Of a stretch of DNA of 57,115 nucleotides, positions 1 through 57,115 are shown one piece after another; within the stretch, counting starts at the first letter, position 1, and every line of letters starts with the position of its first letter. Made by a program: the position numbers and the translations under genes. Source of the DNA: Bacteroidales bacterium (lineage in GTDB: Bacteria > Bacteroidota > Bacteroidia > Bacteroidales > WCHB1-69); the NCBI GenBank assembly GCA_017525245.1, contig JAFXTE010000025.1, forward strand, positions 1-57,115, given 5' to 3'. The notes under the pieces are model-generated. The model made no database searches, was not told the DNA's origin, and saw only the letters and a list, made by a program, of their open reading frames with translations.

Positions 1-927
1 AAGCGAGGTGTTGCCATCCGAGTCCTTGGCAACAATTCTGACGGTAATCCTTTCCGTCCCGGCAAGAATATCCATCATTTCCGTGCAGTCCCAATGCACC
101 GTCTGCACCCCGGCAGGGAAACAGCTTTTGGGCGTGTATTGCCCCTCTCTGCCTTCTATCACCACCTCCGGCACATACGCCATCTCATACAGCTTCTCTT
201 CTTCACGCAAAACACTTACCTCGTATTGCGCCACATCCTCGCTGTTAATCTTGAAATCCACCCGGATCTGGCTCCGCCGGCTCCCCTGACTGTTTTTGCT
301 CCTACTGCCGCAAGGTTTGGAAGTGCACGCCACAACGTTGGTGATGTGAACCTTCGGCTTGCCCTTATCGCTTACCTCCTCCAAATCTATTCCCATAAGG
401 CCGCCAAGAAATGAAAACACCCTGTAATGGGAAATTTCATCTTTAAAGAATACTTGGAAACAGGAGAAGTCGGTGATAAACGTTTCGGATTCTATCAATG
501 ATGTCACGTCCTTCCGGTGGCTTCTCTTGGCAAAGGATTGGAGACTTGCCTTGAATAATGCACCAAAACGGAGGAAGACGTTAATGGAATCCTCTTCATT
601 GATTTCGAAAAATACGCAAACCTCATCCCTGTCGGGTTTCACACACGCCTTTTTCTCCCCCGCCTTAACCCCTTGAGGATAAGAGAATATTGTCAGACGC
701 AAAGCCTTTCCGCCTATGGTCAAGGGCAGAAGGTGTTTCACAAACCTATTGTGCAGAGGTGTGAGTTCCGCCCCGTCATAGAAGCGGAACGACTCGCCTT
801 TCAGCAGGCCGGCATCTGGCAGCAGAGTGTCGGCAAAATCATCGGAGTAATACTGCGACCAGTCGTTGTAGAAAACCTTGTGTGGCCGGCAGTTGACGGT
901 TATATGCTCAAACTGTTCTTGTGTCAT
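1..927 (-). CDS. Unknown protein, 5' part only (309 codons in window)
   Basis: An open reading frame runs without a stop from an ATG at 927 to the left edge, so the gene is truncated by the window. The protein starts MTQEQFEHITVNC and shows no signal peptide or membrane segment. The C-terminal part visible here looks like beta-rich repeats (segments such as RSQIRVDFKINSEDV and ERITVRIVAKDSDG), which is compatible with an Ig-like or carbohydrate-binding fold, but I do not recognise a family. A TATTTTTG promoter element lies at 1007-1014 on the same strand, about 80 bp before the start. The plus-strand frames across this stretch are fragmented and lack promoters. The gene diverges from trxA. 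Confidence 0.7.
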   Translation of the reverse strand, partial: MTQEQFEHITVNCRPHKVFYNDWSQYYSDDFADTLLPDAGLLKGESFRFYDGAELTPLHNRFVKHLLPLTIGGKALRLTIFSYPQGVKAGEKKACVKPDRDEVCVFFEINEEDSINVFLRFGALFKASLQSFAKRSHRKDVTSLIESETFITDFSCFQVFFKDEISHYRVFSFLGGLMGIDLEEVSDKGKPKVHITNVVACTSKPCGSRSKNSQGSRRSQIRVDFKINSEDVAQYEVSVLREEEKLYEMAYVPEVVIEGREGQYTPKSCFPAGVQTVHWDCTEMMDILAGTERITVRIVAKDSDGNTSL

Positions 928-1006
928 ATTCTTAAAACCTGATGGTCGGAAAACTATAACAACGATTGCATCGCCCGATTATTGCGGCTGTTTTGTTATT
1001 CCGCTG

Positions 1007-1014
1007 CAAAAATA
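1007..1014 (-). promoter_or_regulatory. Bacteroidota -7 element TATTTTTG
   Basis: On the minus strand this reads TATTTTTG, matching the TAnnTTTG consensus, and it lies 80 bp upstream of the minus-strand start at 927. Confidence 0.6.
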
Positions 1015-1063
1015 CAACTATTTTCGGATTAGAAGTGCGAAGACCTACGTTTTTGTTTTTTTT

Positions 1064-1091
1064 CACACGTCACACGTCCAACGTCACACGT
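1064..1091. repeat. Heptad array, CACACGT x4
   Basis: Four consecutive 7-bp units read CACACGT, CACACGT, CCAACGT, CACACGT. The array sits between the divergent promoters of the left-edge gene and trxA, just upstream of the trxA -7 element. It is one of many short-period arrays in this window. Confidence 0.85.
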
Positions 1092-1103
1092 CTAAAAAAA
1101 ATG

Positions 1104-1111
1104 TATCTTTG
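1104..1111 (+). promoter_or_regulatory. Bacteroidota -7 element TATCTTTG for trxA
   Basis: A perfect TAnnTTTG match 30 bp before the trxA ATG. Confidence 0.75.
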
Positions 1112-1140
1112 CGGCTTAATAATTTTAAAATCCAAATACT

Positions 1141-1455
1141 ATGGCATTAGCAATTAACAATGAGAATTTTGAGACCCTGATTAAGGGCGACAAATTGGTT
1201 GTCATCGATTTCTGGGCAACTTGGTGTGGCCCGTGCCGGAGCATCGCCCCCATCGTGGAAGAAGTCGCCGCCGAGTTTGAAGGCAAAGCCGTGGTCGGCA
1301 AGTGCGACACCGACGAGAACGGCGACATCGCCATGCAGTTCGGCATCATGAACATCCCCACCCTCGTCTTCATCAAGAATGGTGAACTTGTTGACCGTCA
1401 CGTCGGCGTGATCAAGAAAGAGGAACTTGTGGCGAAAATCAACCAGCATCTGTAA
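1141..1455 (+). CDS. trxA: Thioredoxin
   Basis: This 104-residue protein is a single thioredoxin domain, the usual length for TrxA. The active site WCGPC is at residues 28-32, preceded by VIDFWAT, and the cis-proline loop is in IPTLVFIKNG near residue 76. It is a cytosolic dithiol-disulfide reductant that is itself reduced by thioredoxin reductase. There is no signal peptide. The gene has its own TATCTTTG promoter and is followed 27 bp later by the peptide transporter, so the two are probably co-transcribed and share the terminator at 3173-3205. Confidence 0.95.
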   Translation: MALAINNENFETLIKGDKLVVIDFWATWCGPCRSIAPIVEEVAAEFEGKAVVGKCDTDENGDIAMQFGIMNIPTLVFIKNGELVDRHVGVIKKEELVAKINQHL

Positions 1456-1482
1456 TCGGACAATTCTTTAAATTTCAATAGT

Positions 1483-3147
1483 ATGAATACAGCTTTATTA
1501 ATTTGCATCATCGGTACGATTGTTATCATACCGTTTTTGATTTACTATGTGCGTGAAGCCAAACTGCATCACCCGAAAGGGTTGATTGCCGCCGCTTTGA
1601 GCAACATGGGTGAGCGTTTCGGCTACTACATCATGAATGCTGTGCTGTTGCTCTTCCTCGTTTCCAAGTTCGGTCTGCCCGATGGCACCGCCGGCGTCAT
1701 CTACTCTGTCTTCTACTTCGGTATCTACGTGCTGAGCTTGGTGGGCGGTATCATCGCCGACAAGACCCAGAACTACAACAAGACCATCCAATGGGGTCTC
1801 ATTATCATGGCCATCGGCTATGTGGTGATGGCTATCCCGTTGTTCAGCAAGACCGCCGAGGGCGCTATCCTCGACAGCGGTGCTGGTTGGTGGACGATTC
1901 TTATCATCACTTGTATGGCTTTGTTGTTCATTGCTTTCGGTAACGGTCTGTTCAAAGGCAACTTGCAGGCTATCGTCGGTAAATTGTACGACGAGTTCGA
2001 AGCTGAGGCTGCCAAGAAGGGTCCCGAGGCTCTCGCTGAAGCCAAGGATCGCCGCGACTCCGGTTTCCAGATTTTCTACGTCTTCATCAACATCGGCGGT
2101 TTCTTCGCCCCGTTCATCGCCCCCTTCCTCCGCGAATGGTGGCTGAAGGCGCATCACCTCATCTATAACGCCGACATGTCCGGTCTGTGCCACCAGTTCC
2201 TCGCTGATGGCCAAGCAAGCCAGAAGTTCACCGAGACGATGGCGACCGTGCTGCAACCCGGTTACAACTTCACGGACACCGCCGCTTTCTGTTCCGACTA
2301 CATCACCGTTTTCAACCAAGGCGTACACTTCTCTTTCATCGCCTCCGTGTTGGCAATGTTGATTTCTTTGGTTATTTTCTTGACCAACAAGTACAAACTG
2401 CCGCAGCCGGCCAAGAAACAGCAGGCTGAGGTGGTGGAATACACTGCCGAGGAGAAACTCGCCATGGCGAAGGAAATCAAACAACGTTTGTATGCCTTGT
2501 TTGCCGTGTTGGGTATCGCTGTCTTCTTCTGGTTCTCTTTCCACCAAAATGGTCAGTCGTTGTCCGTGTTCGCCCGTGACTTCGTGCAAACGGAGAAGAT
2601 TGCCCCTGAAATCTGGCAAGCTTTGAACCCGTTCTTCGTGATTGTGCTCACGCCTATCATCATGGTTATTTTCGCCGCTTTGGCTCGCAGAGGCAAACCC
2701 ATCTCCACACCTCGCAAGATTGCCATCGGTATGGCCATCGCTGGATGTGCTTATCTCTTCCTGATGATTATCTCCATCGTGAACAACTATCCGTCAGGTA
2801 CAGAGTTCCGCGCCATGGATTTGGCACAAATGGCTGCCGCCGGTCTTGCCAAAGCTGCTCCGTGGGTGTTGCTTGTCACCTACTTCTTCCTGACCGTGGC
2901 TGAACTGTTCATCTCCCCGCTGGGTCTGTCGTTCGTCTCCAAGGTGGCTCCTCGCCACATGGTGGGTTTGTGTCAGGGCTTGTGGCTCGGAGCCACCGCT
3001 CTTGGCAACTTGCTGATCTGGCTCGGCCCTGTGATGTACAACGCTTGGCCAATCAAATACTGCTGGGCCGTGTTCGCTGTGGTATGTTTCGTTTCCATGG
3101 CCATCATGCTCGGAATGGTGAAGTGGCTGGAGCGCGTAACGAAATAG
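1483..3147 (+). CDS. POT/PTR-family proton-dependent oligopeptide transporter
   Basis: A 554-residue protein with about a dozen or more hydrophobic segments, of the major facilitator superfamily POT branch. It carries the family signature around SNMGERFGYY (residues 41-50, equivalent to the ExxERFxYY motif involved in proton coupling) and the conserved FYVFINIGGF segment near residue 200. Members import di- and tripeptides with protons across the inner membrane. It lies directly downstream of trxA and is followed by an intrinsic terminator, so it ends the operon. Its exact substrate cannot be read from the sequence. Confidence 0.88.
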   Translation: MNTALLICIIGTIVIIPFLIYYVREAKLHHPKGLIAAALSNMGERFGYYIMNAVLLLFLVSKFGLPDGTAGVIYSVFYFGIYVLSLVGGIIADKTQNYNKTIQWGLIIMAIGYVVMAIPLFSKTAEGAILDSGAGWWTILIITCMALLFIAFGNGLFKGNLQAIVGKLYDEFEAEAAKKGPEALAEAKDRRDSGFQIFYVFINIGGFFAPFIAPFLREWWLKAHHLIYNADMSGLCHQFLADGQASQKFTETMATVLQPGYNFTDTAAFCSDYITVFNQGVHFSFIASVLAMLISLVIFLTNKYKLPQPAKKQQAEVVEYTAEEKLAMAKEIKQRLYALFAVLGIAVFFWFSFHQNGQSLSVFARDFVQTEKIAPEIWQALNPFFVIVLTPIIMVIFAALARRGKPISTPRKIAIGMAIAGCAYLFLMIISIVNNYPSGTEFRAMDLAQMAAAGLAKAAPWVLLVTYFFLTVAELFISPLGLSFVSKVAPRHMVGLCQGLWLGATALGNLLIWLGPVMYNAWPIKYCWAVFAVVCFVSMAIMLGMVKWLERVTK

Positions 3148-3172
3148 TTGAAATTTTACCTTAAATTATAGT

Positions 3173-3205
3173 AAGAGACCTGTCGGAAGATGGGTCTCTT
3201 TTTTT
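3173..3205 (+). terminator. Intrinsic terminator after the peptide transporter
   Basis: The inverted arms AAGAGACC (3173-3180) and GGTCTCTT (3193-3200) enclose a 12-nt loop and run into a T tract. Confidence 0.8.
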
Positions 3206-3293
3206 AATGTAGAATGAAGAGTGTAGAATATGGAGTGGTTAGAGAAGATTGATATTTTTCATTGTTTGAAGGGCATGGCATCTCAAAAAAATA

Positions 3294-3301
3294 TATTTTT
3301 G
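3294..3301 (+). promoter_or_regulatory. Bacteroidota -7 element TATTTTTG
   Basis: A TAnnTTTG match 35 bp upstream of the barrel-protein ATG at 3337. Confidence 0.65.
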
Positions 3302-3336
3302 CTGTCTGTTTTGTGAGATAATCTAATTAATCGTAT

Positions 3337-4020
3337 ATGGACAAAAAAGTTTTTCAGGGTTTGGGGTTGTTTGTCTTTTTGTGTATGACGGCCCTGACTG
3401 CCAGTGCCCAGTGGTCGTTAGGGATCAAGGGCGGGTGGGACTACACCTCCATCACGCGGTCAAACGCGGGTCGAATTGATGAAACCTATTCTCCGCTAAG
3501 TGGTTACGATGTTGGCATACAAGCCCGTTACGGTTTCACCGACTGGTTCGCTCTCCGCGCCGACCTCAGCGTGATGCGCCGCTCCCACCGCATGGATCGC
3601 CACCTCGATTACCTCGATTCGCTCTACACCGAGCATCATAACCTCTACCTGATGCTTCCGGTGTTGGCCGACTTCTCCTTCGGAGGCGAGCATTTCCGCG
3701 GCCACGCGATGCTCGGCGGCTATGTCGGCTATTGGCTGCAAGACCGTATCAAGGGTAAAACTTACTGGATGACAGACTATTGCATGTATTACAATCCCTT
3801 TGACGAAAAGCGTCCGTTCACGCAGGAGGACCGCCGCTTCAATGCCGGATTAGTTGGAGGTCTGGGGTTGAGTTATCTTATCAACGAGCACTGGGGCCTC
3901 AACCTCAACGCGCTCTACTACTACGATCTCGTCAGCCATCACCGCAGTTCCCCGCACCTCCGTGACCCAAGGTACCTTAATACGTTGTCCGTTACTTTCG
4001 GAGCATCATATATCTTTTAA
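3337..4020 (+). CDS. Outer-membrane beta-barrel protein (PorT-like / OMP_b-brl family)
   Basis: A 227-residue protein with an N-terminal signal peptide of about 25 residues (cleavage after TALTASAQ). The mature part alternates aromatic and small residues as in an eight-strand barrel, with patterns such as WSLGIKGGWDYTSI, GIQARYGFTDWFALRADL and GLNLNALYYYDL, and ends in an aromatic residue (ASYIF), typical of BAM substrates. The length suits small OmpW/PorT-type barrels. It has its own promoter and stands alone between the transporter operon and a REP-like element. Its specific role is unknown. Confidence 0.75.
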   Translation: MDKKVFQGLGLFVFLCMTALTASAQWSLGIKGGWDYTSITRSNAGRIDETYSPLSGYDVGIQARYGFTDWFALRADLSVMRRSHRMDRHLDYLDSLYTEHHNLYLMLPVLADFSFGGEHFRGHAMLGGYVGYWLQDRIKGKTYWMTDYCMYYNPFDEKRPFTQEDRRFNAGLVGGLGLSYLINEHWGLNLNALYYYDLVSHHRSSPHLRDPRYLNTLSVTFGASYIF

Positions 4021-4037
4021 AATATTTTCCTTAAGCA

Positions 4038-4162
4038 GCCCCGGAGGGGCAAGGCGCGCGAAGCGCTAATAACCCCACACTGCGCTTCGCTTGTGTGGGG
4101 CTGACAAAAACGAAACGAACACAGTTGCAATAACCCCAGACGCGCGAAGCGCAGTGTGGGGG
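4038..4162. repeat. REP-like cluster of inverted repeats
   Basis: Three nested structures occupy this gap. GCCCC-GGA-GGGGC forms a small hairpin at 4038-4050. An 18-nt segment at 4073-4090 (CCCCACACTGCGCTTCGC) recurs exactly as its reverse complement at 4144-4161. The 12-mer CGCGCGAAGCGC occurs directly at 4055-4066 and 4141-4152. The first arm also folds on itself (CCCCACAC with GTGTGGGG at 4093-4100). Such GC-rich, non-coding dyads between genes resemble REP/BIME elements; a transcription-terminating role is also possible. Confidence 0.7.
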
Positions 4163-4183
4163 TCACCAAAAAACCAAAATTAA

Positions 4184-5449
4184 ATGAAAAAAATCATCAC
4201 AATAGCAGCAATACTCGTCCTGGTCGGCAGCTCCTGCCGTCGTGAGGCCGACTACATGCCCTACATCGGCGAGAACGGCAAATTAGCCTACAGCACCTAC
4301 ACCGAACAGTTCGACTACCTCTGGAAAGTCCTCAGTACGGGCTACGTCTTTTGGGACGTGGACACCACGGATTGGGATGCCATGTACGCCCGTCACCTTC
4401 CTGCGTTCCAGGAGCTTGACAAGAAGTACGAGCAGGTTGGCTACGTGAAGACGGAGGAATTGCAGACACTCTATACGGGATTGGTGGGCGGTATGATTGA
4501 TCACCACATGACTTTTCAGGTGAAGAATCTCCATCCTGCTCCTGACGATCAATCCGCCACGGTAAGCATAGATCCATCCGCCATAGAAATCCCCACCCGT
4601 GATTACTATTTTGAATCTTCCGCAAATGAAAAGATTGGTATTCTGACTTTTCTGCAAAATATAGAGTCGCAATATACGGTGGAGACGCATGAATCTTGTG
4701 AAATCTATATATCGGATATTGGAAGGGACATCACATATCATTATATTCTTTTCAAGCTCCCTGACGGGCGGAAGATTCCCTATTTGTGGCAGCCGTTAGC
4801 TGCCATCACGCCAGTGATGCTGCAGGGCGGTGAGGGAGCACAGCTCCTCGACCACTATTTCAAAGCCATTACGGAGACTCCCCGGGAACAACTTGCAGGC
4901 ATCATCCTCGACAACCGCTGCAACCGTGGCGGCTACCAGGACGATTTGGACTTTCTCATCGGCAACTATCTCAACGAAAAGACGGAGATTATGAAGACCC
5001 GCTACAAAGAGGGGCCCGGCCGGTTGGAGCATTCTCCGTGGACTCCCTACTACATTTTCCCGAATACCCGCTATCACCGCGACATCACGGCGGAGAACAT
5101 CCCGTATGTGATTCTTTGCGACATTAACTCGGTAAGCATGGGCGAGATCGAGCCGATGACCATCAAGGCGGTGTTGCCCACGGCGCATACGATTGGCGAG
5201 CGCACGCACGGCGGAACCGGCCCGTTGCAACCCGCCAATTGCATTGACCTCAACTACGGCGGTCCGTTCGGAACCTCGAATCTGTCGGTGGGTCACTACG
5301 TCTATACCTCCACCTTCGAGGCGCAGATCAGCGGCAAAGTCTGGGAGGGCATCGGCCACACCCCCGACGAAATTGTCCTCCGCAAAGACTACAACGGCAA
5401 TTTCAAACCGCAATTGGACGCGGCGTTTCAATATATTATCGGCTATTAG
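4184..5449 (+). CDS. S41-family peptidase-like lipoprotein
   Basis: A 421-residue protein with a lipoprotein signal peptide; the lipobox cysteine is C18 in LVGSSC. The C-terminal half matches the tail-specific protease fold: GIILDNRCNRGGY (an LRxNxGG-like motif) and, near residues 313-321, DINSVSMGE, where the SxxE serine is the likely nucleophile. No clear PDZ domain is seen, as in the simpler secreted S41 members. It would be anchored to a membrane, most likely facing the periplasm or outer surface. The last codons, Tyr and stop, are formed by a heptad repeat. Whether it is an active protease is not certain. Confidence 0.78.
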   Translation: MKKIITIAAILVLVGSSCRREADYMPYIGENGKLAYSTYTEQFDYLWKVLSTGYVFWDVDTTDWDAMYARHLPAFQELDKKYEQVGYVKTEELQTLYTGLVGGMIDHHMTFQVKNLHPAPDDQSATVSIDPSAIEIPTRDYYFESSANEKIGILTFLQNIESQYTVETHESCEIYISDIGRDITYHYILFKLPDGRKIPYLWQPLAAITPVMLQGGEGAQLLDHYFKAITETPREQLAGIILDNRCNRGGYQDDLDFLIGNYLNEKTEIMKTRYKEGPGRLEHSPWTPYYIFPNTRYHRDITAENIPYVILCDINSVSMGEIEPMTIKAVLPTAHTIGERTHGGTGPLQPANCIDLNYGGPFGTSNLSVGHYVYTSTFEAQISGKVWEGIGHTPDEIVLRKDYNGNFKPQLDAAFQYIIGY

Positions 5450-5471
5450 CTATTAGCTTTTGGCTATTAGC
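5444..5471. repeat. Heptad array TATTAGC x4, containing the upstream stop codon
   Basis: The units are TATTAGC, TATTAGC, TTTTGGC, TATTAGC. The first unit supplies the Tyr codon and the TAG stop of the S41 gene. The units are roughly the reverse complement of the array at 5513-5547, so the two could pair in RNA. Confidence 0.85.
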
Positions 5472-5512
5472 TGCCCCCCCTTAATAGGGTAGTCAAAAGT
5501 TTGCTTTTGCAT

Positions 5513-5547
5513 GCCAATAGCAAATAGCCAACAGCCAATAGCCAAAA
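5513..5547. repeat. Heptad array GCCAATA x5
   Basis: Five 7-bp units read GCCAATA, GCAAATA, GCCAACA, GCCAATA, GCCAAAA. The array ends 5 bp before the pepP -7 element. The same unit family recurs at 31830-31885 and 52746-52773. Confidence 0.85.
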
Positions 5548-5552
5548 AATAG

Positions 5553-5560
5553 TATCTTTG
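5553..5560 (+). promoter_or_regulatory. Bacteroidota -7 element TATCTTTG for aminopeptidase P
   Basis: A perfect TAnnTTTG match. It overlaps the most upstream in-frame ATG (5558), which therefore cannot be the start; the next ATG at 5603 is chosen. Confidence 0.75.
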
Positions 5561-5602
5561 CCGTCGCATTTTCGAAATACAGTAATAAAAACGTCAAAGA
5601 AT

Positions 5603-7000
5603 ATGAACCCCTTATTCGAACCCCAAGTTTATCAAAACAGAAGAGAGAAATTGACAGCGGCTGTCAAGAGTGGCATCGCCGTGTTTTTGGGCAACCATGA
5701 AGCCCCGATGAACTATCCCGACAATACCTATAACTTCCGTCAGGACAGCGATTTCCTCTATTTCTTCGGACTTTCCATCGCCGACATCGCGGCCGTCATC
5801 GACTTCGACGCGCACCAGTCGATCATTTTCGGCAATGACTTCACCATCGACGACATCATCTGGATGGGCGACCAACCGACGATTGCTTCTTTGGCCGAAA
5901 AAGTGGGCGTGACGGAGACCCGTCCGTTTGCGCAGCTCGCCGAATTCATCCAGCAGGCGCAGGTGCAAGGTCGCAAGGTGCACTTCACCCCGCAATATCG
6001 TGGTGACAATCAGATCCTGATGGCCAACCTCACTGGCGTGGACGTCAACCACATCCGCGAGGCCGCTTCTTTGGACTTGATCATGGGCATCGTGAACCTT
6101 CGTTCCGCGAAGGAGCAGTGCGAAATCGACGAGATGGACAAAGCCTGCGAGATTGGTGTGAAGATGCACACCGCCGTGATGCGTCGCTGCGTGGAAGGCG
6201 AGTCCGAGCGCGAACTGGCCGGCTTGGCCGAGGGCATCGCCCTGTCGTACGGTAACGGCATCTCCTTCCCCGTGATTCTGTCGCAACATGGCGAAACGCT
6301 GCACAATCATCTGCACAACGGCATCCTGAAGGTCGGCAACATGTTACTGATGGATGCCGGTGCTGAGGGACTGATGAACTACTGCTCCGACTACACGCGC
6401 ACGCTGCCCGTGAACGGCAAATTCACCCAGAAACAGCAGGAAATCTACGAAATCGTGTTGAAGGCCAACCTGGATGCCATCGACGCGGCTCACCCAGGCA
6501 TGTACAATAAAGAGCTGCACCGTCTCTCTTGTGAAGTTATCGCCCAAGGGCTCAAAGACTTGGGTCTGATGAAGGGCGATGTGAAAGAGGCTGTGGAGTT
6601 GGGTGCCCACGCACTTTTCATGGTTCACGGTTTAGGCCACCAGATCGGTCTGGACGTGCACGACATGGAAGGTTTGGGACAGATTTACGTCGGCTACGAC
6701 GACACCGTGCGTCCGAGCAACATCTTCGGATGGGCGTCGTTGCGCATGGCTCGCGAGCTGAAACCGGGCTTCGTGGTCTCCATTGAGCCGGGCATCTACT
6801 TCATCCCGCACCTCATTGACATTTGGAAGAAGGAGAACAAGTTCGCCGACTTCATCAACTACGATGTGGTGGAGAAGTACCGCGACTTCGGTGGCATCCG
6901 CATCGAGGACGATCTGCTGATCACCGAAACTGGCCACCGCGTATTAGGTCCGCATTTGCCGAAGGGCGTGGATGAATTGGCCGCGATTATCGGGAAATAG
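5603..7000 (+). CDS. pepP: Xaa-Pro aminopeptidase (aminopeptidase P, M24B)
   Basis: A 465-residue protein with the two-domain plan of aminopeptidase P: an N-terminal creatinase-like domain (to about residue 170) and a C-terminal pita-bread metallopeptidase domain. The metal ligands expected for M24 are visible: Asp in LLMDAGAE, Asp in CSDYTRTLPV, His in HGLGHQIGLDVHD, Glu in SIEPGIYF and Glu in GIRIEDDLLIT. It removes N-terminal residues preceding proline and is probably cytosolic, as no signal peptide is present. The start at 5603 (MNPLFEPQVY) is preferred because the promoter covers the earlier ATG. Confidence 0.93.
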   Translation: MNPLFEPQVYQNRREKLTAAVKSGIAVFLGNHEAPMNYPDNTYNFRQDSDFLYFFGLSIADIAAVIDFDAHQSIIFGNDFTIDDIIWMGDQPTIASLAEKVGVTETRPFAQLAEFIQQAQVQGRKVHFTPQYRGDNQILMANLTGVDVNHIREAASLDLIMGIVNLRSAKEQCEIDEMDKACEIGVKMHTAVMRRCVEGESERELAGLAEGIALSYGNGISFPVILSQHGETLHNHLHNGILKVGNMLLMDAGAEGLMNYCSDYTRTLPVNGKFTQKQQEIYEIVLKANLDAIDAAHPGMYNKELHRLSCEVIAQGLKDLGLMKGDVKEAVELGAHALFMVHGLGHQIGLDVHDMEGLGQIYVGYDDTVRPSNIFGWASLRMARELKPGFVVSIEPGIYFIPHLIDIWKKENKFADFINYDVVEKYRDFGGIRIEDDLLITETGHRVLGPHLPKGVDELAAIIGK

Positions 7001-7179
7001 GGCTTAAAACATACTGGCATATCGCCCATCTTTGCACGAGTTTCCTTAAGGGACGTGTGTGTGAAGGTGGGCGTTGCTTTTATGGGAGAATAAAAAAAGT
7101 GTAACTTTTTACATGTTTTTGCGTCATATACTAAATTAATGTATATATCGTTTCAATAAGTTGAAAAGAATAAACGAGG

Positions 7180-9828
7180 ATGTGGAAACGAGTACATATT
7201 CTGCTTGTGGCGTTAGCGGGGGTGCTGTTGGTGCATCCGGCTTTAGCGCAGAATCTTCCCGACAACATGGTCTCTTCAGACTGTTCCACAGAGGCTGAGG
7301 CTATGAGTTGGGGCGTGACCAACGCATGGTCGTCAAGCAACATTGTTTCCAACCTCAACATCCCGCTCGTCGGGGATCTGGACGGGGACGGGCATCCTGA
7401 GATAGTCTGTTTTTCACTTGCCGGACAGTCGCATTATATGAACGACGGGTATAACGGCAACGTGGGCTACGAAATGCTGGTTTACGATGGAGTGACGCAC
7501 CAACTGAAGACGACGGTGACAATGGATTCGCCTGTTTCAGAATATGATGCGGCATCATACGGGCTGGTTCGGACTTCCGATGGCAAAGGGCTGATTGTGG
7601 TGGCGAGCTGTGACAATCGGTTGCGGGCCTACGACATCACTTCGGCAAATCCTAACACGCCCTATTGGGTGTCGGATGCGGACTACACTTCGGGGACGAA
7701 CAACTACGCCACGAATGTGAGTTTCGTGGACTTCAACGGGGACGGGCATCCGGAGGTATATGTGCGCAACAAGGTTTATAACGCTGAAAATGGGAAACTG
7801 CTGGCGGAGGCGGCTACCACGAACACAGGGGCATCGTACGCGCACTACACCCAGTTCACTCATAGGAAATTGTCTTCCCCATTTGCCGCCGACGTATGTG
7901 GAGACAGCCGTCCTGAGCTGATACTGGGGAACGAAATCTACGATGTCTCCATCACCAACCTGAACGGGACGGCGGGCAACACCATCACGCTGGTGCAGCA
8001 GATTACGCCGCCTGGAGGCGCACCCGTTGACGGAAACGTGCAGGTGGCTGATTTCAACATGGATGGTCACCTTGATGTCCTCATCACCATCAAGAACACG
8101 GAGGGGCAAACAGGGACCGTATATTGCTATGTGTGGGACGTACATAATGGACAGATTAGCAATCCGCTCAGTATCAACATAAACCGTTCGGGAAAAAGCA
8201 TACCCTTGATAGCGGACATCGACAATGACGGCATGTTGGAGATGGTGCTGCAGTCTGGGGCGTCAACGAATCGCCAGATACAGGCCTACAAGTACAATGC
8301 AGGCACTCAGTCCTTTTCCTTGATGTGGGATATGATCCCCGATGAAGACACCTTCTCGAACAGTTTCACGGCTTTCGATTTCAACCAGGACGGTTTGCTG
8401 GAACTGATCATCTGCGACCAATCCACATTGAAGATAGTGAACGGGAGCGGAAAGAGCCATCTCACCCACAACGACACCGTGCCGATGTATGTGTTGAACA
8501 CGTTCTCCTATTCGGAAACCACCATCATGCAGTATCCCGTCATTGCCGATGTGGATGCTGACGGGTCGGCGGAAATCGTTTCCGTGGGCAGCTCAAAGCT
8601 GAACATCTTCAAGTCGTCAGGGCAACCCTGGGCACCGGCGCGTCCGGTCTGGAACCAGTATCTCTACAATGTCACCAACATCAACAAGGATTTGACGGTG
8701 CCTTCGACGGTGTTTAACAATGCTACTGAGTTTACGGACCCGGACGGTGTGGTGCGTCGCCCGTTCAACAACTTCCTGCAGCAAGCCACCACATTGGACC
8801 AGTATGGGAGGCCGTTTATGGCTTTAGCCAATGCCACAGCGGTCATGGGAGACATCACCTACGAGGATGAAGTATATACGCTGACCTATCAGTTGTGCAA
8901 TACGGGTGGTCAGACCCTGTTCCCACCCATACCCTGTTCTTTTTATGCTGATGAGTACGGCAGTGTATATCTTGGAGGTTCTCCATACAACAGTCCTATC
9001 GAACCAGGAGAGTGTGTCTCTTGTACGATGACATTCACAGAGGACTATTTAGATCAGCACAGCGAATACCCGAATTTGGATTCCATCATTTTGGTGATTA
9101 ATGAGGACCGTCAGGGCATAGCCCAGAACGGTGGCCTTCAACCGGAATGTGACACCACCGACAACACGCTTGCATTTCACGTTGATCCCTGTCAGATTCC
9201 TAAAGATACCGTCACGGCGGACATTTGCGTGCGAGAAACCTATTCCGATGAGAACTTTGACATTCCAGCAACGGAAACCGAGACGGCAGGCACATTCTAT
9301 TTCAGCCGTGTGTTCCAGATGGATGACTGCGACAGCGTGATTGTGTTGAAACTGCGGGTTCATCCCGGGTATGATCTTCATTTCACCGAAACCATCCCAG
9401 AAGGGACCGCATACGACAACCACGGGATATTCCTGAACGAGAGTTTGTTGGAAAGTGGCGAACGCATCGACACTGCCATCACTTACCAAAGTGAGTTTGG
9501 CTGCGACAGCGTCATCCATATCACCATTCAAGTTGCTGTGGCGGACATCGCCATATATCTCCCCAACGCCATCACCCCGTCCAAATCCGACGGGCTGAAC
9601 GATGTGTTTTCACTTCCTGAGAAAATACAAAACCAAATAGCCGACTTTGAGATTATGATTTTCAACCGATGGGGCGGAATGGTGTTTTATTCCACTGACA
9701 AAGGTTTCCAGTGGAATGGGGAATACAAAGGGAAGACGTTCCACGACAATGTGTATCAGTATGTGATTCACTATTCAAACTCGTACGGGAAAATGTTCAC
9801 CAAGAAAGGCACAATCACGGTATTGTAA
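7180..9828 (+). CDS. FG-GAP/VCBS repeat protein with type IX secretion C-terminal domain, copy 1
   Basis: An 882-residue secreted protein with a signal peptide ending ALAQ near residue 24. Residues about 50-480 hold repeated FG-GAP/VCBS units, each with a calcium-type DxDxDG loop: VGDLDGDGHPEIV, VDFNGDGHPEVY, VADFNMDGHLDVL, IADIDNDGMLEMV, AFDFNQDGLLELI and VADVDADGSAEIV. A CARDB-like segment with a QLCNTGG motif follows. The last 85 residues (NAITPSKSDGLNDVF ... IFNRWG ... VYQYVIHY) are the gliding-motility-associated (CHU_C, type B) sorting domain. It is probably displayed on or released from the surface by the type IX system. First of three tandem paralogues; ligand unknown. Confidence 0.85.
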   Translation: MWKRVHILLVALAGVLLVHPALAQNLPDNMVSSDCSTEAEAMSWGVTNAWSSSNIVSNLNIPLVGDLDGDGHPEIVCFSLAGQSHYMNDGYNGNVGYEMLVYDGVTHQLKTTVTMDSPVSEYDAASYGLVRTSDGKGLIVVASCDNRLRAYDITSANPNTPYWVSDADYTSGTNNYATNVSFVDFNGDGHPEVYVRNKVYNAENGKLLAEAATTNTGASYAHYTQFTHRKLSSPFAADVCGDSRPELILGNEIYDVSITNLNGTAGNTITLVQQITPPGGAPVDGNVQVADFNMDGHLDVLITIKNTEGQTGTVYCYVWDVHNGQISNPLSININRSGKSIPLIADIDNDGMLEMVLQSGASTNRQIQAYKYNAGTQSFSLMWDMIPDEDTFSNSFTAFDFNQDGLLELIICDQSTLKIVNGSGKSHLTHNDTVPMYVLNTFSYSETTIMQYPVIADVDADGSAEIVSVGSSKLNIFKSSGQPWAPARPVWNQYLYNVTNINKDLTVPSTVFNNATEFTDPDGVVRRPFNNFLQQATTLDQYGRPFMALANATAVMGDITYEDEVYTLTYQLCNTGGQTLFPPIPCSFYADEYGSVYLGGSPYNSPIEPGECVSCTMTFTEDYLDQHSEYPNLDSIILVINEDRQGIAQNGGLQPECDTTDNTLAFHVDPCQIPKDTVTADICVRETYSDENFDIPATETETAGTFYFSRVFQMDDCDSVIVLKLRVHPGYDLHFTETIPEGTAYDNHGIFLNESLLESGERIDTAITYQSEFGCDSVIHITIQVAVADIAIYLPNAITPSKSDGLNDVFSLPEKIQNQIADFEIMIFNRWGGMVFYSTDKGFQWNGEYKGKTFHDNVYQYVIHYSNSYGKMFTKKGTITVL

Positions 9829-9838
9829 TTCCTTCATT

Positions 9839-12460
9839 ATGAAAAGAAATCAGATTCTAAAGATATTTGCCTGTTTGATAGGTCTTTGCGTCCAAGTCAA
9901 GGCACAGACTGGTCTTCCTGACAACATAGTAACTGCCGACTGCACGACTGATGCCGTGGAGCAGCCGTGGGACGCGCAGGTGCTGCACTCCGCCAACGAC
10001 ATCCACTGCTATTATGTGCCCATAGTGGGAGACATCGACGGTGACGGCATGGTGGAGATAGTGGCGTGCAAGGCCGTGACCAACGATCATTACACCAGTC
10101 GGTTGGGCATCTATCGGGGTTCTGATTTGCAGCAGATTGGCACTATCAGTGTTTCGCAGCGGATATATGCGGGCTTTGCCGGGCCGGTGGCCATTGTGCG
10201 CTATCCTGACGGCAACGGCGGTATGCAAGGCGCTATCATCCTGCACTGTTACGATAACAAGCTCCGTTCTTACGACATTCAGGGGAACCTGCTCGCCACC
10301 TCCGATGTGAACACGCCTTGTGAAGGGGTGGTTTCCATTACGGATTTCAACTACGACGGCTGGCCGGAAGTCTATATCGGAAATGTGATTTATGACGCGG
10401 CCACGCTCAAGCGGCTCTGCGCCGGCCCCGTCAACGGCAATATGGGACGCTCTTACAGAAACGATGCTTCAGAAGTCGGACACAGTGCTATGCCTTTCGC
10501 CGCCAATGTGTTAGGGGACAGCATTCCCGAACTTATCTGCGGCAACACGATATACAGCGTGCATATTGCCAGCAGAACGGATATCACGCTCAATTCTGTC
10601 ACCGAACTGAAAACCATCGCCATTCCGGCAAGCATTCCGCAGGATGGTAGCGTTGCCGTGGCAGATTTCAACCTTGACGGACAGTTAGATGTGCTGGTCG
10701 TTATAGACGGAACTCCAAGTAATATCGCTGACAGCTCCTACATCTATGCATACGACCCTGTGACGGAGGGCATTTTCTTTGTCCATAGCCATTATGCCAG
10801 AACTATAGGATTCCCTTTGGTTGGTGATATAGACGGAGATTCCTACATAGACATGGTTTACCTTGATTACCATACCCAGGTCAGCAATTCCAGGATCACC
10901 GCCATAACGTATATACCGGCCACGGGACTGCACCCCAAGTGGCAAGCCACACACGGTGATCGTTCAGGGCAAACTTCTATGACTTTGTTTGATTTCAACC
11001 AAGACAATATCATGGAGATTGTTTATCGTGACGAGAACAACCTTCGCATCATCAATGGCAGCGGCAAAAGCCACAAAACAGGCAACGACACGATACCTTT
11101 CTACAACTTGTACACCAAAAGTATGTCTGCCGGCACTTGGAAGGAATATCCTGTGGTGGCGGATGTGAACGGCGACGGAGCGGCGGAGATTGTGGTGTGC
11201 GGCAAGGTGGGCAGCGGGCTCGGATGGGTCGGCGGCCAGCTGTGGGTCATCGGTGGCATACATCCTTGGGCTCCCGCGCGTCCCGTCTGGAACCAGTACA
11301 TGTACAACGTGACGAACATCAACAAGGATCTCACGGTGCCGATACCGTTGTTTGACAACGCCACATCTTTCACTGACCCCGGCGGTGTGGTGCGCCGCCC
11401 CTTCAACAACTTCCTACAGCAAGCCACCACGCTCGACCAGTATGGGAGACCATTCTCAAGAATGCTGAATGTTTCGGCCACAACGGATACGAATATGACG
11501 TATGAAAACAGCATGTTCACCTATTCCTTCACATTCTGTAATGATGGCGGACAACCCTTGAACAATCCTTTCAGTATCACCTATTATGCAGATTCATACC
11601 AAGGGGCGATTATTCGCACGGAAGAAATTTATTCTACGCTGATGGTAAATAACTGCCTGACTATCACAACCCAATTCACGAACGCGGAGTTGCTCGCTTT
11701 TCCAGATTTGGAAACGATTGTGGTGGCAGTTAACGACAACGGCACAGGCGTGGCGCAGACCGGCGGGCAGCAGGAGGAGTGCGACACCACTGACAATTTC
11801 TTCTACTTCCCTGCCAGTCCGTGCAATATCCCCAAAGACACGGTCACGGCAGACATCTGCGTGCGCGAAAGCTATTCCGACGAGAATTTCGACATCTCTC
11901 CTGCCGAAACACAGACGGCAGGCACTTTTTATCACAGAAAAGTGTATCAGGTGGATGACTGCGACAGCGTGATTGTGCTGAAGCTGCAGGTGCATCCCGA
12001 GTATGACCTGCATTTCACAGAGACCATTCCCGAAGGGACCGCGTATGACAACCACGGGATATTCTTGCACGAGAGTCTGCTGGAAGGCGGTAATCGCATC
12101 GACACCGCCATCACTCACCAAAGCGAGTATGGCTGCGACAGCGTCATCCATGTCTCCATTCAAGTGGCTGTGGCGGACATCGCCATATATCTCCCCAACG
12201 CCATCACCCCATCCAAATCCGACGGGCTGAACGATGTGTTTTCACTTCCCGAGAGAATACAAAACCAAATAGCCGACTTTGAAATCGTGGTTTTCAACCG
12301 TTGGGGCGAGATGGTGTTTTATTCCACGGACAAGAATTTCCGTTGGAGCGGGGAGTACAAAGGGAAAACATTCTATGACAATGTGTATCAGTATGTGATT
12401 CACTATTCGAACCCGTATGGGAAAATGTTCACCACCAAAGGCACAATTACGGTGTTGTAA
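9839..12460 (+). CDS. FG-GAP/VCBS repeat protein with type IX secretion C-terminal domain, copy 2 (mosaic)
   Basis: An 873-residue secreted protein with a signal peptide (cleavage near VKAQ), FG-GAP repeats with DxDxDG loops (VGDIDGDGMVEIV, ITDFNYDGWPEVY, VADFNLDGQLDVL, VADVNGDGAAEIV) and a type IX C-terminal domain. The N-terminal 540 or so residues are nearly the same as in the third gene. The C-terminal 270 residues, including PKDTVTADICVRE and the sorting domain, are nearly the same as in the first gene. The switch falls near a block shared by all three (PWAPARPVWNQY to LDQYGRPF). It starts 10 bp after the first gene, so the three form an operon. Confidence 0.85.
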   Translation: MKRNQILKIFACLIGLCVQVKAQTGLPDNIVTADCTTDAVEQPWDAQVLHSANDIHCYYVPIVGDIDGDGMVEIVACKAVTNDHYTSRLGIYRGSDLQQIGTISVSQRIYAGFAGPVAIVRYPDGNGGMQGAIILHCYDNKLRSYDIQGNLLATSDVNTPCEGVVSITDFNYDGWPEVYIGNVIYDAATLKRLCAGPVNGNMGRSYRNDASEVGHSAMPFAANVLGDSIPELICGNTIYSVHIASRTDITLNSVTELKTIAIPASIPQDGSVAVADFNLDGQLDVLVVIDGTPSNIADSSYIYAYDPVTEGIFFVHSHYARTIGFPLVGDIDGDSYIDMVYLDYHTQVSNSRITAITYIPATGLHPKWQATHGDRSGQTSMTLFDFNQDNIMEIVYRDENNLRIINGSGKSHKTGNDTIPFYNLYTKSMSAGTWKEYPVVADVNGDGAAEIVVCGKVGSGLGWVGGQLWVIGGIHPWAPARPVWNQYMYNVTNINKDLTVPIPLFDNATSFTDPGGVVRRPFNNFLQQATTLDQYGRPFSRMLNVSATTDTNMTYENSMFTYSFTFCNDGGQPLNNPFSITYYADSYQGAIIRTEEIYSTLMVNNCLTITTQFTNAELLAFPDLETIVVAVNDNGTGVAQTGGQQEECDTTDNFFYFPASPCNIPKDTVTADICVRESYSDENFDISPAETQTAGTFYHRKVYQVDDCDSVIVLKLQVHPEYDLHFTETIPEGTAYDNHGIFLHESLLEGGNRIDTAITHQSEYGCDSVIHVSIQVAVADIAIYLPNAITPSKSDGLNDVFSLPERIQNQIADFEIVVFNRWGEMVFYSTDKNFRWSGEYKGKTFYDNVYQYVIHYSNPYGKMFTTKGTITVL

Positions 12461-12461
12461 T

Positions 12462-14711
12462 ATGAACAAAACACTGATTTTTGGAATTATAGCATGGTTG
12501 CTTTGCATACAACCTCATCTTAGAGGACAGAATGTTTTGCCCGACAACATGGAAGAGTCTGATTGCGAGACCGATGCGTTAGCGCAGCCGTGGGACGCGC
12601 AGGTCCTGCACTCAGCCAACGACATCCACTGTTACTATGTACCGATTGTGGGCGACATTGACGGCGACGGCATCGTGGAAATCGTGGCTGGGAAAGCTGT
12701 CACCAACAATCACTACACTACGCAGGTGGGTATCTACCGGGGTTCGGATTTGCAGCAGATTGGGACCATCAACATTCCCCAGCGGATTTACGCGGGATTC
12801 ACCGGACCGGTGGCTATTGTACGCTATCCTGACGGCAACGGCGGTATGCAGGGCGCCATCATCCTGCACTGTTATGACAACAAGCTCCGTTCCTACGACA
12901 TACATGGGAATTTACTGGCAACTTCCGATATGAACACACCTTGCGAAGGGGTTGTCTCCGTGACGGATTTCAACTACGACGGCTGGCCGGAGGTTTACAT
13001 CGGAAATGTGATTTATGACGCGGCCACGCTCAAGAGGCTCTGCGCCGGCCCCGCCAATGGCAATATGGGAAGATCTTGGAGAAACGATGTTTCTGAAGTC
13101 GGACGCAGCGCCATGCCTTTTGCCGCCGATGTGTTAGGGGACAGCATTCCCGAACTCATCTGCGGCAACACGATATACGACGTGCATATTGCCAGCAGAA
13201 CGGATATCACGCTCAATTCTGTCACCGAACTGAAAACCATCGCCATTCCGACAAGTATTCCGCAGGATGGCAGCGTGGCGGTGGCAGACTTTAACCTTGA
13301 CGGACAGTTAGACGTGATGGTGGTCATCGATGGTTCGGGCAGCAACATCTACGACTCCGCCTACATCTATGCATACGACCCTGTGACGGAGGACATTTTC
13401 TTTGTCCATAGCCATTATGCCAGAACTATAGGATTCCCTTTGGTGGGTGATATAGACGGAGATTCCTACATAGACATGGTTTACCTTGACTACCACACCC
13501 AAGTCAGCAATTCCCGAATCACTGCCATAACGTATAGTCCGGCAACAGGCCTACAGCCTAAGTGGCAAGCCACTCACGCCGATGAATCGGGGCAGACCTC
13601 CATGACCCTTTTCGACTTCAACCAAGATGGAATCTCGGAGATTGTCTATCGCGACATGGCCAATTTGCGCATTATCAACGGAAGCGGTAAAAGTCACCTG
13701 ACAGGCAATGACACCATTTCATTCTACAACTTATACACTAAAAACATGTATGCTGGCACTTGGAAGGAGTATCCCGTTGTGGCGGATGTGAACGGTGACG
13801 GAGCGGCGGAGATTGTGGTGTGTGGCAAGGTGGGCAGCGGGCTCGGATGGGTCGGCGGCCAACTGTGGGTCATCGGCGGCATCCACCCTTGGGCACCGGC
13901 GCGGCCCGTCTGGAACCAGTACATGTACAACGTGACCAACATCAACAAAGATCTCACCGTGCCTATGCCGCTTTTCGACAATGCCACCGTATTCACCGAC
14001 CCGCAAGGTGTGGTGCGCCGCCCCTTCAACAACTTCCTGCAGCAAGCCACCTCGCTCGACCAGTATGGGCGGCCGTTTGCGGAATTGGCGAATCTCTCCA
14101 TCTCGGGCGAGCCGTCTGTGGAGTTTGAAGGTGACGCGGTTTTTGTGGAAATGGAGGTCTGTAACACAGGAGAGACAGCTCTTTTACCACCGATGTCTGT
14201 ATCTGTCTATACGGTTTCCGGTGAATTGGTGCAGACGGAGGTACTTGCGCAGGGACTTTTGCCGAACGAGTGCGTAACCGTTGCATTGTCAATAAGTCAA
14301 GAAATGATGAGACCGTTTGACAATCCATTCCCGCTCCGCATTGCCGTCAACGACAACGGGGAGGGTACGGCACAGTATGGCGGGCTGCAGCCCGAATGCG
14401 ACACAACGGACAATTTCGCCAACATTGACGGCCGGCCGTGCCAGATGACCGTGCCCAATGTCATCACCCCAAACGGCGACGGGATTAATGATGCTTTTGA
14501 GCCGCAATTGGAGGGCGAGTTCGTCAGCATGGGAATGGAGATTTTCGATCGTTGGGGCAAGCGGGTTTACCGTCAGGAGAGCAAAGAGGCTCTGAAATGG
14601 GATGCTTCAGGTGTTTCTGACGGGGTGTATTTTTGCGCCATAGAGTTCAAGTGCGCCATCAGTGCGAAAAAACTTCAACGGATGAACACGAGTGTGACGG
14701 TGGTGCGGTGA
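12462..14711 (+). CDS. FG-GAP/VCBS repeat protein with type IX secretion C-terminal domain, copy 3
   Basis: A 749-residue secreted protein starting MNKTLIFGIIAWLL, one base after the stop of copy 2. An earlier in-frame ATG at 12417 lies inside copy 2 and would destroy the signal peptide. The FG-GAP region is almost identical in places to copy 2, including long runs of the same nucleotides. Unlike the other two it lacks the roughly 110-residue PKDTVTADIC module; the sorting domain follows directly (NVITPNGDGINDAFEP ... IFDRWGKRVY) and is of a diverged subtype. It is exported by the same system but probably assembled differently at its C terminus. Confidence 0.85.
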   Translation: MNKTLIFGIIAWLLCIQPHLRGQNVLPDNMEESDCETDALAQPWDAQVLHSANDIHCYYVPIVGDIDGDGIVEIVAGKAVTNNHYTTQVGIYRGSDLQQIGTINIPQRIYAGFTGPVAIVRYPDGNGGMQGAIILHCYDNKLRSYDIHGNLLATSDMNTPCEGVVSVTDFNYDGWPEVYIGNVIYDAATLKRLCAGPANGNMGRSWRNDVSEVGRSAMPFAADVLGDSIPELICGNTIYDVHIASRTDITLNSVTELKTIAIPTSIPQDGSVAVADFNLDGQLDVMVVIDGSGSNIYDSAYIYAYDPVTEDIFFVHSHYARTIGFPLVGDIDGDSYIDMVYLDYHTQVSNSRITAITYSPATGLQPKWQATHADESGQTSMTLFDFNQDGISEIVYRDMANLRIINGSGKSHLTGNDTISFYNLYTKNMYAGTWKEYPVVADVNGDGAAEIVVCGKVGSGLGWVGGQLWVIGGIHPWAPARPVWNQYMYNVTNINKDLTVPMPLFDNATVFTDPQGVVRRPFNNFLQQATSLDQYGRPFAELANLSISGEPSVEFEGDAVFVEMEVCNTGETALLPPMSVSVYTVSGELVQTEVLAQGLLPNECVTVALSISQEMMRPFDNPFPLRIAVNDNGEGTAQYGGLQPECDTTDNFANIDGRPCQMTVPNVITPNGDGINDAFEPQLEGEFVSMGMEIFDRWGKRVYRQESKEALKWDASGVSDGVYFCAIEFKCAISAKKLQRMNTSVTVVR

Positions 14712-14778
14712 ATGGGGAAATGGAATTTGGACGCACCATAAGGCCATGCATTTTCGCAGGATATGTTAGAAAAAAATG

Positions 14779-14786
14779 TACTTTTG
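14779..14786 (+). promoter_or_regulatory. Bacteroidota -7 element TACTTTTG for the pse operon
   Basis: A TAnnTTTG match 42 bp upstream of pseB. No similar element lies between pseB and pseI, which suggests one transcript. Confidence 0.7.
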
Positions 14787-14828
14787 CAGATTGAAATTAT
14801 TGGTTTGCAAGTTAAATAGTCACGAACT

Positions 14829-15851
14829 ATGTTGAATAATAAAACAGTGCTTATTACGGGGGGAACCGGTTCTTTCGGCAAAAAATTTGTTGAAGTCATA
14901 TTACGGGATTACCCTGATGTCAAAAAAATTATCATTTATTCGCGTGATGAGCTGAAACAATATGAACTAAAACTGAAATATCCAGAAAAAAGTTATCCCA
15001 TGATGCGCTTTTTCATCGGGGATGTGCGCGACCTGGAGCGGCTTACTCGGGCATGTGAGGGAGTGGATGTGATTATCCACGCGGCCGCCATCAAACAAGT
15101 CGATACTGCTGAATACAATCCGGAAGAATGCATCAAAACCAATGTTCACGGTGCGCAGAATGTCATCAAAGCAGCACTGGCTTGCGGGGTTCACGATGTG
15201 GTGGCACTATCCACGGATAAGGCTTGCGCTCCCATCAACTTGTACGGGGCCACAAAACTAACGTCAGACAAGTTGTTTACCGCTGCCAACAACATTAAAG
15301 GTTCGAAAGACATTCGGTTTTCCGTGGTGCGTTATGGAAATGTCATGGGCTCCCGCGGCTCGGTTATCCCGTTCTTCATTCGCAAACGTGATGAGGGCGC
15401 GGATGCCATTCCGATTACAGATATGCGTATGACACGGTTCAATATTTCTTTGGAAGAAGGGGTGGCTATGGTCATGTATGCCATAAAACACCACTTGGGT
15501 GGTGAGATTTTCATACCCAAAATCCCGTCCTATCATATTAAAGATGTTGCGACGGCCATCGCCCCTAATATCCCTCAGGTGGAAATCGGCATTCGTCCCG
15601 GAGAAAAACTTCATGAGGAAATGATTACTGTCACAGACGCCCTTGACACAATTGACTTGGGAAAATATTATGTCATACTTCCTTCCGTGTCGTTTATGCA
15701 CTCTCGCGAGGAATTCATCAAACACCACAATGCCGTTCCTGTTCCCGATGGTTTCCACTACAGTTCCGACAGCAACACCGAGTGGGAGACAGTGGAAACG
15801 ATGCGTGAGAAAATCCGTCAATTTGTGGACCCTAACTTTATAGTGAAATAA
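14829..15851 (+). CDS. pseB: UDP-N-acetylglucosamine 4,6-dehydratase (inverting)
   Basis: A 340-residue short-chain dehydrogenase/reductase. The Rossmann motif TGGTGSFG is at residues 10-17. The catalytic set of the inverting dehydratase is present: D130 and K131 in STDKACAP and Y139 in NLYGATK. It makes UDP-2-acetamido-2,6-dideoxy-beta-L-arabino-hexos-4-ulose, the first intermediate of pseudaminic acid. The length and the motifs fit PseB rather than the longer membrane-bound PglF/FlaA1 group. It leads an operon with pseC one base downstream and has its own promoter. Confidence 0.93.
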   Translation: MLNNKTVLITGGTGSFGKKFVEVILRDYPDVKKIIIYSRDELKQYELKLKYPEKSYPMMRFFIGDVRDLERLTRACEGVDVIIHAAAIKQVDTAEYNPEECIKTNVHGAQNVIKAALACGVHDVVALSTDKACAPINLYGATKLTSDKLFTAANNIKGSKDIRFSVVRYGNVMGSRGSVIPFFIRKRDEGADAIPITDMRMTRFNISLEEGVAMVMYAIKHHLGGEIFIPKIPSYHIKDVATAIAPNIPQVEIGIRPGEKLHEEMITVTDALDTIDLGKYYVILPSVSFMHSREEFIKHHNAVPVPDGFHYSSDSNTEWETVETMREKIRQFVDPNFIVK

Positions 15852-15852
15852 G

Positions 15853-17019
15853 ATGATAGATCACAACATTTCTTACGGACACCAATACATCAGTGACGAG
15901 GATATCCAAGCTGTTGTTGAAACGTTGAAGTCGGATTATCTGACTCAGGGACCGAAAATCGGTGAGTTTGAGAAAAACTTCGCTGGCTATTTGGGATGCC
16001 AGTATGCCTGTATGGTGAGCAACGGCACCGCCGCCCTGCATCTCTGTGCGATGGCTTTAGGGGTAAAATCTGGCGACAAAGTCATTACCACCCCCATCAC
16101 CTTTGTGGCCTCCGCCAACGGATTCCGGTATCTGGGTGCGGAAATCGTGTTTTGCGACATCGATCCCAATACCTATTGCATGGATCTCGACAAGTTGGAG
16201 CAAATTCTGGTATCATCACCGAAAGGAACTTACAAAGCGGTGGTTCCTGTTGATTTTGCCGGATATCCTGTTGATGAGGAACGATTGAGAAAACTGGCTG
16301 ACGAATATGGTTTTGCCATTGTGGTGGACGCATGCCACGCTCCCGGGGGCAGTTTCATCGACAGCAAAGGTGCGAAACAGATGGTTGGCAATTGTACGTA
16401 TGCGGATTTGACTTGTTTCTCTTTCCATCCCGTGAAACACATTGCCACCGGTGAAGGCGGAGCTGTTACCACCAACCGTAAAGATCTTTATGAAAGGGTG
16501 GCTTTGTATCGCACGCACGGAATCACCAAAAGCCCGGATTTGCTCACGCAAAACGATGGCGGATGGTATTATGAAATGCAGGATTTGGGGTACAATTACC
16601 GCATCACTGATTTTCAAGCTGCTTTGGGCATCTCCCAACTAAAGCGCTTAGATTGGAGCATCCGACGCCGGAATGAGATTGCGTGCAAGTATGACGAAGC
16701 CTTCAAAGACTTTCCGATAAAAACACCTTATCGGGCCGACAATATCACCCACGCTTTCCATCTGTATATCATACAAGTGGATGCAGATAAACGCAAAGGA
16801 TTATACAATTTCCTTCGTACCAACAGGATTTTCGCCCAAGTGCTCTATATTCCCGCACACACTATGCCTTATTACCGCCAATTTGGATGGAAAACCGGTG
16901 ACATGCCAATTGCTGAAGATTACTACCAACATTGTCTTGCCCTACCGATGTTCCCGACATTGACGGAAGAAGAGCAGGATTGGGTGATAGAGAAAGTGAA
17001 AGAATACGTAGGGGAATGA
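15853..17019 (+). CDS. pseC: UDP-4-amino-4,6-dideoxy-N-acetyl-beta-L-altrosamine transaminase
   Basis: A 388-residue DegT/DnrJ/EryC1 aminotransferase. The PLP-binding lysine is about K195 in FHPVKHIATGEGG, and the upstream VVDACHAPGG segment carries the PLP-contacting Asp. It transfers an amino group from glutamate to the 4-keto sugar made by PseB. The start at 15853 follows the pseB stop by one base, and the stop overlaps the pseF ATG by 4 bases (ATGA), which points to translational coupling. Confidence 0.93.
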   Translation: MIDHNISYGHQYISDEDIQAVVETLKSDYLTQGPKIGEFEKNFAGYLGCQYACMVSNGTAALHLCAMALGVKSGDKVITTPITFVASANGFRYLGAEIVFCDIDPNTYCMDLDKLEQILVSSPKGTYKAVVPVDFAGYPVDEERLRKLADEYGFAIVVDACHAPGGSFIDSKGAKQMVGNCTYADLTCFSFHPVKHIATGEGGAVTTNRKDLYERVALYRTHGITKSPDLLTQNDGGWYYEMQDLGYNYRITDFQAALGISQLKRLDWSIRRRNEIACKYDEAFKDFPIKTPYRADNITHAFHLYIIQVDADKRKGLYNFLRTNRIFAQVLYIPAHTMPYYRQFGWKTGDMPIAEDYYQHCLALPMFPTLTEEEQDWVIEKVKEYVGE

Positions 17020-17699
17020 AGAATCTCTGTATTATACCGGCCCGTGGAGGCAGCAAGCGCATTCCGAAAAAAAACATCAAGGATTTTCTCGGCAAACCGA
17101 TTATTGCCTATTCCATTGAAACCGCATTAGAGACTGGTTTGTTTGACGAGGTCATGGTTTCAACCGATGATTTTGAAATTGCAGCAGTCGCTCAGAAATT
17201 TGGTGCAAAAGTGCCGTTTATGCGTTCTGCCGAAACCGCCAATGATTATGCCTCCACCGCAGATGTCTTGAAAGAAGTAATAGCCCGATACACGGAATTG
17301 GGCCGGGAGTTTGACCACTTCTGCTGCTTTTATGCTACAGCTCCATTAGTGCGGAGCAAGGATGTTGTGGTTGCATTTGAACGTATGCAGCAGTCAGACT
17401 TTTCATGCGTTTATCCGGTAGTACAGTTCAGCTACCCGATTTGGCGTTGTCTCGACCTTGCAGAGGATGGTACGATGACACGTCATTGGCCGGAATTTGA
17501 AAACAGCCGTAGCCAAGATTTGCCCAATCAATACCACGATACGGGTACTTTTTATTGGTACAAAACAAAAGAATGGTTGGCGGGCGACATAAGCGTTGGA
17601 GGAATCGAGGTGGAGGAAACCACCATACAAGACATTGATACGGAAACCGATTGGAAATTGGCGGAGATGAAGTATAATTTAATGAAGCAACCAAAATAA
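17016..17699 (+). CDS. pseF: Pseudaminic acid cytidylyltransferase
   Basis: A 227-residue CMP-sugar synthetase of the NeuA/KdsB fold. The nucleotide-binding signature IIPARGGSKRIPKKNI is at the N terminus, and the C-terminal IDTETDWKLAE motif is conserved in the family. It activates pseudaminic acid as the CMP sugar. The start at 17016 overlaps the pseC stop; an upstream ATG at 16932 lies inside pseC and would add 28 unrelated residues. It sits in the middle of the operon rather than at its end. Confidence 0.92.
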   Translation: MKNLCIIPARGGSKRIPKKNIKDFLGKPIIAYSIETALETGLFDEVMVSTDDFEIAAVAQKFGAKVPFMRSAETANDYASTADVLKEVIARYTELGREFDHFCCFYATAPLVRSKDVVVAFERMQQSDFSCVYPVVQFSYPIWRCLDLAEDGTMTRHWPEFENSRSQDLPNQYHDTGTFYWYKTKEWLAGDISVGGIEVEETTIQDIDTETDWKLAEMKYNLMKQPK

Positions 17700-17701
17700 T
17701 T

Positions 17702-18283
17702 ATGGCTCGCTACACCTGTCTTAAACAACAAACGTTTTCTATAGGTGATTATAGCCTTGTTCCGCTCCGCTACGAGGACCGATTCCTCATTATGAAGTGG
17801 CGCAATGAGCAGATTTATCATTTGCGTCAGGCTCATCCCTTAACCGAAGATGACCAGCAACGTTATTTCGACAATGTCGTGGCTAAGCTGTACGACAACC
17901 CTAAACCGGATCAGATACTCTTCTCTTATTTAGAGAAAGGTGAATGCATCGGGTATGGTGGTCTAGTCCATATCAACTGGAACGACCTCAATGCCGAGAT
18001 TTCCTTCATCATGGACACGATTTTGGAGGCAGAACATTTTTCAGAACATTGGGGCAATTATCTGACCATGCTCAAACAAGTGGCTTTCAATGATCTCTAT
18101 CTTCATAAAATTTATACGTTTGCCTTTGATTTGCGCCCTCATTTGTATCCGATTTTTGAAGAAGCAGGGCTTGTACGCGAAGCAACATTAAAAGAACACT
18201 GTCTATATAATGGAGAATATAAAGACGTTGTTATTCACTCTATCTGGAACAAAAGAAATCTAACATCACATTTCGATAAATAA
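17702..18283 (+). CDS. pseH: GNAT N-acetyltransferase, probable PseH
   Basis: A 193-residue GNAT-fold acetyltransferase. The N-terminal part (LVPLRYEDRFLIMKWRNEQ) and the middle (GECIGYGGLVHINW, then EISFIMD) show the usual beta-strand and acetyl-CoA regions of the RimJ/PseH group, and IFEEAGLVREATLKEH is the typical end. By position and length it is the best candidate for the acetyl-CoA-dependent N-4 acetylation step of the pathway. It starts 2 bp after pseF. The alternative is that the next GNAT gene does this step and this one modifies another position. Confidence 0.75.
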   Translation: MARYTCLKQQTFSIGDYSLVPLRYEDRFLIMKWRNEQIYHLRQAHPLTEDDQQRYFDNVVAKLYDNPKPDQILFSYLEKGECIGYGGLVHINWNDLNAEISFIMDTILEAEHFSEHWGNYLTMLKQVAFNDLYLHKIYTFAFDLRPHLYPIFEEAGLVREATLKEHCLYNGEYKDVVIHSIWNKRNLTSHFDK

Positions 18284-18291
18284 TCAGAATT

Positions 18292-18900
18292 ATGAAAGGT
18301 ATTGATTTAGCTTCAATAAAAATTGAAGGAGAACAATTGTATATAAAGAAAATAATGGTCTCTGAAATTACAGAGCGTGTTATGGATTGGTTTAATGATG
18401 AGCAGTTGATGAAGTATTATACCAATTCAAGACGGCAAATAACAAAAGAGTCTCTTTTAAGTGCTATTGAAGACGGTGAAAAAAAAGGAAATCAATTTAC
18501 TTTTGGTATTTATCATACAGGGGATAATGTCCTTATAGGTACTCTAAAACTTGGACCAATCAATTTTAATCATAAGACATCAGATCTTGTTGCTTTGATA
18601 GGTGACAGAAATTATTTGGGTAAAGGATTAGCACCTATAGCAATAGCAATAGGAAATAATCTGGCGTTCGATATTTTTGACATTAGGAAACTATATGGTG
18701 GAATGTATGAATCAAATGTTCCTTCCATAAAAGCGTATCTTAGAGCAGGATGGTTGGTTGAGGCAAGACTCAAAGGACAGTATTTGGTCGATGGCATTGC
18801 AGAAGACAGGATAGAGGTAGCTTGTTTTAACCCCAAATATTTTTCTGAAGATTTCATTCAGAAGATTAAAAACAACCAATCATTGTATTATACTATATGA
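18292..18900 (+). CDS. Second GNAT N-acetyltransferase in the pse operon
   Basis: A 202-residue RimJ/RimL-type GNAT protein. It has MDWFNDEQLMKYY near the N terminus, NVLIGTLKLGPIN and a loop NYLGKGLAPIAIAIGNNLAF that fits the acetyl-CoA pyrophosphate-binding strand. Its base composition is clearly more AT-rich than pseB-pseF and pseI, which suggests separate acquisition. Its stop overlaps the pseI start by 4 bases. It may acylate the sugar at a second site, giving a pseudaminic acid derivative. The exact substrate is unknown. Confidence 0.75.
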   Translation: MKGIDLASIKIEGEQLYIKKIMVSEITERVMDWFNDEQLMKYYTNSRRQITKESLLSAIEDGEKKGNQFTFGIYHTGDNVLIGTLKLGPINFNHKTSDLVALIGDRNYLGKGLAPIAIAIGNNLAFDIFDIRKLYGGMYESNVPSIKAYLRAGWLVEARLKGQYLVDGIAEDRIEVACFNPKYFSEDFIQKIKNNQSLYYTI

Positions 18901-19904
18901 ATAAGACATTTATTATTGCAGAACTTTCTGCTAATCATAATGGTAGTAAGCAAACGGCAATTGATAGCATAAGAGCTGCTAAACAAGCCGGAGCTGATGC
19001 CATCAAGATACAGACCTATACAGCCGACACCATTACATTGAATTGCAGCAAGCCTGATTTTGTCGTCGGTTCCGGACTCTGGGAAGGGGAAACGCTGCAT
19101 TCTCTTTACCAGAAAGCCTACACCCCCTGGGATTGGCACAAGGAGATATTCCGGGTCGCCCGCGAAGAAGGCCTGGTTTGCTTTTCCACTCCTTTTGATA
19201 AAACAGCGGTGGATTTGCTGGAGAGTTTGGGGAATCCGATTTATAAAATCGCCTCGTTTGAAATCACCGATATCCCATTGATTCAGTATATTGCTTCCAA
19301 ACGCAAACCTGTGATCCTCAGTACGGGAATTGCGATGGAGGAAGATATTCAGTTGGCCTTGGATACATTACGAGCAGGTGGTTGCACCGATATCACCTTG
19401 CTCAAATGCACTTCCGCTTACCCTGCCCCTATCGAGGACGCCAACCTGATGACCATACCCGACATGAAACAACGTTTCGGCGTGAAAGTGGGATTGAGCG
19501 ACCATACTGAAGGCTACACAGTTCCTATGGCGGCCGTGGCTTTGGGCGCGGAAGTGGTGGAAAAACATTTCATCATCGACCGCAGCATAGGAGGTCCTGA
19601 CAGCGCTTTCTCCATGGAAGCCGCCGAGTTCAAACTGATGGTGGAGAACATTCGTAAGGTGGAAGCCGCTTTGGGCACTGTGAATTACCCCACTGAACCC
19701 GAAAAAATCAAAGGAAGGGATTATTGTCGATCGCTTTATGTGGCCAAAGACATAAAAGCAGGTGACATCATCACGGAAGAGAACGTGCGTTCCGTCCGCC
19801 CCGGTTTTGGGTTGCATCCTAAACATTTGTCAGAACTACTCGGTCGCAAGGTAAACCGGGATCTGGAAATGGGCGACAGGATGTGTTGGGAAGTGGTGGA
19901 ATGA
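18897..19904 (+). CDS. pseI: Pseudaminic acid synthase
   Basis: A 335-residue NeuB-family synthase. The TIM-barrel part begins IIAELSANHNGS and contains IKIQTYTADT, KIASFEITD and LSDHTEGYTVP. The C-terminal SAF (antifreeze-like) domain covers about residues 275-335 (YVAKDIKAGDIITEENVR). It condenses the 6-deoxy-2,4-diacetamido altrose with phosphoenolpyruvate. It shares a 4-base overlap with the second GNAT gene. The hydrolase PseG, which removes UDP before this step, is not encoded between pseB and here. Confidence 0.93.
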   Translation: MNKTFIIAELSANHNGSKQTAIDSIRAAKQAGADAIKIQTYTADTITLNCSKPDFVVGSGLWEGETLHSLYQKAYTPWDWHKEIFRVAREEGLVCFSTPFDKTAVDLLESLGNPIYKIASFEITDIPLIQYIASKRKPVILSTGIAMEEDIQLALDTLRAGGCTDITLLKCTSAYPAPIEDANLMTIPDMKQRFGVKVGLSDHTEGYTVPMAAVALGAEVVEKHFIIDRSIGGPDSAFSMEAAEFKLMVENIRKVEAALGTVNYPTEPEKIKGRDYCRSLYVAKDIKAGDIITEENVRSVRPGFGLHPKHLSELLGRKVNRDLEMGDRMCWEVVE

Positions 19905-19940
19905 CTCTATTACAATACTTTGTAAAAATCTGAAATCATT

Positions 19941-20960
19941 ATGAAACACGTTTTCGGTGCATCCAGTCATTTGGTGTTTTATCTTTGCAACAAAATTGTG
20001 GAGTTGGATGGATTAAACCCTGACGATTGCATTTTCTTCTTCACCCGGAATTATCATTGCCCACCAAAATATGACAAAATCTATAAGAATATTATGGATA
20101 CAGAGTACAATGTGGATGAGAGAAAAGGAAGGGTGTTTGATGGAATACATTTTCTAAACACAAGGGAGAACATCAAAGAATTCGACACTTTGGTTGATTC
20201 ATATCTACATGGAGAAGACTTTATTTGGTATTCGCAGGTTTGCAACAATGACATTTGCAGTTTGTTTGTGACAAAACCAAATTGCAAAGGATACTATGTG
20301 TTGGAAGATGGACTGGGATCTTATCGGGATTTTAATCCCCAAACATTTACAGGCTGGAAATATCCGTTGTTCAAATTCATTCTCAAACCAATATGGAGAC
20401 GCTGTTTTGAAGTGAAAAACCACTTTATTACAACTGATCATCCGAAATTCAGGGGATGCATCGCGACCACCAACTATTGTTTCCCTCTTCATCAACAGTA
20501 TTTGCGCTGCGTTGGATTGCCTTTTGAAACCATCGATTTAGGGTTTAAGCCCGAAGCAATTCTCTCCATCGATCCTATTTACTTATGGATCGATGAACAA
20601 TACGAAGATATTGTTTACGAACGACTGTCACGCTTTATTTTGAATCAACATTATTCCTGCATTGCCTACAAATTTCATCCCTATTTTTTTGCCAAATCCA
20701 ATGCCGGCACCAAACAAAGGTTTGAAAAACTCATAAAGAAACATTATGGAGATGCCATGATTGAATTAGGTTCAGATGTCAGTTTGGAAAATGTGTTGAT
20801 GACGTATCATTGTGATTTTTATACGGACAACTCTTCCATAGCGGTTTACGGCAACGCCTTGGATGTTAAATGCTATACTTATATGCCTATTCTACGAGAA
20901 TACACGAATGCCTATAACAATGTTCCTCTAATTGAAAAATTTTGCATTCCAATATATTAA
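19941..20960 (+). CDS. Glycosyltransferase with sialyltransferase-type EDG, HP and SS motifs; candidate pseudaminyltransferase
   Basis: A 339-residue cytosolic-looking protein without membrane segments. Three motifs shared by bacterial sialyltransferases of the GT38/GT52 type are visible in order: EDG at residues 122-124 (YVLEDGLGSY), HP at 246-247 (KFHPYFF) and SS at 298-299 (DNSSIAVYG). These place CMP-sugar binding and catalysis. The gene lies 36 bp after pseI and has no strong promoter, so it probably belongs to the operon, and CMP-pseudaminic acid is the obvious donor. It is AT-richer than the pse genes. The family call is from motifs only. Confidence 0.6.
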   Translation: MKHVFGASSHLVFYLCNKIVELDGLNPDDCIFFFTRNYHCPPKYDKIYKNIMDTEYNVDERKGRVFDGIHFLNTRENIKEFDTLVDSYLHGEDFIWYSQVCNNDICSLFVTKPNCKGYYVLEDGLGSYRDFNPQTFTGWKYPLFKFILKPIWRRCFEVKNHFITTDHPKFRGCIATTNYCFPLHQQYLRCVGLPFETIDLGFKPEAILSIDPIYLWIDEQYEDIVYERLSRFILNQHYSCIAYKFHPYFFAKSNAGTKQRFEKLIKKHYGDAMIELGSDVSLENVLMTYHCDFYTDNSSIAVYGNALDVKCYTYMPILREYTNAYNNVPLIEKFCIPIY

Positions 20961-20978
20961 TTGACTGAAGGTTTTTTT

Positions 20979-20986
20979 TATTTTTG
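20979..20986 (+). promoter_or_regulatory. Bacteroidota -7 element TATTTTTG
   Basis: A TAnnTTTG match 24 bp upstream of the GT2 start at 21011. It argues against the earlier ATG at 20984, which lies inside it. Confidence 0.6.
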
Positions 20987-21010
20987 CCATTGGAATTAAT
21001 AGAAGTTTTT

Positions 21011-22021
21011 ATGACCAAAGTTTCCGTTATACTCCCCGTTTATGGTGTGGCCGACTACATAGAGGCTTGCACGAAGTCACTCTTGGCGCAAACACTCGAA
21101 GATGTGGAGTTCCTTTTTGTGGACGACCACGGGCCGGACAACAGCATCGCCATCCTGCAACGCACAATAGAGGGACATCCCCGGGCATCGCAGTTCCGGG
21201 TGCTGACCCCCGAACATAACCTCGGAGCCGGCATGGCCCGCAACTTCGGCATCCCCGAAGCTCAAGGTGAGTACATCTCCTTCATCGACCCCGACGACAC
21301 TGTCGAGCCTGATATGTTGGAAGTGCTGTACAACAAGGCCAAAGCTTTGGATAGCGACATCTGCTGTTGCTATATGCAGAAATGCTTCCCCGACGGCTCT
21401 ACCGGTGACATGCTCACCAACCCCCATGTGGAGGAAGGTGAACTGACGCACGAAAAACGCGCCTACATATTGACGAATTACGTGTCGCTATTTGCCTCCA
21501 TGATTTACCGCCGTGAGATGATTCTCGCCAACAACATCCGTTTTCCAGAAGACCGTGCGGCCGACGACAGCTTCTTTGTCTCCTGCGTCTGGATGAAGGC
21601 TCGCAGTGTGGCCTACGTTGACCGCCCGCTGTACCACTATCTTATCCGTCCGGGCTCAGTGACTTCGACAATGCAAAGTGACAAATACAAAAAACGCTTG
21701 GCGGTTTTCGGCAAGTTGATGCAATATGCCAAAGACCATGGTGCATACGACGAGTTCAAACACGAGTTGGACTACATGTATCTCAAAAAAGGATACCTTT
21801 CCTCTGTGGCCAACTATATTCGCAACAGCCGCCGTCCTCTGGTGACAACCTACCGCGAAATATACGACGAACTCATGAAACAAGCTCCTGATTACCAAGA
21901 AAACAGATACTACCGCAGTGATAAAAAGATGCAGGCGCTGATCCGGTTGTTGCGTTGTTGTCCGTCACTGGCCACAATTGCCCTGCGCTGGTATATCAAA
22001 AAAAACAACATTATAACTTAG
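21011..22021 (+). CDS. Family 2 glycosyltransferase
   Basis: A 336-residue GT-A fold enzyme. The N-terminal strand VSVILPVYGVADYIEAC, the LFVDDHGPDNS segment (nucleotide-sugar binding Asp residues) and the SFIDPDDTVEPDM motif (metal-binding DxD) are those of inverting GT2 transferases. The C-terminal third is positively charged with no membrane segment. It starts at 21011 after a TATTTTTG element and overlaps no neighbour. It probably adds a residue to the surface glycan built by this locus. Donor and acceptor are unknown. Confidence 0.85.
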   Translation: MTKVSVILPVYGVADYIEACTKSLLAQTLEDVEFLFVDDHGPDNSIAILQRTIEGHPRASQFRVLTPEHNLGAGMARNFGIPEAQGEYISFIDPDDTVEPDMLEVLYNKAKALDSDICCCYMQKCFPDGSTGDMLTNPHVEEGELTHEKRAYILTNYVSLFASMIYRREMILANNIRFPEDRAADDSFFVSCVWMKARSVAYVDRPLYHYLIRPGSVTSTMQSDKYKKRLAVFGKLMQYAKDHGAYDEFKHELDYMYLKKGYLSSVANYIRNSRRPLVTTYREIYDELMKQAPDYQENRYYRSDKKMQALIRLLRCCPSLATIALRWYIKKNNIIT

Positions 22022-22026
22022 CAAGA

Positions 22027-23271
22027 ATGGATTTAATCATAGGAGCCGGAATTTCCGGTTTGAGTTACGCCGCCGCCACGAAAAACGATTACCTCATCAT
22101 TGAAAAAGAGAATGAGATCGGCGGCTACTGCAAGACAATTTATTCGGGAGACTATGTGTGGGATTATTCCGGACATTTCTTCCATTTTCAGCGGGAGGCC
22201 ATCAAAGATTATGTGATGAGCCGCTTGAGCGAGGAAGAGATGCTCAAGGTGCATAAATTCACCCAAATATATTACAAAGGACTGCATGTGGACTTCCCCT
22301 TCCAGATGAACATCCATCAATTGGACAAAGAGGAATTCATCGACTGTCTGTACGATTTGTTCACCATTGATGACAACGCGGAAATCAACTCTTTCAAGAG
22401 CATGCTATACGCCAAATTCGGGAAATCCATCGCCGAAAAGTTTCTCATTCCTTATAACGAGAAGCTGTATGCCACAGATTTGGATAAACTGGACACCGAT
22501 GCGATGGGAAGGTTCTTTCCATACGCAAATAAAGAGCAGATAATCAAGAATTTCCGAAATTCAAGCAATCAATCATACAACGCTTTTTTCCTCTACCCGA
22601 AACGCGGCGTCATCAAAGTGGTGGAGTCGGTGGCTTCGCACGTGGACAAATCTAAAATCAGCTTTAACGAATGGCTGGTTTCCGTTGACATGTCCACTAA
22701 AACGGCCGTCACCAACAAGCGTACTTTGCACTTCGACCATTTGATTTCTTCAGCCCCATTCCCGAAGTTACTGGACATGTGCGGCATAGAATACGACAAA
22801 TCCATCTATTCATGGAATAAAGTGCTGGTTTTCAACCTCGGTTTTGACAAAAAAGGCCCGGAAACCAAGAACAACTGGATATATTTTCCTGACCGGGAAT
22901 TAGTGTTCTACCGTGTCGGCTTCTATGATAATATCATCGGGCAGGATAAAATGTCGCTATACGTGGAGATTGGATTCAACCACGAAGATAACGATGTGGA
23001 TGTGGAGAAGTTGCTTCATCGCACGCTGGAAGATCTACAAAAAGCCGGTATCGTCACCGACCAGAAATTAGTGGCCACTCACCATGTAATGATGGATCCT
23101 GCGTATGTACACATCACCCGTCAGTCAGAAACAGACAAAGTACTGAAAAAACAGTTGCTTGCAAAATCGGGCATATACTCCATCGGTCGTTATGGCTCTT
23201 GGACATACTGTTCATTGGAAGACAATATCCACGAAGCCTTCTCTTTGGCGAAAGAGATTTCCTCCTTGTAA
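22027..23271 (+). CDS. FAD-dependent oxidoreductase / UDP-galactopyranose mutase-like flavoprotein
   Basis: A 414-residue protein with an N-terminal dinucleotide-binding motif GAGISG (residues 6-11) followed by YLIIEKENEIGGYC, as in the protoporphyrinogen oxidase / UDP-galactopyranose mutase group. Downstream segments DYSGHFFHF and YSIGRYGSWTYCSLEDNI fit the flavin-binding ends of such proteins. Relatives are common in polysaccharide loci, where they act on nucleotide sugars or lipid-linked glycans. It starts 5 bp after the GT2 gene; an upstream ATG at 21955 lies within that gene. The exact reaction is not known. Confidence 0.7.
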   Translation: MDLIIGAGISGLSYAAATKNDYLIIEKENEIGGYCKTIYSGDYVWDYSGHFFHFQREAIKDYVMSRLSEEEMLKVHKFTQIYYKGLHVDFPFQMNIHQLDKEEFIDCLYDLFTIDDNAEINSFKSMLYAKFGKSIAEKFLIPYNEKLYATDLDKLDTDAMGRFFPYANKEQIIKNFRNSSNQSYNAFFLYPKRGVIKVVESVASHVDKSKISFNEWLVSVDMSTKTAVTNKRTLHFDHLISSAPFPKLLDMCGIEYDKSIYSWNKVLVFNLGFDKKGPETKNNWIYFPDRELVFYRVGFYDNIIGQDKMSLYVEIGFNHEDNDVDVEKLLHRTLEDLQKAGIVTDQKLVATHHVMMDPAYVHITRQSETDKVLKKQLLAKSGIYSIGRYGSWTYCSLEDNIHEAFSLAKEISSL

Positions 23272-23285
23272 AGCCGGTGGTATGT

Positions 23286-23336
23286 AACAACAAAAGTGGT
23301 TTGATTTGCATTAGAAATCAAACCACTTTTGTTGTT
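23286..23336. terminator. Bidirectional terminator with 22-bp perfect stem
   Basis: The arms at 23286-23307 and 23315-23336 are exact reverse complements, with a 7-nt loop (GCATTAG). It starts with A-rich and ends with T-rich sequence and lies between two convergent genes, so it can stop transcription from both sides. Confidence 0.85.
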
Positions 23337-23369
23337 TTAGCGCAACATTGAACTACGTGGAGAGTCCGT

Positions 23370-25847
23370 CTATTTCAATTCTTTCCCGGTTTTTTCCCTC
23401 CTATAGTGTACCACCAGGCCTCCTGCCATTGCCGCGAGCATCAAAATAGAAATCACCAATGTAATCTTATCCCACTTATGGAGTGTTGGAGCCTCGTTCT
23501 TGAATTCAATTTTGTGTTCCCCGGCAGGAATCACCATCGCCCGCAGGATGTAGTTGGCACGGAAGTAGTCAGCAGGTTTGCCGTCGATATATGCGCGCCA
23601 GTCGGGCTCGTAATAGACCTCAGAGAACACGGCCAGTTGCTCTTTGGAAGTCTTGGTCTTATAGACCACATAATCAGGATTGTACGGTTTCTGGTGCTCC
23701 ATCACGATGACGGAGTTGCTGTCGCGCTCCAAGTTCTTGCCTTGTACCATAGCCGCAAAACGTTTGTCAATGATGGCTGTGTCAGCCGGATTCAACTCGT
23801 TGAGTGCCAGAATCTCCGCATTGGCGTCATCCACCAGCTGGTATTGGTCAACAAACCAGGCGTTGCCCAAGGCGTCGGGATTGCGTTGGACCATGGGTTG
23901 ACCTCCTTGCCCCGGAACCACCACATAGCGTGCGTTCAACATATTGAGCACGTTGGTGTTGATGTGACGGGAAAGGTAAAAATCGATAAGGTCTTGATAA
24001 CGGCGAAGCTTGGCCGCACTGTAGCCGCCAATCTGATGATGGAAAGCGGACGGATAAGAGTCGTTGAAGGTGTTCACGGAAAGGTCGAAAACGCGATAGT
24101 CCTCGTCTTTGAACTGGGCCGCGTATTGGTCAAGGGTCTGATCGGTCTGGGACGGCTTCAGTTTGATGCGTTTTTCGGTGATGAAGTTGGACTCGTTAAG
24201 GTAGCGGCGATCGACCCCCCACAAATCGAACAGCACCAGACAGGACAACACCCCGATGATGATGCCGGACTGTTTGATTTTCTGATTGATATACAGCCAC
24301 AAGAAAACGGCTGACACCAAAATCAAAATCAGTGAACGCCAAGAATCGGCCATAAAGAGTGCCTTACGGTCTTTCACCAGCACATCTTTGATCATATCCC
24401 ATTGATTGCCATACTGGGCGGCCATCTGCACATCGCTGGCACCTGAGAATGAGAAGTTGCCTGACAGGGCCATCATCAACAGGATAAAACCTGCTGTGAC
24501 ACCCGTGGAGATATATAGACCGATGTTCAGTTTTTTCTTGTCCACCGGATTTTCCTTGTCAAAAATGGTTTTGAGCGCGAGCACGCCTAAAATGACCATG
24601 GTCACGTTAGCCATCACCAGACTCATGGAAGGGGTGCGGAACTTGTTATAGAGCGGCAGGTTGTCAAACAGAAAACTGTTGAACCCCATCAGGTTCTTGC
24701 CCCACGCCATCAGGATAGAGAGGATGGTGGCCAAAAGGATCCACCAGCGTTCAGGACCCTTCACCACAAAAAGACCCAAGACAAACAAGAAAATAACGAT
24801 GGCGCCGAAATAGACCGGGCCGGAAGTGAAAGGCTGGTCGCCCCAGTAGAGTGGTGCCTGTTTCTGCCGGAAATTCTTGTAGAATTCGGAATCGGTGCCG
24901 ACGGTCTCGCCGGAACCCCCGCCAAACGCGCCCGGCACCAACAAAGTGTAAGTCTCTCCCTTGCCGTAACTCCATGCAAAAGCGTAGTCCTTGTCCAAAC
25001 CGTTCGTGGCGGTAATGGATTTCGGTTCGGCATCTTTGTACAGGTCATCAGGGGTGACGGAGATTTCGGAACCTCCGCGCATGGTGTATTTCATATATTC
25101 TTGGTTGACAATCAAGTGCCGTGCATTACTGCCTACCGCGAAAGCGCTTCCGATTAACAAGACGCAAATGCCTGTCAAAAACGGCTTAAATTGCTTATCT
25201 TTTATGGCATATACCAAATAAACCAAACCCAAAATCACGCCTATCAACATTGTATAATAGGTGATTTGAATGTGGTTGAAGTGAATCTGTAATGCCAACG
25301 CCAAGGTGAAAAGTATTCCACCCCATACATATTTCTTTTTGAATGTAAGCAACATGCCCCCTAAAACAGGGGCCATCATGGCCATCGCCCATCCTTTCGT
25401 AATATGTCCGGCCTCTATTATGATAATGTTGTAACTGCCTAATCCAAACGCCAATGCTCCCAACAGACTCAGCCAAGGACTACAACCCATGGCTATCAGG
25501 CAAACATAAAATCCTATCAAATAGAGGAAAACCACCGCGATATCTCGTTCCCATCCAAAAGGGCGCATCACTAACAGAGACTTTATGGGAGTTAAAACAG
25601 TTTTTTGTGGTGGAGCGGAAATCTGATACGATGGCATGCCACTGAACATGGAACTCGTCCATGTCGTAGATTCGCCCGTTTTTTCATAAAAATCCACCTG
25701 TTCTTTCGACATGGCAGACACTTTCAGCGTATCCCCCTGCTGGATGACCTTTCCGTCAAAAACAGGTGACATATAGACAGCGGCCACCAAGAAAAAGAAC
25801 AGGATAATTCCACAATGGATAAGGGTTTTCTTCAAAATCGGTTTCAT
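23370..25847 (-). CDS. YfhO-family multi-pass membrane protein (GT-C-like)
   Basis: An 825-residue protein with an N-terminal signal-anchor, about a dozen hydrophobic segments and a soluble C-terminal domain (from about residue 575). The ending, VYYEPDWRAYIDGK followed by MVIPAGEHKIEFK, is characteristic of the YfhO family. Some YfhO proteins are needed for glycosylating lipoteichoic acid or other surface polymers in the outer leaflet, and a similar role fits its place between two glycosyltransferase clusters. It has a TACTTTTG promoter at 25884-25891. The substrate is unknown. Confidence 0.85.
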   Translation of the reverse strand: MKPILKKTLIHCGIILFFFLVAAVYMSPVFDGKVIQQGDTLKVSAMSKEQVDFYEKTGESTTWTSSMFSGMPSYQISAPPQKTVLTPIKSLLVMRPFGWERDIAVVFLYLIGFYVCLIAMGCSPWLSLLGALAFGLGSYNIIIIEAGHITKGWAMAMMAPVLGGMLLTFKKKYVWGGILFTLALALQIHFNHIQITYYTMLIGVILGLVYLVYAIKDKQFKPFLTGICVLLIGSAFAVGSNARHLIVNQEYMKYTMRGGSEISVTPDDLYKDAEPKSITATNGLDKDYAFAWSYGKGETYTLLVPGAFGGGSGETVGTDSEFYKNFRQKQAPLYWGDQPFTSGPVYFGAIVIFLFVLGLFVVKGPERWWILLATILSILMAWGKNLMGFNSFLFDNLPLYNKFRTPSMSLVMANVTMVILGVLALKTIFDKENPVDKKKLNIGLYISTGVTAGFILLMMALSGNFSFSGASDVQMAAQYGNQWDMIKDVLVKDRKALFMADSWRSLILILVSAVFLWLYINQKIKQSGIIIGVLSCLVLFDLWGVDRRYLNESNFITEKRIKLKPSQTDQTLDQYAAQFKDEDYRVFDLSVNTFNDSYPSAFHHQIGGYSAAKLRRYQDLIDFYLSRHINTNVLNMLNARYVVVPGQGGQPMVQRNPDALGNAWFVDQYQLVDDANAEILALNELNPADTAIIDKRFAAMVQGKNLERDSNSVIVMEHQKPYNPDYVVYKTKTSKEQLAVFSEVYYEPDWRAYIDGKPADYFRANYILRAMVIPAGEHKIEFKNEAPTLHKWDKITLVISILMLAAMAGGLVVHYRREKTGKELK

Positions 25848-25883
25848 ATTTTCTATTGCTTTTTATTTCAAAATTTGAAACGG

Positions 25884-25891
25884 CAAAAGTA
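25884..25891 (-). promoter_or_regulatory. Bacteroidota -7 element TACTTTTG for the YfhO gene
   Basis: The minus strand reads TACTTTTG, 37 bp before the YfhO start. Confidence 0.7.
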
Positions 25892-25938
25892 CGAAATTTT
25901 ATGACGTGTGACTTGAGATGATGTATCGGAAATTTGTG

Positions 25939-25946
25939 TACCTTTG
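25939..25946 (+). promoter_or_regulatory. Bacteroidota -7 element TACCTTTG for the GT4 gene
   Basis: A TAnnTTTG match 19 bp before the ATG at 25965. It overlaps an earlier ATG at 25944, which is therefore unlikely to be used. Confidence 0.7.
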
Positions 25947-25964
25947 CACCTCAAATTCATTTTT

Positions 25965-27092
25965 ATGAAGATCATCATTCTCGGAACAGCATACCCCTAT
26001 CGCGGGGGACTCTCCGCCTTCAATGAGCGGATTGCCTACGAATTCCAAAGCCAAGGGCACGAAGTGGAAATCTACACCTTCACCCACCAGTATCCGGATT
26101 TCCTGTTCCCTGGGAAAACCCAATACAGCACCGAACCGGCTCCGGAGAACCTGAAAATCGTCCGTAAAGTACACTCCTACAACCCGTTCAACTGGTTCAA
26201 AGTCGGACACGAAATCAAACGCAAGAAACCCGACCTGATGATCACCAAGTTCTGGCTGCCCTTCATGGCGCCCTGCTTCGGCACCATCGCCCGCATCGTC
26301 CGCCGCAACAAGCACACCCAATTGGTCTCCATCCTCGACAACGTTATCCCGCACGAGCACCGCATCGGCGACAAGATGTTCGTCCGCTACTTCATCCGTC
26401 CCACCGACGGTTTTGTGGCGATGTCAAAATCGGTGCTGGCCGACCTGCGGCTGTTCACGGCCGACAAGCCCGCTGTTTTCAGCCCGCACCCGCTCTATGA
26501 CCATTATGGTGAACGTCTTCCCCGCGAGACCGCCCTTTCCTTGCTGAACCTTAGTCCGGATTGCCGTTATGTGCTGTTTTTTGGTTTTATAAGGGCATAC
26601 AAAGGGCTGGATCTGCTGTTGGAAGCCTTCGCGGACAACCGGCTGAAAGAGGCCGGCGTGAAACTGATTGTAGCCGGCGAGTTTTACGGCGACCCGGAAC
26701 CTTATCTCAAGCAAATCAAGGATTTACAGATTGAAGACCGAGTGGTGCTCTGCACTGATTTTATCCCCGACAGCGAGGTGAACCGCTACTTCAGCGCAGC
26801 CGACATCGTGGCACAGCCCTACAAGACCGCCACACAGAGCGGTGTCACCCAAATTGCCTTCCACTTCGAGAAACCGATGTTGGTGACCAACGTCGGCGGC
26901 CTGCCCGAAATTGTTCCCGACGGCAAAATCGGCTACGTGACTGAGCCGGATTCAAAACAGATTGCCGATGCACTCTGCAAATTCTTTGAAGAACATCATC
27001 AAGAGGAATTTGAGAAGAATATTGTAGAAGAAAAACAAAAATATGCATGGTCAACCTTCACGGAAGCCATTGGCAGCGTGTTCAAAAAATAA
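25965..27092 (+). CDS. Family 4 glycosyltransferase
   Basis: A 375-residue GT-B fold enzyme. The N-terminal domain begins KIIILGTAYPYRGGLSAFNE, the glycine-rich acceptor loop of GT4. The C-terminal domain has VLFFGFIRAYKGLDLLLEA and a later PYKTATQSGVTQIAF segment with the E/S-rich nucleotide-binding end (the usual EPFGxxxxE form is altered). It is likely cytosolic or peripheral at the inner membrane and adds a sugar to a glycan. It is transcribed alone, divergently from the YfhO gene, with a leader of only about 12 bases. Confidence 0.85.
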   Translation: MKIIILGTAYPYRGGLSAFNERIAYEFQSQGHEVEIYTFTHQYPDFLFPGKTQYSTEPAPENLKIVRKVHSYNPFNWFKVGHEIKRKKPDLMITKFWLPFMAPCFGTIARIVRRNKHTQLVSILDNVIPHEHRIGDKMFVRYFIRPTDGFVAMSKSVLADLRLFTADKPAVFSPHPLYDHYGERLPRETALSLLNLSPDCRYVLFFGFIRAYKGLDLLLEAFADNRLKEAGVKLIVAGEFYGDPEPYLKQIKDLQIEDRVVLCTDFIPDSEVNRYFSAADIVAQPYKTATQSGVTQIAFHFEKPMLVTNVGGLPEIVPDGKIGYVTEPDSKQIADALCKFFEEHHQEEFEKNIVEEKQKYAWSTFTEAIGSVFKK

Positions 27093-27130
27093 AAACACAA
27101 ATTGTATCTCTACAGGGAAATGTTTTCAAC

Positions 27131-27158
27131 GTAGAGACGTTTCCTGAAACGTCTCTAC
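27131..27158. repeat. 28-bp palindrome, family A (imperfect centre)
   Basis: The half-site GTAGAGACGTTTC and its reverse complement flank a CT centre. It is the same element as those at 29121, 42268 and 53459, differing only at the centre. Confidence 0.85.
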
Positions 27159-27195
27159 AAGAAATCCCATCTGTTTGAGCTATTCGTAATTTATG

Positions 27196-27203
27196 TATAT
27201 TTG
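27196..27203 (+). promoter_or_regulatory. Bacteroidota -7 element TATATTTG
   Basis: A TAnnTTTG match 83 bp upstream of the heptose kinase gene, so the leader is long. Confidence 0.55.
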
Positions 27204-27286
27204 CGGGTATGATTTTATACTGAAATATTTTCGTATAAATCTGATATATAGTAAAATACAAAAAAATTTAACCGCAATATTACGAT

Positions 27287-28330
27287 ATGATTATTCGCAG
27301 TAAAGTTCCCCTTCGATTAGGTCTCGCCGGTGGAGGCACTGATGTTTCGCCGTTTTCCGACATCTACGGCGGTGCCATCCTCAACGCCACGGTGAACATG
27401 TATGCCTATACTACACTGGAGCCCTTGGACAACGGCCAAATCGTGTTTGAGAATCCTGCCAAAGAAGAGTTAGGAGAAGCGCTACAGGCAACGGAAAATT
27501 TGACGCCGGAAGGATATTTCATCCTTCACAAAGGGGTTTATAACCGCATCGTCAAACAGTTCACGCACAAGCCATTATCCTTCAAGATGAGTACCTTCGT
27601 GGATGCGCCTCCCGGCTCCGGGCTGGGAACCTCTTCCACACTGGTTGTCTCCATTCTTGGTGCGTTCGTTGAATGGCTGAAACTGCCGTTGGGCGAATAC
27701 GACATCGCGAAATTAGCTTACGAAATCGAACGCATAGACCTGCAAATGGCTGGCGGCAAACAGGACCAGTACGCTGCGACTTTCGGCGGTTTCAACTACA
27801 TGGAATTCATCGGCGATAATGTGATTGTCAACCCGTTACGCATCCGCCAACGCTATTTGGACGAGTTAGCGCACAATCTCGTGCTTTATCATACGGCCAC
27901 CAGCCACGTTTCCGCGAAAATCATTGAGGAACAACAGAAAAATGTCCAGTCGAAGAAGCAGAAATCCATTGATGCGATGTTAGCCCTAAAAGAGCAGGCT
28001 TTCCACATGAAGGAGGTGCTGCTGAAGGGCGACCTGGACGCCATCGGGCAGATTTTGGACGAAGGGTGGAAGCACAAGAAGCAGATGGCCGACAGCGTCT
28101 CCAATGCCTTCATCGATGAGGTCTATGAGGCGGCTATCGCGGCGGGAGCAACCGGCGGCAAGATTTCCGGTGCCGGCGGCGGCGGCTTCATGTTCTTCTA
28201 CTGCCCTTCCAACGCACGCTACAAAGTCATCGACCGCCTCGCGGAGTTCGGTGGCCAGTCGAAACGCTACGAATTTGTCACCGAAGGCTTGAAAACGTGG
28301 ACGATGAACGATGAGACGATGAGACGATGA
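27287..28330 (+). CDS. hddA: D-glycero-alpha-D-manno-heptose 7-phosphate kinase
   Basis: A 347-residue GHMP kinase. Motif 1 PLRLGLAGGGTDV is at residues 8-20, the phosphate-binding motif 2 PPGSGLGTSSTLV at 108-120, and motif 3 GKISGAGGGGFMFFY near residue 290. These features are those of HddA, which makes heptose 1,7-bisphosphate in the GDP-heptose route. hddC and gmhA follow at once. The last residues (TMRR) and stop are encoded by an octad repeat. The 1,7-bisphosphate phosphatase GmhB is not in the window. Confidence 0.88.
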   Translation: MIIRSKVPLRLGLAGGGTDVSPFSDIYGGAILNATVNMYAYTTLEPLDNGQIVFENPAKEELGEALQATENLTPEGYFILHKGVYNRIVKQFTHKPLSFKMSTFVDAPPGSGLGTSSTLVVSILGAFVEWLKLPLGEYDIAKLAYEIERIDLQMAGGKQDQYAATFGGFNYMEFIGDNVIVNPLRIRQRYLDELAHNLVLYHTATSHVSAKIIEEQQKNVQSKKQKSIDAMLALKEQAFHMKEVLLKGDLDAIGQILDEGWKHKKQMADSVSNAFIDEVYEAAIAAGATGGKISGAGGGGFMFFYCPSNARYKVIDRLAEFGGQSKRYEFVTEGLKTWTMNDETMRR

Positions 28331-28372
28331 AGCGATGAGACGATGAAACGATAAGACAATGAAACGATGAGT
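28302..28372. repeat. Octad array CGATGAGA, spanning the hddA stop and hddC start
   Basis: One 7-bp unit (28302-28308) is followed by eight 8-bp units of consensus CGATGARA to 28372. The hddA stop TGA at 28328-28330 and the hddC ATG at 28367 both fall inside it. Most units contain ATGA, a stop/start overlap. Related octads occur at 34581-34614 and 47111-47142. Confidence 0.88.
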
Positions 28373-29068
28373 GTTGAAATTAAAGAAGCGATTATTTTGG
28401 CCGGCGGGTTTGGCACGCGGCTGCAAGGCGTGGTCAAAGACCTGCCCAAGCCGATGGCACCCGTCAACGGCAGGCCGTTTTTAACATACATCTTAGATTA
28501 TCTGATTGATTATGAATACCAAAGAGTTGTTTTATCGGTGGGCTACCTACATGAGAAAATTGTGGATTATTTCGGAGAGAGATACAAAACCCTGGAGATT
28601 GACTATGCCGTGGAAGAGGAACCGTTAGGCACGGGCGGCGGCATTCTCTTCGCGATGTCCAAATGCACAACGGACAACGTGTTGGTTATCAATGGCGACA
28701 CGATGTTCAAGGTGGATTTGACGACTTTTGAACGTTTCCATCAAGAAAAAAACGGTTTGCTGTCCATTGTGCTTCGTGAAGTGGAGGATGTTGCCCGCTA
28801 CGGGAGCGTTTCTGTTGGAAATAACGGCATAATCACGCTGTTTTCCGAGAAGCAGGCCTCATCGGGCAGCGGCTTCATCAACGGCGGGGTTTATCTTATC
28901 AACAGAAAAATCTTTGAGAAATATCCCCAGCCGAAGAAATTTTCCTTTGAGAAAGACCTTATGACCAAATACTATACGCAAGAATGTTTTTACGCCATGC
29001 CCTCCGACGGCTACTTTATCGACATCGGCATCCCCGAAGATTATGCCCGGGCGCAACAAGAATTGTGA
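28367..29068 (+). CDS. hddC: D-glycero-alpha-D-manno-heptose 1-phosphate guanylyltransferase
   Basis: A 233-residue nucleotidyltransferase of the sugar-phosphate type. The signature ILAGGFGTRLQGVV with KPMAPVNGRPFL lies at residues 9-35, and NGDTMFKVDL supplies the metal-binding Asp. It joins heptose 1-phosphate to GTP to make GDP-D-glycero-D-manno-heptose. The start lies within the octad array, 37 bp after the hddA stop. The neighbours hddA and gmhA make the assignment much firmer than the sequence alone, which could also be read as a mannose-1-phosphate or glucose-1-phosphate transferase. Confidence 0.82.
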   Translation: MSVEIKEAIILAGGFGTRLQGVVKDLPKPMAPVNGRPFLTYILDYLIDYEYQRVVLSVGYLHEKIVDYFGERYKTLEIDYAVEEEPLGTGGGILFAMSKCTTDNVLVINGDTMFKVDLTTFERFHQEKNGLLSIVLREVEDVARYGSVSVGNNGIITLFSEKQASSGSGFINGGVYLINRKIFEKYPQPKKFSFEKDLMTKYYTQECFYAMPSDGYFIDIGIPEDYARAQQEL

Positions 29069-29120
29069 ATTATTTTCGATGTAGTCAAATTAAAATATAC
29101 ACGAACAAACGAAATGGATA

Positions 29121-29148
29121 GTAGAGACGTTTCATGAAACGTCTCTAC
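29121..29148. repeat. 28-bp perfect palindrome, family A
   Basis: The half-site GTAGAGACGTTTCA is followed directly by its exact reverse complement. It lies between hddC and gmhA and covers an in-frame ATG (29134), so the gmhA start is placed at 29173. Confidence 0.9.
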
Positions 29149-29172
29149 ATTTTCCGAAGAAATAAACCAATA

Positions 29173-29748
29173 ATGAATCAAAGAATATCCCAATCCATTG
29201 AACAATCCATCGCCGTGAAGCAGGCGATTTTGGACAATCCCGAATTTCAAAACCGCATCCAACAAGCTGCGGAGATGATTACCACGTCGCTGCGGGGCGG
29301 TGGCAAAATCCACTTCTGCGGCAATGGTGGCAGCGCGGCAGACGCCCAGCACCTCGCCGCCGAACTCTCCGGCCGCTTCTACTTCGACCGTCCGCCGCTC
29401 AACGCCGAAGCCCTCCACTGCAACACCTCCTATCTCACCGCTGTGGGCAACGACTACGGCTACGACCTCATCTTCTCGCGGCTCCTGCGCGGCACCGCCA
29501 AGACTGGCGACGTCATCGTGGGCATCTCCACATCGGGCAACTCCAAGAATATCCTCAATGCTTTCGAAGTGGCCAAAGAGATGGGCGTGAAAATCATCGC
29601 TATGACCGGCGAAACCGGCGGCGCGATGAAGGACTACGCCGACATTCTGCTGAATGCGCCCTCCAAGGATACCCCGCGCATCCAGGAAAGCCACATCATG
29701 CTCGGGCACATCATCTGCGAACTCGTCGAAACCGCAATGTTCTCTTAA
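29173..29748 (+). CDS. gmhA: D-sedoheptulose 7-phosphate isomerase
   Basis: A 191-residue SIS-domain protein of GmhA length. The motifs are FCGNGGSAADAQHLAAELSG (residues 55-75), VIVGISTSGNSKN and the C-terminal QESHIMLGHIICELVE with the conserved Glu and His. It turns sedoheptulose 7-phosphate into D-glycero-D-manno-heptose 7-phosphate, the substrate of HddA. The start at 29173 is chosen because the earlier ATG lies in the palindrome. A heptad array follows 5 bases after the stop. Confidence 0.9.
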   Translation: MNQRISQSIEQSIAVKQAILDNPEFQNRIQQAAEMITTSLRGGGKIHFCGNGGSAADAQHLAAELSGRFYFDRPPLNAEALHCNTSYLTAVGNDYGYDLIFSRLLRGTAKTGDVIVGISTSGNSKNILNAFEVAKEMGVKIIAMTGETGGAMKDYADILLNAPSKDTPRIQESHIMLGHIICELVETAMFS

Positions 29749-29753
29749 AATAG

Positions 29754-29781
29754 ACCTGAAACCTGAAACTTGAAACTTGAA
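29754..29781. repeat. Heptad array ACCTGAA/ACTTGAA x4
   Basis: Two ACCTGAA and two ACTTGAA units fill most of the gap between gmhA (stop 29748) and the next start at 29788. Confidence 0.85.
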
Positions 29782-29787
29782 ACTATC

Positions 29788-30525
29788 ATGCGTACCCTCT
29801 TATACATCATACGTACCATCAATGTCCTAAAAACCCTCTGGTTCAATTTCAAGGTGTTTCCCTTCGCGGTGGCGAAGAAATTGCCGGTTTGGTTGTACGG
29901 GAAGGTCACGTTCCGCAGTCTGGCGGGGAAAATCGTCATCAACGGACCGATCAGCTCCGGGATGATTCGGATCGGGAAGAACGACCATTACGTGGACACC
30001 GCCATCCAGCAGTGCATCTGGAACGTGCGCGGCACCCTCATTTTCAATGGTCCAGCCATTTTCGGTCACGGCTCCTACGTGGTGATCTCCGACAACGCGA
30101 CACTGGAGTTCGGCGAAAGGGAATCCTATTTCGGCACCAACCTCAAGATTTTCTGCTTCGACAGGATTGTTCTCGGCAGCAACGTGCGTGCTGCCTGGGA
30201 CTGCCAGTTCATGGACACGACGTTCCACTATGTGCAGAACCTCAACCGCAACGGGGAGATTGGTCCGTTGACCAAACCTATTATTCTCGGTGATGACATC
30301 TGGGTTGGAAACCGGACTACTTTCACCAAGGGAGCGGTTGTGCCGAGTAAAACCATCATTGCATCCAACAGTTTGGTAAACAAGGACTTCTCAAATATTG
30401 AACCCTACACAATGTTGGCGGGAATGCCCGCTTCCGTGAAAGCGACAGGCATGAAACGCATCTTTGATCTGGACATCCAGAGCGAAATGGATGAAAAATA
30501 CCACTATGTCCGCACACATCTGTAA
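29788..30525 (+). CDS. Hexapeptide-repeat acyltransferase (left-handed beta-helix)
   Basis: A 245-residue protein with hexapeptide-type repeats in the middle: INGPISSGMIRIGKN, IFNGPAIFGHGSYVVIS, LEFGERESYFG, and later PIILGDDIWVGNRTTFTKG and KTIIASNSLVNKDF. The last two are typical of O-acetyltransferases of the LbH/NodL-like class. The length and the N-terminal basic stretch suggest a membrane-associated enzyme modifying a sugar. The start at 29788 follows the heptad array; a start at 29770 would fall within it. It likely decorates the glycan made by the surrounding genes. Confidence 0.82.
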   Translation: MRTLLYIIRTINVLKTLWFNFKVFPFAVAKKLPVWLYGKVTFRSLAGKIVINGPISSGMIRIGKNDHYVDTAIQQCIWNVRGTLIFNGPAIFGHGSYVVISDNATLEFGERESYFGTNLKIFCFDRIVLGSNVRAAWDCQFMDTTFHYVQNLNRNGEIGPLTKPIILGDDIWVGNRTTFTKGAVVPSKTIIASNSLVNKDFSNIEPYTMLAGMPASVKATGMKRIFDLDIQSEMDEKYHYVRTHL

Positions 30526-30527
30526 AT

Positions 30528-30590
30528 AGTGAATAGTGAACAGTGAACAGTGAACGGCGAACGGTGAGCAGTGAACGGTGAGCAGTGAAT
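30528..30590. repeat. Heptad array AGTGAAC x9
   Basis: Nine 7-bp units (AGTGAAT, AGTGAAC, AGTGAAC, AGTGAAC, GGCGAAC, GGTGAGC, AGTGAAC, GGTGAGC, AGTGAAT) start 2 bases after the acyltransferase stop. Confidence 0.9.
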
Positions 30591-30597
30591 TTTCAAT

Positions 30598-30633
30598 AGT
30601 CTAAGTCTAAGTCATAGTTATAGTCTAAGTCAT
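30598..30633. repeat. Hexad array AGTCTA x6
   Basis: Six 6-bp units (AGTCTA, AGTCTA, AGTCAT, AGTTAT, AGTCTA, AGTCAT) are followed by a partial unit that runs into the ATG at 30639. It is the only period-6 array seen and lies directly next to a heptad array. Confidence 0.8.
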
Positions 30634-30638
30634 AGTCA

Positions 30639-31778
30639 ATGTCAATAAGAAACAACATAGCCGCAGTTTATCATGCCGTCCAACTCGCACGGATGTATCC
30701 GTTTTCACAGCGGATGAAGGTGATGCGCGACTATATCTCCATCTATCGCACTAAAGGACTTACGCATGAGGAGTATTACGAGTTTGAATTTGAGAAGCGG
30801 AGCGAGGAGTTTCGTCAGGGCTTCTTGGGCTTAAATGAACAACATTTCTACTTGGATTTACTTAATCCATTGAAATATATGTCCTTGGCCCGGAATAAGT
30901 ATATGGCGCACAAGATGCTGGAAAACACAGGAATAAGGACATCCGAACTATACTGCTACTACCAACCTGAGGCGCGTTATACAGTCCATACCGAATGTGC
31001 CGGAGATCTCGCTGGCGTGCTGCAAATCCTGAAGGCCAAAAGGGTGCAATCTTGTGTCATCAAGACCACGGAAAGTTCGCATGGCGACAATGTCTGGGTG
31101 ATAAAAAGCATTGGCTATCAAGATGATAATGCTATAATGACCCGCTTTGACGGTCAAGAGCTCACTCTTTCGTCCGTTTTGGGTGAGGAGGCACTGATTT
31201 TCGAGAGTGTGGTGCGCCAGACCGACCAATTTGCCGCATTCAATGATTCTTCGGTGAACACGGTGCGCTTCATGACCGCGCTCTATCCGGACGGTACGGC
31301 GAAGGTAATCGCCACCTTTATCAAAATCGGTAGAGCAGGCCGTTGTGTCGATAATGCCGGCGGCGGTGGGAACGTGGATGTCTGCGTCGATGTGGAGACC
31401 GGCGAAATCCGCCACGCCATCCAGTTTGACGGCTGGCACAACGTAAAAGACATTGACTGCCACCCCGACAACGGCAATCCATTGAATGGGGTCATTATCA
31501 AGAATTGGGACTCCGTGAAGGCGGAAGTAATCCGTTTCCAACAAGCGTTTCCGTATTGTAAAGTCGCAGGCTGGGACATCGCCATCACCGATGACGGGCC
31601 GGTCGTCATCGAAATCAACGATTTTTGGGACCGCACCGGACAGTTTTTCATCCGCAAGGGCTGGCGCAACGAAATACGGGAGTGCTATCTGGCGTGGGAG
31701 AAATTAGGTAGGGACTACATGGTCTATCCACAGCGCCTTCCGTTGGACGACAAAAACTTAACGGCGAAGTTTCAATAG
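30639..31778 (+). CDS. Sugar-transfer associated ATP-grasp protein
   Basis: A 379-residue protein with an ATP-grasp C-terminal domain. The glycine-rich loop NAGGGGNVDVCVD (about residue 240) and the end motif WDIAITDDGPVVIEIND, with metal-binding Glu and Asn, fit the family known as sugar-transfer associated ATP-grasp. Such proteins occur in surface-polysaccharide loci and probably ligate an amino acid or similar group to a sugar or lipid-linked intermediate. The start lies at the end of a hexad repeat. An intrinsic terminator overlaps the stop. Confidence 0.8.
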   Translation: MSIRNNIAAVYHAVQLARMYPFSQRMKVMRDYISIYRTKGLTHEEYYEFEFEKRSEEFRQGFLGLNEQHFYLDLLNPLKYMSLARNKYMAHKMLENTGIRTSELYCYYQPEARYTVHTECAGDLAGVLQILKAKRVQSCVIKTTESSHGDNVWVIKSIGYQDDNAIMTRFDGQELTLSSVLGEEALIFESVVRQTDQFAAFNDSSVNTVRFMTALYPDGTAKVIATFIKIGRAGRCVDNAGGGGNVDVCVDVETGEIRHAIQFDGWHNVKDIDCHPDNGNPLNGVIIKNWDSVKAEVIRFQQAFPYCKVAGWDIAITDDGPVVIEINDFWDRTGQFFIRKGWRNEIRECYLAWEKLGRDYMVYPQRLPLDDKNLTAKFQ

Positions 31779-31798
31779 AAATTTCGCCGTTAAATTTT
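31758..31798 (+). terminator. Intrinsic terminator overlapping the ATP-grasp stop
   Basis: The arms TTAACGGCGAA (31758-31768) and TTCGCCGTTAA (31783-31793) are followed by ATTTTT. The gene's stop at 31776-31778 is in the loop. Confidence 0.75.
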
Positions 31799-31829
31799 TC
31801 TATCTCAAGCTTTTAACAGGTTATATACC

Positions 31830-31885
31830 GCTAAAAGCCAAAAGCCAAAAGCTAACAGCCAATAGCCAAAAGCTAACAGCTAATA
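31830..31885. repeat. Heptad array GCCAAAA/GCTAACA x8, containing a stop codon
   Basis: Eight 7-bp units fill the array. The last unit, read on the minus strand as TATTAGC, supplies the final Tyr codon and TAG stop of the steroid-reductase-like gene. The unit family is the same as at 5444-5547 and 52746-52773. Confidence 0.88.
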
Positions 31886-32689
31886 GATGAACGGGAACAC
31901 CCGTTTCAGACGCTTTTTCTCCATGATTTCGCCGAACTCTTCTTTGTAGTGCTGGTAGATGGCGTTGGCGCGCGGCACGAGGTTGGCGAAAGTCCAGATG
32001 AAGAACACCAGACCGGAAATGGACCATGTGAGGATTGCAAACCCGAGCCACTCCATCAGCTCGCCAAAATAGTTGGCACTCGTAACGTATTCAAACATAA
32101 AGCCTTCTGGAAGATAGTGTTTCGTGTCCTCATCACTTTTGCGGAGATGGCGGATGATGTAGTCCGAGCGCAGGTTGACGTAGAATCCGAAGAGGAAGAT
32201 GATGACACCGATGATGAATTGCGGCGACCAAAGCCACGCGACATCCGTGTAGGAAAGTCCCAGCACGTGATAATTCTGCTTGTAAGACTCGAAGAAAATC
32301 CAGTAACCCTGCATCATGGCGTTCAGAATGTTGAAGGCGATGCCCATAAACATGACCGCAAGAGGCATTTGGCTCTTCTTTCCTTTCATCAACCATGGGA
32401 AAATGAGTGACCTCTGGAAATAGTGGATTTCAAAAATCAGCAGAAAGACCATCGGGACAATGTCAAAACGGTGCGGGGATGCCAACCAGATAATGATCAT
32501 GGCTAAGAAGATGGGGAATTCCATCAGGAACCATGCTAACTTGTTGTTGATACTTTTACCCCATTTGCTGGTGGTGAACATGCCGTAACCGGCCTTCACA
32601 AAGTAAAGGGAGATGAAAACCACCACGGCGATGCCAATCATCACCCAAAGGTATATATTAAAGGCTGTGGTATAAAACTCAGGACTCAT
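31880..32689 (-). CDS. Steroid 5-alpha-reductase-like (DUF1295) membrane protein
   Basis: A 269-residue integral membrane protein with six or so hydrophobic segments. The segment FEIHYFQRSLIFPWLM and the C-terminal region (SDYIIRHLRKS, then GFMFEYVTSANYFGELMEWLGFA) match the 3-oxo-5-alpha-steroid 4-dehydrogenase C-terminal domain, which binds NADPH in eukaryotic members. In bacteria the substrate is usually unknown; an isoprenoid or lipid reduction is possible. It lies 19 bp after sppA and probably ends the typA-sppA transcript. Its final codons come from the heptad array. Confidence 0.82.
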   Translation of the reverse strand: MSPEFYTTAFNIYLWVMIGIAVVVFISLYFVKAGYGMFTTSKWGKSINNKLAWFLMEFPIFLAMIIIWLASPHRFDIVPMVFLLIFEIHYFQRSLIFPWLMKGKKSQMPLAVMFMGIAFNILNAMMQGYWIFFESYKQNYHVLGLSYTDVAWLWSPQFIIGVIIFLFGFYVNLRSDYIIRHLRKSDEDTKHYLPEGFMFEYVTSANYFGELMEWLGFAILTWSISGLVFFIWTFANLVPRANAIYQHYKEEFGEIMEKKRLKRVFPFIY

Positions 32690-32708
32690 AATTTGCTGTT
32701 TTTTAAAG

Positions 32709-34520
32709 TTACTCGATTGTGATAATCATAGGCATGCGAGCTTGCACACCACTGTTGCTCAACACCTGCTGCACTCCGTCATACAAATAGTAGAACTGTC
32801 CCATTTTTTGACGCAAAGCGGCATCCACTTCCTCGTCTTTCATGTTGAAAATCAAAGAGAACCAATCCTTTTGTGCTGGATAATAGGTGATGTCGTATTT
32901 GTCGAGGGAGGCTAACTCTGCAGCTTTGGAAATGGCATCGTTGATGTTGCCCATCGCATCTACCAGACCGAGGCCTAACGCATCGCTGCCTGCCCATACA
33001 CGTCCTTGTCCGATGCTGTCCACGTAGGCGACATCCAAATGACGTCCATCTGCCACACGTTTCGTGAACGTAGCGTAAATGTCTTCGATGGAGGCTTGCA
33101 GCTTCTGGCTTTCCAGTTCGTCCATCGGACGGTACAGGCCGCCCGGGACGGAATGTTTGTTGGAGCCCACCTCATCCATTGTGACGCCGAGCTTGTTCTT
33201 CATGAATTTCTGCAAAGAGGGAACCATACCGAACACACCTATGGAACCGGTGATGGTGTTGGGCTCAGCGAAAATGTAGTCGGCGTTGCAGGAGATGTAA
33301 TAGCCACCAGAGGCCGCATAGTCGCCCATGGAGACCACCACTTTTTTGCCGGCCTTCTTGGCGAGTTCAATTTCGCGCCAGATATTTTCAGACGCTAACG
33401 CGCTGCCGCCAGGGGAATTGACGCGCAACACAATGGCCTTCACGTTGTCGTTCTTATACACTTTGCGGAATTCCTTGACGAACGTTTCGGAATAGATGCC
33501 GCGCTCGCTATCGCCTTTACCGTCGGAAATATTGCCATAGGCATACATCACTGCCACTTTGTTGGTGTTGATTTCTTTATTGGAAATTGTCTTAGCGTAT
33601 TGGTTGACAGACACGTAGTTAACCTTGTCTTTCTCGCCTAAATTCAACTTTGTCTTGATCATTTTCTCCGCTTCATCGGGATAAGCTAACTTATCGACCA
33701 ATTTCAAGCTCAAAGCTTCTTGCGGGGAAGAGCAAAGTAAGTTATCGGCAATATTATTCAGCTGATCCACAGAGAGTTTACGTGATTTGGCGACATCTTG
33801 CACCAAAACTGTCCACAAAGAGTTTGCTAATGTGGACATCTGTTCGCGGTTCGCCTCACTCATCTTATCCAAGAAGTAAGGCTCCACCGCGCTCTTGAAC
33901 TGTCCGTGGCGGAAAATCTGCACGTCAATATCCATTTTGTCAATGAGATTCTTATAGAACATGAGCTGGAACGCATAGCCTCTGAAGCTCAAATCGCCGG
34001 AAGGGTTGAGCAAAATCTTGTCGGCGGCGGTGGCCATGTAGTAGGCGTTTTGCGTATATAAATCGCTATAAGAGTAGATGAACTTGCCAGATTTTTTAAA
34101 TTCCATCAAAGCATCGCGAATGGCTTTTGTGGAGGCGGGTGAAGCGGATACGATCTTGGATTTCAGATAGATACCTTTTATTTTAGGATCCCCGGCCGCC
34201 GCATTGATGGCAGCCAGGATATTGTTCAAACCCAGTCCTTCTTGCATATAATCACCAAAGCTGAAGGGCATTTCTACGACCCGCTCATTGATGGACGCAG
34301 ACAGGTCCAGCAAAAGGACGCTGTTGTCTTTCACATTTGTGGAGGTTGTTGAGGAACCCAACTTCTCAAAGGAAGCAATCATTCCAAGGAACATCAAGAG
34401 GCTCAGAATGGAAACAATGATGGAGGCGAGCACGAAGCCCACCATGGAACCTAACACCACGCGCCAGAACTTGCGTGAACGGGTTTCGGGTTTGCTGTTT
34501 TGTTCGATATTTTCGTTCAT
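32709..34520 (-). CDS. sppA: Signal peptide peptidase SppA, 67K type
   Basis: A 603-residue membrane-anchored serine protease with a duplicated ClpP-like fold, the full length of the 67K type. An N-terminal anchor is at about residues 20-50. The catalytic lysine is K209 in FRHGQFKSAVEPY, and the nucleophile serine is S404 in MGDYAASGGYY. It degrades signal peptides left in the inner membrane. No TAnnTTTG element precedes it, so it may be read from the typA promoter through the methyltransferase gene. Confidence 0.94.
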   Translation of the reverse strand: MNENIEQNSKPETRSRKFWRVVLGSMVGFVLASIIVSILSLLMFLGMIASFEKLGSSTTSTNVKDNSVLLLDLSASINERVVEMPFSFGDYMQEGLGLNNILAAINAAAGDPKIKGIYLKSKIVSASPASTKAIRDALMEFKKSGKFIYSYSDLYTQNAYYMATAADKILLNPSGDLSFRGYAFQLMFYKNLIDKMDIDVQIFRHGQFKSAVEPYFLDKMSEANREQMSTLANSLWTVLVQDVAKSRKLSVDQLNNIADNLLCSSPQEALSLKLVDKLAYPDEAEKMIKTKLNLGEKDKVNYVSVNQYAKTISNKEINTNKVAVMYAYGNISDGKGDSERGIYSETFVKEFRKVYKNDNVKAIVLRVNSPGGSALASENIWREIELAKKAGKKVVVSMGDYAASGGYYISCNADYIFAEPNTITGSIGVFGMVPSLQKFMKNKLGVTMDEVGSNKHSVPGGLYRPMDELESQKLQASIEDIYATFTKRVADGRHLDVAYVDSIGQGRVWAGSDALGLGLVDAMGNINDAISKAAELASLDKYDITYYPAQKDWFSLIFNMKDEEVDAALRQKMGQFYYLYDGVQQVLSNSGVQARMPMIITIE

Positions 34521-34580
34521 ACTGAATTGTTTTAATTTTTCATTATTTATATTCTTGCCCTTTTAAAATCCCTCTGTTTT

Positions 34581-34614
34581 TTTCATCGCCTCATCGTATC
34601 ATCGTCTTTCATCG
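34581..34614. repeat. Octad array (minus strand CGATGAxx), containing a stop codon
   Basis: On the plus strand the units are TTTCATCG, CCTCATCG, TATCATCG and a 10-nt TCTTTCATCG. On the minus strand the CGATGA of the last unit ends the methyltransferase gene as Arg-stop, just as in hddA. Confidence 0.8.
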
Positions 34615-35430
34615 TCCCTTCACAAACACCATGTTAATTCCCCAAAAGGCATGGCGGCGCAAAAATGCACTTTTCTTCCATATCTTTTGCTCTTTTTCTA
34701 TATTTTTTTGCAATTTTTTTTCATTAAAGCAGAGGGACGGCAGGAAACGTATGTATTGGAGGCTGTTTTCGTCCATTTGGAAGCCAGCCTTTTCGAAATG
34801 TTTACGCCACAACTTTTCCGGGCGGATGTTCTCATTTCCCATCAGCACCTCCTTTTTCAGGGTGTCGTCATACATGGAAATCACCCGTTTGTTGCCTCGT
34901 TGCGCGAAAAGCATCGCACTTTTGATCCAGCAGCCGCCATTTTCTTCGATCAGAATCAGTTTTCCGTCGGGTTTGAGCACACGGCGGAAAATCGGCAAGG
35001 CTTCATCCAACGGTTCGATGTGGTGAAGTGTGTCTTGCAAGATAATGTAGTCGAAACTGTTTTCCTCCATGTTTTGATCGAAGAGGTTGGCGTATAGGAA
35101 CGTGCAGAGCGAGGTGTCGCCGTATTGACTCCAGAATTGGCGGCGGCGTTCCCACTCCTCGGGGTAATACTCCAGCGTGGTACCGTAAACGGGTTGCCCT
35201 TTCATGGCGAAATAGAAACCCGTGGTACCGTAGCCGCAGCCACAATCCCAGATTTTCGGGTGTTTGTCGAGGTCGATTTGGCGGTCCAAAAACTCCAAAC
35301 GCTGCATAAAGTAGGCCTTGCGGAACTGCTGGCGCGACGGCGAACCGTCGGTCAGCTTGTAGTAAGGATACAGCCCTCTGTTTTGGCGCAGTTCCTCACA
35401 AAGATGTTCGTAAAAGACCTCCCGCTGCAT
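34609..35430 (-). CDS. Class I SAM-dependent methyltransferase
   Basis: A 273-residue protein with a Rossmann-like methyltransferase core. Motif I, IWDCGCGYGTTG, lies at residues 60-71, and the acidic and post-I strands are in VYGTTLEYYPEE and FDYIILQDTLHHIEPLDEALP, followed by LKPDGKLILIEENGG. The substrate is not evident. It starts 14 bp after the typA stop. The last residues are VFVKGR, with the terminal CGA TGA inside an octad array. Confidence 0.85.
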   Translation of the reverse strand: MQREVFYEHLCEELRQNRGLYPYYKLTDGSPSRQQFRKAYFMQRLEFLDRQIDLDKHPKIWDCGCGYGTTGFYFAMKGQPVYGTTLEYYPEEWERRRQFWSQYGDTSLCTFLYANLFDQNMEENSFDYIILQDTLHHIEPLDEALPIFRRVLKPDGKLILIEENGGCWIKSAMLFAQRGNKRVISMYDDTLKKEVLMGNENIRPEKLWRKHFEKAGFQMDENSLQYIRFLPSLCFNEKKLQKNIEKEQKIWKKSAFLRRHAFWGINMVFVKGR

Positions 35431-35444
35431 GATTTGCGTGCAAA

Positions 35445-37259
35445 TTAATTGTCGGACGTGCGTTTTTCAGCGCGTTTGCGCTCTGTCTCGTCGAGGATGA
35501 TCTTGCGCACGCGCAGACTCTGTGGTGTGATTTCCAGATATTCGTCTTTGGCGATGAACTCCATGTACTGCTCCAACGAGTATTTGATGGCCGGGGCGAG
35601 AATCAGCTTCTCGTCGGAACCGGCGGCGCGCATGTTCGACAGTTTCTTGGATTTGCAGACGTTAACCACCAGGTCGGTTTGACGGATATGCTCGCCGATG
35701 ACCTGTCCGGCATACACCTGGTCGTTCGGCTCAATGAAGAAGCGGCCGCGATCCTGCAGTTTGTTCAGCGAGTAGGCGTAGGCTTGACCAGTCTCCATGG
35801 CGATGAGCGAACCGGCGTGACGACCCGCGATTTCACCCTTCCACGGCTGGAATTCGATGAAACGGTGCGAGATGATGGCCTCGCCTTCGGTGGCAGTCAG
35901 CAGCTGGTTGGTCAGTCCGATAAGACCGCGGGACGGAATGTTGAAGTTGAGGTGAACGCGGTCGTTGACGGTGTCCATGGACATCAGGTCACCCTTCTTC
36001 CGGGACACGTAGTCGATGACGCGGCTCGACATCTCTTCCGGAACCAGCACGGTGAGCTGCTCCACGGGCTCGCACTTCTGCCCGTCAATCTCCTTGATAA
36101 TTACTTGTGGCTGACCCACTTGTAACTCGTAACCTTCACGGCGCATCGTCTCAATGAGGATGGAGAGGTGCAGGATGCCGCGCCCGAAGACGTTCATACG
36201 GTCGGGGGAGTCGGTCTCCTCGATGCGCATGGCCAGGTTTTTCTCCAGTTCAGCGAAGAGACGGTCGCGCAAATGTCTGGAAGTGACGTATTTACCTTCT
36301 TTTCCGAAGAACGGGGAGTTGTTGATGGTGAAGAGCATACTCATGGTCGGCTCATCCACTTTGATGGGTGGCAGCTGTTCCGGATTTTCAGCATCCGCCA
36401 CGGTGTCGCCAATCTCGAAATCGTCCAGACCGAGCAGCGCGCAGATTTCGCCCGCCTCCACCGGATTTTTGTACTTTTCCTTGCCAAGTCCCTCAAACAC
36501 ATACAGTTCCTTGATTTTGGAGGTCTGCACGGTGCCGTCACGTTTCACCAAAGAGACCGTCTGTCCCCATTGGATGGTGCCGCGTTTGACACGTCCCACG
36601 GCGATACGTCCCACGTATGAGGAGTAGTCGAGGGAGGAGATCATCATCTGCAGGTTGCCGGGCTCCACTTTCGGGGCGGGGATGTGCTCGATGATGGTGT
36701 CAAGGAGGTAGGAAATGTCGGAGGTCGGGGTGTTCCAGTCGGGACCCATCCAGCCGTTCTTGGCGGAACCATAGACGGTCGGGAAATCTAACTGCTCGTC
36801 GGAGGCACCGAGGTTGAACATCAGTTCGAAAACGGCCTCTTGCGCAAGGTCGGGATGGCAGTTGGGCTTATCCACTTTGTTGATGACCACGATGGGCTTA
36901 AGTCCCAGTTCGATAGCCTTTTGCGTCACGAAACGGGTTTGCGGCATCGGGCCTTCGAAAGCATCGACCACGAGGAGCACACCGTCGGCCATGTTGAGCA
37001 CGCGCTCGACCTCGCCGCCGAAATCGCTGTGGCCTGGAGTGTCTATCACATTGATTTTAACCCCTTTATATCTTACGGAAACATTCTTGGACAAAATTGT
37101 GATTCCGCGTTCTCGTTCCAAATCATTGTTATCCAGCACCAAATCTTGCACTTGTTGGTTCTCGCGGAACAGGTGAGATTGATATAAAATTCTGTCCACG
37201 AGCGTAGTTTTGCCATGGTCAACGTGTGCAATGATGGCGATGTTTCTGATATTCTGCAT
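35445..37259 (-). CDS. typA: Translational GTPase TypA/BipA
   Basis: A 604-residue translation-factor GTPase of normal length. The P-loop [15 protein letters not shown] is at the N terminus, followed by the G2 region with RGITI, G3 [13 protein letters not shown]4 NKVDKP, then EF-G-like domains and the BipA-specific C terminus. It binds ribosomes and helps 50S assembly under stress. The start at 37259 (MQNIRNIAI) is chosen; the frame extends 30 codons upstream, but those lie over the promoter at 37284-37291 and a heptad array. Confidence 0.95.
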
Positions 37260-37283
37260 TTTACATATTTTTGAAAAAACTTG

Positions 37284-37291
37284 CAAAGATA
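37284..37291 (-). promoter_or_regulatory. Bacteroidota -7 element TATCTTTG for typA
   Basis: The minus strand reads TATCTTTG 25 bp before the typA ATG. Confidence 0.75.
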
Positions 37292-37300
37292 CAATTTTTT

Positions 37301-37349
37301 TGGATTTGGGACGTAGGACTTTGGACTGGGGACTGAGGATATAGGACAA
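37301..37349. repeat. Heptad array AGGACTT-type x7
   Basis: Seven 7-bp units (TGGATTT, GGGACGT, AGGACTT, TGGACTG, GGGACTG, AGGATAT, AGGACAA) lie between the divergent typA and CAP-like promoters. Related to the array at 53347-53395. Confidence 0.85.
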
Positions 37350-37421
37350 TGTAATCCCGGAACTTTTTATATATTTTTTCTAAAAAAAATGAACTGCTGC
37401 ATGTTGATTTTGAAATTTATG

Positions 37422-37429
37422 TACCTTTG
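37422..37429 (+). promoter_or_regulatory. Bacteroidota -7 element TACCTTTG
   Basis: A TAnnTTTG match 35 bp before the start of the CAP-like protein. Confidence 0.7.
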
Positions 37430-37463
37430 CTAAATTTAAATAGAAATCTTAAAATTGCCGTTT

Positions 37464-39926
37464 ATGAATATAAAATCTACTCTGTCAATCTTTTCTATAA
37501 TACTGTTTTCCAGTATTTTAGCGCAAGCACAAACTGAAAACCAATACAGTAGGTTTGACCCTTCCTCCTTGAAGGAAAATGCCAAATATGTGCGGAATTT
37601 TGCGCCGAACAATTATGACGAGAAAATTCTGTATCAGTGTTTCACTGACATGGTTAATCAGGCCCGTGCCGAATTCCGTTATCTTCCAACGCTCAAGCAT
37701 AATGTCAGTTTGGATTCAGCAGCACAATATCAAGCTGACTATCAGGCATCTAAAGACGAAAAGACATTGGAGAACAATGCCCCGTACAAAACCACCTTTT
37801 TCCGCCTGCGCAAGTATGGTTTGGCGGGCAATGGGGAAGAATTGGTGGCCAAAGCGAAAGCTTATTTGGGTGAAACAGAATATTCATATTACGACCTGTC
37901 TCTTGCTTTGGTGCAGTCTCTTCTCAAGAATGTGAAGACTGCTGATGTCATGCTGAACGAGCAGTACACTTATATGGGATTCGGTATGAATACAGATGCT
38001 GCCATGAAGAGCATGTACATTTCCTTGGTTCTCGGCAACGACCGCACCTTCAACCCCTACAAGGCGGCTTTTAACGACAAAGATGTTCCTTACACCAAAG
38101 GTCAGGCCGGTTTGAAGGGCTATGACGAAAAAGTCTGTAAAAAATGTGCCACCGAACCAGGCTTGGAAATGCTTTCCGAATGGGTGTCCGTGAACAAAAA
38201 CGGCGAAATCTACATCAACTGCGACAACCACAAGGAACTGAAACGCCTAATCGGCAAAGAGGGTGATGCCATTGCTATCGACATCATTCAAGAAGGTCAA
38301 TTTGAGTGTGACCACCACCAAGTGGATTACGACTTATACCATCGCGGAACAGTCACTAAGCCCATCACTTTTGAAAAACTGATGGCCGCTAACGAAAACG
38401 CCAACCTCAAATCCGGCAAACTCATCGCGAAAATCGGCACATTGCCTGATAATGTTGACGACAGCAAAAATCTGGAACTCGCCGTGCTGGTTCTGAAAGA
38501 GAGCAACCGTGTGTGTCGTTCTGTCATTGCCAAGAATATTGAGAGCAAGGGAGCCGACTATACCGAGAAAATCAATTTCGTGAAAGACGAAGTAGGCATC
38601 AAGAGCAACGGCGAATGGACGATTTCGCCCGAGGACGGTACCTTCAGCGTTTCATTCCCATACGAGGCAAAAAAGATTGACTACACCGCAGCAGGTTTCA
38701 ACTTAGACAAGAAGGACCCTAACATGCCGCAATATAGGGTTAACAGCGTGGAACTTGTCTCCCATATCTCCCCAGATTATTACCAAGATGCATCATACAA
38801 AACCATTCAGGAGAAGCGTGCGGCCGCTATCAAAAAAGATTTGCAACGCTATTTCCCCGGCATGGATATCAAATTGGTGTATGACTACTGCTGGGATGAA
38901 TTTAAGGAAAAAATCACGCAACACGAAGAGTATTATGACTTGAGCTTCAAAACGTTGGAAGAAGCTGCCAAAGAGTTGCGCATGTATAATCGTTATGCTG
39001 CCAAAATATTGGACACCAGTTATTTGGCTCCGCTTCGTACGATGGAGCTTCGTCAGTCGGTGACCTATTACGCTGATTCCCCGTCCGGCGAAGAGGCTTT
39101 CGCCCTGTGGAAATTCAACAACGCCGTCAAGGATCCGAAAAAACTCGGCTTTGCCATGTCGGTGGAAGACTACATCTTAAAACAAGTAGAAAACGGAAAA
39201 TTCTCCTCTTCTTCATTGGAAAAGATGGAAATTCCATTCAAAAAAGAGTATCAGACGTTGTTGAACAACAAACTGTACGCACAATATTATAAGAGCCCTA
39301 AGCTGACTCCGGCAATGGCCGAGCAGATGACGAAGATTTATAACCTCAATACAACCAATCAGTTGTTGATGTACAACACGACGGTTGCGGATGTTCTTGC
39401 CGCTTCCATTAAAACCACAGCTGATATCGCCAAAACACAAGCCGCTATTGACAAGCTTTACACGATCCCCGCTATCCCGAAAGACCGCGTGAACAGTCTG
39501 AATCTCGAATATCAGTTCAAAGTCATCAATTATTTGGACACGCTTCCCTCCAATGCCGAGACTACCGCTTTGATTAACAGCACGTATGCCAAAATCAAGG
39601 AAATCCGGAACGAAAAATTAGACAGTTGGAAGAACGCATTCAAACTGGCCTCTTATTTCAACAAGCGGCATGATTATATGTATTCCCTGTCGCTGATGAC
39701 CCCATTTCTTGATGACCCGACCATCTCCGAAGACTTCATCTTCTCTTACGTGTCATTAGCCGCACATAGGGAGGAGACTTATTTGAGCGGCCTTTTCACC
39801 AAGGCTTTGCAGTTGGCGGCTGACAAAAATGCTGCACGTCTGTGCGGTCTTGTTGACAAGTTGCCGACCTGCATCATGGAGAACGAGGATGCTAAAAAGA
39901 TCATTTGCAAGACATGCAATAGGTAG
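37464..39926 (+). CDS. Large secreted protein with CAP/SCP-like N-terminal region
   Basis: An 820-residue exported protein; the signal peptide ends near residue 23 (ILAQAQ). Residues about 50-190 resemble a CAP domain: CFTDMVNQARAEF, then LDSAAQYQADY, and MLNEQYTYMGFGMNTDAA near the end of the domain. The remainder has a cysteine pair VCKKC, a KIICKTC pair at the extreme C terminus and long helical stretches. No sorting domain is seen. It is transcribed from its own promoter, with rluD 41 bp downstream. Function unknown; the CAP match is partial. Confidence 0.7.
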   Translation: MNIKSTLSIFSIILFSSILAQAQTENQYSRFDPSSLKENAKYVRNFAPNNYDEKILYQCFTDMVNQARAEFRYLPTLKHNVSLDSAAQYQADYQASKDEKTLENNAPYKTTFFRLRKYGLAGNGEELVAKAKAYLGETEYSYYDLSLALVQSLLKNVKTADVMLNEQYTYMGFGMNTDAAMKSMYISLVLGNDRTFNPYKAAFNDKDVPYTKGQAGLKGYDEKVCKKCATEPGLEMLSEWVSVNKNGEIYINCDNHKELKRLIGKEGDAIAIDIIQEGQFECDHHQVDYDLYHRGTVTKPITFEKLMAANENANLKSGKLIAKIGTLPDNVDDSKNLELAVLVLKESNRVCRSVIAKNIESKGADYTEKINFVKDEVGIKSNGEWTISPEDGTFSVSFPYEAKKIDYTAAGFNLDKKDPNMPQYRVNSVELVSHISPDYYQDASYKTIQEKRAAAIKKDLQRYFPGMDIKLVYDYCWDEFKEKITQHEEYYDLSFKTLEEAAKELRMYNRYAAKILDTSYLAPLRTMELRQSVTYYADSPSGEEAFALWKFNNAVKDPKKLGFAMSVEDYILKQVENGKFSSSSLEKMEIPFKKEYQTLLNNKLYAQYYKSPKLTPAMAEQMTKIYNLNTTNQLLMYNTTVADVLAASIKTTADIAKTQAAIDKLYTIPAIPKDRVNSLNLEYQFKVINYLDTLPSNAETTALINSTYAKIKEIRNEKLDSWKNAFKLASYFNKRHDYMYSLSLMTPFLDDPTISEDFIFSYVSLAAHREETYLSGLFTKALQLAADKNAARLCGLVDKLPTCIMENEDAKKIICKTCNR

Positions 39927-39927
39927 G

Positions 39928-39962
39928 GCTCAAAGTTCAAGGTTCAAGGTTCAAAGTTCAAG
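39928..39962. repeat. Heptad array GTTCAAG x5
   Basis: The units GCTCAAA, GTTCAAG, GTTCAAG, GTTCAAA, GTTCAAG begin one base after the stop of the CAP-like gene and end 4 bases before the rluD ATG. Confidence 0.88.
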
Positions 39963-39966
39963 GATT

Positions 39967-40995
39967 ATGGTGGATACTGGAAAGAATCCAGGGGAGAAAG
40001 ACGAATTATACGAACATTATCGATTCGAGGTCACGGCGGGGACGGAAATGCTCCGCATTGACAAGTATCTTTTTAATCTGATTGCCAACACGTCTCGCAA
40101 CAAAGTGCAACAGGCGGCGAAGGCGGATTGTATTCTGGTGAACGGCAAACCCGTGAAGCAAAATTACAAGGTGCGTCCTGGAGACACGATTTCCGTTTTG
40201 ATGCCCAACCCACCCAATGACACCGAAATTTTGCCAGAAAACATTCCGCTGAATATCGTCTATGAAGACAATGACTTGCTGATTGTCAACAAAGAGGCGG
40301 GAATGGTGGTGCATCCGGCATACGGAAACTATACGGGCACTTTAGTAAATGCGCTCTACTACTACCTGCGCGACCAGAAATTGGAAGACGGCTCCCCGAT
40401 GAAGCCGCTTTTGGTGCATCGCATCGACAAGAACACTTCGGGATTGCTTGCGGTGACCAAGAATGAGCTGGCGCAGATGCGCTTGGCCAAGACTTTCTTC
40501 GACCACGATCTGGAACGCAAGTATTGGGCTTTGGTGTGGGGCGACATGGAGGAGGACTCCGGAACCATAGTAGGCAATGTGGGGCGCAATCCCAAAGACC
40601 GTATGGTGATGACGGTGTTCCCCGAAGGCAGCGACCAAGGCAAACACGCGGTCACCCACTGGCGCGTGGTGGAACGATTCGGTTACGTGACGCTGATTGA
40701 GTGTCAGTTGGAAACGGGACGCACACACCAGATCCGCGTCCACATGCAATATATCGGTCACCCGCTTTTCAACGATGAAGCCTACGGCGGCAACCGTATC
40801 CTGAAAGGCACCACGTTTACAAAATACCAACAGTTTATCCGTAACTGCTTCAACCTTATGCCGCGTCAGGCGTTGCATGCCAAATCGTTGGGCTTCAAAC
40901 ACCCTATCACCGGCAAAAACATTCTCTTTGAATCGGAACTGCCGGAAGATTTCAGCGCTGTGGTGGAAAAATGGCGGGGATATAAGAATAGTTAG
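39967..40995 (+). CDS. RluA-family 23S rRNA pseudouridine synthase (RluD-like)
   Basis: A 342-residue protein with an N-terminal S4 domain (LRIDKYLFNLIANTSRNKVQ, residues 27-46) and a pseudouridine synthase domain. The catalytic aspartate is in LVHRIDKNTSGLL. RluD acts on the helix 69 loop of 23S rRNA; RluC is the alternative. The start at 39967 is chosen because the frame upstream lies inside the preceding gene and the heptad array. The stop is inside a heptad array shared with the convergent aroK. Confidence 0.9.
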   Translation: MVDTGKNPGEKDELYEHYRFEVTAGTEMLRIDKYLFNLIANTSRNKVQQAAKADCILVNGKPVKQNYKVRPGDTISVLMPNPPNDTEILPENIPLNIVYEDNDLLIVNKEAGMVVHPAYGNYTGTLVNALYYYLRDQKLEDGSPMKPLLVHRIDKNTSGLLAVTKNELAQMRLAKTFFDHDLERKYWALVWGDMEEDSGTIVGNVGRNPKDRMVMTVFPEGSDQGKHAVTHWRVVERFGYVTLIECQLETGRTHQIRVHMQYIGHPLFNDEAYGGNRILKGTTFTKYQQFIRNCFNLMPRQALHAKSLGFKHPITGKNILFESELPEDFSAVVEKWRGYKNS

Positions 40996-41024
40996 CAGTT
41001 AGCAGTTAGTAGTTAGTAGTTGAG
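40990..41024. repeat. Heptad array AGTTAGC x5, shared by two convergent genes
   Basis: The units AGTTAGC, AGTTAGC, AGTTAGT, AGTTAGT, AGTTGAG contain the rluD-like stop (40993-40995) and, on the other strand, the aroK stop and codons for its last five to six residues (LTTNC). Confidence 0.9.
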
Positions 41025-41496
41025 CTTCAATTTCTTCAAGAGTCCGGATTTCTTGCGCTTGCAGGTAATAGGGTTCTCTTATGGCTAAAGTCTTCTTTAC
41101 GTATTCGCGGAGTTCAGTTTTGTTCAGATGGTTGGTCAGCGGTCGTTTCTTTTTGGAATATAGAAGATGGTCAACAATCTCGTCTTCACTTAATTTCAGG
41201 TATATACTTCGAGCATGGGTGTTGATGAGATCCATGGCTTTTTCATGACACGGGGTGCCGCCGCCCACGGCAATGACGGCATTTTCGGTCATCAGAACTT
41301 CTTGTAACGCAGCAAACTCCAGCTGACGAAACACCGATTCCCCGTACTTCTGGAAAAGCAGGGGAATCGCTGTGTGGTATTTTTCCTCGATGTATAGGTC
41401 AAGATCAACAAAACTCATGTTCAGTTTGTTGGCGAGTTTTCTGCCAACGGTGCTTTTGCCAGCACCTGAAAAACCGACAATGACGATGTTTTTCAT
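40999..41496 (-). CDS. aroK: Shikimate kinase
   Basis: A 165-residue P-loop kinase. The Walker A motif GFSGAGKSTVGRKL is at residues 8-21, DLDLYIEEKY carries the shikimate-binding Asp, and VIAVGGGTPC holds the glycine-rich substrate loop. It phosphorylates shikimate in aromatic amino acid synthesis. It converges with the rluD-like gene, only 3 bp apart, and its C-terminal tail is written by the shared heptad array. elbB lies upstream across a palindrome, so the two may share a transcript. Confidence 0.93.
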   Translation of the reverse strand: MKNIVIVGFSGAGKSTVGRKLANKLNMSFVDLDLYIEEKYHTAIPLLFQKYGESVFRQLEFAALQEVLMTENAVIAVGGGTPCHEKAMDLINTHARSIYLKLSEDEIVDHLLYSKKKRPLTNHLNKTELREYVKKTLAIREPYYLQAQEIRTLEEIEAQLLTTNC

Positions 41497-41520
41497 TTAG
41501 TTTCATTTTTTTCAAACAAT

Positions 41521-41548
41521 GTAGGGGCGAATAATTATTCGCCCCTAC
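41521..41548. repeat. 28-bp perfect palindrome, family B
   Basis: The half-site GTAGGGGCGAATAA is followed by its exact reverse complement. It lies between elbB and aroK. A decayed copy is at 47930-47957. Confidence 0.9.
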
Positions 41549-41562
41549 ATGACGTATGTACC

Positions 41563-42210
41563 TTAAATAACAGCCATCATGGCCTTGACAAGGTTGTCGG
41601 CGCAATCGGCAATGTCGCCGATGCGGGCGGGCAGCATATAGCAGGGTGTGGTGAAGATTTTGTTGGCAACATCCGCGCAGACCTCTTTCTGGATGGTGAT
41701 TTCGTGCTTCGTGCCGAAGGATTCAACATTGCGGATAGTACCAGAATCGCTGCCGACGGTGACGGTGACATCACCCAGTACTTTGGCGATCATCACAGGG
41801 GCGATGCAGAGGGCTCCAATAGGTTTGCCGGCCTCGTGGAAGGCGCGGATCACCTTCGCTACATCCTCGCGCACGGTGCAGGCCGCACCCTCAATAGCGT
41901 AAGTGAAGAGGTTTTTGGCCGAGCCGTTTCCGCCCGGGAACACTACGGCGTCGAAGTCCTCAACACGGCAATCTTCGATGGGCTTCACGTTGCCGCGGGC
42001 GATGCGTGCCGCCTCCAACAACATGTTGCGCTTCTCATCCATAGGCTGGCCTGTGATGTGGTTCACCACATGGTATTGCCAATCATTTGGTGCAAAGATT
42101 TGATACTCTCCACCATTCCGGTCAATAGCCAGTAAGGTCATCACGGATTCGTGAATTTCGCTGCCGTCCAAAGTGCCGCAGCCGCACAGTATCACTGCAA
42201 ATTTTTTCAT
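41563..42210 (-). CDS. elbB: Isoprenoid biosynthesis glyoxalase ElbB (DJ-1/PfpI family)
   Basis: A 215-residue protein of the class I glutamine amidotransferase-like/DJ-1 fold. The family-specific start VILCGCGTLDGSEIHESV is clear, and the AVVFPGGNGSAKNL strand and PIGALCIAPVM elbow (with the usual Cys) follow. It is a small cytosolic enzyme with glyoxalase activity in E. coli. The start at 42210 (MKKFAVILCGC) is chosen over a GTG-rich upstream extension because the promoter TACCTTTG lies at 42244-42251. Confidence 0.92.
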   Translation of the reverse strand: MKKFAVILCGCGTLDGSEIHESVMTLLAIDRNGGEYQIFAPNDWQYHVVNHITGQPMDEKRNMLLEAARIARGNVKPIEDCRVEDFDAVVFPGGNGSAKNLFTYAIEGAACTVREDVAKVIRAFHEAGKPIGALCIAPVMIAKVLGDVTVTVGSDSGTIRNVESFGTKHEITIQKEVCADVANKIFTTPCYMLPARIGDIADCADNLVKAMMAVI

Positions 42211-42243
42211 AATGAAAAGTTTTTGTTTGTATTTATCAACCTG

Positions 42244-42251
42244 CAAAGGTA
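42244..42251 (-). promoter_or_regulatory. Bacteroidota -7 element TACCTTTG for elbB
   Basis: The minus strand reads TACCTTTG, 34 bp before the elbB ATG. Confidence 0.7.
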
Positions 42252-42267
42252 GTATTTTTTAAAACAC

Positions 42268-42295
42268 GTAGAGACGTTTCATGAAACGTCTCTAC
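42268..42295. repeat. 28-bp perfect palindrome, family A
   Basis: Identical to the copies at 29121-29148 and 53459-53486. It lies between the DUF2723 gene end and the elbB promoter. Confidence 0.9.
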
Positions 42296-42321
42296 AGAAA
42301 GGGATATATTAATGGATATTG

Positions 42322-45300
42322 CTATTTTTCAGCCACTTCCTCACCAGACTCCTCTTCAGCGGGTTGTTCCGGAACATCCATACTGTTGTAGAACTGGCGG
42401 AAGGCAGCACTCATTTCAGGCGAGAAACTCTTCATCATGTCGATTTGACTGGTAGCTATATCCTGAATCTTCTGAGCCGTTTGTTCATCGCCAATAAGTT
42501 GAGCGATTTCTTGTAGCTGGTGCATCTCCTGCATTGCACTGGCAATAGCCTGCTGATCAATATCGGCCTTACGAAGCTGTGCGGAGATGCTGCCTTGCAA
42601 CGATTTGACATAATTCATAGCCACATTGTCAATTTTCATCTCTTTGTAACGCTGAGCAAGACTGTTGTCAGGATACTTGATATTATGCAACATATAATAC
42701 AAGAACAGGAAATCGTAGTGGATGTCACTGCTGCGGTAGTTCAGTGTCCTTTCATCACATCCGTTGTACCAGTTGAAGAGTGCCACTTGGTCGTCCCAAA
42801 TCTTGTTGGCCATTTCCATACCCTTCTTGTTGGCTTCATCAGAACCGATTCTGAAGAAATCCTCCATATAGGTCATACAACCATGAGTGTAACCATAAAT
42901 ATAGGACATGACGGAAACATAAGGGAAGTTTTCGTCGGGCAATACCTCATTACCGTGCACCAGCACTTTGAGTGCTTTGTCCTTGTCGCCTTCAGCTATA
43001 AGTTGTTCAGCAAGGCGTGCGTAAAGTCTGCGCATGAGCGGCACCAGACGGGTATTGTCCTCGCTATGGTAGAGACTCGGGTCGTTGAAGCCGCCCCAAG
43101 CGTAAGGATACGCCGTGTGACCGGAAGCGTTGGGGTTCTTGACGGCGTCCAAACGGCTATGGTCGTCAAAGACCTCCATCAGGTTGTGGTAGAGCCGTTC
43201 AGAGTTGATGCGTCCCGTTTCACCATACGAGCGTGTGGTGTTTTTGATGGGCACCAAACGATAAGCGAAGCCCTCAAGCTGGAAATAATCTTCCAAGCCC
43301 AAATAGGCCTCTGAACCGGCGGTTGAAGCATAATAAATCGGGCGTTCCCAGTTGTTGTTGGCCAGAATGTCCATCATCACGATATAGGCTTTCGTGAGAG
43401 GGTTCACACCATTGGTCTTCAGATTCCATCTCATGCGATCAACGATAAGGGCGGAATCTTTTTCGGCCACAGTTCCCGTAGCCATGACTTTGGCCTTGTC
43501 CACAGGCAGAGAGAAGCTGGCGGGGATTGGACGACCGTTGCTGCGGTAGCCAGTACCCTGCTTCAAAAGGAAGATACTACGAACATTATCAAAAGAAGGT
43601 GATTTGACATAGTCCATAACAGCCTTCAAATCAACAAACTGGTTGTTCGCTGCCTCCAAGTAGAGCACATCTCGGGTACCGTCCTTGTATTGATCCCAAG
43701 TCATGGAAATCGGCAGCGGGTCGGATTCGTATGCCTTACGTTTCATCTGGTCAACATACCAGCTGGTACTCAACAACATAAGGTTACAGACACGCACATC
43801 AGTACGATAGCCTTCCACCTCTTGGGCATACCAAAGCGGGAAGGTGTCGTTGTCGCCGAGGGTGAACAGGATAGCGTTCGGCTCGCACGAATCAAGGTAG
43901 TTCTTTGCCACAGCCAACGCAGTGTAGCGGTCGGAACGGTCGTGGTCATGCCAGTTTTCTTTGGCCATCACGCAAGGAACCGCGCCAACGCAGATCAATG
44001 TGGTGAGCACTGCGCCGATAGCCTGCACGCTCTTGTTCTGCAACTTCTCAAAGAGACGATAAATGCCTAACACACCAAAGCCGACCCACATCGCGAATGC
44101 GTAGAACGATGCGGCGAACGCATAGTCACGCTCACGCGGTTGGAAGGCGTACATATTTAAATATATGGCAATAGCCAAACCGGTCATGAGGAAAAGCATG
44201 AACACCACAAACGAGTGCTTGCTGTCGTTTTTCGTTTGGAAAATCAATCCCACAAGACCTAACAACAACGGAAGCAGGTAGTATTTGTTGTGTGCGGGAC
44301 GTTCCATAGCGGAAGGCAAGTCTTTCAGGTTGCCGACCATCGGATTATCGATTGCACTGAAGCCGGAAATCCAGTTGCCGTTCTGGTAGTCGCCGTGGCC
44401 TTGGATGTCATTTTGACGGCCTGCGAAATTCCACATAAAGTAACGCCAGTACATGTAACCTAACTGGTAGGTATGGAAGAATTTGATGTTCTGTTGCCAA
44501 GTGGGCAGACCACCACGCGCCAACTGACGGCGATTATCCTTGTCAGAAGGACTGTCGGAATTATAGCGGTTGTTCAACCAGTCTATGTATTGCGATTTTT
44601 TCTCAACAGACCACATGCGCGGGAAGAACATGCATCCTTTGGGGTCGTATTCGGGGGTGTCGCCTTTGCGCGGATTGGTGACCACATAACGTTTGGTCGC
44701 CTCATCACGATGGTAAACAGGACTTCCGTCTTTGAAACCCACCACTTGGGTGTTGTAGCTCTGACCGTAAAGCAACGGGTTGGAGCCATACTGCTCGCGG
44801 TTCAGGTAGGACAACAGTGACACAGCGTCCTCCGGACTGTTCTCGTCAATAGTCGGGTTGGCATTGGAACGGATGACCAACGTCATGAAGGTGGAATAAC
44901 CGATAATGAGCATCATCAGGGAGAATGCGCTGATGGAGACCACCGGTTTGTTGCGTTTATGGCCGTACCAGATACCCCAGCCGATGATGGCAGCAATCAG
45001 CAGGAAGAAGAATATCACGCCGGAATTGAACGGCAGGTGGAAGGAGTTGACGAAGAGGAGGTCAAACTTGCCGGCAAGATTTACCACTTGGGGCACGATA
45101 CCCCAGAGAATGAATCCCAGCAAAGCAACCGAAATAATCAGCGAGAGAAGAACGCCCCACTCGGCTTTGGAGGTCAGCGCACCTTTTTTGCCACAGAGGA
45201 TGAGCAGCGGGGTGGTCACGAAGAGCCATATCAGAATCATCCATATCGGTGAGCAGAAAATGCCGAATCCGAACGCGATGACCGCAAACGCGAGAACGGC

Positions 45301-45966
45301 ACCCATGCTGGTGGCTTTCGGGTTAAGACGGTAGTACATAATCAGACCGATAGCGGGCAATGTCAGCAAGTTCAGCAAGTGAACACCGATGGACAATCCC
45401 ACTAAATAAGCAATCAGCACAATCCAACGGTTGGGATTGACATTAGCTTTCGGGTTCTCATATTCCTCGTCCCATTTCAGGATGCACCAAAAGACTAATG
45501 CAGTGAAGAAAGAGGACATGGCATATACCTCACCTTCCACGGCTGAAAACCAGAATGTATCTGAAAATGTGTAGGTTAACGCTCCAACGAGAGCCGTTCC
45601 AAGCACCGCGATAAAACGTGGCGTGTTCAATTCGCCCCATTTCGCCACGAGTTTGCGTGCAAGACGAACTATGCTGAAATAAAGCAACATAATCGTCATG
45701 CCGCTGCACACCGCTGACATGCAGTTGATGCAGTAGGCCATCTTGGTGACATCACCACCGGCAAACAAGGTGGCAATGCGACCGAGAATCTGGAATGTCG
45801 GTGCTCCAGGCGGGTGTCCGATAAGCATTTTGGAGGTGGTGGCGATGTACTCACCGCAATCCCACCACGATACGGTAGGCTCGGCGGTCATGATATAGAC
45901 AGCTGAGGCCACTATACCGATGATCAAACCTATCAGGTTGTTGATTCTTTTTTGGGTTTTGGTCAT
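42322..45966 (-). CDS. DUF2723 multi-pass membrane protein (GT-C-like)
   Basis: A 1214-residue protein. The N-terminal 500 or so residues carry many membrane segments and begin with the family signature SAVYIMTAEPTVSWWDCGEY, followed by GHPPGAPTF. The C-terminal half is a large soluble domain with repeats of helical character. The family is found almost only in Bacteroidota and resembles O-mannosyltransferase-type GT-C enzymes, with the Asp-rich loop after the first membrane segment. The start at 45966 avoids an overlap with pheS. It is 31 bp downstream of pheS. Confidence 0.87.
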   Translation of the reverse strand: MTKTQKRINNLIGLIIGIVASAVYIMTAEPTVSWWDCGEYIATTSKMLIGHPPGAPTFQILGRIATLFAGGDVTKMAYCINCMSAVCSGMTIMLLYFSIVRLARKLVAKWGELNTPRFIAVLGTALVGALTYTFSDTFWFSAVEGEVYAMSSFFTALVFWCILKWDEEYENPKANVNPNRWIVLIAYLVGLSIGVHLLNLLTLPAIGLIMYYRLNPKATSMGAVLAFAVIAFGFGIFCSPIWMILIWLFVTTPLLILCGKKGALTSKAEWGVLLSLIISVALLGFILWGIVPQVVNLAGKFDLLFVNSFHLPFNSGVIFFFLLIAAIIGWGIWYGHKRNKPVVSISAFSLMMLIIGYSTFMTLVIRSNANPTIDENSPEDAVSLLSYLNREQYGSNPLLYGQSYNTQVVGFKDGSPVYHRDEATKRYVVTNPRKGDTPEYDPKGCMFFPRMWSVEKKSQYIDWLNNRYNSDSPSDKDNRRQLARGGLPTWQQNIKFFHTYQLGYMYWRYFMWNFAGRQNDIQGHGDYQNGNWISGFSAIDNPMVGNLKDLPSAMERPAHNKYYLLPLLLGLVGLIFQTKNDSKHSFVVFMLFLMTGLAIAIYLNMYAFQPRERDYAFAASFYAFAMWVGFGVLGIYRLFEKLQNKSVQAIGAVLTTLICVGAVPCVMAKENWHDHDRSDRYTALAVAKNYLDSCEPNAILFTLGDNDTFPLWYAQEVEGYRTDVRVCNLMLLSTSWYVDQMKRKAYESDPLPISMTWDQYKDGTRDVLYLEAANNQFVDLKAVMDYVKSPSFDNVRSIFLLKQGTGYRSNGRPIPASFSLPVDKAKVMATGTVAEKDSALIVDRMRWNLKTNGVNPLTKAYIVMMDILANNNWERPIYYASTAGSEAYLGLEDYFQLEGFAYRLVPIKNTTRSYGETGRINSERLYHNLMEVFDDHSRLDAVKNPNASGHTAYPYAWGGFNDPSLYHSEDNTRLVPLMRRLYARLAEQLIAEGDKDKALKVLVHGNEVLPDENFPYVSVMSYIYGYTHGCMTYMEDFFRIGSDEANKKGMEMANKIWDDQVALFNWYNGCDERTLNYRSSDIHYDFLFLYYMLHNIKYPDNSLAQRYKEMKIDNVAMNYVKSLQGSISAQLRKADIDQQAIASAMQEMHQLQEIAQLIGDEQTAQKIQDIATSQIDMMKSFSPEMSAAFRQFYNSMDVPEQPAEEESGEEVAEK

Positions 45967-45997
45967 ATTTTTTGGTGTTTGTTTCTTTAGATATGCA

Positions 45998-47023
45998 TTA
46001 TTTCGTCGCTGCTTTGAACTGTTGCAGGAAACGGACATCGTTCTCAAAGTAGAGGCGGATGTCGTTGGTACGGTACTTGAGCATGGTCATGCGTTCGATG
46101 CCGAGGCCGAAGGCGAAGCCGCTGTATTTGGTACTGTCGATACCGCAGTTTTCCAACACGTTGGGATCCACCATGCCGCAGCCGAGAATCTCGACCCAAC
46201 CGGTGTGTTTGCAAAGGTTGCAGCCTGCGCCGCCGCAGATGTTGCAGGAAACGTCCATTTCCGCGGACGGTTCCGTGAACGGGAAGTAAGAGGGGCGCAG
46301 ACGGATGCGCACCTCATCGCCGAACATACGTTGCGCGAAGTAGAGCAGGGTCTGCTTCATATCGGCAAATGAAACGTTCTCCGCCACATATAGACCCTCC
46401 ACTTGGTGGAAGATGCAGTGGGCGCGGGACGTGATGGCTTCGTTGCGGAACACGCGGCCGGGACAAATCACGCGGATGGGCGGTTGCTGTTTTTCCATCG
46501 TGCGCACCTGAAGCGATGAGGTGTGCGTGCGCAACAGCACATCGGGGTGAAGCTCGATGAAGAAGGTGTCCTGCATGTCGCGGGCAGGATGCTCCTCAGC
46601 GAAGTTGAGGGCGGTGAACACGTGCCAGTCGTCCTCAATGTCGGGACCTTCCACAGCGGAAAAGCCGATGTCCTCGAAAATGCGGCGCACCTCACCCATC
46701 ATGATGGAAATCGGGTGCATCGAGCCAACACTCTGTCGCACTGCTGGACGGGTGATGTCCGGAATCAGGTTAGATTTCTTGTCGGTGGCGGCTTCAATGG
46801 TAGCCTTGAACTCGTTGTAGTGGTTCTGGGCCATGTCGCGAAGATCGTTCACCAATTGGCCGAACTCCTTGCGGTTCTCCTGCGCCATGTTCTTGAGCTC
46901 TCCGAACAAAGCCTGGATTTCACTCTTTTTGCTTAAAAATTGAATCCGGAACTGCTCCAGACTCTCCGCATTTTCAATCTTGAAATTTGCTATTTCCGCT
47001 CTTATTTCGTCTATGCTTTTCAT
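45998..47023 (-). CDS. pheS: Phenylalanyl-tRNA synthetase alpha subunit
   Basis: A 341-residue class II synthetase subunit. An N-terminal coiled coil (about residues 1-85) is followed by the catalytic domain with motif 2 around VRTMEKQQPPIRVICPGRVFRNE and motif 3 GLGIERMTMLKY near the C terminus. FPFTEPSAEMDVSC is also characteristic. With PheT it charges tRNA-Phe. pheT is not adjacent here, which is normal in Bacteroidota. Confidence 0.96.
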   Translation of the reverse strand: MKSIDEIRAEIANFKIENAESLEQFRIQFLSKKSEIQALFGELKNMAQENRKEFGQLVNDLRDMAQNHYNEFKATIEAATDKKSNLIPDITRPAVRQSVGSMHPISIMMGEVRRIFEDIGFSAVEGPDIEDDWHVFTALNFAEEHPARDMQDTFFIELHPDVLLRTHTSSLQVRTMEKQQPPIRVICPGRVFRNEAITSRAHCIFHQVEGLYVAENVSFADMKQTLLYFAQRMFGDEVRIRLRPSYFPFTEPSAEMDVSCNICGGAGCNLCKHTGWVEILGCGMVDPNVLENCGIDSTKYSGFAFGLGIERMTMLKYRTNDIRLYFENDVRFLQQFKAATK

Positions 47024-47027
47024 TTTT

Positions 47028-47055
47028 GGTGAATTGTGATTAGTGATTGGTGATT
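47028..47055. repeat. Heptad array GGTGATT-type x4
   Basis: The units GGTGAAT, TGTGATT, AGTGATT, GGTGATT lie immediately upstream of pheS, ending 5 bp before its ATG on the other strand. Confidence 0.75.
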
Positions 47056-47110
47056 TTGAGAGGATTGGAGGATAAGATGATTAGAAAATTTTGGGGTATT
47101 TCGAAAATCA

Positions 47111-47142
47111 TTCATCGTTTCATAGTCCTTATCGTATCATCG
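47111..47142. repeat. Octad array (minus strand CGATGA type), encodes the cyclophilin C terminus
   Basis: On the plus strand: TTCATCGT, TTCATAGT, CCTTATCG, TATCATCG. On the minus strand the sequence gives the last codons, Met-Ile-Arg and TAA, of the cyclophilin gene. Third member of the CGATGA octad family. Confidence 0.75.
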
Positions 47143-47863
47143 TCGCGCTGATGATCTTGATGTCCTCCAACGGGCGGTCGGCACCGTCTTTCTGCTGTGC
47201 AGCGATTTTATCGACCACTTCCATGCCTTTGATGACTTCACCGAACACGGTGTAGTCGCCGTCAAGGAAGGGGGCGCCACCAACGGTGGTGTAAGCCTGT
47301 ATCTGCTCGGGCGTAAAGGTCTTGCCCGTGCGCTGGGAAATCATGTTGAGTTTGTCATTGTCATACACCGTTCCATCCACGATGTAGAACTGGCAGCCTG
47401 AGGAGGCTTTCTGCGGGTTCACATTGTCACCCATGCGGGCAGCGCAAACGGCACCGCGCTTATGGAAATGCGCCGGCACAAACTCGGCGGGGATGGTGTA
47501 GCCCACATCGCCGGAACCGAGCCGCTGACCGGCTTTCGCCGATTTAGAGTCGGGGTCGCCACCTTGGATCATGAACCCTTTGATGATGCGGTGGAAAAGC
47601 ACGCCGTCATAGAATTTGTCGTTCACCAACTTGTGGAAGTTGTCTCTGTGTGCCGGTGTGTCGTTGTACAAGGCGATAGTGATGTCGCCCAAAGTGGTTT
47701 TCAATAAAACTTTCGTCATTTCTTGCGTATTGTTGGTTTTGGTTGTCTTTTCCGTGGCACCAGTGGTCGCGGATGCTTCTTCCGTTTTCACTTTCTTGGG
47801 TGATGAACATGATGCCAAAACAATGGTAATCAATGCTATACAAAAAATAGTTGCCTTTTTCAT
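47129..47863 (-). CDS. Peptidyl-prolyl cis-trans isomerase (cyclophilin) lipoprotein
   Basis: A 244-residue protein with a lipoprotein signal, C19 in IVLASCSS, a Ser/Thr-rich linker (to about residue 50) and a cyclophilin domain. The catalytic core is visible in FHRIIKGFMIQGGDP, and SSGCQFYIV follows. It should be membrane-anchored and help fold exported proteins. A TATCTTTG promoter is at 47894-47901. The C-terminal residues are encoded by an octad array. Confidence 0.92.
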   Translation of the reverse strand: MKKATIFCIALITIVLASCSSPKKVKTEEASATTGATEKTTKTNNTQEMTKVLLKTTLGDITIALYNDTPAHRDNFHKLVNDKFYDGVLFHRIIKGFMIQGGDPDSKSAKAGQRLGSGDVGYTIPAEFVPAHFHKRGAVCAARMGDNVNPQKASSGCQFYIVDGTVYDNDKLNMISQRTGKTFTPEQIQAYTTVGGAPFLDGDYTVFGEVIKGMEVVDKIAAQQKDGADRPLEDIKIISATMIR

Positions 47864-47893
47864 AAACTTTTATCTCAATTTACAAACAAGCGG

Positions 47894-47901
47894 CAAAGAT
47901 A
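47894..47901 (-). promoter_or_regulatory. Bacteroidota -7 element TATCTTTG for the cyclophilin gene
   Basis: The minus strand reads TATCTTTG 31 bp before the cyclophilin ATG. Confidence 0.7.
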
Positions 47902-47929
47902 CATTTTTTCGCGAATGGTTAGGCGTATC

Positions 47930-47957
47930 GCAAGGGCGAATAATTATTCACCTTTAC
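47930..47957. repeat. Decayed family B palindrome forming the transglycosylase stop
   Basis: 23 of 28 positions match the palindrome at 41521-41548, including an uninterrupted 16-nt core GGGCGAATAATTATTC. The TAA stop (47944-47946) and the last residues of the transglycosylase gene lie in its centre and right arm. Confidence 0.8.
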
Positions 47958-48924
47958 CACCTAAATTCAAATATGGATTGTCGCAATCCTTGTAAAGGTC
48001 GCGATAGTTTGATTTCGGATGTTTGGGGATTTCGATTTCGTAGGTTTTGCCGCTGGCGACGGTCAGTTTGTTATTGCGAATCCAGGGGTTGAGGTTGCGC
48101 AATTCGCGGTAAGTGACGTGATGCTCCTCAGCGAAACGCGGCAAGCTGGCGATGGAAGATGTTACTGTAACCGTTTTTGTCTCAACAGGATGGTACATCT
48201 GCGCGGGACAAAGCACGACCCCATATTCCTGTGGGTTTTCGAAAATAAGCTTGAACGAGAGAATGCGGTAAAGATAGCGGGAGGTCTCGTTGTTGAGCCA
48301 CATATCCCAGTATTCGTGTACCTGCTGGTCATCGACCGCTGCTTGCAGACCGCCATCACCGCGATTGTAACCGGCCGCCGCCATTGTCCAGCTGCCGAAC
48401 TGGTTCTTCATTTTCTTGAGGTAGCGGCATGCGGCTCGGGTGGCTTTCTCCAAATGACAACGTTCATCAACATCGTTGCTGACTTCCAGACCATACGCTT
48501 TGGCGGTGCCTGGGATGAACTGCCAGTAACCGCCGGCGCTCGCGGGCGAGGTGACGTTTTCCAACCCGCTCTCCGCCACACAAAGGTACTTGAAGTCGTC
48601 CGGCACGCCTTCCTCTTTCAGGATTTTTTCGATGACAGGGAAGATGCGTGTTGAGAGTTTGAGAATGCGTAACGTCTTCGAGTGTTGATAACAATTGACG
48701 ATAAGTTCGCGGTCAAGTGCCTCGTGCACCCAATAAACCTCTAACGGCACATCTTCTCCCGCAAAAGTCATGCTTTGCGGCACTGGCGGTGCAGTGATGG
48801 TGTTCGCGTATTGGTTCGGGGTAGGGTCACTTTCCGTGTCGTTTTTCGTGATAGCCCAGCAACAGGTCACGGTCAAGGCTGCGGTCAGCAGACATGTGGT
48901 GATGATGTTCATATTCTTTTTCAT
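47944..48924 (-). CDS. Membrane-bound lytic transglycosylase with C-terminal LysM domain (MltD-like)
   Basis: A 326-residue exported protein. After a signal anchor (ITTCLLTAALTVTCCW), the SLT domain has the catalytic Glu in LCVAESGLENVTSPASAGGYWQ (shortened here; residues about 115-135) and the usual AAAGYNRGDGGL and YLYRILSFKLIFENP segments. The last 65 residues are a LysM-type peptidoglycan-binding module (AEEHHVTYRELRNLNPWI). It cleaves glycan strands. The start at 48924 follows a TATCTTTG promoter; extending further would run into the tRNA. Confidence 0.9.
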   Translation of the reverse strand: MKKNMNIITTCLLTAALTVTCCWAITKNDTESDPTPNQYANTITAPPVPQSMTFAGEDVPLEVYWVHEALDRELIVNCYQHSKTLRILKLSTRIFPVIEKILKEEGVPDDFKYLCVAESGLENVTSPASAGGYWQFIPGTAKAYGLEVSNDVDERCHLEKATRAACRYLKKMKNQFGSWTMAAAGYNRGDGGLQAAVDDQQVHEYWDMWLNNETSRYLYRILSFKLIFENPQEYGVVLCPAQMYHPVETKTVTVTSSIASLPRFAEEHHVTYRELRNLNPWIRNNKLTVASGKTYEIEIPKHPKSNYRDLYKDCDNPYLNLGGKGE

Positions 48925-48972
48925 TGTCACTACGGTTATTACAGGTTTTTTCAATTCTTTGGTTTTGAATGG

Positions 48973-48980
48973 CAAAGATA
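48973..48980 (-). promoter_or_regulatory. Bacteroidota -7 element TATCTTTG for the transglycosylase gene
   Basis: The minus strand reads TATCTTTG 49 bp before the ATG at 48924. Confidence 0.7.
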
Positions 48981-48993
48981 CACATTTTTTTTG

Positions 48994-49001
48994 TATTTTT
49001 G
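48994..49001 (+). promoter_or_regulatory. Bacteroidota -7 element TATTTTTG for tRNA-Ala
   Basis: A TAnnTTTG match 16 bp before the tRNA 5' end, divergent from the transglycosylase promoter. Confidence 0.7.
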
Positions 49002-49016
49002 CCGCCCGAAAAACAA

Positions 49017-49089
49017 GGGGTCGTAGCTCAGTTGGTAGAGCGCATGCTCCGCAAGCATGAGGTCGCGGGTCCGACTCCCGTCGGCTCCA
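49017..49089 (+). tRNA. tRNA-Ala, anticodon CGC
   Basis: A 73-nt cloverleaf. The acceptor stem GGGGTCG pairs with CGGCTCC and contains the G3:U70 pair that identifies alanine tRNAs. The anticodon stem CATGC/GCATG closes the loop TCCGCAA, giving anticodon CGC for GCG codons. The T arm is GCGGG-TCCGACT-CCCGT. CCA is not encoded. Position 33 is C and position 55 is C rather than the near-universal T at both. Confidence 0.85.
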
Positions 49090-49112
49090 CAAAATCCAAA
49101 AGAAACTGGGGG

Positions 49113-49151
49113 AAAAAAAAGCACCTAACCGTTTGGTCAAGTGCTTTTTTT
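49113..49151. terminator. Bidirectional terminator between the two tRNAs
   Basis: A run of A and GCAC (to 49124) pairs with GTGC and a T run (from 49141). It lies between the convergent tRNA genes and suits both strands. Confidence 0.75.
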
Positions 49152-49156
49152 GTTAG

Positions 49157-49240
49157 TACCGAAGGCCGGGATCGAACCGGCACGAGTGTTACCTCATTGG
49201 TTTTTGAGACCAACGCGTCTACCGATTCCGCCACTTCGGC
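49157..49240 (-). tRNA. tRNA-Leu, anticodon CAA
   Basis: An 84-nt cloverleaf with the long variable arm of class II tRNAs. The anticodon stem TTGGT/ACCAA holds the loop CTCAAAA, giving CAA for UUG. The T arm GCCGG-TTCGATC-CCGGC is canonical. The acceptor GCCGAAG pairs with CTTCGGT (G1:U72), with discriminator A. Confidence 0.92.
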
Positions 49241-49490
49241 TCAAAACCCGCGGCAAAAATACATTTTTTTTGAATCAGTCGGAAAAAATTGTTTCAGAAA
49301 ATGCTCTCCCCGTCCTATATGGCTTGTTATCACCTCTTTACCGATATTTTTCTCATCACCCCATTACCTGTGCGCACCATATAAATCCTGCGGAATTGAA
49401 GATTAACACTCGATGATTGGCATTAAAAAGGCGTTTTTCTTGCTGCATAGTCGGAGGTTTTCAGGGGGCAAAGGTACGAATTTTTAGGTT

Positions 49491-50924
49491 TTATTTTTCC
49501 AAAGCCTCTTTCGCCAATCTCGTAAGCTCATCCGTGTCAATCTTCTCCAGCACCACCTTTTCGGGTTCGAGATCGAGCAGGAACTGCATGTAGTTGGGCA
49601 GGATGAGCAGGGTTCCGGTCCGTCCGATGTTGTAGTCACCGAACTTGATGATGTGCTTCACTTGATATTTCTCGGGATGGCTCAACACGGTTTTCGCACT
49701 TTTCGACTTGGCTGATTTGGCTTTGGCCTCAAGCGGGACACATTCGCCGTTCATCCGCACCAAAAAGTCCAACTCCAAACCTGAATCTTTCTGGAAGTAA
49801 TAGAGGTTTTGAGCTTTTTTGTGAAGGGTGTCGGCCATCAGATTCTCGTAAATGGCCCCTTTGAACCCGCCCAGGTTCCCTTGAAGGATGTCGGCACGAG
49901 TACTTGGTCCCAACATCTCAACGAGCAACCCAATATCGGCCAAATAAACTTTGAACACATTGTCCTTTGCATTGCCTTCCATCGGCAACCCCGTGATGTC
50001 GGTATTGTAGCAGCGACAAATGATACCAGCGTCTTCCAGCCACTGGAGCGAGCCCAGATAGCTCTCACTTCGCCCTCCAGGCTTTATCTTGCTATATTGG
50101 AACTTCTTGTTTTCCTTGGCCAGCTGTTTTGGAATGGAATTGAAACATTCACGGATATGAGGTTTGTCTTTGTCCGGGGCGTATTTCACCATATCGTCAC
50201 GATACTCCTTGAGAATGGATTTGTAAGCCTTGCTAACCTCGTTCATGTTGTTCGTGTTGAGAAAAGCATTGATGGGTTCAGGAAGTCCTCCAATGGCCAC
50301 ATATAAATTCAGGAGTTTCCTCATCGCGACGTGAATGCCCGCGGGAACGGGAATCTCTTCGCGATAAAATCTCTTGAGAGCCTCTATTATCTCCTCGTTG
50401 ATGCCGTTTGCCCAAAGGAACTCTTCGAAATCAAGCGGATACATTTCAATGATATCTTCACTTCCGACAGGCACGGAGTTGATGCCTAAATCTTGATTCA
50501 GTACCAGTTTCCGGTGTTGTTTCTTCTTATCGTTGCCGTAACCCTGAACTCCCAGCAGCGAACCTGTGGCTATTACGTCAAAACGACCATCTTCTTTGAA
50601 AAACTTGAGGGAAGTTCGCGCTTCGGGACACTCTTGAATTTCATCAAAAATGAAACAAGTGTCGCCTGGAGTGAACGTGACACCCTTAATCAGTGTGGAG
50701 AGGTTGAGCAAAATATCATCTACGGCTTTTGAACCCAAGAATGCAGTGATAAACTCGGGCTGTTTGATAAAATTGATATAAACAACTTCTTTGTAATTTT
50801 CGGCGGCAAAATGTTGGGCGATGAAGGTCTTTCCACACTGCCGAATGCCCATAATGACGAGTGGCTTATGGTTTGGCGTTCCCTTCCATGTTTTCAAAGT
50901 ATCTGATATCCTTCTCTTTAACAT
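49491..50924 (-). CDS. AAA ATPase with C-terminal DUF4143 (AAA_14 family)
   Basis: A 477-residue protein. Walker A GIRQCGKT is at residues 26-33 and Walker B CFIFDEIQE follows near residue 95, with a sensor-like IATGSLLG. The C-terminal DUF4143 region has LELDFLVR and VPLEAKA, which resemble the active-site strands of PD-(D/E)XK nucleases. The biological role of this family is unknown; it is common in Bacteroidales and often treated as mobile or defence-linked. The promoter is overlapped by three 33-bp repeats (50961-51037). Confidence 0.88.
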   Translation of the reverse strand: MLKRRISDTLKTWKGTPNHKPLVIMGIRQCGKTFIAQHFAAENYKEVVYINFIKQPEFITAFLGSKAVDDILLNLSTLIKGVTFTPGDTCFIFDEIQECPEARTSLKFFKEDGRFDVIATGSLLGVQGYGNDKKKQHRKLVLNQDLGINSVPVGSEDIIEMYPLDFEEFLWANGINEEIIEALKRFYREEIPVPAGIHVAMRKLLNLYVAIGGLPEPINAFLNTNNMNEVSKAYKSILKEYRDDMVKYAPDKDKPHIRECFNSIPKQLAKENKKFQYSKIKPGGRSESYLGSLQWLEDAGIICRCYNTDITGLPMEGNAKDNVFKVYLADIGLLVEMLGPSTRADILQGNLGGFKGAIYENLMADTLHKKAQNLYYFQKDSGLELDFLVRMNGECVPLEAKAKSAKSKSAKTVLSHPEKYQVKHIIKFGDYNIGRTGTLLILPNYMQFLLDLEPEKVVLEKIDTDELTRLAKEALEK

Positions 50925-50948
50925 AACATTACAGCGTTTTTCACGCGG

Positions 50949-50956
50949 CAAAAATA
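50949..50956 (-). promoter_or_regulatory. Bacteroidota -7 element TATTTTTG for the DUF4143 ATPase
   Basis: The minus strand reads TATTTTTG 25 bp before the ATG at 50924. The nearest 33-bp repeat unit covers its upstream region. Confidence 0.7.
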
Positions 50957-50960
50957 CACT

Positions 50961-51037
50961 TTTTCCAACGAAAAAACACTCTGTCGTTACATTTTTTCCA
51001 ACGAATAATTACTGTTGCATCGCACTTTTTCCAACGA
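50961..51037 (-). repeat. Three promoter-proximal repeats at exactly 33-bp spacing
   Basis: The 11-mer TCGTTGGAAAA (minus strand) occurs at 50961-50971, 50994-51004 and 51027-51037, each followed by AA(G/A)TG. Only the copy nearest the gene leads into a good -7 element. The spacing is about three helical turns. It looks like an array of binding sites or duplicated promoter halves. Confidence 0.85.
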
Positions 51038-51110
51038 TGGGAAGACACCCACATTGCGATCTACGGCAACACGTTCAGTCTTACATACTGAATATGCACC
51101 GTGTAGTCTT

Positions 51111-51275
51111 TCACGGTGAGGGTGCCGTTGTGGAAGGCATCTCCTCGCCCGCCATCAGGTACAACGTGTCCACTTCTATTCTGAACCGCTGTTGCCCCCG
51201 CGCAGGCCATGCCCCCAGCAGTAGCAGTACGGAAGCGAAGAATATGACTAAAAGCGTATGTCGGTGGTGATTCAT
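51111..51275 (-). pseudogene. Short secreted ORF or frameshifted remnant (54 codons)
   Basis: On the minus strand an ATG at 51275 opens a frame with a convincing signal peptide (VIFFASVLLLLGAWPARGQ), which stops after 54 residues at 51111. In a neighbouring frame the reading continues for about 20 residues (NGTLTVKDYTVHIQYV) to a stop at 51061. The simplest reading is a small exported-protein gene broken by a frameshift; a genuine very small secreted protein is also possible. The only upstream element, TATTTTCG, is a poor promoter match. Confidence 0.4.
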
Positions 51276-51575
51276 AACGGTAAATTTTACAGGTGCGAAA
51301 ATACGATTTTTTTATCTCCGCGTATCGCGCGTATCTGCATGTGTTTTTTTCTGCGGAAGTCTGCGCGTTCTGCGGGAGGACAAATGCAATCATTTCTCAT
51401 TAATATGACGCAGAAATCCCAAATGGTTGCACAATGTTGAAAAATATTTTTTACTCATCTTCTCGTATCTCATTTATTTTTAATGCTTTATATGCAGTCT
51501 TGTTCAAAAAAGAAGCTGTGTTCAAAAAAATTGAACATGGTTCCTGCTCGATTAGAAGCGCTGTGTCATTTTTGC
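51276..51575. other. Non-coding stretch upstream of the sigma factor gene
   Basis: About 300 bases without a supported gene. It is AT-rich with homopolymer runs. A direct repeat TGTTCAAAAAA occurs at 51501-51511 and 51519-51529 (18 bp apart), and the second copy starts an imperfect palindrome with TTGAAC. No tRNA or strong hairpin is seen. Confidence 0.5.
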
Positions 51576-51583
51576 TATTTTTG
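51576..51583 (+). promoter_or_regulatory. Bacteroidota -7 element TATTTTTG for the sigma factor gene
   Basis: A TAnnTTTG match 66 bp before the ATG at 51649. It suggests transcription by the primary sigma factor. Confidence 0.65.
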
Positions 51584-51648
51584 CGCCATAAAACATTCTT
51601 TGTAGTTTTTCCATACCTCCTGCGTCTAACCTGTGTAATTCTAAACCA

Positions 51649-52140
51649 ATGACGAAGAAAGAAACGGATTTTGAACGAATGGTCCGGGAGCACAAAAGCA
51701 CCGTTTATACGGTCTGCTACATGTTCTCCAAGGACACCGACGAGGTCAACGACCTGTTCCAGGAAGTCCTCATCAACCTCTGGAAAGGCTTCGACAGTTT
51801 CAGAGGCGAGTCGAAGGTGGACACCTGGGTCTGGCGTGTCGCCCTCAACACCTGCATCTCCGACGACCGCAAGAAAAAGCGGCGAGGCGAGCGTGTGCCC
51901 CTCGAAATGGCAGCCGACCTCTACACCGACACCGACGAGGACACCAAACAGATCCGCCAGCTCTATGCGCGCATCAACAAGCTGGGCATCATGGACCGCG
52001 CCCTCGTCCTGCTCTGGTTGGAAAACCTCAGCTACGAGGAGATCGGCACCATCGCTGGCATCTCCGCCAAAAACGTTTCCGTGAAGTTGGTTAGAATTAA
52101 ACAACAGTTAATGAAAATGTCTGACAATCAAGAATGTTAG
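51649..52140 (+). CDS. ECF-type RNA polymerase sigma factor
   Basis: A 163-residue sigma-70 family protein of ECF size. Region 2 covers about residues 10-75 (CYMFSKDTDEVNDLFQEVLINLW, cut here to its recognisable DDLFQEV-like core NDLFQEV, and VDTWVWRVALN). Region 4 covers about 105-160 (LVLLWLENLSYEEIGTIAG, SAKNVSVKLVRIKQ). The following gene encodes a small membrane protein 2 bp downstream, the usual place for an anti-sigma factor. Target genes are unknown. Confidence 0.9.
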   Translation: MTKKETDFERMVREHKSTVYTVCYMFSKDTDEVNDLFQEVLINLWKGFDSFRGESKVDTWVWRVALNTCISDDRKKKRRGERVPLEMAADLYTDTDEDTKQIRQLYARINKLGIMDRALVLLWLENLSYEEIGTIAGISAKNVSVKLVRIKQQLMKMSDNQEC

Positions 52141-52142
52141 TT

Positions 52143-52745
52143 ATGGAAAACAATGAAATAAACAACAGCGAATTGGAAACCATGCGTGCGCAAATCGCAC
52201 TGCTGAAGGACAAATTAGACAAGGAGACCATCGTTTCCGACAAGCTTCTTCGCAACACGATGCAGCATAAGGCCAAATCCATCAACACCACCGCATGGAT
52301 CGGCATCACCGCCTCTATTTTCGTGATTTTCAGCGCACTGACCACTCTCCGAAGTTTGGGTTTCAGCTGGTGGTTCATTGCCGCCACCATCTTGATGATG
52401 CTCGTGTGCGATTTCTTCACCTGGAAGTACCATAAGGATGTGAATGCCAAGACAATGAGCGGCGATCTGGTAACCGTTGCCAAAGTGATGAAACAGCTAC
52501 GTGACAACTACCAAAAATGGCTGAAATATGGTATTGCAATGAGTATCGTATGGCTTGTCTGGCTCTCTATCGAATACTATATTCAATTGAAAGACTGGAA
52601 GTTAACAATTACCATTATCATTGCTACACTAATTGGTGGTGGAATAGGCGGCTTCATCGGATGGAAGATGCACAAATCGGTGATCCGCAACGCCGAAGAG
52701 ATTATCAGTCAGATTGAGGAGAACGAAGAAAATGACGAGGAATAG
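52143..52745 (+). CDS. Four-TM membrane protein, possible anti-sigma partner
   Basis: About 200 residues. An N-terminal acidic coiled-coil stretch (about 8-35) is followed by four hydrophobic segments near residues 50-69, 74-92, 128-146 and 155-173, and an acidic C-terminal tail ending EENEENDEE. No known anti-sigma motif (HxxxCxxC) is visible. The gene is tightly coupled to the ECF sigma gene, so an inhibitory or sensing role is the natural guess. An ATG at 52134 overlaps the sigma stop and is an alternative start. Confidence 0.75.
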   Translation: MENNEINNSELETMRAQIALLKDKLDKETIVSDKLLRNTMQHKAKSINTTAWIGITASIFVIFSALTTLRSLGFSWWFIAATILMMLVCDFFTWKYHKDVNAKTMSGDLVTVAKVMKQLRDNYQKWLKYGIAMSIVWLVWLSIEYYIQLKDWKLTITIIIATLIGGGIGGFIGWKMHKSVIRNAEEIISQIEENEENDEE

Positions 52746-52773
52746 GCCAAAAGCTAATAGCTAATAGCCAAAG
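52746..52773. repeat. Heptad array GCTAATA/GCCAAAA x4
   Basis: The units GCCAAAA, GCTAATA, GCTAATA, GCCAAAG start at the base right after the stop of the membrane-protein gene. Confidence 0.88.
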
Positions 52774-52808
52774 GCCATTTTACATGAACATTGTATCAGA
52801 ATAAAATG

Positions 52809-52816
52809 TACTTTTG
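52809..52816 (+). promoter_or_regulatory. Bacteroidota -7 element TACTTTTG
   Basis: A TAnnTTTG match 34 bp before the DUF937 gene. Confidence 0.7.
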
Positions 52817-52849
52817 CCCTCGTATAATTAAAACTTAAAATTAATCATT

Positions 52850-53347
52850 ATGGATCTAAACAGTATCATTTCCTCGCTCACGGGCAACAACCTCATCGGA
52901 GAGATTGCCAAAAAGTTCAACATTGACCCTAACAAAATCATCGAAGTAATCAAGGCGGCCATACCCAAATTCTTAGGTTCCATGCAGCAGAATGCCGGTA
53001 CAGCTGCCGGTGCAGCCGCATTGACCCAAGCTCTCGGCAACCACGCTGGACAGGGTATGGGCATTAACATCGAAGACGGCATGAAGATTCTGCAGAAAGT
53101 CTTCGGCGGCAATCTGGGTTCCGTGGTCTCCAACTTGAGCGGTCAAACCAACACCACCAACGATCAGGTTTCCAACATCTTGGCCTCCATCGCCCCGAAC
53201 CTCCTTTCCGTTTTGGGCAAAGGTGCCGGCACGGGCAACATCGGCAACATCCTCGGAGGTCTGCTGGGCGGCGCAAGCAACTCCAGCAGCAGCTCCAATG
53301 CCGGCAAGGTCCTCGGCGGATTGCTAGGGAAGATGTTCAAGAAATAA
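52850..53347 (+). CDS. DUF937-like protein
   Basis: A 165-residue protein rich in Gly, Ala, Ser and Asn. The N-terminal part has helices (IISSLTGNNLIGEIAKKF, IIEVIKAAIPKFLGSM), and the C-terminal half is a low-complexity GG(A)LLGGASNSSSSSN region with a final KVLGGLLGKMFKK. This is the plan of the DUF937/YidB-like family, whose function is not known. No signal peptide is present. It has its own promoter and an intrinsic terminator after a heptad array that begins on its last stop base. Confidence 0.78.
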   Translation: MDLNSIISSLTGNNLIGEIAKKFNIDPNKIIEVIKAAIPKFLGSMQQNAGTAAGAAALTQALGNHAGQGMGINIEDGMKILQKVFGGNLGSVVSNLSGQTNTTNDQVSNILASIAPNLLSVLGKGAGTGNIGNILGGLLGGASNSSSSSNAGKVLGGLLGKMFKK

Positions 53348-53395
53348 GACTTGAGACTTAGGACTTAAGATTTAGGACTTAAGACTTAGGACTTT
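53347..53395. repeat. Heptad array AGACTTA/GGACTTA x7
   Basis: Seven 7-bp units (AGACTTG, AGACTTA, GGACTTA, AGATTTA, GGACTTA, AGACTTA, GGACTTT) start on the last base of the DUF937 stop codon. Confidence 0.9.
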
Positions 53396-53421
53396 GGGGG
53401 CATTCCACTCCTAACAGCTAA

Positions 53422-53456
53422 AAAAAACACCGTCATCTCACTTGGCGGTGTTTTTT
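53422..53456 (+). terminator. Intrinsic terminator after the DUF937 gene
   Basis: An A run plus CACCG (to 53432) pairs with CGGTG and a T run (53446-53456), an 11-bp stem with a 13-nt loop. It works in both directions. Confidence 0.8.
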
Positions 53457-53458
53457 CT

Positions 53459-53486
53459 GTAGAGACGTTTCATGAAACGTCTCTAC
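53459..53486. repeat. 28-bp perfect palindrome, family A
   Basis: Identical to the copies at 29121 and 42268. It lies directly after the terminator, between convergent genes. Confidence 0.9.
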
Positions 53487-53537
53487 AACACAACGGTATC
53501 TATACCATAGAAACGCAAAAAATTGTGTCTCTGCAGA

Positions 53538-54554
53538 TTACAAAAATCGGAATTTCGTCCTGCTCCTGTACACATCTCCCGGCCGCAAAATCGCATCCGA
53601 CTCCGGCCAACGCTGGTTCGGCGAATCGGGGAATTTCTGTGTTTCGAGGCAGACGGCGGCCCGCTGGCGATACACCACCCCACCCTTTCCGATAACCGTG
53701 CCGTCAAGGAAGTTGCCGGTATAGACCTGCATTCCCGGTTCGGTAGTGTAAACCTCTAAAACAATGCCCGTTACGGGACTCTCCAAACGGGCGCACAGAT
53801 GGGAATCGTCGCCCTTCGTGTTCAACACCCAGTTGTGGTCATAGCCGCGCCCGATGCGCAGCTGGTCGAAGTCGGCGGCAATGTCGCGGCCAATCGGCTT
53901 GGGCTGCCGGAAATCCATCGGGGTGCCCTCCACGGATGCCAACTCGCCCGTGGGGATAAATGTCTCACCAATAGGCGTATAGCGGTCGGCGTCGATGGTC
54001 AGCAGGTGGTTGAGGATGTCGGTGGAGGCATCGCCATTGAGGTTGAAGTAGCTGTGGTTGGTCATGTTGATGACTGTTGGCTCGTCTGTAACCGCCTCAT
54101 ACTGAATATCCAGTGCATTGTCGTCCGTCAGCATGTAGGTGACGCGGGCGCACACATTGCCCGGGAACCCGCTGTCGCCGTCCTCGCTGACCAAGCTCAG
54201 TACCAGCCGGTTGTCGCCCACTTCCTCAACATTGAAGATGCGGTACTGCCAGCCGTCCGGACCGCCGTGCAAACAGTTCTTGCCATCGTTTTGCGGCAGC
54301 TGGTACGTTTTCCCGTCGATGGTTATCTGCCCGTTATTCAGCCGGTTGGCGTATCTTCCAATCGCCGCCCCGAAGTCGGAACGGTGGTTTTCGGGAAGGT
54401 AGTCTTCCACGTTTTCGAACCCGAGCACGACATCGCGCAGGATGCCGTTTCTGTCGGGCACGAACAACGACACGACGCGTCCTCCGAGGTTGGTGATGGT
54501 GGCCCGGAGGCTGTGGGAGTTGCGGAGGGTGTAAAGAGTTACTTTCTGTTTCAT
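53538..54554 (-). CDS. galM: Aldose 1-epimerase
   Basis: A galactose-mutarotase-like beta-sandwich protein of about 338 residues. Recognisable blocks include ITNLGGRVVSLFVPDRNG, GAAIGRYANRL, NCLHGGPDGWQYR (with the catalytic His) and INMTNHSYFNLNGD; the catalytic Glu would lie near CLETQKFPDSPN at the C terminus. It interconverts anomers of aldoses. An ATG two codons earlier (54560) is an alternative start. It lies about 30 bp downstream of the unknown secreted-protein gene and probably shares its transcript. Confidence 0.93.
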   Translation of the reverse strand: MKQKVTLYTLRNSHSLRATITNLGGRVVSLFVPDRNGILRDVVLGFENVEDYLPENHRSDFGAAIGRYANRLNNGQITIDGKTYQLPQNDGKNCLHGGPDGWQYRIFNVEEVGDNRLVLSLVSEDGDSGFPGNVCARVTYMLTDDNALDIQYEAVTDEPTVINMTNHSYFNLNGDASTDILNHLLTIDADRYTPIGETFIPTGELASVEGTPMDFRQPKPIGRDIAADFDQLRIGRGYDHNWVLNTKGDDSHLCARLESPVTGIVLEVYTTEPGMQVYTGNFLDGTVIGKGGVVYRQRAAVCLETQKFPDSPNQRWPESDAILRPGDVYRSRTKFRFL

Positions 54555-54584
54555 AAGCATATAACACTTTCAGAGACACTATTA

Positions 54585-55430
54585 CTACTCTATCCACAGT
54601 TCATACTGATGGTCGAAAATCCATTTGTTTTTTACTTTCTTAAGCACGACAGTTCCTCCTGAAATACATTGACTATAGACCACAACAGCGTAATGAAGCG
54701 AACGGTCAAATACAATCTTGTGAATGGTAAAAAAAGGAACAATAGTAGTTGGACCAAACATGTGAGGGCAGTATATCCTACCGGCATAATCTCTCAAAAA
54801 AAATATTCTCTCTAATTCTTCTTGTAATTTTGCCTCCTCTAAGTCGTAAGGTTCCTTCTCATTGCCAGTTATATTCCATATACTATCTGTTTCCGTCATC
54901 TCCCAATCATCAAATGTTTCAATTTCCAACGAAGGAAGCATGAATGTTGTAAGATAATCGTTGACGATAGTTTTATAACCTTCAGTCAGATAAGCTGTTG
55001 TAAGTCCTTCGATTTGGTATTTTGGTTGGAAACCTATGGCGGAATCAACGGTGACATAAATTGTTTTATCCAAATCGCCATCTTTGAAAGCCGTGGATTT
55101 CTTATTCACGCAGCCGATTATATCCAGCGAATTTTGTAGAATAAGCACCGGTCCGAGAACCTCAATTCCAATCTCCGAGGAAATATCCGGACGTAGCATT
55201 GCGGCGAACACCTTGTGCGCTTCCGCGACCCATTTGTCGGATGCTTCCACCTCGTTATCAGCATATTCCTTCTGCCAATTGTCGAAGAACTGTTCCAACA
55301 GGACGTACGATTTTGTATCGTAAGCCCGCTCCAACAGCTCCCTTTGGCCAGGATCCTGCGCGGGCCCTGCGAGCGGCGTGCCAGCGAGTAAGAGCAGACA
55401 TAAGGCGTATAATAACAGTTTGGTTCTCAT
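54585..55430 (-). CDS. Unknown secreted protein
   Basis: A 281-residue protein with a signal peptide (LLLYALCLLLLAGTPLAGPAQ) and a mature part with no motif I recognise. It is rich in charged residues and has no cysteine pairs. It starts at 55430 behind a TACTTTTG promoter at 55449-55456; an upstream ATG at 55481 would precede the promoter. galM follows. A periplasmic or surface location is likely, role unknown. Confidence 0.75.
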   Translation of the reverse strand: MRTKLLLYALCLLLLAGTPLAGPAQDPGQRELLERAYDTKSYVLLEQFFDNWQKEYADNEVEASDKWVAEAHKVFAAMLRPDISSEIGIEVLGPVLILQNSLDIIGCVNKKSTAFKDGDLDKTIYVTVDSAIGFQPKYQIEGLTTAYLTEGYKTIVNDYLTTFMLPSLEIETFDDWEMTETDSIWNITGNEKEPYDLEEAKLQEELERIFFLRDYAGRIYCPHMFGPTTIVPFFTIHKIVFDRSLHYAVVVYSQCISGGTVVLKKVKNKWIFDHQYELWIE

Positions 55431-55448
55431 AACATTCTTTTTGGAAGG

Positions 55449-55456
55449 CAAAAGTA
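55449..55456 (-). promoter_or_regulatory. Bacteroidota -7 element TACTTTTG
   Basis: The minus strand reads TACTTTTG, 19 bp before the ATG at 55430. Confidence 0.7.
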
Positions 55457-55563
55457 GTATTTTTTCGGTTTCAAGTTTCAAGAAAGAAATCTCCTGAAAT
55501 CTAAGATTTGAGACCGACAGTGTTAAATTACGTTAACGCATCGTGGCATAACAGAAAAAATAG

Positions 55564-55571
55564 TACTTTTG
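55564..55571 (+). promoter_or_regulatory. Bacteroidota -7 element TACTTTTG for the Panacea gene
   Basis: A TAnnTTTG match 21 bp before the ATG at 55592. Confidence 0.7.
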
Positions 55572-55591
55572 CAAAATCATTCATAAACTAT

Positions 55592-56170
55592 ATGACGAAA
55601 GATACGAAGAAGATTATACAAGCCCTGACTTACTTGGCAGGCAAGGAGGAAAGCAAGGTAATGGACAACATGAAAGCTTACAAGCTCCTTTGGTTGGCCG
55701 ACCGCTATCATCTGCGCCAAACCGGTCGTACCATAACCGGAGATGCCTACTATGCCATGCCGTATGGTATCGTGCCGAGCGATGCCAAATGTGTGTTGGA
55801 AAACGCCAAGACCAAGATGCGTAATCCCAAAGGTTACAAAGAGCGTTATATTTCCAACAAAGGTAACCACCAATTCATGGCACTCACCGATGCCGACCTC
55901 CAGGTGTTCTCCGATTCTGACCAAGAGGCACTTGACAAGGTGTGGGAGGCGTTTGGGAACATGGACGCCATGGAGCTCTCCGATCTTTCGCACCAATTTC
56001 CTGAGTGGACATTTTATCGCGACCTGTTGAACGATCGCGAACAGAAAAACTCCTATCGTATCGATCTGGACCATTTCTTCGAGGATGGACCTTCAAGTGA
56101 CTTTTTCTGCGAAAGCAAGGAAATGTTAGCATTGACACAGGAACTGTATCATCAATATAACCGTATCTGA
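55592..56170 (+). CDS. Panacea-domain (SocA-like, DUF4065) protein, putative antitoxin
   Basis: A 192-residue cytosolic protein. The core KLLWLADRYHLRQTGRTITG and DAYYAMPYGIVPSD (residues 31-64) is the hallmark of the Panacea/SocA-like domain, whose members serve as antitoxins or as phage-linked GepA proteins. The start at 55592 follows a TACTTTTG promoter; a frame extension to 55508 covers the promoter. The next gene begins 5 bp after the stop, forming a two-gene unit as in PanAT toxin-antitoxin pairs. Confidence 0.82.
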   Translation: MTKDTKKIIQALTYLAGKEESKVMDNMKAYKLLWLADRYHLRQTGRTITGDAYYAMPYGIVPSDAKCVLENAKTKMRNPKGYKERYISNKGNHQFMALTDADLQVFSDSDQEALDKVWEAFGNMDAMELSDLSHQFPEWTFYRDLLNDREQKNSYRIDLDHFFEDGPSSDFFCESKEMLALTQELYHQYNRI

Positions 56171-56174
56171 CATC

Positions 56175-56603
56175 ATGGAACTCCCGGGAAGCCTCTTGGG
56201 GGCAGTAGTCGGAGAAGGTGAAAAGTACTTCTTCACTGTGGACTGTCCGATAGGTGTCCAAGAGCATATTCATATTTGTATCAAACGCTACAACAAGATA
56301 TTGCTGTTCTCCACCTGTTCATCCCAAACCGACACGGCATTTCGGTTGGCAAAACTGAGAGGGCTTGATTTAAACACATTCCCTGTGTTCACCCGCAACA
56401 ATGTGAACAAGTTCCAACGCGACATGACCTACGTCAACTGCAACAACGTGATTGAGGTAAGCGAGGCCGAATTTGGTCAACTTATAAAAGACGGCAAGGT
56501 ACATCGATTGGAGGGCAAACTCGGCGAATTCAGTATGGCTCTTATAGCCAACGGCGTGAGGTTGAGCCCTGATGTCGAACGCAGGATCAAGGATTTGTTT
56601 TAA
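56175..56603 (+). CDS. Putative toxin partner of the Panacea protein (PemK/MazF-like?)
   Basis: A 142-residue protein with no signal or membrane segment. The stretch TYVNCNNVIEV followed by a helical C-terminal IANGVRLSPDVERRIKDLF is reminiscent of small SH3-barrel (PemK/MazF-like) toxins, and ICIKRYNKILLFST would be the first strands. The match is by eye and weak. Its 5-bp distance from the Panacea gene and its size make it the best candidate for the toxin half of a pair. It converges with a 47-codon gene, whose stop is 3 bp away. Confidence 0.6.
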   Translation: MELPGSLLGAVVGEGEKYFFTVDCPIGVQEHIHICIKRYNKILLFSTCSSQTDTAFRLAKLRGLDLNTFPVFTRNNVNKFQRDMTYVNCNNVIEVSEAEFGQLIKDGKVHRLEGKLGEFSMALIANGVRLSPDVERRIKDLF

Positions 56604-56606
56604 TTT

Positions 56607-56750
56607 TTATTTTCCGAAGTTCTTCACGCACAGCTCCTTAATGCGCTCTACAACAATCTCCTGTTGGTCTTCGTTGAGCAACAGTCCGAACCGCAGCAGT
56701 TTGGTGCGACCGTTGAGCTCGTTTTTGTCAGATTCGGGATTCGTTGGCAT
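56607..56750 (-). CDS. Small protein of 47 residues, unknown
   Basis: An ATG at 56750 opens a 47-codon frame (starts MPTNPESDKNELNG, ends CVKNFGK) closed by TAA at 56607. It is preceded by a perfect TATTTTTG element at 56770-56777, 19 bp upstream, with a leader much like the neighbouring genes. It is rich in charged residues with a hydrophobic heptad pattern (LLRFGLLLNEDQQEIVVERIKEL), so a helical protein is likely. Too short for usual gene calling. It shares the upstream region with the divergent ATPase gene. Confidence 0.65.
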   Translation of the reverse strand: MPTNPESDKNELNGRTKLLRFGLLLNEDQQEIVVERIKELCVKNFGK

Positions 56751-56769
56751 AAATGTTCTTTATTGCTGG

Positions 56770-56777
56770 CAAAAATA
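56770..56777 (-). promoter_or_regulatory. Bacteroidota -7 element TATTTTTG for the 47-codon gene
   Basis: The minus strand reads TATTTTTG, 19 bp before the ATG at 56750. Confidence 0.65.
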
Positions 56778-56806
56778 GCATTTTTCAGAAGCCAGAATAT
56801 GAATTA

Positions 56807-56922
56807 TTTGGACACAATTCGCCCATAATCTTTGTCCATATAAACAAATATTATGATTCATTTGGACAAATAATATACTTAGAACTTGTCCATATAAAGA
56901 AAAAAATGTATCTTTGCGGACA
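56807..56922. repeat. Alternating inverted half-sites upstream of an ATPase gene (54-bp period)
   Basis: GGACA at 56810-56814, 56864-56868 and 56918-56922 alternates with TGTCC at 56833-56837 and 56887-56891. Centres are 23, 31, 23 and 31 bp apart. The 13-mer TTGTCCATATAAA recurs exactly 54 bp apart (56832-56844, 56886-56898). The last half-site lies just after the -7 element of the ATPase gene. Confidence 0.85.
56909..56916 (+). promoter_or_regulatory. Bacteroidota -7 element TATCTTTG for the right-edge ATPase
   Basis: A TAnnTTTG match 24 bp before the ATG at 56940, within the repeat array. Confidence 0.75.
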
Positions 56923-56939
56923 ATTTCAAATAGTTGATT

Positions 56940-57115
56940 ATGCAGCAAATTATTGGAAGACAGAAAGAAAGAGAAGAATTGGTTCGTTTGTACCATTCAG
57001 GCAGACCGGAGTTTGTGGTTGTGTATGGTCGGAGACGGGTCGGGAAGACTTTTCTGATTCGGGAACATTTTGAGGGCAGATTCGCTTTTTACCATACAGG
57101 ACTTTCGCCGGCGGA
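56940..57115 (+). CDS. ATPase of the archaeal ATPase/DUF234 type, N-terminal part
   Basis: Only 58 codons are in the window. The protein begins MQQIIGRQKEREELVRLY and has Walker A GRRRVGKT at residues 30-37, followed by REHF. The QKEREEL and YGRRRVGKTFL combination is typical of the archaeal-ATPase/DUF234 family, a relative of the DUF4143 ATPase at 49491-50924. The gene is truncated by the window. Its promoter is flanked by the alternating half-site array. Confidence 0.8.
   Translation, partial: MQQIIGRQKEREELVRLYHSGRPEFVVVYGRRRVGKTFLIREHFEGRFAFYHTGLSPA

Follow-up and report, generated by a model that had tools for sequence, protein, structure and literature searches.

The tandem 6- to 8-nt arrays in the window, by which we mean the whole stretch of 57,115 nt analysed here, are best explained as arms at the two ends of a small IVS-like cassette with a median length of ~520 bp, a reading that we hold with a probability of roughly two in three (0.68). 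A cassette consists of a tandem 6-8-mer arm, a four-helix-bundle IVP gene (PF05635, 23S rRNA intervening-sequence protein) and the same arm in inverted orientation. Most of the window arrays resemble such arms and are interpreted as cassette arms that have been orphaned, because arms and IVP genes are associated, arm units tend to go with the IVP lineage, the arrays hug stop codons, and one of them shares 37 nt with a cassette arm. Most spacers with arms alone would accordingly hold what is left of cassettes, or derived forms that lack the gene ("solo arms" and short hairpins).

Catalogues of bacterial seven-base tandem repeats go back decades, and we know of no agreed source for these repeats. 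The stem arms of IVS-type cassettes would offer one source, and cassette arms may explain seven-base repeats in very different bacteria. An oddity of rRNA would thereby become an element that is abundant at gene boundaries in a phylum, drifting gene ends would be explained by arms that overlap and shift stop codons, and the common annotation "four helix bundle protein" would gain a genomic context. The cassette reading also predicts the strand, position and partner of each array, which can be tested in cultivable strains.

Tandem arrays and their coupling to stop codons

Of the 16 arrays named in a preliminary description of this DNA, 15 were recovered by TRF (score ≥30) with starts within 8 nt of the positions given there, while the array at 47111 falls below the TRF threshold and was seen by eye as degenerate 8-mers. 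The accompanying statement that at least eleven lie within about 5 bases of a stop codon proved slightly generous: recomputed distances place nine of the 16 over a stop or ≤5 nt from it (5442, 28300, 30528, 31830, 34583, 39930, 40990, 47111, and 53345) and 11 of the 16 within 8 nt, once 29757 and 52752 are added. No stop lies near the other five (1063, 5513, 30598, 37299, and 47036).

The S41 peptidase gene (4184-5449) ends inside the left arm of a hairpin without an IVP gene, in which GCTATTA units (5442..5472, + strand) include its stop codon TAG and are paired with an inverted partner of GCCAATA units (5513..5545, −; pair score 15, gap 40; RNA fold −36.6 kcal/mol, z −3.64). The left arm has a 25-nt exact match with the IVP-cassette arms of L130, in the same genome, and of L233. 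The 8-mer array GACGATGA (28300..28371, +) extends across the stop of a GHMP kinase gene, reaches into the next start and shifts the stop codon of that gene; its copy number varies among close relatives, and in several congeners the gene ends at ACGATGTAA without the array. The TGAAACT array (29757..29784, +, TRF), 8 nt past the stop of 29134-29748, matches cassette L284 exactly over 25 nt, and the orthologous site of congeners carries other units. The AGTGAAC array (30528..30589, +, TRF) begins 2 nt past a stop, is variable in copy number among relatives and reaches an arm similarity of 27 to L164; it is followed by a 6-mer AGTCTA/AGTCAT array (30598..30638, +, TRF) with a 20-nt exact match to L151, a cassette that itself has 6-mer arms. 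A right-arm-type array of GCCAAAA units (31830..31886, −) overlaps the stop of the minus-strand gene 31880-32689 and shows an arm similarity of 34 to L230 and 26 nt of exact identity to L257/L263, and the 8-mer TCATCGTA array (34583..34605, −, TRF) has the stop of the minus-strand gene 34609-35430 at a distance of 3 nt.

Two arrays resemble the same cassette, L251: the left-arm-type TTTGGAC/GGGGACT array (37299..37339, +, TRF; similarity 22.5), with a start codon 39 nt away, and the GACTTAA/GACTTAG array (53345..53394, +, TRF; similarity 23.5), which starts at the stop codon TAA. The TTCAAGG array (39930..39963, +), 3 nt past the stop of a CAP-domain gene, has a 37-nt exact match (with flank) to the IVP-adjoining arm of L271, an unlinked locus of another species; RNA folding of positions 39920-39970 was no better than that of shuffles. 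The pseudouridine synthase gene at 39967-40995 has its stop codon within the AGTTAGC array (40990..41021, +), whose 33-nt exact match in L270 lies within a separate array ~770 nt beyond the IVP and is not among the own arms of that cassette. A 22-nt exact match connects the GTGATTA array (47036..47055, +, TRF) with cassette L241, and the degenerate 8-mers (47111..47142, −, end set by eye) overlap the stop of the minus-strand gene 47129-47863. Two arrays do not fit the cassette reading: the TCACACG heptamers (1063..1092, −, TRF), C-rich on the plus strand of a divergent spacer, have no matching cassette arm (top arm similarity 9.5, no exact match of ≥14 nt), and the AGCTAAT array (52752..52768, −, TRF), 6 nt past a stop, runs against the polarity rule given below. 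An Rfam scan of the window returned two tRNAs and nothing else.

The coupling was then evaluated on 668,621 bp from the genome of this gut bacterium, comprising the window and 40 further stretches, with genes called by a home-made hexamer caller. Autocorrelation of the spacers peaks at lags of 7, 14, 21, and 28. TRF (score ≥40) found 144 arrays in 340 spacers of ≥40 bp, a density that is inflated because 7 of the 40 stretches were picked for holding GCCAATAGCCAATA; 93 of the 144 have a period of 7/14/21/28, whereas dinucleotide shuffles (n=10) gave 1-9 arrays in total each and 0-3 of these periods. Such an excess of 7-nt tandem units in spacers (93 vs. 0-3) marks the arrays as repeats of the LSSR/STRR kind, and the earlier likening to cyanobacterial heptanucleotide repeats was apt as a comparison of kind. 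When arrays with periods of 6-8 nt, or multiples of these, were placed at random 200 times inside their own spacers, 22.8 were expected ≤5 nt from a stop (sd 2.8, max 29), compared with 67 of 129 observed; the preliminary description had named a lack of genome-wide enrichment near stop codons as its refutation, and this check did not refute the coupling, which holds as real and genome-wide. Start codons showed no coupling, with 17 of 133 arrays ≤5 nt from these approximate positions vs. 20.0 expected (sd 2.7). The association with stops recurs in three groups of named relatives (16/21 vs. 6.7 expected, 4/6 vs. 0.9, and 43/70 vs. 25.6).

The preliminary description was silent on array polarity and on similar arrays as inverted arms around IVP genes. 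The left side of a spacer has the G-rich strand and the right side the C-rich strand in 22 of 23 opposite-sign neighbours, a polarity that shows up weakly in the named relatives (rho −0.28, p=0.22; −0.67, p=0.10; −0.23, p=0.04). Stop triplets are more frequent on the sense strand of the arrays (546 vs. 375); a "fail-safe stop" was dropped as a general reason for the arrays, because units such as GGTTATT hold no stop triplet. An assembly artefact is unlikely, since arms occur in complete circular plasmid records and in the one-contig genomes L301 and L318.

IVP genes between inverted tandem arms

Among 101 evaluable IVP genes from 45 genomes, 86 are flanked by an inverted repeat with a score of ≥15 (92 at ≥13), leaving 15 with a score <15; outside the order of the host, 13 of 29 reach 15. 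The arms are tandem units, with 7 as the best period in 62 of the 86 cassettes, and the left arm is G-rich in 80, C-rich in 5 and neutral in 1. By comparison, a high inverted-repeat score was found for 0 of 56 other small genes (110-180 aa) of the own-genome sample, and inverted arms in 1 of 87 shifted windows. Of 1515 pairings across cassettes, 5.2% gave matching arms, and same-cassette arms compared in direct orientation matched in 8 of 101; the median energy of the arm duplex is −39 kcal/mol within a cassette vs. −8.7 kcal/mol across cassettes. The single high scorer among the 57 control genes was itself an IVP.

Cassettes measure 413-968 bp (median 520 bp) and lie between genes, often against stop codons: 30 of 51 left ends and 8 of 26 right ends are ≤5 nt from a stop, and 11 of 57 left and 6 of 31 right ends are ≤5 nt from a start. 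The IVP of L128 matches PF05635 at E 1e-41, its nearest solved chain being 2gsc and its solved relatives 2gsc and 2rld. Until now the gene was mostly known from rRNA inserts. Rfam revealed no rRNA in the 11 IVP loci of the host genome or in nine plasmid loci. By eye, no target-site duplication was seen at the sites compared.

We infer that the arms would form a stem in the transcript, from which RNase III could cut the cassette and leave the flanking cistrons intact, as for the classical 23S rRNA IVS; directly at a stop codon, an insert into the spacer would spare both cistrons. The copy number of arm units would drift through slippage, and the arms may remain alike if one can template the other. 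Among mismatches between arms, G.U-compatible changes are not overrepresented in the IVP-sense transcript (101 vs. 92, p=0.56), and because this wobble test is null, selection on the RNA stem finds no support.

Orphan arrays, arm lineages and competing explanations

It counts against the cassette reading that the own-genome sample contains 133 orphan arrays vs. four cassettes, and that no IVP remnants were found in the orphan spacers at E≤1e-3 beyond these four. The lexicon is common to both, a match to a cassette arm at ≥20 being found for 94 of the 133 orphan arrays, vs. 29 of 133 when reversed; at the looser cut of ≥15 the figures are 115 of 133 and, with a high reversed control, 75 of 133. 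Inverted matches at ≥14 join 9 of 95 pairs of adjacent arrays (2.6% by chance), and three of these nine are IVP cassettes.

Arms tend to accompany the IVP lineage to new places. For cassettes that lie at different places, matching arms occur in 0.4% of 834 pairs at an IVP identity of <35%, 0.8% of 1326 at 35-45%, 3.1% of 721 at 45-60%, 19.3% of 88 at 60-75%, and six of eight at ≥75%, the eight not being independent, as four include L248, for which the difference in place was confirmed. Insertion polymorphism is seen at the L248 site, which carries a cassette in G008 and measures 75-193 nt in the 17 other loci that were readable among 20 fetched. At the same place, arms match in 98% of 51 pairs with IVPs ≥75% identical, in 16.7% of 42 at 60-75%, and in 18.5% of 65 at 45-60%. 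The spacer orthologous to that of array 39930 contains a full IVP cassette in two of 30 congener loci (G011, G016), is absent in five where the genes abut, and shows arm-only hairpins in several. Partial deletions seen at one site (L202, L222) hint at decay.

It might be supposed that the arrays came first, as slippage-grown spacer DNA or 3' hairpins into whose loops IVP genes prefer to insert, comparable to IVS in rRNA helices. Arrays do far outnumber IVP genes, the same gene is followed by unrelated hairpins across congeners, including GTAGAGACG-type palindromes without tandem units, and an Azospirillum IVP (L333) is located in an rRNA gene. We consider this order of events unlikely, however, as arm units tend to travel with the IVP lineage when its place changes, and matched arms flank 86 of 101 IVPs, yet few orphan neighbours match. 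Far less probable still is plain replication slippage at gene ends without any element, stop codons being merely the edge of constrained sequence. Copy number indeed differs among close relatives, and 7 nt is the favoured unit in many genomes, for which polymerase slippage has been proposed (cited in PMC4679880), so that the slippage raised in the preliminary description fits copy-number change at a site and is kept as the mechanism for it; as a full account it is contradicted by the polarity (22 vs. 1) and the inverted pairing around IVP genes, as well as by the lexicon common to arrays and IVP arms and by the 37 nt of exact identity between array 39930 and the unlinked L271 arm of another species.

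A role as selected regulatory or termination elements (binding sites, bidirectional Rho-type insulators or mRNA 3' hairpins), with the IVP as their user, would take in the two other suggestions of the preliminary description, mRNA 3' ends and binding sites, and would agree with the coupling to stops, with the hairpin of some kind seen by eye after the same stop in many congeners, and with the G-rich heptamers that PMC4692102 describes on the coding strand just past stops in Xanthomonas and Nostoc. It appears very improbable nonetheless, given that unit identity varies between congeners, the spacer can be empty, and wobble-preserving changes are not in excess. As an extension of the cassette reading, we doubtfully speculate that the heptanucleotide repeats of Bacteroidota, heterocystous cyanobacteria, xanthomonads and others could be intact or orphaned arms of one IVP-cassette superfamily moving via an RNA intermediate, with the G-strand-outward polarity as a trace of telomerase-like, short-template copying at both ends. 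A telomerase-like or retroelement origin was considered in view of the polarity; the genome has a single RVT_1 match, with no tie to the cassettes, so such an origin is retained solely within this speculation.

Relation to known repeats and elements

Like the 23S rRNA IVS, the cassettes encode an S23/IVP (PF05635) protein, have terminal inverted repeats able to form a stem (86/101 here) and are sporadically distributed; the Coxiella burnetii IVS, at 428 nt (PMC4990558), is similar in size. They differ in lying between protein genes and in having a lineage-dependent tandem 6-8-mer unit in the stem, and we class them as IVS-like rather than as 23S IVS because no rRNA insertion was found at the host IVP loci. 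Avd of diversity-generating retroelements is a homologous four-helix bundle (PMC10053308), and L128 matches bAvd PF22296 at E 1.3e-4 with 22.9 bits, under the family cut-off of 40 bits. Unlike Avd systems, the cassettes are too short for an additional reverse transcriptase, and, judged by reverse transcriptase genes, no diversity-generating retroelement was recognized, the RVT_1 match being at C52, a contig without a listed IVP match. Of the marks of MITEs and classical transposons, inverted arms are present, and inspection by eye of the compared sites showed no target-site duplication.

As described in PMC4692102, the GGGAATC arrays of Xanthomonas and GGGGAYT arrays of Nostoc are likewise seven-base intergenic units near stops with inverted pairs: they lie nearer to the 5' neighbour in either orientation, downstream repeats are on the coding strand 0-50 bp from stops or overlap them, and inverted heptamer pairs number 70 and 75 in Xanthomonas, whereas Nostoc has few paired repeats and none on plasmids, which counts against the cassette reading. 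Each of those genomes has one unit, read as a G-quadruplex element, and the authors generally saw no association with mobile elements; the main text does not mention S23, a helix bundle or xcc0516. TAACTGA repeats (PMC4679880) occur in Beggiatoaceae, Cyanobacteria and some Bacteroidetes and are similar as seven-base tandems of spacers with some overlap of gene ends and a patchy distribution over partly the same phyla. In the Beggiatoaceae genome described there, one unit lies mostly just 5' of start codons, for which its author suggested translational regulation; in contrast, the arrays studied here use many units, are coupled to stops rather than starts and fall outside that family. Our search of open-licence papers returned no report linking IVP genes with tandem-repeat arms.

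On cyanobacterial plasmids, IVP genes lie between comparable arms, and in Azospirillum L333, the sole rRNA case found here, the IVP lies within the 23S rRNA gene with heptamer-stem arms. In Pseudanabaena L322, the array by the IVP start points the same way as the downstream arm, with inverted copies farther out.

Tandem arrays at gene ends

Contig C6, which carries the window, belongs to a genome of 3.68 Mb in 111 contigs. Of the tandem arrays listed in a preliminary description, 15/16 were recovered by TRF, while the degenerate array at 47111 remained under threshold. That description placed at least eleven of them within about 5 bases of a stop codon; our count is lower, as 9/16 overlap a stop or lie at most 5 nt from one, and 11/16 is reached only at a distance of up to 8 nt. 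Rfam contains no family covering the window arrays.

The arrays were then surveyed in an own-genome sample comprising 40 stretches and the window (668,621 bp, with 532 genes called and 395 spacers no shorter than 15 bp). Spacer autocorrelation peaks at lags 7, 14, 21, and 28, which are absent from shuffled spacers, and coding DNA displays a period of 3 only. A total of 144 arrays were called at a score of at least 40 in 340 spacers, a density that is a biased estimate because 7 of the 40 stretches were chosen around the GCCAATA pattern; 93 of these arrays have a period of 7/14/21/28, compared with 0–3 in each of ten shuffles. Arrays at most 5 nt from a stop amount to 67/129, against 22.8±2.8 expected from random placement within their own spacers, while the corresponding values for starts are 17/133 and 20.0±2.7. 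The excess at stops was repeated in loci of named relatives, which are Bacteroidales MAGs, mostly ruminant (16/21 vs. 6.7 expected, 4/6 vs. 0.9, and 43/70 vs. 25.6). The coupling of arrays to stop codons proposed earlier is genuine.

The array at 28300–28371 adds a few codons to the GHMP kinase frame compared with congeners terminating at ACGATGTAA, in which tblastn matches end at residue 340–342 of 347; the arms therefore change protein C-termini. In spacers of more distant Bacteroidales (loci L045–L107), period-11 arrays are frequent (46/188 at a score of at least 40), so that the preferred unit length may differ between lineages. The window also carries a 33-bp tandem repeat at 50956–51037 (2.5 copies, containing CACTTTTTCCAACGA), which bears no relation to the heptamers.

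Polarity and the IVP cassette

G-C skew of the own-genome arrays drops from left to right across spacers (Spearman -0.47, n = 142, p = 4e-9). This trend is present in all four gene-orientation classes, being weakest for divergent genes (n = 17, p = 0.05), and no left-right skew flip was found in non-array spacer DNA of the same genome. Among 44 neighbouring array pairs sharing one spacer, 23 are of opposite sign, and 22 of these 23 are G-rich on the left and C-rich on the right. The arrays thus behave like paired inverted-repeat arms. Recurring spacer palindromes of the type GTAGAGACG...CGTCTCTAC, also G-rich on the left, were observed at window 27093–27286 and 29069–29133 and in loci L173, L177, and L184, occupying positions where other congeners have heptamer hairpins; GTAGGGGCGA...CGCCCCTAC palindromes with a G-rich left side recur in congener spacers. 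Both types resemble REP-type hairpins.

Two of the G-left/C-right array pairs enclose decayed genes for four-helix-bundle proteins. A search of the own genome for the 23S rRNA intervening-sequence protein family (PF05635, hereafter IVP) gave 12 rows at 11 places, and no rRNA was found in these 11 loci. Nine places are flanked by inverted arrays of one unit, each with its own (GGCAATA, GACGTGA, GCTATTA, GGTTATT, AGTTAAG, GAATGTA, AGTTAGY, AATTGAC, and AATTGAT), with an arm score of at least 15 in 8/9 and of 14 in the remaining one (L129). The two armless hits are a divergent (L137) and a weak one (L139). Of 60 genomes examined for IVP genes, counting the own one, at least 51 have them, among these 35/35 congeners.

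The evaluable IVP genes numbered 101 and came from 45 genomes (11 from the own genome and 90 others selected among the matches listed, with the duplicate row L138 excluded). Inverted arms were detected for 86/101 at a score of at least 15 and for 92/101 at a score of at least 13, the latter comprising 76/81 from congeners and the own genome and 16/20 from other genera of the order. The best arm period in the 86 is 7 in 62, 8 in 14, and 6 in 4 cases, and 80 of them have a G-rich left arm, 5 a C-rich one, and 1 a neutral one. As controls, other genes of similar size have arms in 0/56 cases and shifted windows in 1/87, arms paired between different cassettes match in 5.2% of 1515 pairings, and arms in direct orientation were found in 8/101.

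Cassettes are also found at stops: 30/51 on the left and 8/26 on the right are at most 5 nt away from a stop, compared with 11/57 and 6/31 for starts, and in 48/79 both neighbouring genes are oriented as the IVP gene. Insertion exactly where a reading frame ends would be expected of an insert that leaves its neighbours intact.

From window arrays to a candidate mobile unit

The spacer holding window array 39930 contains a complete IVP cassette in two congeners (L207 and L208), arm-only hairpins in others (e.g., L201, L203, L204, L211, and L215), and different units in still others, and its genes abut in 5/30 loci. Judged from alignments, L202 and L222 may be cassettes minus their middle: the L222 alignment reaches the 3' end of the IVP frame and covers approximately 130 nt of it, and the IVP trace in L202 is a single 18-nt match. 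Array 39930 is furthermore identical over 37 nt to the IVP-adjacent arm of L271 in congener G011, and 33 nt of array 40990 recur exactly in locus L270, in an array separate from the cassette arms. Across the own-genome sample, arrays lacking an IVP gene (orphan arrays) match a cassette arm in 94/133 cases at a threshold of 20, vs. 29/133 when reversed, and in 115/133 vs. 75/133 at a threshold of 15; the orientation of those matched fits the polarity rule (37:11 in the left half and 53:14 in the right half of spacers).

The 5442/5513 pair folds into a hairpin (z -3.64), and the orthologous spacer at the S41 gene, readable in 13/30 loci with the window included, varies in content from heptamer hairpins and other palindromes to single arrays and inserts. 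In three loci with the spacer orthologous to window 5449–5603 (L178, L180, and L182), another small ORF was seen by eye, starting MREQCYRCEYQ... or MTEQCYRCEYR... and adjoining GAACTTT or GCCAATA arrays; this is possibly a second cargo type of array-bearing spacers.

Sequence comparison suggests that the cassette behaves as a moving unit. We compared 92 cassettes with an arm score of at least 13, places being regarded as different when their flanks have no detectable similarity. At different places, arm likeness rises with IVP identity: arms match in 0.4% of the 834 pairs whose identity is under 35% and, in successive classes, in 0.8% of 1326, 3.1% of 721, and 19.3% of 88 pairs, reaching 6/8 at 75% identity or more, where the eight pairs have members in common. 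At the same place, arms match in 98% of 51 pairs with IVPs at least 75% identical, in 16.7% of 42 pairs at 60–75%, and in 18.5% of 65 at 45–60%. In one spacer, IVPs are 45–63% identical across most of five congener loci, one pair of which is 89% identical over 3.3 kb, and the units of both arms differ in several. At L248, the site is occupied in a single congener, and its length is 75–193 nt in 17 other readable loci (20 fetched); by eye, the genes practically abut in four of these short sites, three have GC-rich hairpins lacking tandem units, and some of the remaining ones carry arrays of other units.

The strongest rival explanation is that array hairpins arise first and IVPs then enter the hairpin loops. 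Several observations speak against reading the arrays as cassette arms: the own-genome sample has 133 orphan arrays and 4 cassettes, no IVP remnants were found among these 133, neighbouring arrays seldom match one another, and a wobble test for an RNA stem was null. In addition, window arrays 1063 and 52752 misfit, and polarity in the named relatives, albeit of the same sign, is weak (rho -0.28, -0.67, and -0.23; p 0.22, 0.10, and 0.04).

Prior reports and breadth beyond the order

MacGregor 2015 (PMC4679880) describes TAACTGA repeats and suggests a regulatory role. PMC4692102 (2015) places Xanthomonas and Nostoc repeats close to the 5' neighbour and notes overlaps with stops, with many inverted pairs in Xanthomonas, only few in Nostoc, and none on Nostoc plasmids; the terms S23 and helix bundle are absent from its main text. 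PMC4990558 presents the Coxiella burnetii intervening sequence (IVS) of 23S rRNA as a selfish element of 428 nt, whose 28-bp stem is cleaved by RNase III. Among the listed results of the literature search, no report was found tying IVP genes to tandem-repeat arms.

PF05635 is present in 96 of 148 genomes sampled across the phylum, own included, and 13/29 loci checked have arms at a score of at least 15, with a G-rich left arm in 12/13. On plasmids, an IVP match was found in 31 records, and 10/15 records examined are armed at this score (cyanobacterial 8/13), with units such as GGGAACA in Nostoc, GGGAAAA in Geminocystis, GGGTGTA in Calothrix, and GGTGACA in Anabaena, plus others. In Pseudanabaena, the IVP-nearest array has the same direction as the downstream array, and inverted copies lie farther out. 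The IVP of Azospirillum lipoferum is located within the large-subunit rRNA gene (RF02541), and its stem likewise consists of heptamers; intergenic cassettes and a classical IVS can thus be built alike. On cyanobacterial plasmids, armed IVP genes were also observed within CRISPR-cas clusters (L322, L324, and L325), where two cassettes separate cas6 from cas4 and a third, scoring 14.5, is bounded by cas10 and a cmr3 gene.
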